A DNA stretch of 64,000 nucleotides. Source: Pseudisothecium myosuroides. Its lineage: Eukaryota; Streptophyta; Bryopsida; Hypnales; Lembophyllaceae. The translations under genes and the position numbers were made by a program. Below the pieces are notes generated by a model, which worked only from the letters and a program-made list of their open reading frames with translations, was not told where the DNA came from and made no database searches. The stretch covers positions 27,218,001 to 27,282,000 of the forward strand of contig OX637293.1 of NCBI GenBank assembly GCA_951799445.1. Reading direction: 5' to 3'. Positions 1 through 64,000 of the stretch are shown piece after piece (the first letter of the stretch is position 1; every line of letters begins with the position of its first letter).

Positions 1-300
1 CTCCCACTGTTCACTTGCGTCGCATCCATTATAGAACCATGACATGTAATAAGTATTCTGGTTGTACACGTCCTCAATTGTGTTCGGCCAAAAATTCTTG
101 CTGACTACCATACCTTGATCGCACTGCTGCATGTGCTCTGTATAACAAAGAACTAGATGCTCAAGATAAGCTAAACGGTCCTCTTCATATTGATGAAAAG
201 GATTTTGTTCAGAGTCTCCTACTAGAACGACGCTAGAGTCTCCGATAGATTCGACGTTGGAAGTGTCACCCCCTTCCATGATCGCGTCAGTCGAAGACAT
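1..300 (-). CDS. Partial unknown acidic protein, N-terminal 100 residues
   Basis: An open frame runs on the minus strand from an ATG at 300 to the window edge, 100 codons without a stop, so the gene continues to the left. The protein starts MSSTDAIMEGGDTSN, is rich in Asp, Glu and Ser, then becomes aromatic (FHQYEEDRLAYLEHLVLCY, later NQNTYYMSWFYNGCD). I recognise no family. It lies divergent to the RING-type gene at 1147, with a two-orientation repeat cluster between them, so the two may share a bidirectional control region or belong to one transposon. The open frame is seen; that it is a gene is inferred from codon-like composition and context. Confidence 0.45.
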   Translation of the reverse strand, partial: MSSTDAIMEGGDTSNVESIGDSSVVLVGDSEQNPFHQYEEDRLAYLEHLVLCYTEHMQQCDQGMVVSKNFWPNTIEDVYNQNTYYMSWFYNGCDASEQWE

Positions 301-462
301 TATAGTGCGTGTACCTGGTGAATACAATTACAGAATGGTAGTCGTTACGTCACAAACAGGGTTGTCTTCCCCGACACCGCGACATCGCGACAACTCGACG
401 TCACGCGACATCCAGTAGAGCTCCCACGACGTCTAGTAGAGTCAACTTTACCTTTGACTTTC

Positions 463-487
463 CAAAAAGGTAAATACCCTTTTACCT
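463..487. repeat. Hairpin terminus-like sequence at the edge of the repeat cluster
   Basis: The stretch holds GGTAAATACCCTTTTACC, an inverted GGTAAA/TTTACC pair. A similar hairpin (GGTAAATTTTTTTACC) lies at the far side of the hAT element near 39,550, also next to a GACC..GGTCGCC cluster. This suggests it is the outer end of a related transposon whose body extends rightward. I found no matching target duplication. Confidence 0.35.
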
Positions 488-489
488 AT

Positions 490-960
490 GCCACCTGGAT
501 GCCATGTGGCGCTCGCGTGGCAGAATTTGGGGCGCATGCGTGTGTGGCGACTTTGGGTACAGCGCAACCTCGGATGTGGGCGACCTTGGATACATGCGAC
601 TTCGGATAAGGGGACCGCGGGTGGGCGACTGCGGATATGGCGATCGCGGATTAGGCAACCGCGGGTGGGAGCTTGCAGGTGGTCGACCACGGGTAGGGGC
701 GACCTCGCCTGGAGCGACCGCGGGTGGGCAGGGTTGACCCGAAGTCGCCCATTGGAATCCGTAGTCGCCTCCAATGGACCCGAGGTCGCCATATGAGGGA
801 CCCGCATTCGCCTACTGGGTACCCAAGGTTGCCTAAATGCACCCGAAGTCGCCTACTGGGACCCGAGGTCGCCCAGGCGGACACGGAGTCGCCCAGAATC
901 TGTACCCAAAGTCGCCGTATGCGCGGTCGCTGGAATCGCACGCGCCTGTCCAAACCTAAT
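490..960. repeat. Cluster of GGCGACCTCGGGT / ACCCGAGGTCGCC degenerate repeats, both orientations
   Basis: Roughly 25 degenerate copies of a 13-14 bp unit lie here. From about 500 to 720 the unit reads GGCGACCTCGGGT; from about 730 to 950 it reads ACCCGAGGTCGCC, so the block is head-to-head. The core GACC-CGA-GGTC is itself nearly palindromic. The same unit forms clusters at 34,440-34,942 and 39,070-39,480 around the hAT gene. Long open frames on both strands here are by-products of the GC-rich repeats. It probably acts as a subterminal or promoter-proximal protein-binding array of one transposon family. That role is inferred. Confidence 0.7.
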
Positions 961-980
961 TCACCCGTGCTCGCCCCGCC

Positions 981-986
981 TATAAG
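981..986 (+). promoter_or_regulatory. Candidate TATA box of the RING-type gene
   Basis: TATAAG lies about 20 bp after the repeat cluster and 166 bp before the ATG at 1147. The hAT gene shows the same order: cluster end, TATAAAG at 34,959, then ATG at 35,189. Confidence 0.4.
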
Positions 987-1146
987 TTCACTCGCCCATG
1001 CCATTTCTCCCACCTTCATTCTCCTTTGAGGCTTTCGGTCTTGTATCCGTAATTGGGTGCATGCATTACCCTCTCGTTGAATATTTATTTCTTCTTGGAT
1101 TCATCCAACCCTTTGTTACCGCGAGTTCTCAACACTGACAATTCCA

Positions 1147-3639
1147 ATGGCCACCGGGGGAAGTAGCGACGCATCACTACCTATCCTGCACACTGCAGTT
1201 GTCACTCCTGGTGTAGCCAGGAAGGCTCTTTTAGATGAGGGGTGGAAGCGCAGGGGTACTGTTCATCGCAAGCGATGGCACGTGTTGAACAGCCCAGACC
1301 ACCTCGCTTTTAAAGGCTGGGAAGAGGAGACCGAGCCTTGGACAATGCAAACCTGCGAAGATTACATTGAATGGTGCCACATCGGGAAGTTGTTTCCGGC
1401 ATGGCGCCATCATTACAACCGGCACACCAATAAGGCAAACCTGAAGTATTGTGAAAGTCCAACTTTTGTTCAAAGGTGCGTGGAAGTGTGGCAGGTCCTC
1501 TACAAAACCCCTTTTGTAGAGAGGAATGAGGTTACTCTATGCATTGCCAGAGGAGCATATGCTGAGGTGGCATTGAAAAACGAGGTTGACTGGAGCATGA
1601 TAAAAGAAAGTCCGTACGTCAAACGGCCAGAAATTGGATTAATCCCAAGAGGGATTCTAAGATTTCCAGAGGGCGGACTTGGACCTATTCAAAGTGATCC
1701 TCGAAATAAAGAGACTCTTGAAGTTCCCACTGACGAATTGGAGGAGGATGAAGATTCCGATGGCACACGAGTCCCAAGGACAACACGAGTCAGGGAGCAG
1801 CTCGTCGCCCCCGTGGAAATTCAGGTTCAAAATGTTGAGGCACCTTCATCATCACGAGGACGGAGAATAAAACATCCTCCAAAGGTGCGGCGTTCCACAA
1901 ATCGAGTCAGATTTGCACTAGCCTCAGCGACGGTTTCAAGCCCACCGTTGGTAGAAGAGGATGATGTCAATGTCTTCGACTTTGGACCAAATGAGGACTT
2001 ATCCGTGGACGGAGGTGTTCGTACTACCATTTCCCAGCCTCGAGCGACTCCAGCTGACAACATTGTGGCCTTGTGTAAGGCCCTCGATATCTTGAAGACC
2101 AAAGATTCCACGATTGCCTCACTTTAGTCGGATGTCAGGAAATTGCAATCACTTTGCGATCACAAAAGCGCTATCATATCTCAGCAATCTAAAGAACTAC
2201 AACGCCTTCGGGAGAAAGAGCGAGAAACATTGACTTTGTCCGACATGGACGACCTCTTCATTGAGCATGATCCACATCATCTGGACAAGGTTGTAGGGGA
2301 CCTCACCAACGATGTCCATGGACAGACTCCTCCTGCCAAGCGTAGCAAGCGTTCTTCACTTCTTCCAATTGCGCTTCTTCCTACCATCACGGAAGACACT
2401 ACCGCTGACACGAATGATCTCCGTGGGACCCAAGATTCACTTTCGTTTCCTGTTGTTCCACGCCCCGTACAGTCGGTGAAGAAATTAGGACTTGAAGAGG
2501 AAAACCGTACTCTTCGAGCGCAGTTGGGAGAGTTGGCGGCCACATACTACCATTGGAAGGTCGCTTGCATTCTCTCCGTGGACAGATCACAACAAATTGC
2601 CCAAGAGTTGGATAAAGTTTCGAAGAACTTCATTGCAAGCACTCCTAAACGGGAGAATGGACTCACATCTTGGGCATTGCTTGATACCCTTTTTCCCAGT
2701 GACATGCCCATGTTGGAGTTGCCTGGGAAGACTGTCATAGATTGGACACAAAATGGGTGGGACCACATGAACCACAAGTCTTCCCACCTTGACAAAGAGC
2801 AACAGAAGTTATTGTGGCCGAAGCCTGCACATTTCGTCTTGGACCACACCAAATGCCCCATATGTCTAGACCCATTTGGCCCGGAAGGAGGTTGGGCACT
2901 TGGATCCTGCGCACATGTATACCATCCTCAATGTCTCATCACGCAATGCTTGATTAGGCGACATTGTGTCATATGTTCAGCGCCATTCCATGAACGATTG
3001 TATGCCATGTTCAACTTGATGACTTACATGCCACCGTCTTGGGAACACAGCGGCGACACAATGGATGAAACGAGATTTTGGGGCCAAGACTTGCTTTGGA
3101 GTTGGCGACAAGGCTTTCATGATAAAGAACCGAGAGATGTTAGCTCGCAATTGAACTGGGAAACAGACCCAGCTAAAATTGCGGCCGCTGCACCCAGGCT
3201 AATGGGAAAGGGAGCACAACATGAAGGGAAGAGGGCGTTCTTCTTCCAATGCCTTGGTGGATATTTCGATAAGAGCTCCGCAACCTTCAAGTGGGGTCTC
3301 CATCCGGAGAAGCATCGTTGGAATTTTCAAGGCGAAAGGATGGCCAATTGTGATGAAAATGCCTCCATTCAAGAGTTGAATGATATGCAATACATGGACT
3401 CCACGTACGGGCCTTATTACCAAAGTCAAGCATTGGACTATCTATTGGAAAAACACTCTCCACAGACCCAGAAAACCCTCCAAGCTCTGAAGGATTCCAA
3501 TGTCTTAGAATCCATTTTGAACGCGGATGGACCAGCTTCTCACACTTGTGCAAAGCGCAAGCTGGGGGTTGGAGAGTCATCCAATTCTGAACGTGGCAAA
3601 GGAAGCGGTTCTCAGAACGACCCAAATGTTATCAGTTAG
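1147..3639 (+). CDS. RING-type zinc finger and coiled-coil protein of unknown role, one in-frame TAG
   Basis: One frame of 831 codons runs from the ATG at 1147 to TAG at 3637, broken only by TAG at 2125-2127. The break sits in a coiled coil (IASL-stop-SDVRKLQSL), where a Gln would fit. The N-terminal ~150 residues hold a Trp-rich block (WKRRG, RKRWHVL, CEDYIEWCHIGKLFPAW). An acidic and basic linker follows, then a second coiled coil. Near residue 570 is a RING-H2-like finger: CPICLD, GSCAHVYHPQC, then HCVIC. The C-terminal third is unknown. RING proteins usually bind E2 enzymes; here the finger may belong to a transposon accessory protein. It follows a repeat cluster of the kind that flanks the hAT gene at 35 kb. 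Whether the TAG kills the gene is undecided. Confidence 0.6.
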
Positions 3640-4149
3640 ACATTTGTTGCAATCATTTACTTGAACATTACTTCTCGTTATTAGATGTAATGTAAGGCTT
3701 ATACATATGGACTCATAGTATATCCATAGTCGCCTAGCTGAGTAATATGTGTTGTTTTTTATTTGTTGCGTCAATTCCAGTTCTACGGCTTTATATTTTT
3801 CTCATGCATAGCAATTATATATTGCTTGGATTTTTTAATATATACTATCCTCGCAATATTGTGAGTCAATTTTCTGCGTGAGGAATAAATGTTTGTTCTC
3901 ATTTTGGGTTTTATTACTCTACTATTATATTGAAAGAAATATCCCCCAAAAATGTCTCCTCCTCTCACTTTGAAGTTGAATTTTTTTTAAAAGGTCTTAC
4001 ATCATGTTAACTAACAATAAGGGTTTTTTTCCATTTCAGATTGTTATAAAAAATATACTCAACTATGATGAACTTCTAACGCAAATATATTTGTTAGTAG
4101 GCTATAAAAAGATATTGAACCCACCAAAAATGCAGCCGCTCAAGGGAAA
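3640..4149. other. AT-rich downstream region, no gene seen
   Basis: This stretch follows the RING-type gene. It is AT-rich with long A and T runs, and only short chance frames occur in it. Confidence 0.5.
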
Positions 4150-4926
4150 GAAATTGGTGCTCTTCTTCTTATAAAAGAAAGATCCTACAAGGCTACAATA
4201 TCTTAAATGAAAAAAAAAGGTTAGGTTCCCTAAACAAAAATTACTAATATAATATAGGAAAAAAATGGCTACACGGAACTTATTAAAATCATCCTCGTTT
4301 CCTTACTTACCCCAAAAAAATGGAATTTACTCGGTTTCAAGGTATCCCAGAATTTGGAATATGAATATAAAAGAATAGTGGTGCAATTATTTTTACGAGG
4401 GAAAGTTTTAAAAACTTCTTAAATAGATTAAAAAATATTTATTATTTGCTTCAAAATATATTCAGATATACTAATAAATAAAATCGATGCCCTTTATTTT
4501 ATCCAAATAATTTTCATTTATAAACCACCAAAGCATAGAGTTCTACAAGTAGAAATCAAGAATTAAAAATACAATGAAAGGAAAATATTGGACCTCTTCT
4601 TCTTTTATGCAAGTTTTTATTTAAATAAACATATACAAATTTGGATTCTTATTTTAAAAAGCTTAAGATGTAAAGAAGAAATATAATAATTGCTCTTCAT
4701 CCTTTGGAAAAAAGGTTCATCCGTAACTTACCAAAGAATGGAGGCTTTCCCATAATGGAAAACATAAAATTGGAAGAATATCAATGCGATTATTCTTCTC
4801 ATTTATAAACCTAAGTTCTCACAATTTCTGGAAAAAATTTCAAATAATATATTATTTGCTTCAAAATGTATCCATGTATACTAATAAACAAAATGGGTTT
4901 TCTGTTCTTTATCCTAATAATTTTAA

Positions 4927-6810
4927 CCCCTCAAGGCCGAAGACCTTTTTTCTGCCAAAAAACACTTAAAATTGTCATTTCTATAGCAAGGATTCCAAAA
5001 ATTTGAAAAAAAAAAATTTGGAAATTGAACGGTAGGATCTTACCCCTAACTAGTATGAGAATGTGAGGAAAAAATTTCAGAATTCTGGACCGCACAGATT
5101 GCAAGATATCTTCGTTTAAATTGGAAAAAACGAGTATTTCAGCACATTGCGAGACTAGATTTTTAGACTTTAAACATTTTTAACTTAAAATTTTTGGACT
5201 ACAAAGTTCTGAGCTTTAAATCATTATAGTGGCAAATTGAATTGAGACTTGAGAGTCTAGGGAAAAAAAGAATATTCAAAAAAATTTAATTATCATTCTT
5301 AAAAAAATTATTAAGTAGAAGTCGACACGAGATATAAGGAAAATCTAAAATATTTATATATATTAGATGGAATTAAAATACAGTAATCCCACTGGTGACA
5401 TTGTTCTAGCAAGTAAACTAAACCATGAGAATTTATTTTTTGTGAAAAATTGCAAAAATAGCATTCAAAAATGAATCCTACAAGTTATTTTCTTCAAGAA
5501 GATGCTCTAACTGCCCAAAAAACAATAATGTCCCTATTAACTTTCTCATAACAAATCCAAATAAAATGAACCAAAGCTTTCCAGATAGACAAAAATATTA
5601 TCTATGAAAAGAAAAATACAAAAAAACAAAATCCAATTCCTGCCAAATGTTTTTTCCTGCCCAAACTGCCCAGTTACGACAAAAAGTAACATATTTTGCT
5701 AGAACTTTTCACTCCTATTTCCAAATGTGCTTAAATTTAGTGCATCTGAAAGATATTTTTATTGCGCCCACCTTCTATTAAAATTTCAGCTTAACCCCTA
5801 AAGGCCCAAGGCTTTTTTTCTGCCAAAAAAACATCAAAACTGCCATTTCTATAGCAAGGAGTAAAAAAAATGAAAAATGTATTTTTTTCACATCTAACCG
5901 TAAGATCTTATACCTGATTAGTATGAGAATGTGTGGGAAAAATTTCAGAATTTTTGAACGCTCAGATTGCAAGATATCTACATTTAAAGTGGAAAAAACA
6001 AGTATTTCAGCACATTGCGGGACTAGATTTTTTGACTTTAAACATTTTTCACTTAAAAATTTTGCACTACAGAGTTTTGTGCTTCAAATCTTTATAGTAG
6101 AGAATTGAGTTGAGAGTCTAGGGAAAAAAAAATATTCAAAAAAACTTAATTATCATTCCTAAAAATTTTATTAAGTAGAAGTAGGTACGAGATAGAAGGA
6201 AAATCTAAAACATTAATATATTTTAGATGGAATTAAAATTCACTAATCCCAATGGTGAGATTGTTCTAGCAAGTAAACTAAACCATGAGTTTTTTTTTGT
6301 TTTTTTTTAATTGCAAAAATAGCATTTAGAAACGAATCCTACAAGTTATTTTTTTCAAGAAGATGGTCTAACTGCCCAAAAAACAAGAATATCCATAACT
6401 TTTTCATAACAAATCCAAATGAAATGAATCAAAGCTTTCCAAATAGACAAAAATATAATCTACAAGAAAAAAAATATTAAAAAAAAAAAAATCAAAATTT
6501 TGCCAAATTTTGCTTGCTGCCCGGACTGCCCAGTTACAAAAAAAAATAACATATTTGGCCATAACTTTTGATTCCTATTTCCAAATGTCCTGAAATTTAG
6601 TGCAAATGAAAGATATTCCTTGCGTCCACCTTCTATTAAAACTTCAGCTTAAAATATGGAAATCTCTAGTCACACGGACCTGCCCAAAATTTCTATACGG
6701 CCAAAAAATGCATGCCGGTCCTTTAGGGGTTAAAATATAGAATTCTCTAGTGACACGTACTTGCCCAAAATTCCTCTACAACCAAAAATCACATGCTGGT
6801 CCTCTAGGGG
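4927..6810. mobile_element. piggyBac-like non-autonomous element (outer copy, interrupted)
   Basis: The left end is CCCCTCAAGGCCGAAG after TTAA (4923-4926); the right end is CTGGTCCTCTAGGGG before TTAA (6811-6814). Without the inner insertion it is about 945 bp. TTAA target duplication and a terminus starting CCC are hallmarks of the piggyBac superfamily. It encodes nothing credible, so it would be a MITE-type derivative. It interrupts the ~409-bp tandem array. Neighbouring array copies read AATTTTCATT at the matching place, giving an approximate empty site. Confidence 0.8.
5795..6729. mobile_element. piggyBac-like non-autonomous element (inner copy, 935 bp)
   Basis: Termini are CCCCTAAAGGCCCAAGG and, inverted, CCCCTAAAGGACCGGC, flanked by TTAA at 5791-5794 and 6730-6733. 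It sits inside the outer copy. The outer sequence reads TTCAGC-TTAA before it and AATATAGAATTCTCTAG after it. The inner copy keeps the same spot uninterrupted (TTCAGCTTAAAATATGGA, near 6644), so filled and empty versions of one site are both in the window. Confidence 0.85.
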
Positions 6811-7540
6811 TTAATTCATAAATCACCCAAGCATTGAGTTCTATGAGTAGAAATCAAGAATTCAAAATACAATGAAGGAAAAAAATCATACCTCTTTTTT
6901 TTCTAAGCAAGAGTTTTGGGAAATAAATAGATACAAATTCTTGTTTTTATTTTAAAAAATTTAAGATGTAGAGAAGAAATATAAAAGTGCTCTTCTTCCT
7001 TTAAAAAATAGGTTCATTTGTAATTTACCAAAAAAAGGAGGGTTTCCCATTATGAAAAACATAAAAATGGAAGAGTAGCAATACGATTACTCTTCTCCTT
7101 GTAAACCTGAGTTCTCATAATTTCTAGAAAAAATTGGAAATAATATATTATTTGCTTCAAAATATATACACATATACTCATAAACAAAATGAGTGCTCTT
7201 TTTTTCATCCAAATTATTTTCATTCATAAATTACCAAAGCTTAGAGTTCTGCAAGTAGAAATGAAGAATTCAAAATATTTCGGACTTCTTCTTCTTCTAA
7301 GCAAGATTTTTGATAAATAAATAGGTACAAATTCCTTTTCTTGTTTAAAAAAATTTAAGATATAAAGAAGAAATACAATAAGGGCTCTTCTTCCTAGAGA
7401 AAAAAGGTTCATTCGTAACTTACCAAAGAGGCAAAGACTGGAAGCTTTCCCATAATGGAAAACATAAAAATGGAAGAATATCAATGTGATTATTCTTTTC
7501 ATTTTAAAACCTAAGTTCTCACAATTCCATGAAAAAAATT

Positions 7541-8138
7541 GGAAATGAAATATTTCTCAAAAATACCAAGAAAATGGATTAATTATCATGATTTCTTAAA
7601 TATGGTATTCTTTTCACTGGAACAATGTAGTCCCATAACTTACCAAAATGAAGAGGGTTCTTATTTTGGAAAAAGAACCAAAATATTGGTAAGAAAATGG
7701 ATTGGTATTGTTGCTCCTGTATCGAAAATACATCACTGTAATTGTAAAAGAAAATAGATGTTATTTTAGGAAATAAGCAGGCCTCCAACAACAACTACAT
7801 ATAAAACGTGTATTATTCTATACAAATAAAAATTGAACTGTAATTATAAAATTATCATTCATTTTCTTGTTCCCAACCAAAGAAAGGCTCAACAAGGATT
7901 TAAAAAATAGTCCAAATACACGTGGTAAAAGAATGAGAATTAGGGACTTTGGAAGGAAAAAAAATGGAATTTCTTTTTCTATTCAAAGTCCATTACATCC
8001 AAAAAATGGTGCCCAAAACGTCAAATTCGTACTGAGCTCCTACATGCTTCTAGTATTGATCACAAAATCGCTTTTCTTTGGCTCTGGTCCAATCCTCTCT
8101 TGTTCTACAAGGCTTGCATCCTTAGTATCTTTGTTCCA
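7541..8138. other. AT-rich stretch between tandem array and coiled-coil gene
   Basis: No independent gene is visible. From about 7980 to 8138, the minus-strand frame of the neighbouring gene stays coding-like beyond its TAG and a second TAG until a TGA. Confidence 0.4.
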
Positions 8139-8870
8139 CTACAGCCATTTCCATAGAAAATGAAGTTCGCACTCCAGCAACTGAAACTCCCTATCACTCG
8201 CGTGTACCATCTCCTTGTGGAGCTTCACCAACTTTCGAAGCATTGCTAATTCTTCAGGATTGCTACCATAATCACAAGCCATAATGGAAGGGCATAACTC
8301 CTTCGACTGTTGGACTGCAATATTGAAAAATTCTTTTTCTTTCTTAGCTACTTGGACGCCGATGCTTTTCCTTTGATGTTGCAGCTGCCCACACTTGCGT
8401 TCCAAGAATTGGAGTTGCCTTTGATATACTGCCACATCATCCATCATGTGAGCGCGGCCCTCCTCTCTCTTCTTGAAATAATTATCTTTACTTTTCTTCA
8501 AATCAGCCAAGTACTTGTCATTTTCAGCAATGGCTTTCTTGACCGCCTCAGACTCCGTCCGCAAAGATGACACAAGACCCTTGTCACATTCTGGTGAAGC
8601 TTCATTTTTCTTCAAGTCTTCCCATTCCATTGTGGCTTCAAGCAAAGCTTCTCGTGCACTTGCTATCTTAGCACTCAACATATCTTCATCGTCTAAAGAA
8701 TCGTCCTTGCTCAGACCGCCACCATGCTCTAAGAATATGTGGTCCACGCGCTTGGGCTCCACATCCTCACTGCATTGTTCATGTTTGTAGAACAGTGTTT
8801 TGGGTTCCTCAACCTTCTTCTTCCCCTTCTGGTCAGCCGTCGCCTTCGAGGCTGACTTATAAAAATCCAT
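8139..8870 (-). CDS. Charged coiled-coil protein of unknown function
   Basis: A 243-codon frame starts at the ATG at 8870. The protein opens with a Lys-rich segment (ADQKGKKKVEEPK), has an acidic patch (DDSLDDEDML), then about 140 residues of heptad-like coiled coil (MEWEDLKKNEASPECDKG, AENDKYLADLKKSKDNYF, RQLQFLERKCGQLQHQRK). No enzyme motif is visible. After the TAG the same frame continues with charged sequence (WNKDTKDASLVEQERIG), through one more TAG, before a TGA, so the original protein may have been about 50 residues longer. It resembles the coiled-coil part of the RING-type protein only in general character. It could be a transposon accessory protein or a host gene. Confidence 0.5.
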   Translation of the reverse strand: MDFYKSASKATADQKGKKKVEEPKTLFYKHEQCSEDVEPKRVDHIFLEHGGGLSKDDSLDDEDMLSAKIASAREALLEATMEWEDLKKNEASPECDKGLVSSLRTESEAVKKAIAENDKYLADLKKSKDNYFKKREEGRAHMMDDVAVYQRQLQFLERKCGQLQHQRKSIGVQVAKKEKEFFNIAVQQSKELCPSIMACDYGSNPEELAMLRKLVKLHKEMVHASDREFQLLECELHFLWKWL

Positions 8871-8933
8871 GAGAGCGAGTGTGTAGTCTAACTTTTTGAG
8901 CTTTAGAGCTACTTTTTCGTTTTTTTTGTGAAC

Positions 8934-8947
8934 TTTATATATATATT
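8934..8947 (-). promoter_or_regulatory. Candidate TATA box for the coiled-coil gene
   Basis: A TATATATATATAAAG-like run, read on the minus strand, lies about 65-75 bp upstream of the ATG at 8870. Confidence 0.4.
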
Positions 8948-9121
8948 CTACTCTATTTCTAGTATCTAGTGTAAAAATAGACTTATTTTATCTTCCAAAT
9001 GTGGAAATGATTAAAAAACCTTGAAGTAAGTAGTTAATTGGAAATGCAAAATAAAAGTAAAAGATAAAGAAAACAAGAGATAAAGAAAAAAGAAAAAGAA
9101 AAATAAAGATTTGGGGAGTGG

Positions 9122-9528
9122 TGTTGGAAACGTTGCAGCTGTTGGTCGCTTCCAATCACCCCCCTCCTCTTGCCTTTTATTCTTCTCTCTCTTTCATTCT
9201 TCTCTCTCTCCCCACATAGTGCAGAACCAGTGCAGATCGTAGAGTTTTTTTTTTTAGTGCTGTAATCTTTGTGCGTAGAACTGTATATTTGCAATAAAAG
9301 GTTGAATTTGTGTAAATTGTGCATCTGTGTTGTGTGAAAATTGAGTCTGTGCGTGCTGTGGTGAAATTACTTGGGTTTTAGTGGGATTAAGAACGAATAA
9401 GTCTCTGAATTTTGCACGTTTATACATTGTGACCTTTAAACACATTACGCTAGCCTTATATAGATCATTCCCTGGTGACTGAACTCGGATTTAGTTGAAT
9501 AAGATTAGATTCCGAAAAATATACTACA
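9122..9528 (+). mobile_element. Putative 5' LTR of an LTR retrotransposon
   Basis: The segment begins TGTTGG and ends TACTACA, the usual TG..CA form, 4 bp before the primer-binding site. It contains an AATAAA signal near 9292. The left end is inferred, because no second LTR copy is present in the window for comparison. Confidence 0.5.
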
Positions 9529-9532
9529 TTTT

Positions 9533-9550
9533 TGGCGCCGCTGCCGGGGA
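9533..9550 (+). promoter_or_regulatory. Retrotransposon primer-binding site, tRNA-Asp type
   Basis: TGGCGCCGCTGCCGGGGA matches the complement of the 3' end of plant tRNA-Asp with one mismatch. Many plant Ty3/gypsy elements use this primer. It marks the boundary between the 5' LTR and the internal region. Confidence 0.85.
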
Positions 9551-9752
9551 ATGATCCTTGGTTAGTAGTGTTCAAAGATGTACTATAGTTTTTGAATTCT
9601 TTTCAAATCTTTGGACAAGTTGATATTAAGGAAACAAGAAAACACATGAATTAACAAATTCCTTTTATATAACCAAAAAGGGATTATATGTATTTTTCAT
9701 AAAGTTCTTTAAGGACTCAATTGTGATTGGATTGAAAAGTATTTAGAATCTT

Positions 9753-10307
9753 TTGTTTTACAAGAGTAGAAGATACACTTGGATATTGAAAAATCAAAGT
9801 ATTTTTGATTGGTTTTATATCATGGAACCATATCAAATACTTAGTAGAGAAATAATTGAAGATTTATTAGTAGATATATTTACAGCAGATAATTGTATAC
9901 CATCACAAAACTATATACCTCAAAGAACGCGGCCAAGTAATTCCCAAATCCCTCATCCTAACCCTATTCCTAGAAACACTAGAAATTCTAATTCTAATCA
10001 TCACGTTATAAACAATAGAAGAAGCCTTTGTCACTTTTGTGGTGAAATAGGTCACATTAAGAAGTCTTGTTTTAAGAAACAAGCCTATGATAATACAAAA
10101 AGAACCCCTTTTCAACCCACAAAGAACCTTTTAACATCGATTTCGTTTGATCAAGAATTTTTAGAAACCGCCCAAGGTTTAATTCCATTACGAAACCCTG
10201 AAGTGTCTTTAGAAGAATTAATTAGAATAAGAACAATAGTCAATACCTTAATTTACTATTATAACACACCGGGAAAACTTAGTGGACATTGTGGAAATAC
10301 ATACTAA
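9753..10307 (+). CDS. Gag-like zinc-knuckle protein of LTR retrotransposon
   Basis: The likely start is the ATG at 9822 (MEPYQILSREIIEDLL), giving about 161 residues. An Asn/Pro/Arg-rich stretch leads into one CCHC zinc knuckle, CHFCGEIGHIKKSC (C-x2-C-x4-H-x4-C), followed by a basic tail. Such knuckles bind RNA in Gag nucleocapsid. The frame ends in TAA 203 bp after the knuckle and I see no protease or reverse transcriptase after it. The element is therefore incomplete, non-autonomous or cut by the insertion of element A. Confidence 0.65.
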   Translation: MFYKSRRYTWILKNQSIFDWFYIMEPYQILSREIIEDLLVDIFTADNCIPSQNYIPQRTRPSNSQIPHPNPIPRNTRNSNSNHHVINNRRSLCHFCGEIGHIKKSCFKKQAYDNTKRTPFQPTKNLLTSISFDQEFLETAQGLIPLRNPEVSLEELIRIRTIVNTLIYYYNTPGKLSGHCGNTY

Positions 10308-10338
10308 ATTATGTATAAATTTGTACAAATGAGACAAA

Positions 10339-10833
10339 ATGAGTTGTCTATTTCCATGGGAAAATTTGGAAATAATAGAAGATTACTTTTCAGGACCATG
10401 TCTTTTTATGGCTTTATACCGATTGTATAAAAATGCTTATTTTGGAAAAGGTTACAAATTCTTAAAAGAAGAAGTTTGTACTTTTGAACTAAAAGGTCAA
10501 CTTGAAAAATTACCAATAGATGTAAAACGTATTATCTTTAGTAAAATTTGGAGAGAAGGAAAACCTTATCAAAAATTTTATGCAAAAGGAGAAGATCTCC
10601 TTATTCACCCATCTTTACACTATTTGTTAGGACAACACGGAAAATTAAGAACTTATTCCTGTGTAGAAATTCCTAGTGGATATGCTGGTTGGCATGGTAC
10701 TAGGTTAGATAGAAAATTATATGTTTTTAATTATGGACCAGTAAATCCAAGATTAACACCTTTGATACCTGATTTTGTAAGTAGGGAAGAAAAGCATCCT
10801 ATGAGCATTTCTTTTGGATTGTTATGCCTTTGA
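10339..10833 (+). CDS. Unknown 164-aa ORF of the retrotransposon
   Basis: The frame runs from ATG at 10339 to TGA, in a different phase from the gag-like ORF, 31 bp downstream of it. The product is basic and aromatic (CLFMALYRLYKNAYFGKGYK, HYLLGQHGKLRTYSC, GWHGTRLDRKLYVFNYGP). AT-rich codon use matches the gag-like ORF, so both probably belong to one element. I recognise no domain; a frameshifted part of Gag or a lineage-specific accessory protein is possible. Confidence 0.45.
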   Translation: MSCLFPWENLEIIEDYFSGPCLFMALYRLYKNAYFGKGYKFLKEEVCTFELKGQLEKLPIDVKRIIFSKIWREGKPYQKFYAKGEDLLIHPSLHYLLGQHGKLRTYSCVEIPSGYAGWHGTRLDRKLYVFNYGPVNPRLTPLIPDFVSREEKHPMSISFGLLCL

Positions 10834-10918
10834 AATCAACAGTACATTAAAAATTTAAAATACACTTGAATATACCTTTTAAAATACAAATGTTCAAATT
10901 CGTTAATGAATATATTAA

Positions 10919-11374
10919 ATGTTTCAAAATATTAGTGAACATGACTTAAAAAAGGCATTACAAAAGAAACAAAGAAAGGATAGGGCTGATAAGTGGTCTA
11001 ATCGTCGGATTATATCTTCCTATAAGAACCCAGTGTTTACCCCAACACCGGCAAGACCACCTTCACCCCAAGATCCTAATTTGGACAATTTAAACATAGA
11101 ACAAACTTTAAATTCACCTTTAGGAACTTATGCAAGAAGACAAGTAGATAATATTTTAGGCAAAGAATCAGTTGACATTATAAACCCCATTGTAGCAAAT
11201 ATTGCTGATAACCTTCTAGACCAAAAAGATAGGAATTTTCAAAAAATTCCTTATTTAACTTTTGAACGAGGACAATCTTATGCCATATTTAACTACTTCT
11301 GGAATTTACGGGGAATTCTGGACTTTGTGAAGGTCCTGTCCATCGGGAGATCTTCCCGATGGTATGTACAATGA
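10919..11374 (+). CDS. Retrotransposon ORF truncated and fused to the end of element A
   Basis: The 151-codon frame has two origins. About 120 codons (MFQNISEHDLKKALQKKQ through TFERGQS) are retrotransposon sequence. From 11,278 on, the frame reads the terminal inverted repeat and subterminal DNA of giant element A, ending at TGA. The genuine part is basic, with a Pro-rich segment (TPTPARPPSPQDP) and helical C-terminal half (LGKESVDIINPIVANIADNL). I recognise no family. The junction dates element A as younger than this retrotransposon. Confidence 0.5.
   Translation: MFQNISEHDLKKALQKKQRKDRADKWSNRRIISSYKNPVFTPTPARPPSPQDPNLDNLNIEQTLNSPLGTYARRQVDNILGKESVDIINPIVANIADNLLDQKDRNFQKIPYLTFERGQSYAIFNYFWNLRGILDFVKVLSIGRSSRWYVQ
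11278..11303. repeat. Element A left terminal inverted repeat (26 bp)
   Basis: It starts TTATGCCATATTTAACTACT and ends TCTGGA. It matches the reverse complement of 32763-32788 at all 26 positions. If the outer TA is target duplication, the element proper begins TGCC. Confidence 0.85.
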
Positions 11375-11759
11375 GTCCGTAATGCCGTTCAAAGGAGATT
11401 TAAATCGCTTTGGGATGCTAAGTGGTCTGGAGATTTCCCGGTGCAAGGAAATATACTCCTTCGGGATAGAGTGTTCGAACAAATCAATGAATTTGAGATG
11501 ATGTCAACTCCGACATTTGCTGTAAGCGGTACATTTGTATCCGGGGTTGCATTAATATGCGACATCACAGATCGGGAGAGCTCAGAAGATACTTCCCAAA
11601 GTATCACATAACACAAAAGAATGGATGAAGCAACATAATGCAATTACAGACATTTGGTAAGGTGTAATCACAGTCAGATAGAAAAGGTGGATTCGCCACT
11701 TATATAATCATTTGGATGCAACAAACAGGTGATATATAACCCAGCTAGTCCACTTCCAA
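11375..11759. other. Element A left subterminal region, no gene seen
   Basis: It holds the outermost palindrome (11342) and a half site near 11571, with no credible coding frame. Confidence 0.5.
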
Positions 11760-12242
11760 CTACATGTTTTTTGGGGCCCAAGACCAATCAAAAGGCGGTG
11801 CTATAATGTGCGGACGATCTAACTCTACAGGACCTACATCATCCCTCACATGCAACGCCAGTCGAAGTAAGTGCGGACGTTCCCAATCAAGAGGATCTAG
11901 GACAAGCATTACAACACTGTTATTCAAGAGTACCCTACGCGTCCGAGGAATGTTCAAGACAGTCTTCAGTATTGCACGACGATGGGGATACACCTGGTTC
12001 TTCCGTGGATTGTCAGACCCGGCAAAAAATAGAAACCTTGACAGAATTTCCGGCGGTAGAATACGTCGAAGAAGAGCGGCCAGTGTTGAAGGTTGCATTG
12101 CGGACCACAAACCACAGTGAGTTTCATGAACGAAATGTCGGAGAAGACCACGGAAGCCGGGCCGAATTTCGATATTCTGTGGGAGATCCGCCACACCGCC
12201 CTTCACGCAGAGATCCCCTGTTAGTACTAAGAGCATCGCCTT
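11760..12242 (-). pseudogene. Degenerate second FCP1-like HAD domain in element A
   Basis: After a likely acceptor (TTTGCAG, AG at 12243-12244) the minus-strand frame reads KAMLLVLTGDLCVKG, RPGFRGLLRHFVHETHCGLW, SAMQPSTLAALLRRILPPE and VVMLVLDPLDWERPH. These line up with the giant gene's FCP1-like domain (YYVVFDLNGVLVHR, RPNVGHLLDFVHRHANIAFW, SSMTPANVTKVLNQMLPG, VLLVDDDPL). The nucleophile motif is lost (LTGDLC for FDLNGV) and the second Asp pair is reduced. It looks like a decayed duplicate of the C-terminal module, or the end of a second gene. It lies between palindromes at 11342 and 12303. Confidence 0.5.
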
Positions 12243-13406
12243 CTGCAAAGACCAAGTAAGCCTCAGTACGCAGACATGTACATACAGAAACGACGTCAAT
12301 TGATCGTGAGATCCCCCGACCAATATGCAATACAACAGAACCGCTAATTGAAAATACGCATGGGTAGTTATTTGAAGAACAGCGACTGAATGTCTTATTT
12401 GCTGCATAGTGCAAGGAAATTAGCAATACTTCTACGGTGTCACTGCAGCCCAGAATACAGCACTAACAAGGGATGCAGATTTAGAATTCGCGTCAAATAC
12501 AAAAAAAGGTTTAGGGTGACATACTAGAAGACCGAAAATACTCAAGCAAAGGAAGTTACGCAGCAGAAATTCAATTGCATTCGATTGAAGCAACAAAAAT
12601 GGACATTACATAATCCGCCTAAGACTAATAATTCGATGCAAGGGAAAATGATCGTGAGATCTTCCGATCAAGCCGAAGACAGAGGACAAAATTATCAATT
12701 TCAAATCCGTACTTCAGCAAACCGGAACTGCAGGAGAACTCCCAAACAAACAGTAGAAGCACAACTACAACTTCACTGTCATCCACAAGTACAAAAACAC
12801 AAGACAATACAAGGACGGAAACAACATTTCAAAGTTCACACGTCACGTCGTATCGTGCGATCTCCTGATGAAGCTTGCCGCGCAAGATGATGACGCCCAG
12901 TGTTAAAATCTAGTGAAGTGTTCAAAAAATTCCACTCTTCCGAGTAATATGATAAACAATTTCAGAACCAAATTTAGATTAAAGCTGCAAACCAAGAGTA
13001 AGAAAACAATTCTAAGTGAGGGTCATGCTCCGGAAATGCATTCACATTAGATTTAAAAGACAAGGATAAATGCCTAGAACAGTCCGATCTACCGATAGAA
13101 TCCACTTCCACGGTATACCATTAGATCTCTAGATGTGCATGCACGCGGATTAATAGTCAAGGTCGAGGTGATCCCTTCAAACTCATAATTATCTTAATCA
13201 AAGGCATTTAGGAAAAAAATTTATTTTCACATTTATTACGAGGCAGAATCAATGCCTCCTACAAACAAAGAATGTCCAGTATTTCGAAAATGCATTTACA
13301 ATATTTACAGTATGTTCAAGAGTTTTAAGCTACAAGCAATAATATGCACGCCAAAAGGAGATTGTGAGATATCACGATGAAGTCCGTCGAGGAAGAGAAA
13401 CCAAAA
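12243..13406. other. Downstream arm of element A, palindromes only
   Basis: Palindromes at 12303, 12651, 12852 and 13361 are the only organised feature. The one at 13361 lies about 30 bp beyond the giant gene's stop codon. Frames of up to 101 codons here have no protein-like character. Confidence 0.5.
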
Positions 13407-16400
13407 CTAAACTACTGCCCTCAAAATGTCAGAGCCCGGTCTGGTCAACGGGACCGCTGGTGGCAGACCATTGTGGAGCGGATGCTTCTTGACATACGCC
13501 GGCACAGCTTCCTGTGACTTAAATTGACCTCCGAGCCAAGGACTGAGCACCCCCACAAGGTACTGGTTCCTCCAGTCCCCATCAAATTTGTGGGGGAAAA
13601 TGGCGCTATGACAATCATTCAGGAGGTTCTTAAGTGGATCGTCATCAACGAGGAGAACATTCTCGATTGACCTCAAACCCAGCTTAGTGGCGAAATGATT
13701 TAGATCCTTGAGGAAGAAGGGCCTGTCCGGGTGATTGGGGTCTCTGTAGGACGACTTTGTGCAGTCTTCCTGCGTGAGAACAGGCACGTCCTTCGCCTTA
13801 ACAGACGTCCCCGGCAGCATTTGATTCAATACCTTCGTCACATTTGCCGGTGTCATACTGCTCCAGAATGCAATGTTTGCATGTCTGTGCACAAAGTCAA
13901 GTAAATGACCAACATTCGGTCGAAGTGTTACGACGCGTCTGTTCAAATCATTGAATGACCTGTGAACAAGAACTCCATTAAGGTCGAAGACCACATAATA
14001 CCGCCGCTTTTCTACCTGATTCGACGACTTCGCCACCGGTTCAGCAGGCACTCGAAAAACTGCAGAATACAAGAGAAGCACAGAGTCAGTGACCGGCCAA
14101 TTCAAGATTCGTTATCTCGTATGTACATTGACAATAATGTAGGCATGTTACCTGCGGGAGCTCGGGCGCTACAAGATGGCGACCCTTCCGCCCTCCTTTC
14201 GTCGCCCAATTGTCCTCTTTCCCTCTCGCCACCGCTCACTGATCCTTCCCCCCTCCTCTCGACGAGCATTTGCCCCTTTCCTCTCTCGTCGGCGCTCACT
14301 GGTCTTCTTTCCCCTTGGTCACCACTGAAAGATCCCGGCTCAAGGTCGTCGTCGCTCGAAGCCACCACCACCCTCCTCCCTCTAACGCCGCCTTCCAATG
14401 CCTCCCACTCTTCGTCTGCATCAGGTGGATCCCCTCCATCATACACTGCACGCGGACCATCCTGAAATATCCATTTAAAGACGGGCTTGTAAAGGAAACG
14501 GTTCGCTCGCCTTACGGATTCCAAATGAATATCCTTGTTGTTATCGAGACGCTTCTTCCTATAGTGGTTTAGACTCGGTAAATGACCAAATGCTCTCATA
14601 CGATCAACAAGACAGAACTTCATTATTTCTTCAGCCTCGTAAGGTATGGCCTCTAGCACTTCGTCAGAATGGCACTCACCGTCATCAGGAACCACCTCTC
14701 CTGCAACCTCCAGTGGAACACTGGAGGCCAGTGAAGCAATGTCGACAATCCTCGCCCGCCCTATCACAGGTATACTCTTCCTTCCAGGAACAGGTTTGGG
14801 ACTCAGGGGGACCAAGTCAACAAGGGTGTCGTTCAGTACAGCAACCGTGATGCCCATCGGCGGGAGCAATCGCTCTCGCACAGTCGTGGGATCCCCCGAC
14901 GAAGACAATGCAACCACTCCTTCCTGATGTTCACCCCCCTCGCTCTCTGCCGGATCGCCATGATGAATTGAGACCACTGACTCTTCAACGATCGTGGGAT
15001 CCCCCGATCCTTCAGGTCCCGGTGTTCGGCCTTGGTCATCCCTCCCTGCACCACGTCGAGAGACAGCTAACACAGTCTCCACAGGTAAAGCATGGCCCGT
15101 CGTGGGATCCCCCGATCCGAGGTGGTCATCATCCCCCTTTGACTCTTTCCTCCCCTCGCTGAGGTCGGCAGCATCCTCCCCGCTCTTGACCAGTGACTCG
15201 TTCGTCATCGTGGGATCCCCCGATGCTGGTTGGTGAGTGTCTTCCAGGGTTAATAAGTCGAGGTCCGGAAGCTGTCTGTCAGCTCCTGAAGCACGAGATG
15301 CCTGCGCATCCTCCTGTTGCGGCTGAGTCGACTTCACAGGCCTCGATGGTAACGGTCCCAAGGCACAAGTTAGAAGCGCTTCTGCCACGACTGATGCTTC
15401 GGGATTGGGACTCCCAGTCGGCTTCGCTAGCGACTGTTTGCGCTGCACCAACGACTTACTTGGAGTCCACTTGGAGGACCCCCCCTTCCGATTCTCGAGT
15501 GCTGTCTTCCGCGCTCGCTTGGCCGCCTTTGTGCTCCCAGTATCCATTGCGGTGTCGGGTTCCTTGACCGGCGTCTTAAGCAGCTTCCTCTTGGATATCC
15601 TTGGGTCCGTTAATTGGATACCTGAATTCACTTCGCCTGACGACCCGCTGGATATTGGAATTACAATTCGTTCAGCTGGTGACGGCTCTGGAGTACTCTC
15701 ATGCTCCTCTGCCAGATCTGCCAGCTTCGCCTGCGCCAAATGAACTTCGGGAACATCGTCTGCATCCTCTGCTCCACTTGGCGCATCCATCAGCTGCTCT
15801 TGCCGGGGGGAGGGAGTCGGAGATTTCGCCTGCGAGAAAGGCAATATCCCACCACAATTGAGCTCAGTTTGCCCTCCCAGATTAGCATGCGAGAGATATA
15901 CGCTGCCCAACGTCCGGAGATATCACGATGGTTCAGCAAATAATGCACACTAACCTTAGGGTGCTCAACCGACCTTGTTCCTGAACCCGGTCTGTGTTGG
16001 GTGATGTCTTCGAGTACAGCATCGTCATCATCACTCTCAACTTCCTCGTCCTCGTGTCCGGCCTCCGGAAGAGGAAGGGGTGCCGCTTGCGCATGTTTGT
16101 CGTCCCAAATCTGCTTGGCGAAGACCTGACTTAACGTCTTTGCTTCCGCTGAATCGACAACTTCCAGCACTTTACCACCTTCCGAATACTGAAATACAAC
16201 AACCGGAAATTAGTGACATTCAAATCCCCGAAATCGAAATGAGATTATCAAAAGAACAAAAGAAAAGACAATCGTTGTAGTGCATACCAAGCCCAGATAT
16301 GTGAACTCCGGACCCCCGTTGACATTCACAAAGACATAGTCGCTGCAAGCTAGTCCTTCGAATAGAATCAACGCACTGCTGATCTTCAGATACGGCATCT

Positions 16401-19400
16401 GCTGCCGACGCCAGTAAGGGTAGTCGTCCGGCATATCTTCCGCCTTGTACACTTGAGTCAGGCGGTCCAATCCCGGGAAGAAGCTTTTGAAGCAAGTCCG
16501 CCGCTCGTGCTCTTCGCTGTGCCCAAAAATGAAGACAACAAAGACATTGTACCCGTCTCCAGCCGGAGCTTGAGGGAAGAAGTCTTCGGGCCCTGCCATG
16601 TAGTTCACAACGTGCCAGTCCCACAACCTAGCTTTCACTTCCATCCTTCGTTTCTCTATGTGAGCCACAATCATGTGGAACCCTTCGGCATCTGTGAGGA
16701 GAATGGCGGCAGAGCGGGCTACAATTGTCTGGTCCTGCGGATCATAGTACTCCAGAGCGTCAAAGAGTCTCTTCAACTTCCGCTCTTCAAGAATTTTGGC
16801 GCGACACCCGCAGGACGTTGACTCGAACATGAACCAGATGTAGAGGTGCTGCTTCTTCTTTCCCCTCCACGCTATGACGTCCCCTGCCGCCAAGGTGGCG
16901 CTGATGTCCCAGCTGCTTTCCTCCATGGTTTTACAGAGATAGTGCTCTGAAAAACCACGTGCATTTGCCTGCACCGATTCTTCCTCCGCCGTCAGCTTGA
17001 AGTACGACTCCCACATTTGGATCACCGACTGCGGAAGGTCAGCTGGGTCGAACGTCCTGTTGAGATTTTTCGTCCGAACCTGCAACCACTTCTTTCCAGC
17101 AGGGGTTTCCATTGCCTTGTTGACCCACATCTCCACATCCTCGTGCTAAATGTTCCTTTCCGTTGCAAACTCGACCCACAAAGAGTCCGGGTAAGGCTCG
17201 TACTCCACCCTCCTCGCCGGCAGCAGATGACCCTTGTAGTGTGACAAGAGTTCGTTCTTCATCGCCCTGACCAACCGAATTTTGGCACCGGCGTCTGCAA
17301 GAGAGATGATGTGTTTTCCACCTCTCTGTGATTTCGACTTTGCGACGGAGGTCTTCATGCTAATAACCTGGGCTTCGACTTGATCTGCAAGGAAATTGAT
17401 GTCCTCCGGTCTAAGTCCGTAAAGGGGCTTGAAGTCGTTTGCCGCCAACGGTTTGCGATCCGTACTCCCCGATACATCGACCAGCCCCGCCGCGTCGGGA
17501 AGGAGACCTGCCATGAATCTCTCCTCTATCTTGATCCATCTCTCAACATCAGCGTCGTTCTCCAGGAAGAGTAGAGGGATTCTCAGTTCGGCGATGTCTT
17601 TCGCCTTTGCTCCCGCAAATATTGTTGCCACCGACGGCTGAAACGCCTGCCAACCAAAGGAATAACAGTCAGTACGCGATCCGTAGACAGACCACGTGAA
17701 CACAAGAAGTCCAATAAACAGTCGTGCGATCCCACAATCAGTCAGTTACCACGAGGAAGTCGTTTAGGCAACAGGCAGTCGTGAGATATCACGATGAGCC
17801 ACTATCTTCTACATGCACAATTTGAAAACACCACGCACTGAACCGCCAACACAAAAAACTAAACTAGCGCTATCTGGTATTTCATATGTTAAAGTCGTGA
17901 GATATCACGATGGCTGCACTCTAACGTAGAACTACCCCTTATCGCAAATCCAGGACTTAGTCGTGGGATACCACGATGACGAGGTTCTAACGTAATGAAG
18001 GTCTGAGATGTAGTGCAGGACCATCGGGAGATCCCACGATGGTCAGGTAGAGCGCACTCTGATGACCCCCCAAAAAAAATATGTCAACTCTAGCAGCATT
18101 CTTACATTGTACTCTACTGAGTGCGATTTGCCCAATATTGCTGGCTGTGGACTTCCCATACTTCGCCACTTGATTCTTGCGTTTAGCAGCTGCTTCGTGA
18201 AGTTCTGCTCCTTCTGTTCGCCGACGACATCTTGGTTCAGCGCCCGCGAGAAGTGCACTAGGTCTCCGTGGTGATCTTTGTCCGTCCACACAGGTAAAAT
18301 ATTGAAGGTGGAGGCGAGCTTCTTGTCCTTTTCGGGAATCACACCAAGCCTAATCAGGTCCTTGAATGCCTGGACAGTGTGTTGGCCCCCTATAATGTAG
18401 TAGTGCGTCTTGGGGTTTTCAAAGATCTCCTTTTTCGGCGCTTGCTTCTCATAGTACGACACTACCTTCGCCGGGCCGTAAGGTCCCGCTTTAAGGGAAA
18501 GCACTGTTATGACTCTGTTCTCCGAGTCATAATCAGGTGTGATTCGTGCCTTCCTCGTCAGCGAATCAAGCCGCTCTGCCTGAATTCCCCTGTACACGAG
18601 CAGTGCTACAGGTGCCTGGTGCAGATAGTTGTAGTGCACGCGGATGAGCTCTCCTTTGCTGTCACAGACTGGTTTCCTGCCCCATTTGTACAGGCCACCA
18701 AAAGAGTTCTCGTACAGGGTCCTCATCTTATTCATCTCTTCCGGTGTCATCTTCTTCACGTCTGCCTCCCCTAGAGCCACAGCCCTGTGAAGCGGAAGCG
18801 GGGTTTCCGATTTTTTCTTCTTTTCGGATGTCCCAGCTGCGGCTTCAACTTCGTCCCCGGGAGCTCCAACTGCAGACTTCCTCTTCCTGGTCTTCTTTTT
18901 GGGGGACGGCGTGGGAGCAACCGCTGTTACGGCTTGCGGGGGAGCGTTTGTATCTCTTAAGTCTTCCAGGATTATGTCCCACTGGTTCTTCAGCTCCTTA
19001 GGCTTCCACCGAGGCTTAGACGTGTCCTTGCACATCAGATGTGATCTTGCAGTCACAGACTCGCAAAGAGTGAGGCTGAACTTCGCGTAGTCAAGGATCA
19101 GCCCAAACGTTATGATCTCCCCGGAAAGGGGAACCTTCTCCTCTACAACTAGGAGCGCTGTGTCGTCGTCAAGCCCCTTCATTTCTAGTACCTTCAGTCC
19201 GGCAGTTGGGTGCCCCATTGTCCCATTCACCAGCGTGGGAAGAATAGTGGCGGAGCCGTCACTCTCTGCTTTCCAGGCGATTCCCCAATGCGTAATCTGC
19301 TCGTCGCATCGGAAAAAGGCTTGTGGTGGATGTGGACCTGTGTACTCCAAAGACGTAATGTAGCAGTCGATGAAGGTACCAAGCTTCCTTGGTGTCAGTT

Positions 19401-19429
19401 CTTCTGGACCTTCGTCGACTTGCATTTCA
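13407..19429 (-). CDS. Giant ParB-like / methyltransferase-like / FCP1-like fusion protein of element A
   Basis: I read exons at 19429-18106, 17646-16288, 16188-15955, 15829-14152 and 14059-13407. All introns are GT-AG and all phases join. From the ATG at 19425 this gives about 1,747 residues with one in-frame TAG (17146-17148). Residues 1-160 match element B's N-terminus in position; 177-183 is KKKTRKR, a likely nuclear signal. About 235-410 is ParB/Srx-like, with YYIIGGQHTVQAF at 342-354. About 441-950 resembles a beta-class amino-methyltransferase (NVNGGPEFTYLGL at the FxGxG position, degenerate), then an acidic linker (EDEEVESDDDD). Exon 4 is low complexity with SGDPT repeats. Exon 5 is FCP1-like: FDLNGVLVHR near 1556, RPNVGHLLDF, FWSSM, VLLVDDDPLKN. 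The second catalytic Asp is Asn. ParB-methyltransferase fusions are known in phages and bacteria; the FCP1 addition is new to me. Confidence 0.75.
17647..18105 (-). other. 459-bp intron of the giant gene carrying five palindromes
   Basis: The donor is GTAAG (18101-18105) and the acceptor GGCAG beside 17646. Palindromes start at 17721, 17778, 17894, 17960 and 18023. The matching intron in element B (53371-53509) also carries palindromes, of B's own type. Confidence 0.7.
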
Positions 19430-20458
19430 CTGCAGCATGGTAGAAAGAGATGTTAGTTTCTACATTGTCCGATAGAGCAGATGGTGGTGCGATATTATTC
19501 TCGTTCTAACTTTAATTTTTATCCTTAGTCGTGGGATCCCACGACGGATGTTATGAAAGCGAAGGAATGGTTTCGTGATCATTTTGATGATCTGGTTTCA
19601 CAAATTACCGTTGTCGTGGGATATCACGATCGGTTACATTCACGGACAGTAGTGGGCAGGTGGTTACTGCATCTCATCTCACTAACTGAAGGCGTCCCGG
19701 CATATGACGACGGCACCAAATAACATAGAATGGATATTGGAATATCTTAGAAGGTGATCGGTGATGATCTGTGAAACTACTGTCTGTCGTGGGATCCCAC
19801 GATTGATTGTTCACATAATCAGCGCTATTTATTAACGCGCCTTCATCTCAATTTCTCTACCCACGCTAGACTCTCTCGTCGTGATTTCCCACGACGGTTT
19901 AGTACTTGAATGCTCTATGTAGGTGGCCTTCTAATTGTTAAGTCTGGGTCAGACGCGGTCCTTACTATCCTCCATCGAGGGATCCCACGATGGGTTACTA
20001 ATCCATTGCCTGGTCTGTGCCTAACCTGTGGTCTGGGTTTAGATTGCAACTTCACATCTTATCATCGGGGGATCCCACGATGGGCCACAAACCCTAAAAC
20101 TCGTGTGGCCGCGCAGTGGTGGGCGGCTAGGGTTTCAAGTCAGGGATCCTACGATGCTCGAATCTACACAGGGACTGCCTTGTCGTGGGATCCCACGATG
20201 CACGGTTTTAGGGTCACTATCTGCGGTGACAGAGTCACGTACTCATTACCGTGTGTTCTTCTCGGCATATGTACTACCGTATTTCTCGGCCATGTTTATA
20301 ACAGCCACCATGACAGAGGCTCTACTACCCTCGTTTTCAGCAAAGTGCGTACCAATGCAATTGCAAATAGCCATACCCTAATTATTGGTATTGTTTATAA
20401 CGTAGACATTGCAAGCAAGAAACGGAAAGTAATGAGAATATAGTTCAAAGTAATTTAC

Positions 20459-20583
20459 GGGTCCTTCCAAACTGGGAGGTCTGCTGTACGCTAGGATGGA
20501 GCTGCTGCCATCGTAGCTTCCGCTTGCACGGGTCCGGCCTTGTTTTCAGCTACTACAGAAATGCCCTTCCGCTCTTCGAAAGA
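20459..20583 (-). CDS. Candidate upstream exon of the element-A giant gene
   Basis: The acceptor CCATAG lies next to 20583. The exon reads SFEERKGISVVAENKAGPVQ, AEATMAAAPS, a TAG (20491-20493), then RTADLPVWKD. A donor GTAAAT lies at 20458. Its phase (two spare bases) matches the single base before GAA-ATG in the exon starting at 19429, giving WKDP-EMQVDEG across the join. The intron between them (19430-20458) holds seven palindromes. With the TAG the start could be at 19425; without it the protein would extend upstream. An alternative is a separate small gene that ends at this TAG. Confidence 0.4.
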
Positions 20584-21266
20584 CTATGGCATGAAATTCA
20601 AATGCAGAAGAAATTGTAGCTTCAATCATTCACTGAGAATCACAAACTCCTAACTTGTTTCTTCATGACTAGCGAAGTGAATTTAATTGAAGAGAAGGTA
20701 AACTTAAATCATTCTAAAGCGACGGACTAAGTAGCCTATCGCACAGAAAACAAGCGTGTCTGATCATAGTCATAAAATCCCTGCACAAACCATGTTCCTA
20801 ATATCATTCACAAACGAGTACTGTCTAACTAAATAATATACAATGAACTCTTCGCTCCATTCCTCTTTGGGAGCAACATTCCCATTCCTTACTTCACTTT
20901 GCTTCAATTCAAACACTCACAGCAGTCCATACACATTGAACTCTAGTTCGTGAACTACATCAAGGTTATTTAGCATTTTAGGGTCTACAGTTCATATGAA
21001 CCGACAACTACGATGCGTGAGGAGAGCCTACAGCTGCAAGGAAGGCGAGTGCTAAAAATTCATTGTATCCATGTACTAGAATGATGCAATCTACAAGCTT
21101 GAATGGGATCATCAATTCTTTCCAAGCCTAGAAGCTGAACTCCACAGCAAACGCACAGCTCTATGCAATCAGAAATCCACAACAAAGAAGTAAATCAACC
21201 TTACAGATGGAGTCAAAACTACAAAATCAAAATGCTGCTTTGGAGGCTTGACTATGACAAACTAAC

Positions 21267-21455
21267 CTGTTGGATGAGCCGGGTGAAATCCAACACCTTG
21301 TCCTTCTCGCGCACTGGATCTGAAAGCTTGCGCACCGCCTCCGCCAAGAAATGCTCCGCACACTCCACCACGAGATAGCAGTGTCGTTCTCCGCGCACGT
21401 CCACAGACTCCGCCAGCAAAATTTGAACACGCTCCTTGGATGTCCCCCGACGCAC
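21267..21455 (-). CDS. Candidate first coding exon of the giant gene (element A)
   Basis: The frame reads RRGTSKERVQILLAESVDVR, GERHCYLVVECAEHFLAEAV, RKLSDPVREKDKVLDFTRLI, then QQ. It ends exactly at a donor (CAACAG-GTTAGT) in phase 0, which fits the phase-0 acceptor at 20583. The composition is clearly protein-like. No ATG precedes it in frame: a TGA lies just upstream, so the start is missing, in another exon, or decayed. I recognise no domain. Confidence 0.35.
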
Positions 21456-21502
21456 TCAGCTCCGCGCACAAATGTTGAACCAAACAGAGAACCTCCAAAC
21501 AA

Positions 21503-22079
21503 CCAAACTCACTCCAAATGCAAACCTTTAGAAATTGACCCAAACTCACGGACTGCAAGAACTGAGAATGAATGCACAAGGAAGGCGGAGAAGCGCATGA
21601 CTGAGCAAAACGGAGAACGGAGAAGCACACGACGTCGAGAGAAAAGCACTGCAAGCAGACATCGTGAAGAGGAAAGGAAACCAGGAGGAGAGGAAACCGT
21701 CGGGGAAAAATGCTGACGTGGCACTGTCAGGTGCAAGACGGCGGAGGTCATGACTGCCCACCGTCCTCATGATTACTGACATCATGAGGAGGGCTTGAAT
21801 AGAAGTCTTAAGCTAAATAATCACTCATTACACAAAATGCTGAAATTAGGTCGCACACTTGCACCTCACTAATTTCGTGACATTCGATAATTACCACATA
21901 CATTTTTTTTGTTTCTCTATAAGAATGCACTATTTGTTATTTAAGTATTGTTGCTATTGGAACTCTCAAAACTCCATGTCTACAAATAAAAATAATTGTA
22001 GAAACGTTTATTTACTTTGATGGCTTGTAAAGTAACTTTGTTGAAATAAGGCAACCTAGTTATACTATTTTAAATGTCG
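21503..22079. other. GC-richer leader region, then AT-rich DNA
   Basis: The part to about 21,780 is GC-richer and probably contains the promoter and leader of the minus-strand giant gene. The plus-strand frame at 21351-21716 is Arg/Glu-rich and looks like a shadow. No motif beyond this is clear. Confidence 0.35.
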
Positions 22080-23250
22080 GTATGGGAAAAAAATGTACAA
22101 GTTGTAAATACTCCGCTCATGAAGTGAAGAGTCATGATTGAGCGGAAAAAGTCCGTGCTACGTTTTTCCAAACTTACCACGTAATCTAAAAAAAAAACCT
22201 CGGTCTTGCGGTTCAAAGACCCTTCATTCCATAAATCATGCATGATGTTGTACGAGTTAATTTTAACAAAAAAAAATGTAGATTTACTATTTTAAATACT
22301 CTGCCCATGCAAACATTAGTTACGAATCATGAGCGGTTTAATTTCATAGATTGCTACATTGATTTCTAGGTTTAACCTTTGGTTTCGATGATTATTATTT
22401 TTTTACAAGCCGCTAAATATGCCTTTAACATAATGAACTTTGATTTCTAGTTTGCACTTGTGTCATTTCTCTAGAAAATGATTAGTCCAAATTATTTAAT
22501 TAAATAGAAATGACTGTAACGATTACATAAGTACAGGGAACATTGTTGATGATTTTCCTATATAATTCTTTCTCATTCATCTCCTTTGCAATCATTTTCA
22601 TGTACACAATCAACATGATTGGCAAATGTGTAATGAAGAAATAATATCTAAATTATCTTATTGTCTTCTATATAAATTGTCTTCCAATGATCATTGAATA
22701 GATGTGGACAAGAGCGTGATTGCTCGCGGTTTTAGGGGCATACTAGGTGTTAATCTATTTAATTTACTTGTGTTTTGGAGCATATCTGGAGACAGTTCTC
22801 CAAAGTACGTGACCAAGCCCAGCCGCCCATGATCTTGGAATTACTTGCAAAAAATGGAAATTAAAAAAAAATGTCAAACAAAGGACGTTCAAAAATGATC
22901 TTCAATTTATGAAAAAAAAATTAATATTAAGTTACAACTTCAATTTTTTGTTTTTAAATCGACATGTAATATGTATCGCAATTTTGGAAAACGTACCAAT
23001 CCATGGACTTTTCTTGCTCATGACTTCATGAGCGGAAGATTAAGAACTTATACATTCTTTTTTTGATACCGACATGTACTGTTTTATGTATGATTTATGG
23101 AATGAGAGTTCTTTGAATGAACCGCAGGCGGAGGAGGACCTTTTTAGGTTACGTGGTAAGTTCGGAAAAATGTAGCATGATTGGACTTCTCCCACTCATG
23201 CCTCTTCACTTCATGAGCGGAGTATTTTGAACTTGTACCTTTTTTTCCAT
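22080..23250. repeat. Long imperfect inverted repeat with ~180-bp arms
   Basis: The left arm (about 22,080-22,260) contains ATGTACAAGTTGTAAATACT, CTCATGAAGTGAAGAG, CTTACCACGTAA, CTGAACCGCA-like and CATTCCATAAATCAT. The right arm (about 23,070-23,250) carries the same blocks in reverse complement. Less conserved inner units lie near 22,270-22,350 and 22,990-23,060. The arm unit is related to the 177-bp satellite of element B, so this may be inverted satellite monomers and not a separate transposon. Confidence 0.7.
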
Positions 23251-23269
23251 ATCGACATGCACTGTCTTA

Positions 23270-24800
23270 TGCATGAAATTGCCAGACATTTTTAAAACGA
23301 AACCATTCCATGGGAGGGCCCGTTTCATTCCCAATTTTTTTTACTTCACGTGAATTAGAATTTTGCAATGGGCAAGAAGTAAATAATTATAGTGGTGGAA
23401 TCTAAATCCTAAGAGGAATTCCAACTCCAACAATAGAATTTTATGCATGCATGTATGAACCATCCATGACATTTTCAAAATGAAGCCATTTCATGGCAGG
23501 GCCCAATATTTTTATTCCCCATTTATTTTAATTCACGTTAAGATGGATTTTTCAACGGGCAAGAAGTAAAAATAGTGGTGGAATCTAAATCCTGAGAGCA
23601 ATTCCAACTTCCACGATAGAATTTTATACATGCATGTATGAACCATCCATGACAATTTAAAAATGAAGCCATTCCATGGGAGGGCCCGTTTCATTCCCAA
23701 TTTTTTTTACTTCACGTGAATTAGAATTTTGCAATGGGCAAGAAGTGAATAATTATAGTGGTGGAATCTAAATCCTAAGAGCAATTCCAACTTCCACAAT
23801 AGAATTTTATGCATGCATGTATGAACCATCCATGACATTTTTAAAATGAAGCCATTTCATGGCAGGGCCCAATATTTTTATTCCCCATTTATTTTAATTC
23901 ACGTTAAGATGGATTTTTCAACGGGCAAGAAGTAAAAATAGTGGTGGAATCTAAATCCTGAGAGCAATTCCAACTTCCACGATAGAATTTTATGCATGCA
24001 TGTATGAACCATCCATGACATTTTTAAAATGAAGCCATTCCATGGGAGGGCCCGTTTCATTCCCAATTTTTTTTACTTCACGTGAATTAGAATTTTGCAA
24101 TGGGCAAGAAGCGAATAATTATAGTGGTGGAATCTAAATCCTAAGAGCAATTCCAACTTCCACGATAGAATTTTATGCATGCATGTATGAACCATCCATG
24201 ACATTTTTAAAATGAAGCCATTTCATGGCAGGGCCCAATATTTTTATTCCCCATTTATTTTAATTCACGTTAAGATGGATTTTTCAACGAGCAAGAAGTA
24301 AAAATAGTGGTGGAATCTAAATCCTGAGAGCAATTCCAACTTCCACGATAGAATTTTATGCATGCATGTATGAACCATCCATGACGTTTTTAAAATGAAG
24401 CCATTCCATGGCAGGGCCTAACTGTTTCATTCCCAATTTTTTTTTCTTCACGTGAATTAGAATTTTGCAAGGGGCAAGAAGTGAATATAGTGGTGGAATC
24501 TAAATCCTGAGAGCAATTCCAACTTTCATAGTAGAATTTTATGCATGCACGTGTGAAATTCCATGACATTTTTAAAATGAAGCCATAGTTCAATGGCAGG
24601 GCCCGTTTCATTCCCAATTTTTTTATTTTCATGTGAATTAGAATTTTTCAACGGGCAAGACTAGAAAATAGTGGTGGAATTTAAGGTTGGAGCAATTACA
24701 TTTTTCTAAATCAAATTTTATGCATGCATGTATGAAATTTCATGACTTTTTAAATATGATTTAAGCCGTTTCAAGCCATCATGCATTTCATTCTCGATTT
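23270..24800. repeat. Satellite array in the centre of element A, 183-bp monomer, about 8 copies
   Basis: GAACCATCCATGACATTTTT recurs at 23457, 23640, 23823, 24005, 24189 and 24372, with weaker copies near 24556 and 24735; the step is 182-184 bp. Two monomer types alternate (GGGAGGGCCCGTTTCATTCC and GGCAGGGCCCAATATTTTTA), giving a ~366-bp higher-order unit. The length is typical of plant centromeric or nucleosome-phased satellites. It lies between the two divergent genes, as does the 177-bp array in element B. Confidence 0.9.
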
Positions 24801-25116
24801 TTTGTTTCACATCAGTGGAGATTGTTCAAATAACAATAACAAATAACAATATTACGTACATCGTTGTCAAATAATGATGTAGATGTATACCACGTTCGAT
24901 CATTTCAAAAATCCAGAGGAAGATTGCATGACCTACAATATTCTCATGAATGACATGATTCCAGGTTTAAGCATTCATCACCCGTCAAAGTGCATAAACA
25001 AATTTGAAAGCATTTAACTCATTAAATCATTCAGACTGAGATTTAAAATACAAAATAAATAAATGGTTTAGTTTGTTCTTTGTTCCATCATGATTGCACA
25101 TCCAAAGTCCTTCACA
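24801..25116. other. AT-rich spacer, nothing recognised
   Basis: There is no open frame or repeat of note between the satellite and the foldback element. Confidence 0.4.
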
Positions 25117-25269
25117 AGGGGCTTTTTTGCGTTTCCCTCTCTTACTTTCCCCTATGTAAACAACAATCTTATGACTTTTCATTGTGTCAACGGATTGTGA
25201 CACAACGAGAAGTCATGGATTGCCGTTTACGCAGGAAAAAATGAGAGAGGAAAACGCAAAAAAGCCCCT
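25117..25269. mobile_element. Foldback MITE-like hairpin, about 153 bp
   Basis: AGGGGCTTTTTTGCGTTT at the left is answered by its near-perfect reverse complement at the right (AAACGCAAAAAAGCCCCT). The homology continues inward (CCTCTC, GTAAAC, GACTTTTC, TTGTGTCA) almost to the centre. No clear target duplication was found. Confidence 0.7.
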
Positions 25270-25540
25270 GGTGCTTTATTTAAAAATTCGTAGATGAAAT
25301 AAAAATTGTGTCAATCATTGTTTAATCCGTAAAGTCCCATATTAAACCATAGGATGTTGTACTACATAACAAGAATTATATATGAAATCAATCTGTTAAC
25401 TGACATTTTTAATTAGCAATATTGAGTTATATTGAATTTTAAGTTTATATATTCCCAGTTTGAGATGACGTAAACTTAATTGAGGAAAAAATTGGAAACA
25501 AATAATCAGCGTCATTTTCATTTTTCATAATACCCTAAAC

Positions 25541-25755
25541 CCTAAAAGCCGTAAACCATGAACTGCAGACCCTGAAAACGTTAATGTAAAGCGCTGCCAT
25601 TGTATACCCTAAACCCTATTAAACCCTGAAACCCTGAACCCTGAAACCAAGAACCATGACCTTGAAACCGTGAACAATACACTACAACATGTACCCTAAA
25701 CCCTATGACCGTGGACTGTAGACCCTATGACTGTGGACCCTAGACCCTAAGATTG
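25541..25755. repeat. Degenerate telomere-like CCCTAAA repeats
   Basis: CCCTAAACCCTA blocks (near 25541, 25605 and 25690) are mixed with variants such as CCCTGAAACCCTGAACCCTG and GACCCTAGACCCTAAG. The orientation is CCCTAAA on the plus strand. Element B has TTTAGGG runs at the equivalent place in the reverse arrangement (44,959-44,985). Confidence 0.75.
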
Positions 25756-26349
25756 CATTCATTGGAATAGAAAATAACAAATATGAACATTCGGGAGTTC
25801 AAACTTTTTGTTGATTCTTTTTGTAAGTGAGGTGTTCCACATGTTTTAGGTGCTCAAGCTTTTGGGTTCACGAGATTTGGTACAGTTCGTTTCTGTAGGA
25901 TACGTATAATCAGGTCGTGTAGGGGAAGAATTCCGAGTATTGATCGGGGAAGCGTGTGACATTCTGTCAAGTGAAAGTCTTCAGAGTTTGATCCGCTTTG
26001 GTCAAAGCATCATTGACTCCTAGAAAACGGTGCAACGATACCATCCTTGAATGCGGCGAATTTCAAAATGTCAGTGAAGAATCGGAATTTCAGTGAAGCC
26101 TGGATTTGCGAAGTTCCAGTCAGAAAGTCAAGAGCCTCACGCCCTCCCTCCTTGTAGTCAGAGATGCGCGGAATTCGAGAATGCAATCAACTTCCGAAGT
26201 GAAGGACCGCACGTACCCCCAGGCCGTTGTTGATTGTGGCACGACATTCAAGAACGCATCCAACATTCGAAATCAAGGATCGCTTGGTGATTTCAAAATT
26301 CGCGGCGGGAATTCAGAGCTGAAGAATTCGAACCAGCCACCTGGTTCAT
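25756..26349. other. Region upstream of the DUF7869 leader exon, short direct repeats
   Basis: Loosely repeated phrases (GAATTCGAGAATGCAATCAA near 26172 and ATTCAAGAACGCATCCAACA near 26249, each followed by AAGGACCGC or AAGGATCGC) suggest degenerate ~75-bp direct repeats. No gene is recognised. The DUF7869 promoter is probably in the right part. Confidence 0.35.
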
Positions 26350-26498
26350 AACCCGAAAAGAACCTGGAGCTTGCTCTTTTTGTCTGCACACGTGAACACG
26401 CGGAGTAGGCTGCGGAGTGGCGAGTGGGTGTCTGCCGGCGTTGGCGACAGAGTGGGCGTGGAGGCGCACGAAGTTCTGACCGAGCCAGTTGCTGCAAG
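26350..26498 (+). other. Probable non-coding 5' exon of the DUF7869 gene (element A)
   Basis: A consensus donor CTGCAAG-GTAAGAATG ends the exon at 26498. A matching acceptor (TGTACAG, 27869-27871) lies 55 bp before the ATG at 27927. The intron between them (26499-27871) contains six palindromes, mirroring the B gene, whose 5' intron carries seven of its own palindromes. The left end is a guess. Confidence 0.4.
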
Positions 26499-27871
26499 GT
26501 AAGAATGCATCCCTTGCAAGTGTTATGCGATTCCCAATGTCGAGGATTTTGTAGTCGAATTGACGCCACTGCACTCTGTCACAAACTGAGGATGTCGTAG
26601 ATTGAAAGTGAAACGGAGTCTGCGATAATTTTCTTCGCGCATTGTACTCATTTTGCGAAAAACTCACGTGCTTAAGGGATCACCATGCTGTGGTGACACC
26701 GAGGTTCCTTTTGAATCGTGGGACGGCACTGCCCTGAGGGCAAGTTGATATGAGAACCTTGTACGTGGATGACAACCGGTCAGAACGTCTTCACAAAGTA
26801 GTGAAATTAGGTTGCGCTAGGAATTAGGCAAACTTACATGAGGAAAACCCAGCCATCAAATTCAACTACTTCTAAGAACGTTTCTTATTGTACCCATGGA
26901 GGTTCAGGAGTCTGAATTACAACAAAATCCACTTTAAAAGTAGAGAATTTTTGTACAGTAACTGAGAATAGTTATAGAGTGTCGAATGTCATGAAACCGG
27001 TGACAGGAAACCTAATTTCACGATCATCTGTAGATACGTTAGTCTACGACAGTAGAATACGTGTATATATCCAACATACGTAAGCATCGTGGGATCCCAC
27101 GATCTCCGCTTATTGAGCGTGGGCGAGACCTCTCAGTCTTCGAGTATAGAGATATCGCGGTCTGGTAGTCGAGGGATGTTCTATCATTTCGTCGTGGGAT
27201 CCCACGATCGATTGAACCTTGGCTGTGGCCTTCCTGGTGTACGTCTAGGTGCCTTACTTTTCGATGACCGTCATACTCCTCGTCGATCTTGTATAAGCAT
27301 CGTGGGATCTCACGATCACATTTTCGGTTGGCACCAGGTTCTCCTACTCGGGGGGGTTCACAAACACTCTTCCGGATTTTACAGGATACCGAACTCGTGG
27401 GATCCCACGATTGATTGATAATATGTCGGGGACTCATCACAGTGATTCAGTTTGACCCAGTACTTCATTTATATTTCTGTAGCGATCTATGTGATCCCTT
27501 AGGAGGATCTTGGAATACCGCGATCTCTGGTTTAAGTGATTCAGCGCCAACAGTGTCGTGGGATCCCACGATGTACTGAACGTTCTTTGGTTAATGTCTT
27601 CTAAACTTCTGCGACGTTTTCCTGAATGCCTTGGCTTCTTCCCAGTGGTTCTGGGACGGCCTTCTTGAGATCGCACTATCGCGTCTGGGCTTTCGAACTT
27701 CTTGTTGACAGTAACTAGATTCACTTGTTCATGTTGCGTTGCCGTGTGATCGTGAGTTCCCACGACTGTACAGACGTTGATGCTTCTGTCCTTCATGTCG
27801 TGAGGTTACAATGCCATGAATGCAGCGCTCTTCTGTAGACATGCCTAACTCCTTGAATGTATGATGTACAG

Positions 27872-30800
27872 GTTTTACGGATCGTTTTAATCTCGTCCAC
27901 GGGATTCGATAGAGCTCACTCTGACAATGGATTCATTCTGTGAGTCTGCTGCTGACGCGATAGTTCCGTATGTAGACGGAACGCATGTAGAGGGTGAATC
28001 ACAGGATTCCACCGGTGGATGTGAAGCGTTTGTGAATGGTGATTGGGTTAAGCTGTTTGTGCCTGGATTCGGTGAAGTTGGATCAGGAATCGTTAAAGAG
28101 GTTCGTCCCCAGGGCCAGTGGCTGGGTGTGCCCATACCTGTTGAGCCTTGGATTTACATTCTGGTACGACCTCATTCTGTCAAATTAGAATTCCAGGATT
28201 TGAAATGCTTTCCTTGTCAGAGGGGTATGAACACATTAGAGGATGTTCAAGAGAATGTAGTGTTGTGGAGAGCCGCCGACGTTGTTAGAGCGTCGGGGGA
28301 TCCCCCGATGGATCCATGTCTGTATATTTGTCAAGGAGCTTGGTTTGGACTTGATGTGCATCGGAAGGACACCGACGGACTCCTCGTTTCCTCGGGTCGT
28401 ATCATTTGCTGGAGTCCGGAGGATCATTTCCAAGAGGAGACACTTGGTGAAGGTTTCCTAGGTGTGACAGTCCTCGATGTTTTTGTGGGTGACACCGAAG
28501 CCATAATGTCTCACGACAGGTGGCCAATTTCGGAGTGCTGGTTTCCCAACGGTCGTTCGTTGAAGGAGACAGTGGATCATTTTGCCGCCATTCCCAATAT
28601 GGACGACCCTCTCGCTTACCTCGGAGGTAGAATGAAAGCACCATATCGGTTTATAGTTCGCAAACCCAATCTGGAACTGAAGGAATCGCAGTACTCCCGC
28701 AAAACGGCAGACGAGGAGATTCGGAAAGTCAGCTCGGAGAAGTGCTGCAGACGTCTGTGTTGTCAGCATTATAACCAGGAGTTCACGCTGTTAGTAAGGC
28801 AGAAGTACTACTTGAAGTCGTTTGACGAGCGCCGTGAATATGGGATTGGAGTGGGAGGACAACTACACGAAAGGTACGGGGAGCGGAAGCGGAAATACGT
28901 CACGCTAGAGGGAGTTGATGTTTGTGGCAAGGCGTGGCACATAATTCACGGCATCCCAAAGTCCACTTACCACAGTTACATCGAGATGTACAACGACGGC
29001 GTCGTATCAGGGACGCACGGAAACACAGGGGTTAAGCGCCCGCGGGCTCGGACTGTTTAGGTCGCTGGGACTATGAAAGCCATTATTGACGAGAATGCGG
29101 ATCAAATGCCCCACCAAATGCGCGGCATCGGGAACGGAAGAACGGACACTCTAAAATTCCTTCCTCTCGGAAGAAATTGGAAACGAGTCCGAGCAGACGC
29201 CAACAAGGTAGTGCCCCTTATCTCCTGTCACTGCTTTATTGATCGTGAGATCTCCCGACGAGATCAATGATCGTGAGATATCACGATCACTGTTCTGGTG
29301 CATTGCTTGTCATTTGCATTCCTTCCCCTTCGCTCGTATCGATGCTTAAGCGTACCGATTCTGGATGTGCAGTTGAATGCCGACTACGGTTTGCCGCCCG
29401 TGAGCCAGTCGACTATTAGTAGACTCAAGCGGGAGAACTTCAACAACGTCTCCATTAAGCCTGTCGGAAGTTCGTTTGCAAAATGTACTACGTGCAACGA
29501 CCTACAGCAGTTTATTCTGAAGTCTCCGAAAGGAAGCCCCGAGTACGTGGAGTTCGTGAAGCAGCGGACTCATCATCTGAATCACCAAGCTTCTTGCCGT
29601 CGTTTGTATGCGTCTTGGCGTGAGGAATCCAAACGAGATCCTCGAAGAATTTTATGTATAATTCACGACAAGATGGATACATCCAAGACGGCTCTACCCA
29701 GACTCCGGGTGACAACGAAGGCCACGGCCGGTCTGGGGCAGCTTCCGATGAGCGTTACTGGAATGGTAGCTCATGGCCATGGTGACGGTGCTTACGCCCA
29801 TTATACTCCATCTTGCTGGCCGGCGGACTCCAACTTCACCATTTCGTCTTTGGCGAGGTTGTTGCGCCGGCTGGAGGGTCCACCTATTCGAGAGGCAGGC
29901 GACCTCTTTCCATATCCGCCGGCTAACTCATTGTTCGAGGCACTGCTTAGAGGAAAGTCTAGATGTATGGACAGCCTAACCCTCACCGAACCTGGAGCTC
30001 GGGTTGGAAGTACCCCTCTTCCTGAAAATTTATATCTTCAGCTTGACAACTCTGCCAAGGATAATAAGAACAAATATCTGATGGCGTTCTTATCCTTGCT
30101 CACTGCACGAGGTGTCTTCAAGGAAATTCAGGTTGGGTTTCTACTAGTCGGACACACTCACGAGGACATCGATGCATATTTCAGCCACCTTTCCAAGGCC
30201 CTGAAGACCAAGAACACTTTTGTCGTTGCTGACCTCATGAAAGCCTTCATGCAGTCCCAAGAACTGTCATTTATGCCGGAGTTCATACAGGAGGTGGGGG
30301 ATTTCAAGTCGTTCGTGGAGGGTTACCAATGCGATCGCGGGGAAAAATTAATTGGATTGGGGGAGATGCACCTGTTCAAGTTCTACGTGGACACTGATGG
30401 GGTCCCCGTCATGAACTTCAAAAGGTCAGCAGTTGATTCGAACTGGTTGCCGTCGAAGAAACCTTCTGAACGCATTTGGAAGACAGACAGCAATGGTCGG
30501 TCCATGCTCCCTCACGGCTGTCCTAAGCCTGTTCCGTTTAAGCCCATGTGGGGCAGCGAGGTTCCGATACCGCATGGAAATCAAGAGAAGGCAAGGGAAG
30601 CGGCGCGGAAAGCTACCTTGAACAAGGGTTTCATGCTGGTAGGACTCGAGAAATACATTCAGTACTGGCAATACGGTATTTCTAGATGCGAAGGATTTGC
30701 AACTGCGTTCGGTCCATACATGGATTACTGGAAGTGTGTTCTCGATGAGCTGAAGGAACCATTACCCGAGTGTCCTCCGGAGTTGGTGGAAGGCTTCTGG

Positions 30801-31310
30801 CCACAACACGATTGGAGGGTGGCGCGTAATGGAGTCCCTCGCCCAGGATCGACGGTGAATCCTATGGACGTGATTCCGGAGGAAGAAGAGGAGCCGGAGC
30901 CTTACTGCGGCCCTGCAAATGAAGCGCCAAGGGAAAGCTTTAATCCATGGCTAGACATACGACCAGGCTGTTGGGTACTTGTCAGACCGGAAGTCCCGGA
31001 ATCATGTGCTGTTTGGCAGGGAAGAGCATTGTCTACTGTATGCAGAGTGGAAGGAGATGTGAATAACGGGAAGTTCTTGCTTCAGTACTGGCGACCCGAT
31101 AACTCCGAAACGAGGCTGGAATTGCTTTATCGGAATTGCTGGTACGGTAAATGGGTCGTTGAAAAAAGTCCCCCCACCTGGGTGGACGCGGGTGCTGCAG
31201 TATATGCGAATTGGTCCAGGAGAGTGGATCAAAAATCACGGACGATTCCTCAGAAGAGTAGGGAGGCTGCCTTAGTGAATTTGAATCGGGCAAACGTGGT
31301 GGACCCATGA
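27872..31310 (+). CDS. DUF7869-type protein of element A, candidate transposase
   Basis: Coding exons are 27927-29207 and 29373-31310, in phase, about 1,072 residues, with one in-frame TAG (29058-29060). The TAG aligns with a Gln in the element-B protein (HTQQATATLK). The N-terminal 250 residues are unique. Then comes a Cys-rich segment (EKCCRRLCCQHYN, VDVCGKAWHIIHGIPKSTY), CTTCNDLQQF after the intron, and the core: HDKMDTSKTALPR, MVAHGHGDGAYAHY, LYLQLDNSAKDNKNKY, then VGHTHEDIDAYFSHL. This matches what I recall as the DUF7869 family, common in repeat-associated eukaryotic genes. The spaced acidic residues (MD, LDN, HEDID) fit an RNase H-like DDE fold, but that is inference. The intron holds palindromes at 29242 and 29270. 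Confidence 0.75.
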
Positions 31311-31499
31311 TTGAGTGCCTAGTCCGGGGTCGCTACTGCCATCGTGGGAACTCCCGACGCACTGTGTCGGTCGTCGCGGCAATCGTGAGATGTCACGATG
31401 CATTCTGCGGGGCGCGACTGCCATCGTGATATCGCACGACGCATTCTACATCCAGTAAGCGCAACCGCAAGTGGGGGTTTCGAAGTACAGTCCGTTGAG

Positions 31500-31907
31500 T
31501 CAGTAGGACTGTTCTTCGATTAGTTTTTCAGAGCTACTTTTTGTGACTTGTATATGTAAAATAAATCTGTATGAATATATTAATATGTTTATGATTTCTA
31601 TTCTTTGCGTGCGCCACGGGGGCAATGACTTGATAGCAGAAGCGCGGGATGTCTTTCTTCCTCTCGTCTCCTGAAATGGAAGTGGTTTATGTTTGTGTGT
31701 GGAACAGAATACATTGCTCGGGTCACACATGCACTCAAATGAGTCTGAATAATGCATTTCTTTTCTCTCACAATTACACTGTTGGAATTCTAGTCTTCTA
31801 GGTTTTGCATCTTCACAATTATATAGCGAACATTCAACCAAGTACGAATCTATTTTTTGCAGTGAAAGAACCTTGATGTTCTTTACACAAACTGAAACTA
31901 CTGTCAT
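31500..31907 (-). CDS. Small Cys-rich ORF of uncertain reality
   Basis: A 135-codon minus-strand frame encodes a protein with Cys and His clusters (CSLYNCEDAKPRRLEFQQCN, ECMCDPSNVFCSTHKHKPLP), then a basic segment. It lies convergent to the DUF7869 gene between palindromes at 31423 and 32091. No known zinc-binding signature fits exactly and element B has no visible counterpart, so it could be a chance frame. Confidence 0.25.
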   Translation of the reverse strand: MTVVSVCVKNIKVLSLQKIDSYLVECSLYNCEDAKPRRLEFQQCNCERKEMHYSDSFECMCDPSNVFCSTHKHKPLPFQETRGRKTSRASAIKSLPPWRTQRIEIINILIYSYRFILHIQVTKSSSEKLIEEQSY

Positions 31908-32762
31908 TATTTCGGATGGAATATTATGTTTACTTAGCCGTTATACATCTTCAGATGTATGTTGAACGTCTGAGCACCTGTGACTCAGTGGTCTACAGTT
32001 CTTCAAATGTCACTGTGAGTAAGTTACTGTGATATGCCCCTGTCACTTCGTCATATCCTGACTACCTTAGCTCCACTATGTTAGCAGTCCGTCGGGAGAT
32101 CTCCCGGTGAATCCTAGAACCGGACTCCTTATTCCCAAGAGCAATTGCTCATTTGGTAATTGTCAACTGATGTTTGAATTTCAAATCCACTTGTGTGTAC
32201 TTCCTTTGAACTCTCGGGATACCATATATCTTTGAAAGAATCGCCCCCCTCGTGCCTTACTGTGAATCATTCTTGTCTGATGAACTCCAATATCACTTGC
32301 ATTTTAGCACAGGAATCAAGTTGTGCCCCACTTCAACACCAAGATTGTCAGTGAAGCCGACTCATATTCTACACCCCCGTCAGGGGATCTCCCGATAGAA
32401 TTATGTGAAGATCAGCGCTCATTGAGGGATTAATATGGGATGGGGGCCATGTTTGCAACAAGTGGTGGTCATCGGGGGATCTCTCGATAGGTTCTGAGAC
32501 TTCAGATGTGCTGTAAATTGGATGCCTAAACTACGGAAACCCGGTCCACAGATCTCCTAATACAATCATGTGAACTCTACCACGGATCCGCTATGTTACA
32601 ACTACACGATTTCTTTCATTTCCAAGCACATGAAGCATTCCCCGACATACTTGTGGGTGCTGAATTGGATGCATGCAAAGCGTTCCTATTTCAGGAGATC
32701 TCCAGATCCATAGAAAAACATCAGGGGATTTCACCGCCTCTTTACTTCTGGACTATTGAAAG
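31908..32762. other. Right subterminal arm of element A
   Basis: Palindromes at 32091, 32379 and 32471 and a weak one at 32691 are the only organised features. A short hairpin (TACTTCTGGACT...AGTCCAGAAGTA) directly abuts the right terminal repeat. Confidence 0.55.
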
Positions 32763-32788
32763 TCCAGAAGTAGTTAAATATGGCATAA
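32763..32788. repeat. Element A right terminal inverted repeat (26 bp)
   Basis: Its reverse complement is identical to 11278-11303. The flank beyond it (TAATTCC) begins with TA, compatible with a TA duplication. Confidence 0.85.
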
Positions 32789-32828
32789 TTCCATCGTTTG
32801 TCTAATTGTGAAATAGTGAATACTTTAA

Positions 32829-33752
32829 CCCCTAAAGGACCGAGTCTTTTCTTTCACCCAAACTACACTGAAAACTGCCATTTCTATTGTGAAGAGCCAA
32901 AAACTTAAAAATTGTTTTTTTCTGGCATATCCAACCGTTAGATCTTATATTTGACTAGTATATGAATACGTGGAAGAAATTTCAGAAACTTTGATTGTGT
33001 AGATTGCAAGATATATGCCTTTGAAGTGAAAAAAACAAGTTTCTGAGCACCTTGCTTAATTAGATGTTTTGTCTTTGAATTTTTTCAGTGCAAGTTTTTT
33101 GCACTCTTGATTTTGATTTTCTACTTATTTATGTTAATTAGTTGAGTGGAGAATCTCCCAAAAATATTTAAACAAAAAAACACTTAATTTTCATTCATTA
33201 AAAAATTGTTAAGTAGAAATGGGTCGAAGAGTGATGAAAAAATTAAATAGATAATAGGTTTTAGTTGAAATTGAATTACAATAATTCCAACGGTAAGATT
33301 GTTCTAGCTTGAAAATCTAACCCATTCCAACAATTTATTCTTAAAATTCTTACAAATTGCATTCAAAAATAAATTCTAAAAGTTACTTTGCCTAAAAGAT
33401 GCTTAGATTGCCCGAAAAACTAAGATTGTCCAGAACTTTCTCATTATTAGTCCAAATTGGATGAAATAAAGCTTCACATGTAGACAAAAATATAATCTTT
33501 AAAAAAAAAAAATTTGCCAAAAAAATATTTTCATTTTTTGTGATTTTGTTGGTGTTGCCCGCCAAACTTGGTGCTTATTATGCCATAACTTTTTCTTCCG
33601 GGCATCAATTAAAATAAAAATTATATATTCACAAAGCTCTCACTAAAATACACGCCCTCAAAAAATCCTAGAAAAAATCACCCAAAATTGAGACCATAGG
33701 AACCTGCACAAACCCAAATTGTCCCTCAAGGGGACAAACGGTCCTTTAGGGG
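32829..33752. mobile_element. piggyBac-like non-autonomous element, third copy (924 bp)
   Basis: TTAA at 32825-32828 and 33753-33756 flank perfect 14-bp inverted ends, CCCCTAAAGGACCG. Internal landmarks (CTGCCATTTCTAT, GATTGCAAGATAT, a lone TTAGATCTTATA block) match the copies at 4927 and 5795. It inserted only 36 bp outside the end of element A. Confidence 0.85.
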
Positions 33753-33756
33753 TTAA

Positions 33757-34366
33757 GAAGCAACATACATTAATTTCTTTACAATTTAGTATGTATACAA
33801 CAATTTCGAATAATGTACACAAACATGAGAAGGCAGAACAAATTTTATTGAAGTGCCCCACAAAGGTATACAAAATCACCTTACGAATTCGATAGAAAGG
33901 ATGTCCATTGTGATCATGACTTTTTGTCTTATTGAAGGCTTGACTTGGAGCTGAATCTGAAATGCACTGGATCTTGAAGTTGAAATAACCTTAGACCTTA
34001 AATCCTTAAGAAAAAAGAGAGTGCATTTTGAGAAGCCATGAATTGATTAGGTTTATGTAGAATAGGACGTTTACCTCAAATTTTTTAGGTGACTACCTTT
34101 GTAAACTTGGCATGTGAAAAGAGGATTGAAAGACTTCAAGTGACTTCCAGAATTTCAAGACCCACATGATCAGTTATTATAATCTTTGAATCATAAGTGA
34201 GATTTTTTTTTTTTTTCTTTTCGGTGATCTTTTATATATCTAATTAGAATTGGTACATTAATACGTTTACAATAAAGCAAAAAAATATAACCATTTAAAA
34301 GGCTGTTTTCTGGGTCAATTTCGAGCAATTCTCCAAAGTTCATAGAAGGCCTTGTGAATTTAGGGG
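33757..34366. repeat. hAT-tail-like sequence (first of two direct copies)
   Basis: From about 34,010 it parallels 38,640-39,037. Shared blocks include CATTTTGAGAAGCC, GTGAAAAGAGGATTGAAAGA versus GTGAAAAGTGGATCGGAAGA, and ATAAGTGA. Both copies end with TAGGGGTTAA and are followed by the GACC..GGTCGCC cluster. It may be the 3' end of another, otherwise deleted hAT-family element. I see no credible gene here. Confidence 0.5.
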
Positions 34367-34439
34367 TTAAAAGGTTACGCTACATCAGAATTTTGTATAT
34401 TTTTACCGCTCGCACTCTCAGGGAAGGGAAAAAGAACTT

Positions 34440-34942
34440 GCCTTGTACCCGCGGTCGCCACTGTACCCGAGGTCGCTCCAATCCCGAGGTCGGCCAAGTA
34501 GAAGACCCGCAGTCGCCACCTGTACGCGCGGTCGCCCCTCTACCCGAGGTCGCTCCAATCCCGAGGTCGGCCAAGTAGCGAGCCAAGTAGAAGACCCGCA
34601 GTCGCCACCTGTACGCGCGGTCGCCCCTCTACCCAAGGTCGCTCCAATCCCGAGGTCGGCCAAGTAGGGGACCCGCGGTCGCCACCTATACGCGCGGTCG
34701 CCCCAGCAGAGGACCCGAGTTCTCCAAGGCAGAGGACTCGAGGTCGCCTCAGCAGAGTACCCGAGGTTGCCTCTGGACCCAAGGTCGTCCTTTCGGCCGC
34801 GAGGTTGGTTTCGAACCCGTGGTCGCCCAAATTTCGAAAATTCCGGTTAGGACCCGAGGTCGCCCTTTAGCCGCAGTCGCCCTTCCGGCAAATTCAAGTT
34901 CAGAGATGTGGATCCGTAGTCGCAGAGGGGGCGACCTCGGGT
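34440..34942. repeat. Cluster of ACCCGAGGTCGCC repeats upstream of the hAT gene
   Basis: More than 20 degenerate copies read mainly ACCCGAGGTCGCC or ACCCGCGGTCGCC on the plus strand, including a ~60-bp unit repeated three times (CCAAGTAGAAGACCCGCAGT...). The last copy (34930-34942) is inverted. Frames within are repeat-driven. Confidence 0.75.
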
Positions 34943-34958
34943 CTAGGGAGTCCATTAC

Positions 34959-34965
34959 TATAAAG
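34959..34965 (+). promoter_or_regulatory. Candidate TATA box of the hAT gene
   Basis: TATAAAG lies just after the repeat cluster, about 225 bp before the ATG at 35189. A short leader intron ending TTTTCAG near 35142 is possible. Confidence 0.4.
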
Positions 34966-35188
34966 GTTGTGGGCAATATTAGTCTCTCAACTTGCTCCGA
35001 TGATTAGACTCTGGACTTGAATCTTCGAAAGAGGCTTCCTACGGACGTTTTGGTTCATCGGAGGGCAATAACCTTGCTTTGAGGGGTTCACAAGACCTCT
35101 TTTAGCGGGTGACTTTGTCATAACTTTCTATACATTTTCAGGTCACTTGGTACAGTATTTTTCTTTGAATCCGTAGTGGGTTTCCATT

Positions 35189-38100
35189 ATGGCTGGACGA
35201 GGTGTGGGGAGGGGAGCAAATGTAAACAACACACGTAGGGCTACGAAGGAGTGGGACCTTTGGCTTGTTCCGTGCACCGAGAACAATGGTTCGGTCCATC
35301 CTCGAAAATGCGTTTTTTGTGGCTGGAGTATAGCATTTGTACGAAAGAGGGCATTCATTCATTTTGGACGTGGCGGTAATCCCACGTCAGATTGTTGTAA
35401 GGAAATGCCAAGGTGTGTACGTCAGAAGTTTGAAAATTGTGGAGGGGTTGTTCCTAAATCCATGAGCTACGAAGAGATGTACGAGGCACCAGTTCCCGGT
35501 AATGTAGGCAATGTAGTAGCAGAGTCCCTTGTTCAGCCTTGAGTGGACGTGGAGGCGGAAGTCTCAGCGAACCCTACTGGCATGGACGAAACAACAACTC
35601 CTACTCCCGATTCAGTAGACTCCACTCCCGTCGTAGTCCAGAGAAGGCCTAATCGACCTTCCGTTTCCCGTCAAAGAAGTATGGATGAGGCGTTACAGGT
35701 GGGCCTCAGGCAGAAGTTAGATAATATGTGGGCTTCTTTCTTTTATGAGGCCAACATTGCATTGAATGTTGTGCGACACCCTGCCTTCGTGAATGCACTC
35801 AAGGAAACGGCGGCAGCTGGAATTGTGTACCACCCGCCATCGTACAACGCAGTGCGGACAAAGATGATAGATGTGAAGAAAGTAGCCGTTACAAATGTGG
35901 TCTCTGAGCGGACAAAGAACTCTATTAGCCAATACGGAGCAACTTTTTGTTCGGATGGTTGGTCTGATACCAATGTGCGTTCATTGATGAACATGATGCT
36001 GGTCTGTCCTGCTGGGGATGTCTTTTTGGGATCGGTGGATAGCACGGGAGATAGAAAGGACATTGCCTACACGACGGAGAAGATGTCGAAATACATAGAG
36101 GAGGTTGGCCCTCTCAACATTGTGCAACTTTGTACGGACAATGCTGCAGTAATGACAGGGGCCATGACAAGCTTGGAGTTGAAGTACCCTCATATGTATA
36201 AACAAGGGTGTGCAGCACACATCCTGGACTTACTTTTGGAAGATTGGAGAAAAGATTTGAAGATGAAGGAATTGGTGGCAGATTGTAGGGATATAGTGAA
36301 GTACATCAAAAAATACCAATTTACTTTGGCTTTGTTTCGGAAGTGGTCACCGAACAAGGCGTTGAGACTTCCAGGTCAAACACGCTTCGCCACCAACTTC
36401 TTGATGATAGACTGTTTGGTGGAGTTACGTCAAGCGTTGAACTTTGTGGTCAATGATGACACCTACATGGCGTTTGAGTTCAGTTTGGAGTAGAGGAAAA
36501 ACGGACGTGTACTTCTTGCCCAAGGAAAGGAGTGTCGGACGAACATAAAAGTGGATGCGTTCTGGACAAGGTGCAACAATTTTTTGTACATGGTAGAGCC
36601 CGTCCTCCTGGCTCTTTGTCATTTTGATGGCAAAATTCTGGCAATCCCTCAAGCTTGGTTAATAATGGCAAACTTGAGAACCCACGTGTTTAGTCTCAGA
36701 GCACTGCCGTTTGAATTAGATTCGGTGGTGGCAGACAGGTACGAGAAGCAATTTGACGCTCGTTGGAAGTTGATGAGAACGGACTTGCACTTTGCGGGGG
36801 CACTATTGAACCCCTTCTTGACAGATTTACCTTCCATTCGTAACGATGGAGAAGCCAAGCGAGCCCTTAATCGAGTCATACGAAAAATGAGCACGCCACT
36901 GGGAGTGTCCTTTTATGAGGCAATGATGGAGTTGACGCAATTTGAAGAGAAGACCGGTCCATTCGACATGAGGATGAGGCTGCCGAGCAAGATGAGCCAT
37001 TGGAATCAGAAGATGAGGAAGAAGTGATTCCCGATTTCATGGAAGCGAATGAGAATCGTAGGGACGAAGAGGAGCGCCTACGCGGCAATGTCTGGGCTGC
37101 AATGATTCCTCCTCATGTGTCTCCTTATTGACGGCAACGTTTTTATGCAAACACGTTTGCGGCAGGCAATGATGGGAACAATTCAGCTGAGGAAGAAATC
37201 TTACGTTCACCTTCAATCACCGGTCCGAGTTCGTGCGTGGCAAGCGGATCCAATAGAGGATTTACCGCCGTTGAGGGAATTAACTCCCGATCTGGACATC
37301 AAAGGCTTACGTAGCCCTATGCCAGCATCAGATTGGCGGACAAGATCTCCAGTACCGGCACGGGTGCCTTTGAGCCCAACAATGAATCTTCGAAGCGGTG
37401 CACGTAGAAGTTTGGGAAGTGAACGACAAGCTCAGGCACCTCCTGTCGATGAAGTGGCACATCAGGGAATTCCAATTCTTGCAGTATTGAACGAAGAAGG
37501 CTTACGTAGTCCTATGGCAGCATCCTCACGGCGGACGAGATCTCCGGTACTAGCACGTGTGCCTTCGAGCCCAGCATTGAATCTTCGGAGCGCTGCTCGT
37601 AGAAGTTTAGGAAGTGAACAGCAAGGAGAGGCACCTCCTGTCGATGAAGTGGCACATCAGGGAATTCCAATTCTTGCAGTATTGAACAAAGAAGGCTTAC
37701 GTAGTCCTATGGCAGCATCCTCACGGCGGACGAGATCTCCGGTACTAGCACGGGTGCCTTTGAGCCCAGCGATGAATCTTCGGAGCACTGCACGTAGAAG
37801 TTTAGGAAGTGAACCACAAGGAGAGGCACCTCTCGTTGATGAAGTGCCACACGAGAGAATTCCAATTCCAGCAATATTGAACAAAGGAAACCCTCAAACA
37901 TCTAATGCAAGGGAATATGATTCAGATAATGTTCCATTGGATAGAAACCTGAAAATGACGCGTAATGCACCCTCCAATCGTGGACAAGCCACAAACTTGG
38001 CTACGGTCAGGAGGTCTATTCCTACCCCTCCAACAAGGCTGCCTAGACATCGACGTGCAATACCGAGCGTTGATGAAGACGTTTGTGGCTCAGCTCCCTA

Positions 38101-38560
38101 GCCCACTCAACCTTCACCTCTATCTGGCCTTGGAGAATCATCACGTGCAGTGCATGGATGCAGAAGAGGAACAAATAAGCGTTTCAGGACCAGGGATGAG
38201 AGGGCACAGAGGAATCCTAAACGTGTAAACAAGGTTGTCCAACAATATAGCATGGGGGCGGGATGTTCCACGCAAATTGTTGGTCAACCAAATAGAGAAG
38301 GGCCCAGCATTGATGGAACCACCGATGCAAGGAGGCTCACAAAGCGATTGGTGCCAACAGAAGTCCCGGGTGGTCAAGACATTGAAGTACGGAACCTTAA
38401 CTTTGAGATTGAACGTGAGATACGAAATGAACCAATAACAAGAGAAGATGACGAGAACGAGAGCTCCGGAGACAATAGGAGCCCCCCAGAGTCACATGAG
38501 GATACGGACCCCGACGTTGATGAAGTACAAAGCGATTCCACTTACGGGCCAAGGAACTAG
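35189..38560 (+). pseudogene. hAT-superfamily transposase gene, decayed
   Basis: Residues 1-118 form a BED-like N-terminus (EWDLWLVPC, HPRKCVFCGWS, then H and C ligands). After TGA (35540-35542) comes the DUF659/hAT catalytic part: ATFCSDGWSDTNVRSLMNMM, LCTDNAAVMTGAM, QGCAAHILDLLLEDW, FRKWSPNKALRLPGQTRFAT. Breaks follow: TAG at 36491, a frameshift near 36,970, TGA at 37129, a frameshift near 37,240 and TAG at 38099. The hATC dimerisation block with its usual CERNWS-type motif is not visible, so an internal deletion near 36,970 is likely. The tail is long and repetitive. The element is almost certainly inactive. Homologous tail sequence and repeat clusters lie on both sides. Confidence 0.8.
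37304..37888 (+). repeat. Three 195-bp tandem repeats in the hAT coding tail
   Basis: Units begin at 37304, 37499 and 37694 (GGCTTACGTAG) and keep frame, giving three 65-residue repeats. Each contains RTRSPVLARVP, NLRSAARRSLGSE and PVDEVAHQGIPI variants. Units 2 and 3 are closest to each other. Confidence 0.85.
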
Positions 38561-38639
38561 ATGTCTAGGCAATATAGTAGACATTAGTATTTGAAGGGTT
38601 TAGCTTATCTGTTTTATAGTAAAGTTTGTAGTTGAAGTT

Positions 38640-39037
38640 CCTGAACTTCTAGCTTATTTGGAAGTGAAAGCTTCATTTTGAGTAATTAAATAGCTTATTT
38701 GTGAGAAGCCTGAAATTGATAGGGATTATACATGTTATCCCATTGAACTTCATATTTTTGAATGTAACCAGTTTCTAGATTTGACAAGTGAAAAGTGGAT
38801 CGGAAGACTTCAAATCAATATAGGAGTTTGAATACCCTCAAACTCCCACATTATATTTTTTCGATCCATAAGTGATGTTGTTGTGTGTTCTTTTACTATG
38901 TGATCTTTAACAAGTCCCTTCAAAATTTGTACGATAACCACTAGCCTAAAATTCATAGAATTATAAAACTTGTTGACTTTTCTTGTGAATTTGGAACAAA
39001 TCCGTAAAACTAAAAGAAGGTCTTGGGCATATAGGGG
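38640..39037. repeat. hAT-tail sequence (second of two direct copies)
   Basis: This is the 3' flank of the hAT gene and the direct-repeat partner of about 34,010-34,366. It ends ATAGGGGTTAA and is followed by the next GACC..GGTCGCC cluster. Confidence 0.5.
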
Positions 39038-39069
39038 TTAAGAAGGACCTATATCCGCCCTGAAACCTA

Positions 39070-39480
39070 AAAAGGTAGACCCGAGGTCGCCCTCTTGACC
39101 GAGGTCGCCCACTGAACCGGCAGCCACACTTCAAATTACAAGCGGTTGCCCTCAGACCCGCGGTCGCCCAAAGACCCGAGGTTGCCCACCTAAACCTCAA
39201 TCCGCGGTCGCACTTGAACCCGAGGTCGCCCAAGGCGGTGGACCCGAGGTCCCGAGGACCCGAAGTCGCCCAACGTTCCTCACCCGATGTCGTCCAGAGG
39301 CCCCTGTACCCAAGGTCGCCATCGAACCCGAAGTCGCCCGTCATCCTGGACCCGATGTCGCCCTGGAATTTGGACCCGAGGTCGCCATCGAACCCGAAGT
39401 TGCCCGTCATCCTGGACCTGATGTCGCCCTGGAATTTGGACCCGAGGTCGCCTTACCGTGACTTGCAAGCACCCCCACCC
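39070..39480. repeat. Cluster of ACCCGAGGTCGCC repeats downstream of the hAT gene
   Basis: About 20 degenerate units in plus orientation occur, including a ~72-bp duplicated block (GTCATCCTGGACCCGATGTC / GTCATCCTGGACCTGATGTC). It has the same orientation as the upstream cluster, so the two are direct and not inverted. Confidence 0.75.
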
Positions 39481-39548
39481 GTTGTCGCATACGTGAGTTT
39501 CCACGTCAGATTTTGGAGCGTGCCACATAGGCAAAATCGAATTACCGA

Positions 39549-39570
39549 GGGGTAAATTTTTTTACCCTTG
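39549..39570. repeat. Probable right terminus of the hAT element
   Basis: GGGGTAAATTTTTTTACCC forms a hairpin. Read inward from 39570 the end is CAAGGGTAAA, which fits the CARRG-type hAT terminus. No 8-bp target duplication could be matched on the left, so the left end is truncated or unidentified. Confidence 0.4.
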
Positions 39571-39651
39571 TGCGACGAGGTGCGACGCCCATCCGTCATG
39601 TTGTCCTATACGACACACGACGTCAGACGTCCAACACGACACCTAAAACAT

Positions 39652-39671
39652 TATATTCATTAAAATGGGAG
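39652..39671. repeat. Element B left terminal inverted repeat
   Basis: TATATTCATTAAAATGGGAG differs from the reverse complement of 63977-63996 at one base. A second internal look-alike (TTCCATTAAAATGAGAGT) lies near 39,785. Confidence 0.7.
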
Positions 39672-40178
39672 GGTGGGGCCCTCTCAAATTAATATTAGGC
39701 CTTCAAAGGCTCGATGAGTGAATCAAAATGGGCTTCACTTTAGCTCTATAATCACATATTATAATACATTCAAAGTAGCAATTTCCATTAAAATGAGAGT
39801 CTTTCAAACAATATGTGTCTTGAACTAAATATTGCATCGTTTTTTGTCAAAAACTCCATATACTCCACAACGAAGCAAACATTAAATGTAATACCAAATA
39901 CATTAATACGGTCTACATATTGATTGCAATATGGAGTTTGCAAACATATCAAGAAAATATGTATTATCCACTAGATATATATAACTCTAGTTGTACCTAT
40001 AGAAATCATTACTAAAACATTGATAACCCTAAAATAACAACCTCTCATCTATATGAGAAAACAAAATATAATGCTTCCCTTACAATCATGTGAAAGCATA
40101 TTGTAGACATATAAAAACCAAATAGCACTCTATAGCATATAGCTAACAACGTACTTCGACTCTCATAAAGCCACCGGT
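39672..40178. other. Left subterminal DNA of element B, nothing recognised
   Basis: The stretch is AT-rich and non-coding. It includes the internal terminal-repeat look-alike near 39,785. Confidence 0.45.
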
Positions 40179-43034
40179 CTACCGCTGCGTTGAAGACAAA
40201 GCCTCGTTTGCCAAACTCTGCTTGATGACTTCAATTTGAGCAACAAGAATCAAAATTGTGCACTCTTCCGTAGTTTTTTGGGTACGAGACTTCCACGCTG
40301 TCATAATAGCATCAGTGTGTTGCCAAATTGCCGGTTCATCAGCATCAATTTCCCAAAACAAACCTCCTTCGTTGTCCCATCCAATGTAGAAGTCTTGAAC
40401 ATCCTGATTTCTTACTGTTGGACGAAAGTATTGAATGAGCACGCAATTCGGAATCTGCGGATCCACGAAAGGATCAAACAACACCCTTGCAATCCAAACT
40501 GGATGCAAGTCATTGTCTGCGGGAAAAAGCGCAACAAAATAGTCTTTGAAGAGATCTCGACCCACCCTGAACGATGGTGGTGGGCGACCCCGTAATGGCC
40601 CGACATATGCATCATCTTGTCCAAACTCCTCACGATCATTGCCATGTTCATTAAACTAATTGGCTTCAGTCGCTTAAACTCGAGTAGTCGGCCAGAAACC
40701 ATCCTTCTGAACACTAGTTTCAGGCAGTGGTTCCTGCAAAGCCATCTTCACATCACGCCAGTAGTGCACCACATGCTCGTAGCACCGTCGGCATTCTCCA
40801 GTGACGTCCGCATTGCACAAGTTCTCCCAGTACTTCATAAAAGCAGACAAACCTTTCACAATGTCTTGCTCGCCTTTCATTGCCCTTTGCGGAACTAGCA
40901 AGGGTACACCACGCAGCCACAAACTTCATCCTTCAACATCTTCTTTCCACAACTTAAGGCCTCTACCATTTGCCCCTGACTAGTCTACATCAGTGCATTT
41001 CAATTTGTACTTCATGACTGGACACCCCGTTGAATCTAGGTAGAACTTCACTTGTTGAGGTATTGTATGTCCAACGAGGGTGTCTGCACCATCCACTAAC
41101 GCATCTTCAATGAAACCCTTGAAATAGGGCACCTCTTCTATAAGGTGAGGGATAGTGGGGATGGATTCGACATCCATGAATGACTTCATAAGTGCAGGAA
41201 CAGTAGAGAAATTCTCTTTCTTCAACTGCATGCTCCATCTCCCGAATAATGCATCAATGTCGTCGTGTGTATGACCCACAATCATGAAGTTCACATACAC
41301 TTCACGGAAGATCTTATTTGCAACAAGTAGAGACCAGAAACAAAAAACAAATCTATTCTTGTTGTCCCCGGTGGCATTGTCCATCTGCACATTAAGAATG
41401 GGTGGCAATGGTGTTGCTGGAACTAAAGTAATCGGCGGTGGAGGAAGCGATGCTTTGGAAATCTCCGCACCCTTCAACATAGCCTTAAACAAATTTGTCG
41501 ACCTCGACCCCACAAACAACTCCCGAGAAGACAACTTCGGTGGCAATTCTAAATCCCGCAGCAACTTCGCCATCAAACCAATGGTATAGTTCAAATCATG
41601 GGGAAATAGATCCAAACCGTAATGTGCATACCTCACATCAGCGTGCCCATGTGCAATCATGCCAATGACAGTCACTGGCAACTTTGTCAAGCCATCAGTG
41701 TCTTTACTCTTGTGGGAAAAAACCGGACAAGCGGTTTTGGAATGATCCATCTTGTTGTGCATGATTGTAAGGCACTCGTGTGGAAACGTATGCGACCAAT
41801 AACGGTTTGCATAGTATAACTCCCGATGAGCACGAGCAACAGCCAAATGTTTCTCCAATTGCCATGAATACATTAGAGCAGTTTCAGAGCCAGCAAGAGC
41901 ACCCTTCCTCAACTCTTGCAATCTGTCACATTTTGCGCAACGAGCAAAGTTGTCTCCAAGCTTCTTCACCTCGTACTCTGAGAACCTAGAAGATCTGATT
42001 TTGCTTAAGTTCGAAGTTGACACTGCAGCCAATCCGAAGGGAGCATTGGCATCATTGATTTCCTTCATTGTTCCCTTCCATTGAAAGGTAGGGAGCAGAC
42101 ACATGGACACCACCTTCTTTCTAGACTTCATGGTTCGCGTACGATGTGGCATGTGATCGGCCTCCTTGTCAAGGATGCACTTCAACGTAGCAGTAGCTTG
42201 TTGAGTGTGTTTCCTTGGCTTCAGTAATCCCGTATTCTTGTGATGCATCGCTTCTCGACGATCCTTCATGTGTCCTTGATAGCGGAAGAATGTGGACTCC
42301 GGGACCCCGGAAATATGCATCCATGCTTGCATGCACACAGGTATTTCTTCAACCATCACCATCCTTCTCCCGCGTCAATCACAATGGACCTGCCTGTGCA
42401 CTTCAGTCTTCATGAAGGCTCTATGCTTGAATGTCGAATTTCGGTACATACATTTGCGAAATGCACAAATCTTCTCCCTCGGAAATGGCTGAATGCAATT
42501 TTGGGTGCAGCAGACTTTGCTGGACACCGCATTGATGGAGTCCTGAGTAAGAAGATCCTTCGTTTTGACAGCAGTTTGTCGAGGAGGATTCCGAACGGTA
42601 CTTGTATACGGTCGAGAAGACGTCATAGATGGCGGGTTCAGGAGAGCCGCTTGATGAATGTTGAACTTGTCACGGGCCTCATGGTCACAAAGGCTTGCAC
42701 CACGGCAATGGACTAGATGAATAGGCCAGGCTAGTAAGGAGCACACCCTCTCCTGCGGCATATGCTCAACGGAATGTGTCTTCGAAATGTGGACAGCTAC
42801 ATGAGTGTCTCCCAGAGGACCGTTGGCACCAAGCACCAAGTCACAGTTAACGCTATGGCAAGTACCTTCACCAACAAGTACTCCCGCCTCATTATAAAGA
42901 GTGACAACCATTGTATTCCAGAGGCGACGCAGAAGTCCCTCACACTCTGGAACATCAACATTCAATCCCTCAGGATTCTGGACTTCATCGTCGGATGCAC
43001 CCATAATCTCGTCAAGTATGGCGGAGAGATCCAT
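40179..43034 (-). pseudogene. DUF7869-type gene of element B, multiple stops
   Basis: One intron-less frame runs from the ATG at 43034 (after acceptor TTCACAG) to a TAG at the left end, interrupted by TGA 42375, TAG 40980, TGA 40926, TAA 40674 and TAG 40656. Conserved parts match element A: KVCCTQNCIQPFPREK, PVCMQAWMHISGVPESTFFR, FARCAKCDRLQEL, HNKMDHSKTACPV, MIAHGHADVRYAHYGLD, LNVQMDNATGDNKNRFVF, IVGHTHDDIDALFGRWSM, and a C-terminus aligning with A's WQGRAL region (WIARVLFDPF). A's coding intron is absent here. A 5' intron to a donor near 44,236 carries seven B-type palindromes. Confidence 0.75.
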
Positions 43035-44235
43035 TGTACCTGTGAACATTCACAACAACACCTAAGGTAAGGAAAAGGGAAAAGAATGATGACAACTTGC
43101 CGGTAAAATTAGAGTTCTTGAATATCAGATCGGCTCGACCGAAATGCAGAACAGTGAGCATAATGTGTATCACTTGCATTTCTAGATTTATCTTCGCCAA
43201 GAAACGTCATCTGTACTCCTTTCTCATCGCCTCTCCAACATAAAAAATGTCAATCTCTCATTTAGGTCGAATCGACCTGAAACATAAAGCTTCATTGTTC
43301 ATTACATGAATACTCTTTGTTCTTTACATAGAAAGACATTGGGAACATGAATGTGCCAGTCCGGAATGAACGCATCTATGGCAATGAATTTTGGAGGTTG
43401 TGCCCACTTGTAAATAGTTACGAAACTACTCACGACCTAAGATGACGAAGCACACCATTCAGATTGACTCGACCTGAATGGATAATCTCAGAGAAGAATA
43501 CATTAAATTCAGCACTTTCATTCAGACAATGAAAAGTCATCCTGTACATGAATAAGACTCTGACTCTGAAACACGATGGACTGATTACGATACAGGTGGA
43601 CCCAACCTAAAACATGTTCCTTTACCCGCTAGAATATCCTTGTCCTTCAATCATGTTCCTCGGATTTGGTCTCTGTCATCTACCATGTTTAGGTCGACTC
43701 GACCTGAATGGATACAGTGGATGACAATCTCTTGTCTCTTCCAATCAATGATATTATCATCTTGTATTGTGATTCTCAAATTCAGGTCGAACCGACCTGA
43801 ATTATTTATAGAATAAACAGTCCCATTTACTAATACTAGATAGTGTCCTCTTATTATCACCCGGATTGTTATTAGATTCAGGTCGATCCAACCTGAAACG
43901 ACAATCCTCCAGGTCGGTCAGACTCGTTCCGGGATTTACAGGACTCTCATTACATACATTGGAATGAACTGTGTTCCGGTTTTTACGGCGGTAAATTAGG
44001 GAACTATTTCTGCATTCACAGGCACACATGTAAGAAAACAAAGAGCTGAACTGAACCATCGCACGCATGATTCAACACTCACAATTATAATAGGAAATAT
44101 CATTCACTTTCAGCCCACAGCAGTTCCTGCAATTGTTCTCCACCTAAAGAACTTCCGTGTAGTACAACAAGAGAATGAATACTGAATACAGGGAAATATC
44201 ATGGAAGACACTAAAGAATCGTGCGTTACGTACTC

Positions 44236-44540
44236 ACAGCGGCAAGCGCCTTCACCAGGAAATCTTCTGCAACAGTCTAGCACGGTGTTCACTCAAAGCG
44301 TCCTTAACAAAATGCAACAATCTAAGCCAGGTCAAGAAATGGACAGCACGCATACGGAGGTGCACACAACGATCCGAGAATCAGAGAAAGAATGACCTCA
44401 ACCGGACGACGATGGAAGTGGAGGACTTCTTCGCGGGAAGGCAAAAGGCGGGAAGGTCAAAAGAGAATTTCAAAAGTTCTGAACATCATGCGGGCTATAG
44501 TAGCCGGATGCTAAGTTCGGGTTCCCGCTGCCTTTTTTAA
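44236..44540 (-). other. Probable 5' leader exon and promoter of the B DUF7869 gene
   Basis: On the minus strand a donor (GCCGCT-GTGAGTACG) lies near 44,236. Moderately GC-rich leader sequence is upstream. A short plus-strand frame (44201-44395) looks like a shadow. Confidence 0.35.
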
Positions 44541-44958
44541 GTATTCATCAAACGACACATATACAGCTGTTCACTTTACATCACCCGTGTCCTCAGAATG
44601 GGGTCAAAAGTACTCTGCACATTCCCCCTTCAATCAAAAATAAACATGAAGTCTAAATTTTTATTTATTTATTTATTTTTAGGAAATACTCTGCACTATC
44701 TGAAAGTTCTGGGTTTTTTCACAATTTCCGGCGAACAACATCTGACAATATTCTCTGTGTATTTTAAAGGCACTCCAAAGTCAACACTTTACTTAAAAAG
44801 TACAGTGCATCCTAAATTTTAGTAATTACTGCAGAATCTTAGGATATCTTAGGATATCTTCATTAAAATTAGCATTAAAATTTTGCATGCTTGGTAAGGA
44901 TAACTAAAATAATTTAGGGTATCCAATGCTAATTTTCCAGTGACAAGAGTTTCAAGGG

Positions 44959-44985
44959 CTTAGGGTTTAGGGTTTAGGGTTTAGA
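44959..44985. repeat. Telomere-type TTTAGGG run
   Basis: Three to four perfect TTTAGGG units lie between the DUF7869 gene and the satellite array. Element A has CCCTAAA-type repeats at the equivalent position. Confidence 0.8.
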
Positions 44986-45179
44986 ATTTTTTATTTCAAA
45001 AATTTGGGTTTATAGGGTTCACAGTTTGCAAACTCTACACCCTATTACCACATCCAAAGACTTTGACATAACACTTCCACTTATGATTTTTAGCATATTA
45101 ATGGTTTTAATTCATTTAAGCAGACGGCGGTTGTGAAATTAAAGATTATGTTTTGATTTTTGATTTTTTAAAAACTACT

Positions 45180-46790
45180 AGAACTTTGAACACATACAAT
45201 TAGTGCCCCATTTTTTAACATATACAACGAGAAAGGAAAACAAAACATCAGCCATGCCCTATAGACTGTGGTTCAAAGAACTAAAATCTCAAATGTCATG
45301 AAATTGGCATCCAAAACAAGGAACAAAAAAATGTACAAGTTGTAAATACTCCAAGGACTAATAATTCATGAGTGTTCTAAATTTAATGCCCCATTCTCTT
45401 ATTTGTACGACAAGAAAGAAAAAATAAACAATTGGCCATGCCTTGAAGTTTAGAGAACTAAAATCTCAAATGTCATGGAATTGGAATCCAAAAGAAGGCC
45501 CAAGAAAATGTACAAGTTGTAAATACTCCAAGAAATAATAATTCATGGGTGCACTAAATTTAGTGCACCGTTTCATAACATACACGACGAGAAAGAAAAA
45601 ATAAACAATTGGCCATGCCCTGTAGTTTAGAGAACTAAAATCTCAAATGTCATGGAATTGGAATCCAAAAGAAGGCAAAAAAAATGTACAAGTTGTAAAT
45701 ACTCCAAGAAATAATAATTCATGGGTGCACTTAATTTAGTGCACCGTTTCATAACATACACGACGAGAAAGAAAAAATAAACAATTGGCCATGCCCTGTA
45801 GTTTAGAAAACTAAAATCTCAAATGTCATGGAATTGGAATCCAAAAGAAGGCAAAAAAAAATGTACAAGTTGTAAATACTCCAAGAAATAATAATTCATG
45901 GGTGCACTAAATTTAGTGCACCGTTTCATAACATACACAACGAGAAAGAAAAAATAAACAATTGGCCATGCCCTGTAGTTTAGAGAACTAAAATCTCAAA
46001 TGTCATGGAATTGGAATCCAAAAGAAGGCCAAAAAAAATGTATAAGTTGTAAATACTCCAAGAAATAATAATTCATGGGTGCACTAAATTTAGTGCACCG
46101 TTTCATAACATACACGACGATAAAGAAAAAATAAACGATTGGCCATGCCCTGTAGTTTAGAGAACTAAAATCTCAAATGTCATGGAATTGGAATCCAAAA
46201 TAAGGCCAAAAAAATGTACAAGTTGTAAATACTCCAAGGAATAATAATTCATGGGTGCACTAAATAAAGTGCACCATTCTCTTATTTGTACGACAAGAAA
46301 GAAAAAAAAATTGATTTAGCCTTGCCCTGTAGTTTAGAGAACTAAAATCTCAAATGTCATGGAATTGGAATCCAAAAGAAGGCCAAAAAAAATGTACAAG
46401 TTGTAAATACTCCAAGGAATAATAATTCATGAGTGTTCTAAATTTAGTGCACCATTCTCTTATTTGTACAACGAGAAAGAAAAAAAAATGAATTAGCCAT
46501 GCCCTGTAGTTTATTGAACTAAAATCTCAAATATCATAGAATTGGTATCTAAATGAAGGCCCAAGAAAATGTACAAGTTGTAAATACTCCAAGGAATAAT
46601 AATTCATGGGTGCACTAAATTTAGTGCATCGTTTCATACGCTACGTGACGAGAAAGAAAAAAAATGAATTAGCCAGGCCCTGTAGTTTAGAGAACTAAAA
46701 TCTCAAATGTCATGGAATTTTTATCCAGAAGGAGGCCAAAAAAATTCTACAAGTTGTAAATGCTCCAAGAAATAAAAATTTACGGGTTCG
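45180..46790. repeat. Satellite array in the centre of element B, 177-bp monomer, about 9 copies
   Basis: GTACAAGTTGTAAATACTCC recurs at 45333, 45510, 45686, 45863, 46040, 46216, 46394 and 46571, then once more degenerate near 46747. Other blocks (CTCAAATGTCATGGAATTGG, CCATGCCCTGTAGTTTAG) recur in step. The landmark phrase also occurs in element A at about 22,092, showing DNA-level kinship of the two centres. Confidence 0.9.
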
Positions 46791-48321
46791 TTCAAGATGT
46801 ACGATTTCAAAAAGCATTTGCTAATTCTTGAAGAAGTATGATTAAATCTCAATGTTAATTTATACTGGATCTTTTTACAATTTATGTGTGTTTTTGAAAT
46901 CATTGGTCATGCATACTGGAACTACAGCAAATTAAAGAGGTACAACACATTGTGGCACCCATGTCCAAGTTTTTTTTTTGTGGAATAGTGTGTTTTAATA
47001 TAGATTATTACAAGTGCTGTACTTTAAAGGGACACTACATTCATGTTGTGTAATTTCTATCATATCCCGTGTCATGAAATTATGAATTAAGTTAAATTTT
47101 TTAATATTTTCTTCAGTTAGTCATGACATTCTCTTTTCAATTGAAAATATGTTGTGTTCCTACCACTAACCAAAAAATAGAATACATGTCATTACAACAT
47201 GATTTGAATGTTATTGAAGTATTTATAAAATGTTGACCACATATGTTTGGACATTTTACTACTTTCTATTAATATTGAGTCCATGATTTTTTTTAATGAT
47301 TGGATTGCTTTTAAGTTCACGAAATGAATGCTGTTTCTTTTATGAATCTTTTAAATTGGTTAATTTGTTGCATGAGCTAAATTCTATGAGCTGAATTGCA
47401 TGACGTAAACTCTAATCATTATCTTTTTATGGATTATTTTGCATAGCTTAAAATAAAAAATGAAAAACATGTCTAGGAGAAATGTTCAATTCTACCAACA
47501 AATTTTTTTGGAAGGCTGGTACGCTTTGCTTTATAAAGCATTTAAAAAAAATAGGGATGAAGTGAAAAGGCTTCACTTCCTCCCATGCTCCATTGAAAGA
47601 AATACAACTAAGAGTGTTTGAGGAAACGAAGGACAAAAAAAGTGAGGGTAATAGAGTAACAACCATATTGTTAACGGTTTGATTTCTAGTGTAAGTTTTC
47701 AATTTCCTTCCTAAATCCTCTATTTTATCATTCATTTTGTGCATTCAAATTCTATTGAATTCTATAATTATGTGCTCATAGGAAGATAATCTATGACATG
47801 TTAATTTCCTTCATTTTCTTGGGAGGCAAACTAAAAAAGCAGGTCACTCTCTGAATGTTGGAATTCCTAATCGTACTTTTATTATGCAGAATATTGTGAA
47901 GTAGCTTAACTCCTTAAATAAGGAGTACGTTGACTGTGGATTTTGAACAATGATTTTTTCATCTATCTATTTTGTTTTAAGATTCTTATACTATTTTGTT
48001 GCAATTTGTATAATTTAGATTATGCACATTATGGTTTGCAAATATTCTGTAATTCAATAGATATTGGGAGGTCTAGCCTCAAAAAGTAACGTGTTCAATT
48101 CAAAAATAGCATTTCAAAAACAACTTGAATCAAAAAAATAATAATAAAAAAGAAATAAATATAATTATAACTTAGCATTTTCAATTTATAGGAAAAAAAA
48201 CTTGTGTAAATCATAAAATAATAGTCAATCTACAATTGATTGTAGAATAATTTTTCAATTTCTGGTTTCAAATTCTATTGTAAAACATTAATTTGTGTAT
48301 TTCTTAATCTAAACATATGGA
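46791..48321. other. AT-rich centre of element B, no gene seen
   Basis: Only short chance frames are present. A minus-strand 98-codon frame (47448-47744) has no protein-like features. Confidence 0.45.
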
Positions 48322-48329
48322 TGTGATCT

Positions 48330-48912
48330 CTCGGGGGGGTCACTCCATATAGGGGTTTGTACATCACGTGCGGCAAAGTGATTCTTTGACCCTCTATTTA
48401 CTTTCTAATAAACAATGATTTCAATCTAAAATTTTGAGCTTTGTTTAATAATGGCTATAGGTTTTTGTTGCCAAAATTTCCATCTCAAATAACATGTGAA
48501 ATGATTTCTAAAAAAGGTTGAAAAATGAACTAAAATGGTACGTTTTTCAGTTCAAATATTTATAGAGGGTACATTTGGATGAATTTTGCATCAATATTCA
48601 AGAAAAATAAACTTTCATTAAAAATTAATTTTTTAGGAATTTTTGTTCATTTTTTAGACAATTTTATCTTATATAATATAGGGGGGTGAAAGTTATTTTC
48701 AGCTTTATAGTGTATCTTTTTACTTCAAAAATTTGTAATTAAATATCAATAGCAAGAAAAAATATCAATAATTCAAAACATGAACTTTCAAAGTAGAATA
48801 ATTTATTCATATTTTTTAAATTTCTTTTTAACTTGATTTTATAATATAATATAGGGGATCTAAAATTTCGTTGCACGTGGTTTGTGTAAATAAATTAAGT
48901 GACCCCCCCGAG
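48330..48912. mobile_element. hAT-type MITE, 583 bp, with perfect 8-bp target duplication
   Basis: Perfect 14-bp inverted ends CTCGGGGGGGTCAC / GTGACCCCCCCGAG are flanked by TGTGATCT at 48322-48329 and 48913-48920. The 8-bp duplication points to the hAT superfamily. The interior is AT-rich and non-coding. It is a clean, fairly recent insertion into the centre of element B. Confidence 0.85.
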
Positions 48913-48920
48913 TGTGATCT

Positions 48921-49470
48921 ATAAATTATATGTTACAACTGTTGTTCGAGAGTTACCATTAAACTACTGTTCCAGAGTTAGCATTAAACTATTGTTTAAA
49001 GTTGCATTTTTTAATAAATCTACACAATTTTGAATATCTGAATCCTCCCTAGTCCTTCTAGGATAAAATGCAATGAATATATTTTGCAAGGAAAAAAAAA
49101 ATATATATGTTATAGTATGTACGTGTTGAATTTTCTTTCTTCTACCAATAACGAAGTTCTTAAAATTGAATTTATCAATACTGTATAGTATAGTCCACTC
49201 TAAAAAGTAGTGAAATTAGGTTCCTTTAATAATAAAAGTACCTACATCAAAAAAAAAACTTTACAAGCCATTAAGCCACTAAATATTTATGAAAATATTC
49301 CATTTATACGTATGGAGGTTTAGGATTTTCAATTATAGTAATCCATAATCCAAAAATAGTACCTTCATGTACAACAATATATGTATCACCTAGCATATGT
49401 CTAGAAATTAGTGTGAGACAATTTAATTTCACTATTTTGTGTAGGCATTATGTACACACGCTTGTAGGGT
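48921..49470. other. AT-rich spacer, nothing recognised
   Basis: There are no repeats or coding frames of note. Confidence 0.4.
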
Positions 49471-49575
49471 ACAAGTCCACGGCTTTGGGTTTAGCGCACG
49501 GTTATAGGGTTCAGGCGCACAGCTTTAGGTTTAGGCGCACGGTTGTAGGATTCAGGCGTGCGGGTATAGGGTCGT
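49471..49575. repeat. Degenerate ~21-bp repeats, GGGTTTAGGCGCACGGTTGTA type
   Basis: About five units vary around GGGTTTAGGCGCACGG; they may derive from telomere-like TTTAGG sequence. They open the GC-richer leader region of the giant gene in element B. Confidence 0.55.
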
Positions 49576-49899
49576 CTCTCTGCTTTTCCCTCGGCGCTGT
49601 CGGTTTGGGTTCGTGTTTTCTGTCTGTGCGATTGTTTTCTGTAAGTGTGCGTTTGTGTTTTGTATGTGTGCGTTTGTGTGAAGGTTTGCATGCTTTTCTG
49701 TCGCTTAGGGTTGAGGCGTACTACGGAACTTGAAGCGGTTACTGTTTTTGCTTGTGCGCGCGCTTTTTTTCTTGTGTTTTGTGTCTGCGTGTTATCCTAG
49801 GGTTCGGTGTTTACGGAGTTTTCTTTTGAGAAGGTGGTGATTGTTCGTATCATCTCCTCAATAGCATTGAAGTGAAGAAGGGCATTGTTAGGGTTGCTA

Positions 49900-50160
49900 G
49901 CATTGTTTGGGGCTTCGAGGCGGGTTTTAGTTTTTTTCCAAATTTTTTTTTAGGGTTTACGGGTTTGCTTCTGGAGGAGCTATGGAAGAGCTGTGGAGGA
50001 GCTGTAGACGAGCTGTAGACGAGCTGGTGAAGGAGCTGTGGAGGACTTGCGGATCTCTTCGGAGCTTCGGACGAGTTGGGGATTCCTTCAGGGCTGGGGA
50101 CAAGCATCTCCACAGGTTTCTTCATTTTCACGGTGAGTCTTTTAACTTTTGTATTGCGCA
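49900..50160 (+). other. Leader region of the B giant gene, possible first exon
   Basis: A segment with repeated GAGCTGTGGA/GAGCTGTAGA phrases ends at a possible donor (CCACAG-GTTTCT, near 50,115). It could correspond to the candidate first exon of element A at 21,267-21,455, but I see no protein similarity. The frame MEELWRSCRRAVDELVKELW may be coding or a repeat effect. Confidence 0.25.
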
Positions 50161-50867
50161 ATTTTTTTGTTTTCTCCATCATTGATTTTGTAGAAAGCTC
50201 TGTATTCTTTTGTTTGTGCATGCTTGTTCACGTATAGCTTGAAGGTGGTCCAATGTGTGTAACCTGCATGTCACCGTCAATGAAGTTTGGAACCAGTCAG
50301 AACTTGAAATGCTAAGTCCTACGAAGCTCTTCACAAGAAGATTTAGAAACTTGCAGGAACAAGCTTGCAGTAATTAGGGTGCAGGGTTTAGAAACTTCAC
50401 TGTCTAGCATTGATGAAGTAGGGTTCAGTTACTATTGTTGCTTGAATGTAATTCATACCCTGAAGTTTACTTCAAATAGTTTGACTACTTGTAGTTTGGA
50501 GCTCAGTTGTGTTGGTTGTTATACTTGTTGCTTGTGCTGTTGGGATTTAGGGTAAGATGTTTGGCTCATGGCGTTGTTGTTTGAAATTTGGTTGATCTTT
50601 GGACTAGGGTGTTCAATGTGTTTGGAGATGCATGTGAAGATTGAACATTAGTTCGCTTCACGTCTGAGGTTTTGGTATGGGCGGGGTTTAAGATCAGAGC
50701 AATGTCAAAGGAAGGAGAGGTCGGTTGGGAATCGGTGAATGCTGTTGAATCTGATGAATGCTATTGACTCTCTGAATGCTGGTGAATCTGTGAATGTAAT
50801 GTTTCATGGTAGATGCTGCTTCAAGTATTTCTGTTGTTTGACATCCCTTTCTTCTGCATTGTGCAGG

Positions 50868-51100
50868 TGCACGTTGAGCTCAGAGCTTCCAGTCTTTTGC
50901 AAAATAAGTACCGAAGACCAGGGTCGCGTTCTTCTCCCGGCCCGAATTTAGCAGAATAGGTCGATGAAACCTAAGAGCAACGACACTTCAGGTCGATGCC
51001 GCTGTAGCGAGTAGGTTTAGGTCGATGTCAGTTTAGATCGATGTCAGTTTAGGTCGATGTCAGTTTAGGTTGATGTCAGTTTAGGTCGATTATAGAATCA
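50868..51100 (+). repeat. Candidate exon followed by a tandem array of palindrome half sites
   Basis: After an acceptor (TTGTGCAG, ending 50867) about 90 bp could be exonic. From about 50,986 to 51,090 the unit TTTAGGTCGATGTCAG repeats about five times (variants TTTAGATCGAT and TTTAGGTTGAT). It consists of one arm of the B palindrome repeated in tandem and not as inverted pairs. Confidence 0.5.
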
Positions 51101-54100
51101 CACCGAGCATTTTTCAGGACTTGTGCAATTCAGGTCGACTCTTGTTTTCAGCACGAAGAAGAGTGCCTCATTTCAAGTCGAGCCGATCTGAAATAACATC
51201 GTTCAAATTAATAAAAACTGGTACCCTGCAGAAGTTTAGGTGAATACGCAGTAGTTTAGGTCGGTACACCCTAGTTTTCAACTAATATCAAAGACAACAA
51301 AAAAATAAATCCCCGACACTCATAAAACTACAAAATTATTTGTGGTGAAGTGATTCAGGTCGAGCCGACCTAAACTAGTATAACCTCCACCAAGTAAGAA
51401 GCTCATCCAGTCAACCCATACATACGCTACCCCCATGCAGGTGATTAAGGTCGAATCGACCTAAACAACCAAAGTTGGCAACCGAATCAAAAAAGGAAAC
51501 CGCTAAAATTCATTTAGTAAACCTGATTTAGGTCAACTCGACCTGAACGGCAGCAAGGTGTAAATCATAACCATGAAAGTGTCACCACATAATAAACAAT
51601 CTAGACAACCAGAACCAGCAGACTGTAATTAGGTCGACCCGACCTGAATTGGAAAGGTTCTCCAACTGAGTCTAGGAAGATGACTAACAGACAATATCCA
51701 TAACGGTAAGCAATCGGGGCATGGTAAGACAAAATACGTAACAAAAAACAAGAAACCTCTAATACCATATTAGGTCGAACTGACCTAAATCAGGAAACAT
51801 AGTAAAGGGGTCTCAAATAATATAGCAAAAGAGCATAGTAACCTTGCAAGTAAACAAATGACTACAATGAAAGACGTCAGCAACACTTCAGGTCGAATCG
51901 ACCTAACTTGCTAATGTCATTGTCTGTAAACAGGATGGAAGCTCAGGTTCCAAAACTCGAGGCCTTCTACAAGCGTGTAGAGAGATCAGAGAGTGAAGAA
52001 GATGGGGACGACTGTGACACTGACGGAGAGTACTGGACGTTCCAAAACCCCGAGAAGATGGAAAACTGGAGTTTAAGAATGATACCATTTTGGAACCTCA
52101 TTTGCTTCTCAGCAAAATTTACGGACGGTACCGTCTACTACTTGGTCTCGTTCGATGAGAAAATAAAAGACATTGTGCACGATAGTGGTTCCATGATAAA
52201 AATCCATTGTGTCACCGCTCAAATTGGAGTTGAGGATAAAGATCAATACCACTTTACATTCGTCCTTGATTCCTTGAAAGTGCACTTCAACATCTCCCCG
52301 TTCTTGGAGTCCCTCGAACCAACGGATTACAGATTGAAATCCCAAACCTGGAGAAGAAGGTTGACGAAAACTTCTTCAAGAATTCCTCCGGGACACCCAT
52401 CACCGAAAGGAATCTGTCCAAGCGCCTGAGAACGATCTTCGTCGAGTTTGCAGTCTTGGGGGCGAAGTTGGATATCAAAAGAAAAGGGATGGCTGCCCGA
52501 TCCGTATCCCTAGACAGTCCTAGTCTTGGAGAAGGGCAGGGGTCATAAGGTACTCCGGGGACTCAGAACAGTTAAGGGAACAAAAAAGCCAAAAAAGCAC
52601 AGACTCCTCCCACAGGAGCAAAGAAGAGTAGCTTGGCGGCGTTCCCGGCGAAGCAAGTTCCAAGTAAGGCACCGGACGCCTCCGCAGTTGGTGAGCCAAG
52701 TTTCGCGTCAGCTGTCACCCAGGTGCCGGAGGCTCACGACCCAAACAAAGAGCATGACTACAAGCTCTCCGCTGAAGCGTACAAGAATTATTGGGCAACC
52801 TGCGATGATGCGTATGTCTTCAAAATAGACAAAAAGAAGACAATCTCAATTGACCAATTAATTAAGCAACCGGCACAACTGAACATGCGCAGCCACGAGA
52901 CGCGGCTGGTCAAAGACTTGATGCACTACTATTGGCACATGCCGGACAAGTCCATCAAGCAAACACTATGTGTCATGCCAGTCGGTCTGGAGGAGAAGCC
53001 CAGGAAAGAAGACTGGGACTCAATAAAAATGAGTAACTTCTACCTAATCAATCGGCAGCACAGCGTGTCGGCTAGCCACATGATGGTGGAGAAAGGCTTA
53101 GACAAAGAGATTCTGAAGCACTTCCGGCAATGGGACTGTTATGTCGTCTGGACGAAAGATGACGAGAAGCTGAGGACGATCTCTTCTTATTACAACAGAG
53201 TAAATCACTTTCAGGCAATGAAGCCGTCGTGGTCTACTAATATATTGGGTGCCAGGACAGTCTGGGAGAATATGGGGAGCCCAAAAAATCCAAAAGATCT
53301 CCCCCCGGTCGGGACGACATCAAACGTACAGAAAAACGCGGAGAACAAAAGAAACAAGAAGAGATACAAGGTGAGCAGTTAAGGTCGAGTTGACCTAAAT
53401 ATTCATGTGTCCTGTCAATCTGGTTCGTTAAGGTCCATGCGATAATCAGGTCGGATCGACCTGAATCCTAGCTGATGCACTCGTCGAATTTCTCGTGAAC
53501 GATTTGCAGGAATTTGTGACGGCAATGAACAACCATTTCGCCATGTTGGACGTTGTCAAGGCTGTGAGCTCCCAATTTGTCACTTGGGACTCGTAGAATT
53601 ATTTCTTTTGAAATTTGCAATTTAAAGTTGATAAAAATATAGAAAAATCCATAAAAAGAGTATAGAACCGAAATAGGGTTGTGTCATACCCATTATAGTA
53701 TTTGGTCTAGATTTGTGTTTCTTACTTAGAATCCCCCAAACCTTGCCTAAAAATAGTATAGAAATAACGGAAAGGTTAGAGTTGGAGGATTCGAGTCACA
53801 CAGCCCCAAAAGGGCTAAATCCCACCATGAATGTGGCGATTCATGGCTAGGTCGGTCCGAGGGATCCACAGCGAGGCCACTAGGTCGGGTCCTAGAGTTA
53901 GATTTAGAATTCCCCATTAGATCGACGAATTCCCAAAATCCCGATTGTTAGCATGCAGGAGCCACTCACGCAAGACCGGGCCCGTGGAGGAATCTACAGC
54001 CCAAGGATGGTGTTCTAGGGTGAATCCCATGCCAGGAATCCAACGGCGAAATCGGTTCGCCAAGATTCCTCCACCTGCAGAAGATTCCCGCACCGTCGCT

Positions 54101-55309
54101 AATTCAAGGAGATGGCCAGTTTTGAATCTCCATTGACCAATCGTGCCAGGTACGGAAACACACCCGCACGTCTTTCATGCGACTCCCTGAGAGGTCACGT
54201 GAAAAATCCCGGCATCTTCCGACTTGCAGAAGAACCTTTTTCCGGGTGGTCAACCCTCCTAACCTCCAACGGGAATTTCATGGAAATTACCCAGGTTACA
54301 ATAAAATCTCACTAAAAATTAGACTAGCTTGTTTTATGTTAATAATGCACTCCGTGAAGTTTCACGACATTCCGATAGCGGCAAGTACCCAAACCGGCGA
54401 GATTCCTCGGGAATTAACCACGTGGCGGGGTCTCCACCACGTTGACCGGCATTCCGGGACCATACGATGGCGAAACGAAGTCAACCAAAAGTCCTTCCCG
54501 ACTCTCTCGCACCTACCGGAGACCCTAGGCTATTCACATTTCTCAAAATAGGAGACCCCCAAGATCTAGGATTTTACCACGATTTGGTTTTTAAACTAAA
54601 TTAGCCTACGATGGGTTTTTGGCCTCGGTACGGGGGACAGGGGGATCTAGGACTAAACACGGCGTTCTGGATCCAACGGCGCAATCCGTTTGGCGATTGG
54701 AGCTAAACTCTAAAAGTTAGGATGTTGGTCCAGCATAGATGGTAGAAGTAGAAATTTAGGATGTAGGATGAAAATCTTTGAGGATGAGGATGAAAATCCC
54801 CGTTGATAAGGTTACCTTAGAACTCTAGAGGGAGGGGTGAGCCCTTGGAAACCTATATAAGGGCCCCATTTCTCTCTCTAGAAGACCCCCAATTCTTGTT
54901 TTGGGTTCGTGGGTCCAAGTTATTTTGGATATTTTGGCGTTTCAAGCCAAAAACCTCTACGGTGTTTTCGGAGCACTTTTGGCTCCATTGTTGCTTATTT
55001 TCAAGCTTTGAAGGTCCTTGGGGGTCCTTCTACCTTGCTTTGTGTACTCTTTGTGCAGTATTTTTGTACTTTGTTGTAGTTGGAGAGCCTCTCTCTCCCC
55101 CTTGTACGTGACGTGATCTAACTTGTGAAGTTAAGAGTCTTTTGTTTTGTATCTTGCACTAATCCTAAAGTCACCCCCCACCGTACCTTGGTGATGCCGC
55201 TTTGGGGGGCCTTTAGCGTGTGAGCGTTGTGTTGCCACGTGATCTAACTTGCCAGTTTTCATTTCCTTTGTAGTTTTTTCTTACACCCTCTTCTAAATAT
55301 TCCCTTTGT

Positions 55310-55760
55310 TGAGTGGACCCCCCTCCGGGACGGCGAAGCTTTGGACCTCCTTGTACATGTGTTGCTAAATTTCTTCCAAACCCTCTTCTAATCTTCTCCT
55401 TGTTGAGTGGACCCCCCCCGGGACGGCGAAGCTTTGACCCTGTGTGTGTGTTTTCTTTTAGAGTTTAGTTTTCCCTCTTCTAAAGTCTCTCCCCTTGTGT
55501 GGACCCCCCTCCGGGACGGCGAAGCTTTGACCCTGTGTGTGTGTTTTCTTTTAAAGTTAGTTTTCCCTCTTCTAAAGTCTCTCCTCTTGTGTGGACCCCC
55601 CTGGGAAACGGCGAAGCTTTGAACTAGTGACAAAGTAGAGTCCTAAAGCGTGTGTTAAAAGTGTAGACGGCGGAGCTTTGAACCCCCGGGGTGTCAAGAA
55701 GTCCTAAAGTTGGTGTTAAACCCAATTTGACGGCGAAGCTTTGCATCTACCCCGTGTTTA
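55310..55760. repeat. Tandem repeats containing GACGGCGAAGCTTTG
   Basis: Units such as GTGGACCCCCCTCCGGGACG followed by GCGAAGCTTTGACCCTGTGT repeat about four times with a ~95-bp step. Two or three looser copies follow (GACGGCGGAGCTTTGAAC, GACGGCGAAGCTTTGCAT). Confidence 0.8.
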
Positions 55761-55924
55761 GTTCCAAAGTCTAGTTTCCAAGACCTTTGTGGAAACCTCC
55801 AGAGTTTAGCTTCCAAGATATGTAGGGTTCTTTGCATTTGTCTAGAGTAGTGTCTTCAAAAGTTTTAGGTAGTTAGTTGTTTCCAAGGTCTAGTAAGTTT
55901 AGTACCTCCGACGGTTATTTCCCC

Positions 55925-56175
55925 CATTAGCCTTAGCAAAAACTCAGTCTTAAAATAGCCTTAGCAAAAATCCAGTCTTTTTAGCCTTAGCAAAAATCCA
56001 GTCTTAGATAGCCTTAGCAAAAAATTCCAGTCTTTTTAGCCTAGCCGAAAATCCAGTTTTTAGCCTAGCCGGAAAACCAACATACAGCAGCGACATCAGG
56101 ACCAGCATACAGCAGCACATCAGGACCAGCTACAGCAGCAACATCAGGCCAGCATACAGCAGCACCATCGGGAGC
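55925..56175. repeat. Short repeats AGCCTTAGCAAAAATCCAGT, then CAGCAGCACATCAGGACCAG
   Basis: About six copies of the first unit (~25-bp step) are followed by about four of the second (~28-bp step). Both lie inside the insertion. Confidence 0.75.
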
Positions 56176-57040
56176 CAAAAAAAAAAACATATTAAAAAAT
56201 TAATTAATTATTTTTAATTAATTGACCAGCCCAGCCAGCCAGCCGGAAGCCAGCCAGCCGGGAGGTGGTGGGCAGGCTCGGGGTCCAGCACCCAGCCAAA
56301 TCGGTCGCTCTTCTTTTTGAACTCAAAATTTTTTGGTCTTTTGGGGTTCTGATTTTTTGGGGTCTCTCAAACTAACTCAAAAATCAGACCTAAAACACCA
56401 CAAAAATGTGGGACTAACCTATTACTAGCTAGGGAAGGAGTAGGATTAGGGTCTAAACCAAAAAGGGAGAAGGGAGAAAAGAGCGGAGCACCACCGTACC
56501 TGCACACAAATTTGTTTCACCACTCACACCTACACACAATGGAAGGAAATTAGGGGGAAGGATGTGTTATAGGAGTGGAGAGGAGAGAGACGATAAATAG
56601 TGCCTAGCTAGGAGATTAGGTAGGAAATCTAGAAGAACTCCTTGCAACCGTTGGGAGGAGGATTAGGATGACACAAAGCAAAGTTGCGTAAGAGGGTAGG
56701 AGGCTCATTTAAAACTTCACGAAGTTTGAGACTAGAGCGTAAGACCACCATCACCACGGTTGGTGGAATAGTTCAAGAGTAGAAGGAAGAGGAGGAGAGA
56801 AAGAAAAGAAGAAGGAAATGGGGGGAAAGGGTTAGACCATCATACTTGTAACGTTTTCTTTTCTACAACTTAAGCCGTGGGCCTTGAAAAAAATAAAATA
56901 AATAAAGACCATAGCACAAAAATAAAAGAAGACAACCGCGAGTGGCCACCATGGAGCACGAGGACGCGCATGTGGACGGGGATGACGTCATTTCCGACAC
57001 TAGCAGTAACGAGGTGGGTCACTAAACTAATCCTAGTCGT
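56176..57040. other. Middle of the insertion with short ORF start
   Basis: ATG at 56,951 in CCACCATGG context reads MEHEDAHVDGDDVISDTSSN and then meets GAG-GTGGGT, a possible donor. No following exon could be assigned. Confidence 0.3.
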
Positions 57041-58260
57041 TTTTCCCTAATTAGCACTTATTTTCCTAATCAGCCCTTAGAGCGTGATTAGCATCCGAGA
57101 TTAGCGCGAATTAGAAGTTTAGATTCAAAAGTTGATAGATTAGGAATAGAGGTTTCCGAAAACATCTTATAATTAAGATTTGACCGTAAACTGACCGCGT
57201 TAGGCTAAGTTAAGCGGTAGGGGGTAGAACGGAGGAATTTTAATTAAAAGGGAACCACAAGAAACAATGGACGGAAATTAGGATTAGATTAGAGGGAGGA
57301 TTTAGGATTAAAATTAAAGATCAAATAGCAAGTTAAAAACCTAGGATTAAATTAAGATTTTAATTAGGGAAGTTAAAATTCAAAAGCCAAAAGTGAGAGT
57401 TGACTTTGGGAAGTAAAAAGTAGAGTAGGAAGTAGAAGTCACAAGTAGAATCCACTTAGGAAGTAGATTGTTGAGTTAAAAATAGAGCTAAAATTAGAAG
57501 TCAAAACCCTAGAATTAAAAGTTGGAATTAAATTTAGGAGGATAACATTTAGAGCTAATCTTGGATTAAAACGATAGGATTAAATTTGGAAGTAGAAGTC
57601 AAAAGTCAAAAGTCAAAAGTTTAGATTAAACTTAAAGGTTAAATTTTAGAGTCAATTAGGGGAGTAAAAAGTGAGAGTGAAAAGCTAAAAGTAGAAGTTA
57701 AAAGTTAGAAGTAGAAGTAAAATTTTAGAGTTAGTAGAAAAATCTAGAGTCAAAGTGAAAACGTAGAGTCAAACCTAGAGGTTAAAATTGGGGATTAATT
57801 TTAGAAGTAAAAAATTAGAGTTAAAAGTCAAAAACCTAGAGTTAAATTAGGAGTAAAAAATCTACAGTAAAAAGGAAAAAATTTAGAGCTAACTTTAGAG
57901 GGTAAATCCTAGAGTAGTTTAGAAATAAGAACATAGAATTAGAGGTGAAACTTAGAATTACCTTAGAAGGTTAAAACTTGGAAGTTAGGAGTTGAAGTGG
58001 ATTTAGAAGTAAAAACCTAGAGTTAAAAGTCAAATCCGTAGAGTTAAATTTAGAAGGGTAAACTTAGAATAGAATAGAGGAGTAAAAACTTAGAGTTAAA
58101 AGTTAAGCCTAGAGTTAAATTCCGAGGATAAATTTCAGAGTTAAATTAGGAGTAAAAACCTAGAGTTTCATTTAGAGGTTGAAGATTAGAGTAAGAGTTA
58201 AACTTTAGAGTTAGTCTTTAGAGTAGAACTTCTCGGTGGAGTCTTAAAATCCCACGATAG
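57041..58260. repeat. Purine-rich degenerate repeats (AGAGTTAAAAGTCAAAAGT type)
   Basis: More than 1.2 kb consists of variants of TTAGAGTTAAAAGT, GGAAGTAGAAGT and CCTAGAGTTAAA in plus orientation. It is strongly strand-asymmetric (A and G rich) and non-coding. Confidence 0.7.
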
Positions 58261-61200
58261 TCTTAGAGGTTCATGGAAGGAACATAGGGGTTCCTCTTTT
58301 TACATAGTTAAGGACGTTAGAAATGACGCCAACTACTCAGTCTACCCTCGACATAGGATAGATAGTTAGGAAGTTAGAGTTTTACCATTACCCCTGAGCA
58401 TTGCAGTTACCTTGTGAGTTACTACATGCATTCTAATTATTCGCTGCCATCCACGACACTTAGGAAACGTTAGCAAAAAAGATCCATTGCTTGGAAGGCA
58501 CAGTGGACCGCGCTCACATCACCCCCATATATTAAAAAATGTGGATAAAGGCATAGAACCTGGTCGGTGTTCGCTCGATTACCAAGGGTGGGTAATCCAG
58601 CGCCCACAAAGGCCCAAAAGGCCGGTAAAGCAAAAGGCGCGGAGGAGAAGCTCAATATTAGAAACGAGCTCAAGATAATCACCGCTCCCCCCGAAGTCTA
58701 CAAGATATGGAGCGAGGTGATAACCAGATCCGCACACGGGAAACTTCTTGACCCTGATACGTTGATGAAATTTAACGAGAAGTCCAGCTAGAAGTCAGAG
58801 AATGGCAACCGGACGCACGAATTCTTCAAGTGGCTAGGGAATCTCACTTACAATGATCTCACCAAACTCGCCAAGCACCTTCTCCATGAAGACACAAAGC
58901 CAATAAACGAGAATTACCCTAAGGTGACAATCAAGGCTGTCACTTCTGTTCTCGAGAGCTGCTACACTCACAAGGAGTGGGTCAAACGCCGGAAGCGCAA
59001 GTACCTTGTCAAAAGGGAACTGCATTTGATTGAACCAGAGCTTGGGTTATTGAATGGCTTTGACGAAATCAATCATGAGAAGTAGAGATAGTTCAAACGC
59101 AGCCGGAATATTACAAGTGCGACGATGAACGTCTTGTTGGAGCAGCTGGGAGTTGACTACTAGATGGAGGCCAAGAACACTAGGGCCAAAAACAAGTCGG
59201 CTGAGGAGATGTCGCCGTACGCCGCAGAATTCTTCAGAGTGTTCATGGCACGGCGGTCTAACTTCGTTCCCACAATGTCTACCGCGCACTACCGGCCATA
59301 CAACATCGTGAATGAGAAGCACGCAAACTGGCCAAAAGGGGTGTGGACGGAGACCACGGCGAGCAACATCAAATTCGCAGTGGTGGACTTCCGGTACACG
59401 CCCCTCATGGCCAACAAGGGTAAGGCCACGCTGACGATGCCATATTTCTTCGCCGTGATGAAATCCTTCCAGGAGAAGAAGCAGCCGAGGCTAGAAGAAA
59501 TCAACGCGTGGCTGTTGATCTGCTCGGACTTGACTGAGCAAGCACAGGCTCTACACTACGTGCAGAGCAATGAGATTCTGAAGGGCTTCAAACTCGATTA
59601 TTCCGAGTACTGTCCGGCAAAGGCTGAGAGAATGGGGGACTATTCTGCTAACAATAGCAAGGCAATGGAGAAAGTCTACCTTGCATTCCTGCAGAACCCA
59701 AAAAACACAAACCTCGTAATACCAAAGCCCGCGTACTACGCTCCCGACACCGAAGTGTTCAACCATCCTCGGGCATACAATAAAGTGGAGTACAGAATCC
59801 ACAACACGGAGCTGCGGATGGAGCTCTTCTTAGGCTTATTGAGAAGATTCTGCATTGTCAGGAGTAGTGTGCTGTCGATGTTTGCAGGATCAAAATTTAC
59901 GTGCGTTGCCATGGTAAGCTTCATTTAGGTCGGGTCGACCTAACTTGTACAAGCCTGACGACGTATGAAATAATCTCTGCTGTATGTCTCTTTAGGTTGG
60001 GTCGACCTAATTGTACATCTGTGACTTGTCGGTTGCAACCACTGTACTTTGTGTTCAGGTCAAGCCGACCTGAATAGTTACTTCTGCATGTCTCGAGTAC
60101 TTACTTGTCTTGCACTTCTGCAGATGAGTGGACTTGTGTGTTTGTTGTGGGATTAGCTGAGGAGTCGGACCAGTGGACGTCTATCGCCCAGACGGCCAAG
60201 TACCTCGACAAGAATGACTTCCTGGCAGTTGGGTATTTCGTGGACGAGGAAAAATACAGCAGAAGACCTAGTGGGTCCGCAACACCGTCCTCTAGGAGAA
60301 GGCGCAAGTCCGCTTGGGACAAGCCCAACACATCGTCAAAGAAAAAACAGGTGTTGCACAACAACAGTGATGACGATGAGGACGAATCGGAGGAGGAGGA
60401 ATTGGATTATGGGCCCGACGACATCCCGGACGAACAGTTCACTCCTGTGAATCTGTCTCAGAGTGTTCGGGGGTCAGCATCGGATTCGTCGGCCCAGCCA
60501 ATTTTGACGCAACCGTCTTGCACGCCGACGCCTGCAACCTGACGTGGGAAGAGGAAGAGGAGAGGGATGGTGTACGATGATTGGGAGGACGAAATTGCTC
60601 AACTTAGAGCAGATCAGGTAAACGATCGACTCGATTCATTGAAAATGTACGCGGAGACGAACAAGAGAATGGATGATATTTCCGACCTGCTGCTGAGTTC
60701 AACGGCGAAGAGTGAAAACCAATTCACGGCGCTCATGAACCAGCTTGCAGGTGTTCTGCCTATCAACTCAGCAATGCCGGCTCAAGAGAATCCGCAGCTG
60801 GCGATCCAGGCTCCTTTGATTGCACCAATATTTGGAGAAGGGTCATCTTCGCAGGGACGTTTTAGTGTGCCTGTTTTTCCAGTTCTTCCAGTACTGCCTG
60901 CTCTGCCTGGTCCTACTCCTGCTCCTCCTGCTTCTGCTCCTTCTACTGCGGCTCCCGGAATTGTTACACCTCCTCCTCCAGCTCTTCCGAATGAAGTCTG
61001 CCCCAACACCCCTCCGCCGCCACCGGAGACTGACGTTGTAGCTGGTGTAGAAATTGCAGTGGTCCCTTCGTCTGCAACATCCACCGTGCCAACGACTACA
61101 GATGACGCGTCTGCATTGCCTTCTCGGGAAGATCAACAGAATTCTCTGTTGCCTGGCCCAGACATGGCTGCAGGTTTTCACAAATAATCACTCGATGGCA

Positions 61201-62520
61201 TCTGTGTAGTTTTAGGTCGACTCGAGCTGATTTGTAACATAGTGTGTATATAGTTGTAGACTTTTAGTGACCGAAATCTAATGTTTTTATTCAGATCTGA
61301 TTTTGGACAGAACTGTAAAGCTCTACATTTTGACCATGATTTTGTAATCGAAAAGCTTTACTTCAGGAATTAATATACTTAGTTCTTACATAATTCGTTC
61401 TTGCATATTCCTTCATCGCAGGCTCAATCAAAATTGTAGATCTGCCGGCATCTGCCACTTTGGAAACTCCACGAAGCCCTCTTCCACAATCTCCCATCAA
61501 TATTTCAGAGGATGACAATCCTGTTGCAGTGGTTCATGCCGCGGGCCCACTTCATGGTTCGCATCCGCAAAGTAAACTGCCGGATGAGTCGGCCATTCCG
61601 ACCGCCATGCTCATGGAGGTGCTGATTCCAGAACCCGCCGTAGTCGTACCTAAAGTTTTCGTCGACCCGGCTGCTTCTTCTAGGAGACAGGTAATTCACA
61701 TTCTCATTGGCTTCTGACTTCATTACATTTTTGTTTTTTTCTTTCTCTTTGTTTCGATTAAGCCAACAGGTTAATTTTTGTTCCTTTGGCGTGAAATCCG
61801 AAATGTGTCAGTGCAGCATAGTAACTGGCTGCACATTTGTTCCTTTGATAGCAGGGATCGAGTCCTCCTTGTCTTCGTGGAGGAACATTGAGGGAAGTCA
61901 GAATTCCATTGACGTCCAGGGTGACAGAGAAGTGGCTCAACGTTGTCTTGGACCTGAATGGAATTCTTTGCATCTGCAAAGATGCAAAGTCCAAAGGGTT
62001 ATCTAAGCCCATTGGTGAGTCTAGGCAGCCGCACTCTGCCACGATTCCTGCGATTGTCGGACCTAAGGCAGTGTTCGTACGGCCAGGGTGCGCACAGTTC
62101 CTCCGAGAGTTAGGACAGATATCATTCGTGTCGGTCTGGAGCTCCATGAAGAAGTCCACCACCAAAGAAGTCAGCTTGTACCTCTTCGAGGATCAGGAGA
62201 AGCCTTTTCTTGTTTTAGCACAGGACGCCTGCACAACGTTGAAGTGCAGGGACGGTTTTGGTCACGTAACGACATACAAAGAGCCAGGCACAAACAAGGA
62301 ACTTTTCCTAAAAAAACTTAGTTATTTGTTCAGCGGCTTGCGGGGTAATTTCACGGCGGAAAATACCATTGTAGTAGACGACAGCCCAATTAAGCAAATA
62401 ATGAACAAGACGGAGAACGTAATTCTCCCTGACACTTGGAGTCAAAGAGGAAATGGTCCGAAGGACACGTTCCTCCTCGACGTATTCCTGCCCTGGTTTT
62501 GCCGAATACACGGCGCTTGA

Positions 62521-62991
62521 GATGGAGGGTTGAAATCGTTTCGGGAAAACAGTAAGGGAAAGATGGGGCGGCAAATGCTCTGCAACGAACGCAACCGTCG
62601 AGAGTACAATAGACTTATGGAGGTCGTTAGAATGTCCTCTAGTTTAAAATAGATAACGTTTTAAGGTTCCAGTGTTTAGGCCCAACCAAGCTTGGGGGCA
62701 ATTAGATCGCGGCCTTTTTTTACGCTTTTGCAGTTTAGATCGCATCGACCTCATCTGTACATAATTCTGATGCGTTATCTTTTTTCATTTTATAGCCACC
62801 ATTTTTGCAATAAATTGAACGGGAAAGCTTTATCACTACAATAATGACTATGTTGGTTTAGGTTGGGTCGACCTAATGTGCTGAGCTGGTTTGTCAAACT
62901 GATTTTTTTACATGGTTGTGGATTGTTCTTCTTTGTGTGAATCTCTCTCCCTGCCTCAATTGAATGTGTTCTAAACAACATTTGCTTCCAG
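62521..62991. other. Spacer or intron downstream of the FCP1-like exon
   Basis: It contains B palindromes at 62734 and 62857 and ends in an acceptor (TTGCTTCCAG, 62982-62991). It could be intergenic or an intron leading to the next exon. Confidence 0.4.
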
Positions 62992-63624
62992 AGTTTTCGC
63001 ACCGCAACCTCTCCACTGCAAGAAGCGAGTCTTACCAGCAAAGCGTCAGTGGACTCTTTCCTTGGCTATGGCCAAAACGCTATTTTCAGTACAGGGAACT
63101 TCCTCTGCTCCGCTGCTACGGCCAACTCAACAATGGACTTCTCAATAAAGCCCATAGAAGACGGTGTGGTCGACAGTCCCCCAAATGGAGCGCTCCCTCT
63201 TCCGAAGTCCTGCTCTCTGTCTCCTCTTAGGTTCAGAGATCCTAGTAGTTCGCGAATGTTGCCTTTGGCCTCGGAGAGAGTCACGCAACGAAGACTTTAC
63301 GAGGTTGCCGAAACTCCAGTCTCCATGACTAGGGTGATGTTAGAGCCCCCATCAAGTGATGGACTCGCTGGAGGCCCCTCTATGCCTTCGCCAGTCCCTC
63401 GTAACCGTGTCCGATCTCTAGGTGTGCGGAAGACCAAGACACACGAAAAAAATCCGCTGAGACCTTGTCCTCCTTCTGTTTACGATATGTGGGATCGAAA
63501 GTTCCTAGAATTGCAGAGGCTCCAGTGGTTTCGAGAATGCAAGGGGGGAAATAATACTGGGTACAGTCGTGGACCGGAGATGTTGAGGGCAAGGGAGTTG
63601 CAGAAGAGTAAATCGCACATATAG
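62992..63624 (+). CDS. Unknown Ser/Pro-rich ORF or exon at the right end of element B
   Basis: From the acceptor at 62991 an open frame of 211 codons ends in TAG at 63622. It reads SFRTATSPLQEASLTSKASV, then DSFLGYGQNAIFSTGNF, later RFRDPSSSRMLPLASERV, MTRVMLEPPSSDG, RPCPPSVYDMWDRKFLELQ, RLQWFRECKGGNN. It is Ser/Pro-rich with a basic, Trp-containing C-terminus. No family is recognised. Element A has an FCP1-like remnant in the matching position, so the two differ here. It may be a final exon whose upstream partner I could not identify. Confidence 0.45.
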   Translation, partial: SFRTATSPLQEASLTSKASVDSFLGYGQNAIFSTGNFLCSAATANSTMDFSIKPIEDGVVDSPPNGALPLPKSCSLSPLRFRDPSSSRMLPLASERVTQRRLYEVAETPVSMTRVMLEPPSSDGLAGGPSMPSPVPRNRVRSLGVRKTKTHEKNPLRPCPPSVYDMWDRKFLELQRLQWFRECKGGNNTGYSRGPEMLRARELQKSKSHI

Positions 63625-63976
63625 TGTCTGTTCATATTGTAGATTCAGAGTCTATACATACATGATAGCATTGTGCAGGGATTAAATAGAGCTCAACGCT
63701 AGAGTGAATCACACTCACGGCAGTTACATACATTTTCATGGTCTTTTTGTGAATCCAAGTGCAAATATATATACCCATTGTATGAATCATTCATACTTCA
63801 CTATAAATACAACAATTTTTAGGATGTATTTCAATTTGGTTGATGCATCTTAGATGATGTCTTGCAATTTTAGTTTTATATGCTTATGTTGTGTTCAACT
63901 TATTCGGGTTGTGGATGCTTTGGGATGAAACTTGGGCCAAAATGAAAACCTCGGCGACTCCCAATTCGGTGGAAAA

Positions 63977-63996
63977 CTCTCATTTTAATGAATATA
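63977..63996. repeat. Element B right terminal inverted repeat
   Basis: The reverse complement, TATATTCATTAAAATGAGAG, matches 39652-39671 at 19 of 20 positions. Only four bases of flank remain in the window. Confidence 0.7.
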
Positions 63997-64000
63997 GCGT

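Follow-up and report, generated by a model that had tools for sequence, protein, structure and literature searches.

Members of the Sola superfamily of DNA transposons encode a DDD transposase, create a 4-bp target duplication, carry short inverted ends (11-1124 bp) and in some cases exceed 15 kb (PMC10741241). Sola1 is also present in the moss Physcomitrella according to a table entry (PMC9033089). In Ectocarpus, the 21.5-kb Sola1-1_Ec32 encodes a protein of 1104 residues, with a ParB-like part and an N4/N6 DNA methyltransferase, on the strand opposite to the transposase (PMC12477816). Transposons of green and red algae also encode proteins of this sort, and ParB-methyltransferase proteins have been suggested to bind and modify their own transposon; the passages that describe the algal elements do not state what these proteins would read (PMC12477816). 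Two further systems are relevant to the escape from silencing. The VANC system of VANDAL (MULE) elements involves family-specific short motifs, found above all in non-coding parts, which differ between related families (PMC5735166), and Zisupton, Kyakuja, Dileera and other fungal elements are TET/JBP-carrying DNA transposons with a likely anti-silencing gene (PMC12730594). A literature search for giant transposons in moss gave nothing relevant by title, and no mention of DUF7869 was found in the literature search.

Two families with one divergent plan

The window, a stretch of 64,000 nucleotides from the moss Pseudisothecium myosuroides, holds members of two families of DNA transposons, A and B, which reach the giant size of 21-24 kb and have one divergent two-gene plan. 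The features of element A are as follows.

11,278-32,788: element A, the window copy of transposon family A
11278..11303, plus strand: left terminal inverted repeat, perfect match to 32763-32788; true start 11280 (ATGCC...)
32763..32788, minus strand: right terminal inverted repeat, pairing with the left end
13407..19425, minus strand: giant gene; exons 19425-18106, 17646-16288, 16188-15955, 15829-14152 and 14059-13407; 1747 codons; phase-consistent GT-AG model
18106..19425, minus strand: ParB-like exon; 14 database relatives; ParB/Srx fold in the predicted model; dN/dS 0.17
16288..17646, minus strand: "methyltransferase-like" exon; dN/dS 0.24; label without sequence support in A
13407..14059, minus strand: FCP1/NIF-like C-terminal exon; PF03031 at 48.2 bits, cut-off 21.8
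17721..18040, no strand: five ATCGTGGGATCCCACGAT-type palindromes in intron 1 of the giant gene
19528..20199, no strand: seven ATCGTGGGATCCCACGAT-type palindromes (at most 4 mismatches), promoter side of the giant gene
22085..24759, no strand: central spacer with an inverted repeat and a 183-bp satellite
27086..27766, no strand: seven ATCGTGGGATCCCACGAT-type palindromes (at most 4 mismatches), promoter side of the transposase gene
27927..31310, plus strand: DUF7869 transposase gene; exons 27927-29207 and 29373-31310; 1072 codons

Element B has the corresponding parts in reverse.

39,652-63,996: element B, the window copy; decayed
39652..39675, plus strand: left end, TTCATTAAAATG after TATA
63981..63996, minus strand: right end, inverted-repeat partner of the left end
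40179..43049, minus strand: DUF7869 transposase gene; decayed, in-frame stops near 42375 and 40980
43124..43897, no strand: seven TTYAGGTCGRNYCGACCTRAA palindromes, promoter side of the transposase gene
45266..46787, no strand: 177-bp satellite, 8.6 units
51172..51907, no strand: seven TTYAGGTCGRNYCGACCTRAA-type palindromes, promoter side of the giant gene
51935..62517, plus strand: giant gene; decayed; ParB-like 52576-53379, methyltransferase-like 59164-59925, FCP1-like 61852-62517

An earlier note on this DNA, made from the sequence, had proposed two mobile elements in mirror image with a plan conserved over long divergence. Both parts are borne out. DUF7869 and FCP1-like domains are located in each element, and the identity between A and B is low (transposase 39%; FCP1 23.5%, E 2e-11; ParB-like 28%, E 1e-5). 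The divergent pairing that the note asked to be checked recurs across the genome. A ParB exon lies divergent within 60 kb of 58 of the 66 A-type DUF7869 copies (chance about 0.5), with 52 pairs at 8.7-15.3 kb (chance about 0.12), and 67 of 91 B-group transposase copies are divergently paired within 40 kb (chance about 0.5), as counted from the best 114 of 144 matches, the weakest being left out. Neighbours that are not divergent comprise six nearby A-type pairs and two same-strand pairs in the B group.

Family A is mobile, with inverted ends, 4-bp duplications and many near-identical copies. A perfect 26-bp inverted repeat stands at its outer limits (11278/32788). Its first two letters vary among genomic matches, leaving a 24-bp end that has, at up to 2 mismatches, 221 forward and 222 reverse matches genome-wide (443; control 0/0). 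The 388-Mb genome contains at least 66 nearly identical A copies (96-99% identity), and four other copies measure 21.2-22.4 kb. A 4-bp target duplication flanks 10 of 10 other copies tested; the window copy is without one (flanks TCTT/AATT). A TA duplication was also considered as a reading of the A ends and was ruled out by the 4-bp duplications in those ten copies. Per site and copy, C>T changes in A amount to 0.0153 at CG, 0.0131 at CHG and 0.0038 at CHH, a methylation-like spectrum: A copies decay mainly via C-to-T at CG and CHG, as would be expected if their cytosines were methylated.

Element B is a decayed member of a second family having sister subfamilies. It is bounded by a 16-bp inverted repeat (39652/63996), which on its own could, by our estimate, be a chance match. 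Its flanks carry a TATA/TATA duplication, seen in one copy, and TATA is palindromic in itself. The exons of its giant gene are separated by some 5 kb of additional, repeat-rich sequence (53371-58590). Between coexisting subfamilies, identity falls to about 45% in ParB exons and is 70-82% in transposase fragments.

The central satellites described in the note are present, with a 183-bp unit repeated 8 times in A and a 177-bp unit 8.6 times in B, and have an exact 28-mer in common; the length of the satellite region differs among A copies, as gap columns of the alignment indicate. Telomere-like runs are likewise there, but they are short.

The predicted transposase and the giant protein

DUF7869 (PF25273) is above the Pfam cut-off in A (29277-31310, E 3e-44) and B (40983-42374, E 1.5e-41). 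Structure prediction suggests that it is a DDD transposase with an RNase H fold and a BAH- or chromo-barrel-like C-terminus, which would give the DUF7869 family a predicted transposase role. No DUF7869 relative was found in viral contigs, by single sequence or by alignment. The window copy of the A gene has a premature TAG at 29058-29060; of 11 other copies, 9 are free of any internal stop.

The giant gene of A is also interrupted in the window (premature TAG at 17146-17148), and it is fully intact in 6 of 20 other copies. Intron lengths are kept in the 20 other aligned copies, apart from one with 460 instead of 459. Judged by substitution ratios, the giant protein of A is under purifying selection, with dN/dS values of 0.17, 0.24 and 0.33 in the three domain exons vs 0.81 for the linker, calculated from 18 of the 21 giant-gene copies after exclusion of three whose length differs. 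The ParB-like label of the note agrees with the ParB/sulfiredoxin fold predicted for this exon. The fold calls for the giant protein and DUF7869 rest on a second aligner and motifs, and Foldseek alone returned nothing at E <= 0.001 for either predicted model. With search words drawn from its first 500 residues, the complete giant protein matched 0 of 7989 candidates from the protein database at E <= 0.001.

PF03031 (NIF/FCP1-like) is above its cut-off in A (13410-14111, 48.2 bits) and B (61852-62517, 53.2 bits), and the FCP1 exon gave 0 matches at 0.001 against PDB sequences. The phosphatase catalytic motif of FCP1/NIF-like proteins is DxDx(T/V). Both A and B have DLNG, and the FCP1-like end is perhaps catalytically inactive because the second Asp of the motif is replaced. 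The methyltransferase-like label has little sequence support: the long open frame of this exon in A has no Pfam match, and B gives a weak match to PF01555 (E 0.019, 15.4 bits vs a cut-off of 26.7), and the catalytic motif is unrecognisable by eye. The label gains some support because the brown-algal Sola1 carries a ParB-methyltransferase gene (PMC12477816).

Family-specific palindromes and their possible reader

Each element has its own palindrome of 18-21 bp, with 35 copies in A, 22 in B and none of either in the rest of the window. B's palindromes occur in A 0 times and A's in B once. At the promoter sides, 19 of 24 gaps measure 82-141 bp. The count of seven per side holds at up to 4 mismatches, and at up to 5 the four sides have 8, 9, 7 and 8; the promoter-side windows were set after the sites had been seen. 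Four other A copies contain 33-35 palindromes each, with 0 in their flanks. The A palindromes are invariant at 97.6% vs 96.3% for flanks, a slight difference that counts against the self-tag reading given below. The earlier note did not mention these palindromes.

Motif tallies show, for the sites compared, that two B-group subfamilies each carry a different palindrome. On C1-C3, in a comparison covering 50 listed sites out of 354 and 50 out of 200, the B motif occurs in 3/3 B copies and 0/6 sister copies, and the C motif in 6/6 sister copies and 0/3 B copies. In the B group the palindrome changes between subfamilies through symmetric half-site substitutions, as read with a search pattern that is blind to mixed G..G / C..C sites. 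One observation in C1-C5 counts against the code, namely an exact B motif within 12 kb of 1 of 13 sister copies. More than 20 kb from any listed transposase copy lie 18 of the 50 listed B-motif sites and 19 of the 50 listed C-type sites. Neither motif was found in 5 of 5 copies of a 70-71% subfamily. A separate public record, L001, has a C-like motif around an intact DUF7869 gene; its six sites are evenly split at position 6, three having C and three G, and 5 sites come within 4 mismatches of the B motif as well. None of the motifs was found in L002 and L003, DUF7869 relatives at 24-28%.

We lean towards the reading that both families pair a DDD transposase with a giant ParB-fold protein that likely reads its own palindromes, which would keep the copies from silencing. 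The transposase would cut at the element ends and insert with a 4-bp stagger. The giant protein, probably akin to the ParB-methyltransferase proteins of algal transposons, would recognise as a self tag the palindromes that its family carries before both genes, and would modify or open chromatin at the tagged sites, so that only relatives with a matching tag would stay expressed; by analogy, the tag may work against silencing as VANC does in VANDAL. The giant protein is the likely palindrome reader, with the N-terminal part of the transposase and a host factor as alternatives. Bacterial ParB reads parS with a part other than its N-domain, which counts against a giant-protein reader.

The position of the palindromes at both promoter sides, as operators would be, could also reflect an autorepressor, in which the giant protein limits copy number and is kept because host damage is prevented. 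ParB relatives such as KorB are repressors, yet selection would hardly preserve a gene that only represses in each of the amplifying copies, and the decay spectrum suggests that host silencing is already at work, which leaves this account rather unlikely. Binding of the transposase itself for assembly of a transposition complex is a more doubtful explanation. The palindromes lie inside the element and are absent from flanks, and the N-terminal half of the transposase is uncharacterised; they cluster at promoters, however, away from the ends, and seem unneeded for jumping because two short copies share A's ends without any palindrome.

Seven sites per promoter, mostly 82-141 bp apart, would look enhancer-like if a host transcription factor bound them and the element encoded no reader. 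That is improbable, given that subfamilies present side by side in this genome differ in their palindromes and that identity between their ParB exons is down to about 45%, against 70-82% for transposase fragments. A ParB-parS-like segregation or episome system with a centromere-like central satellite is barely credible: it would account for the ParB fold, the palindromic sites and the 177-183-bp satellites in both centres, but the copies sit in chromosomes and have target duplications, the length of the satellite region is not constant from copy to copy, and the Pfam matches of scanned ORFs include nothing like ParA. Returning to the self-tag reading, a bolder and rather unlikely form of it is a ParB-parS-like self-recognition code, in which each subfamily's own fast-evolving ParB-fold reader would spread over the element from a private palindrome as a clamp, mark it as self and shut out silencing; new subfamilies would then arise by symmetric palindrome change together with reader change. 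The candidate code, a family-private palindrome with seven sites before each gene that differs between coexisting subfamilies, bears on how a transposon distinguishes its own copies from others and avoids being silenced.

Relation to known transposons

Element A resembles Sola in its 4-bp duplication (10 of 10 other copies), predicted DDD transposase, size and 24-bp ends. A and B also have what marks the accessory protein of algal Sola1, a gene opposite the transposase with a ParB-like domain, and their giant size is close to that of Sola1-1_Ec32 (PMC12477816). We infer that A and B are Sola1-type transposons, placed by features and descriptions rather than by Sola sequences. The Ginger ends are TG...CA and 40-270 bp long (PMC10741241), in contrast to the 24-bp ends of A starting with ATGCC, and Zisupton differs in its 8-bp duplications and other gene content (PMC12730594), against 4 bp in A.

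A and B likewise have a family-specific motif in non-coding element DNA, and it is proposed, by analogy, that they function like VANDAL/VANC without being members. The VANC motifs are 8-9 bp in the same orientation (PMC5735166), whereas the motifs here are palindromes of 18-21 bp and the proteins a DUF7869 transposase and one with a predicted ParB fold; neither a MULE transposase nor a VANC protein is among the Pfam matches of scanned ORFs. Bacterial ParB, Noc and KorB have the fold predicted for the ParB-like exon, which here is part of a eukaryotic protein of 1747 codons with an FCP1-like fusion.

The earlier note knew of no described superfamily with this gene set, a claim that does not stand, as the divergent ParB-methyltransferase plan is already known from the 21.5-kb Sola1 of Ectocarpus (PMC12477816). 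The description of the 1104-residue protein of Sola1-1_Ec32 mentions, in the passages on this element, no FCP1-like end or palindromes (PMC12477816). Compared by description only, the moss elements differ in that the methyltransferase is hardly recognisable by sequence and the palindromes differ by subfamily. What these elements add is the FCP1-like end, together with a palindrome that each family has to itself in front of both genes.

Mirrored elements and divergent gene pairs

Both elements consist of a giant gene with ParB-like, methyltransferase-like and FCP1/NIF-like parts and a DUF7869 gene, a predicted DDD transposase. They and their neighbours lie as follows.

9747-10833, CCHC zinc-knuckle ORF and a neighbour, directly left of A, retroelement-like by eye
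11278-32788, element A: giant gene (minus), DUF7869 transposase gene (plus)
32825-33756, element of ~930 bp with 18-bp ends TTAACCCCTAAAGGACCG, separated from the right end of A by 36 bp; it has relatives towards the left side of the window, including about 5790-6722
34444-39452, between A and B, DUF659 (hAT-like) element with CCCGAGGTCGCC-type repeat arrays at each end and, at 37302-37886, a 195-bp coding triplication
39652-63996, element B: the parts of A in mirror order

The presence of two giant elements with a mirror-image order, at the positions claimed in the earlier note, was confirmed: the DUF7869 (39% protein identity), FCP1-like (23.5%, E 2e-11) and ParB-like (28%, E 1e-5) pieces all match across A and B, which alike give Pfam matches above the cut-off to DUF7869 and NIF/FCP1. 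By sequence, the "methyltransferase" is a single sub-threshold Pfam match, in B only (E 0.019).

Element A is real and mobile. In the 388-Mb genome, where the window corresponds to C7:27218001-27282000, the A transposase exon has at least 66 matches, namely the window's copy plus 65 more at 96-99% identity; this is a minimum, since 66 were scored among 1102 candidates. A 26-bp end pattern (≤2 mismatches) has 221 forward and 222 reverse occurrences, with 0 and 0 in the control; as its first two letters vary among the matches, the true end of A is ATGCCATATTTAACTACTTCTGGA. A 4-bp target duplication flanks all ten other A elements picked because both ends were present among the listed matches (AATT in five; ACCT, AAGT, TAAT, ATAT and CAAT in the others), and the window's copy, flanked by TCTT and AATT, is without one. 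Four of these ten, examined over their whole length, measure 21.2-22.4 kb and are colinear with A.

Divergent pairing, which the earlier note had proposed to check, was found genome-wide. A ParB exon lies on the opposite strand within 60 kb of 58 of the 66 A-type DUF7869 copies (~0.5 expected), at a spacing of 8.7-15.3 kb in 52 of the 58 (~0.12 expected). Of 91 B-type copies, 67 are paired within 40 kb (~0.5 expected; count based on 114 of 144 ParB rows), namely 21/28 at ≥83% identity to B, 33/50 at 74-82% and 13/13 at 70-71%. Although its observed coordinates extend only to ~16.3 Mb of the 388 Mb, contig C11 accounts for 30 of these 91 transposase matches, many with stops, and is possibly a sex-chromosome-like or heterochromatic region.

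Palindromes and their subfamily specificity

At ≤4 mismatches, A contains 35 copies of the palindrome RTCGTGGGATCCCACGAY and B 22 copies of TTYAGGTCGRNYCGACCTRAA, and the remainder of the window contains neither. The B palindrome is absent from A, the A palindrome occurs once in B, and shuffled controls gave means of 0 to 0.2. The palindromes are located at promoters, with seven on each of the four promoter sides (at ≤5 mismatches, 8 and 9 in A, 7 and 8 in B) and 19 of 24 gaps between them measuring 82-141 bp; further copies are found in introns and 3' regions. In each of four other A copies, 33-35 palindromes lie within the element and 0 in its flanks. At 14883-15227, four A palindromes fall inside the coding linker, within a 108-bp repeat, each translated GDPT.

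The B motif has 354 genomic sites (≤1 mismatch; control 0). A pattern that replaces both of its mirror letters by any others, and so covers no site with only one B letter, has 200 (control 0); among 50 of these listed, 48 are symmetric C..G, one A..T and one mixed. On contigs C1-C3, for which the exact-site listings of both motifs are complete, B copies (≥83%) have the B motif within 20 kb in 3/3 and the C motif, the palindrome of the sister copies, in 0/3; the 74-82% sister copies have the C motif in 6/6 and the B motif in 0/6, and the 70-71% copies have neither in 5/5. Within 12 kb on C1-C5, the exact B motif accompanies 6/6 B copies, 1/13 of the 74-82% group and 0/8 of the 70-71% group. Sites near listed transposase copies form two clusters upstream of the transposase fragment, one at ~0.7-1.6 kb and the other at 7-14 kb, which fits the two promoters; 18/50 listed B-motif and 19/50 listed C-type sites have no listed transposase copy nearby. 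In paired copies of the 74-82% and 70-71% groups, the ParB exon shares ~45% identity with its B counterpart, against 70-82% for the transposase fragments, indicating that the presumed reader evolves faster than the transposase.

L001, a public contig assigned to a cyanobacterial MAG and probably a eukaryotic contaminant, carries an intact DUF7869 gene; six sites, distributed over both sides of this gene, are ≤4 mismatches from the C motif. These are intermediate, with C in three and G in three at position 6, and G in all six at position 16. On a freshwater contig (L003:4972-5149), an 89-bp tandem repeat containing the 24-bp palindrome CTTGTGTTCGTTTCCGAACACAAG adjoins a distantly related DUF7869 gene.

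Selection, decay and a proposed role

The A giant gene has 1747 codons in five exons, joined across four GT-AG introns of consistent phase. Among 20 other copies, intron lengths are constant save one (460 vs 459), and six keep both an uninterrupted frame and every splice site. Where the window's copy has its premature TAG, 19 of these copies read CAG and one GAG. The A transposase gene (two exons, 1072 codons) is free of internal stops in 9/11 other copies, all 11 of which read CAG at the position of the window's TAG. Relative to the majority of 18 copies, the ParB exon has a dN/dS of 0.17, exon 2 of 0.24 and the FCP1-like exon of 0.33, vs 0.81 for the linker: selection acts on the domains of the giant protein. 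The window's B copy has decayed: it contains several in-frame stops and carries an additional ~5 kb between exons; 7/28 B-family matches at ≥83% keep an open frame of 947-960 residues without a stop inside the match. Downstream of the A giant gene, 11763-12419 resembles the B FCP1 piece (E 0.012), has no Pfam match, and is possibly a second, more degenerate FCP1-like fragment.

Two short copies (217 and 236 bp) possess A-type ends, one end having three mismatches, without the palindrome; in each, three of the four duplication letters coincide between the flanks (AGTT/AATT and AATG/AATT). Palindromes thus seem dispensable for jumping. C>T decay per site and copy is 0.0153 at CG, 0.0131 at CHG and 0.0038 at CHH, and all 14 of the stops counted among 18 copies represent C>T or G>A changes. 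As this CG and CHG excess is the pattern that methylation would leave, the host probably methylates these elements. An element-encoded, sequence-specific protein under selection would be expected to counter such methylation, as does VANC in VANDAL transposons, where it binds short family-specific motifs in non-coding DNA (PMC5735166). We lean slightly towards such a VANC-like counteraction of silencing, with the giant protein as the putative palindrome-binding protein.

Comparison with known giant transposons

The earlier note had regarded the plan as undescribed, which does not hold. According to PMC12477816, the giant Sola1 elements of the brown alga Ectocarpus include a 21.5-kb family of the same plan, encoding a 1104-residue protein with ParB-like and N4/N6 DNA methyltransferase domains opposite the transposase strand. 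This likeness supports the putative Sola assignment of A and B, together with the earlier note's methyltransferase label. Sola transposons combine a DDD transposase with 4-bp duplications, can be longer than 15 kb, and are present in Physcomitrella (PMC10741241, PMC9033089). The named DUF7869 relatives come from Physcomitrium, Ceratodon and Riccia; the host is probably a moss. Two features, the FCP1-like end and the palindromes specific to each subfamily, were not met in the portions of the literature examined and are apparently new.
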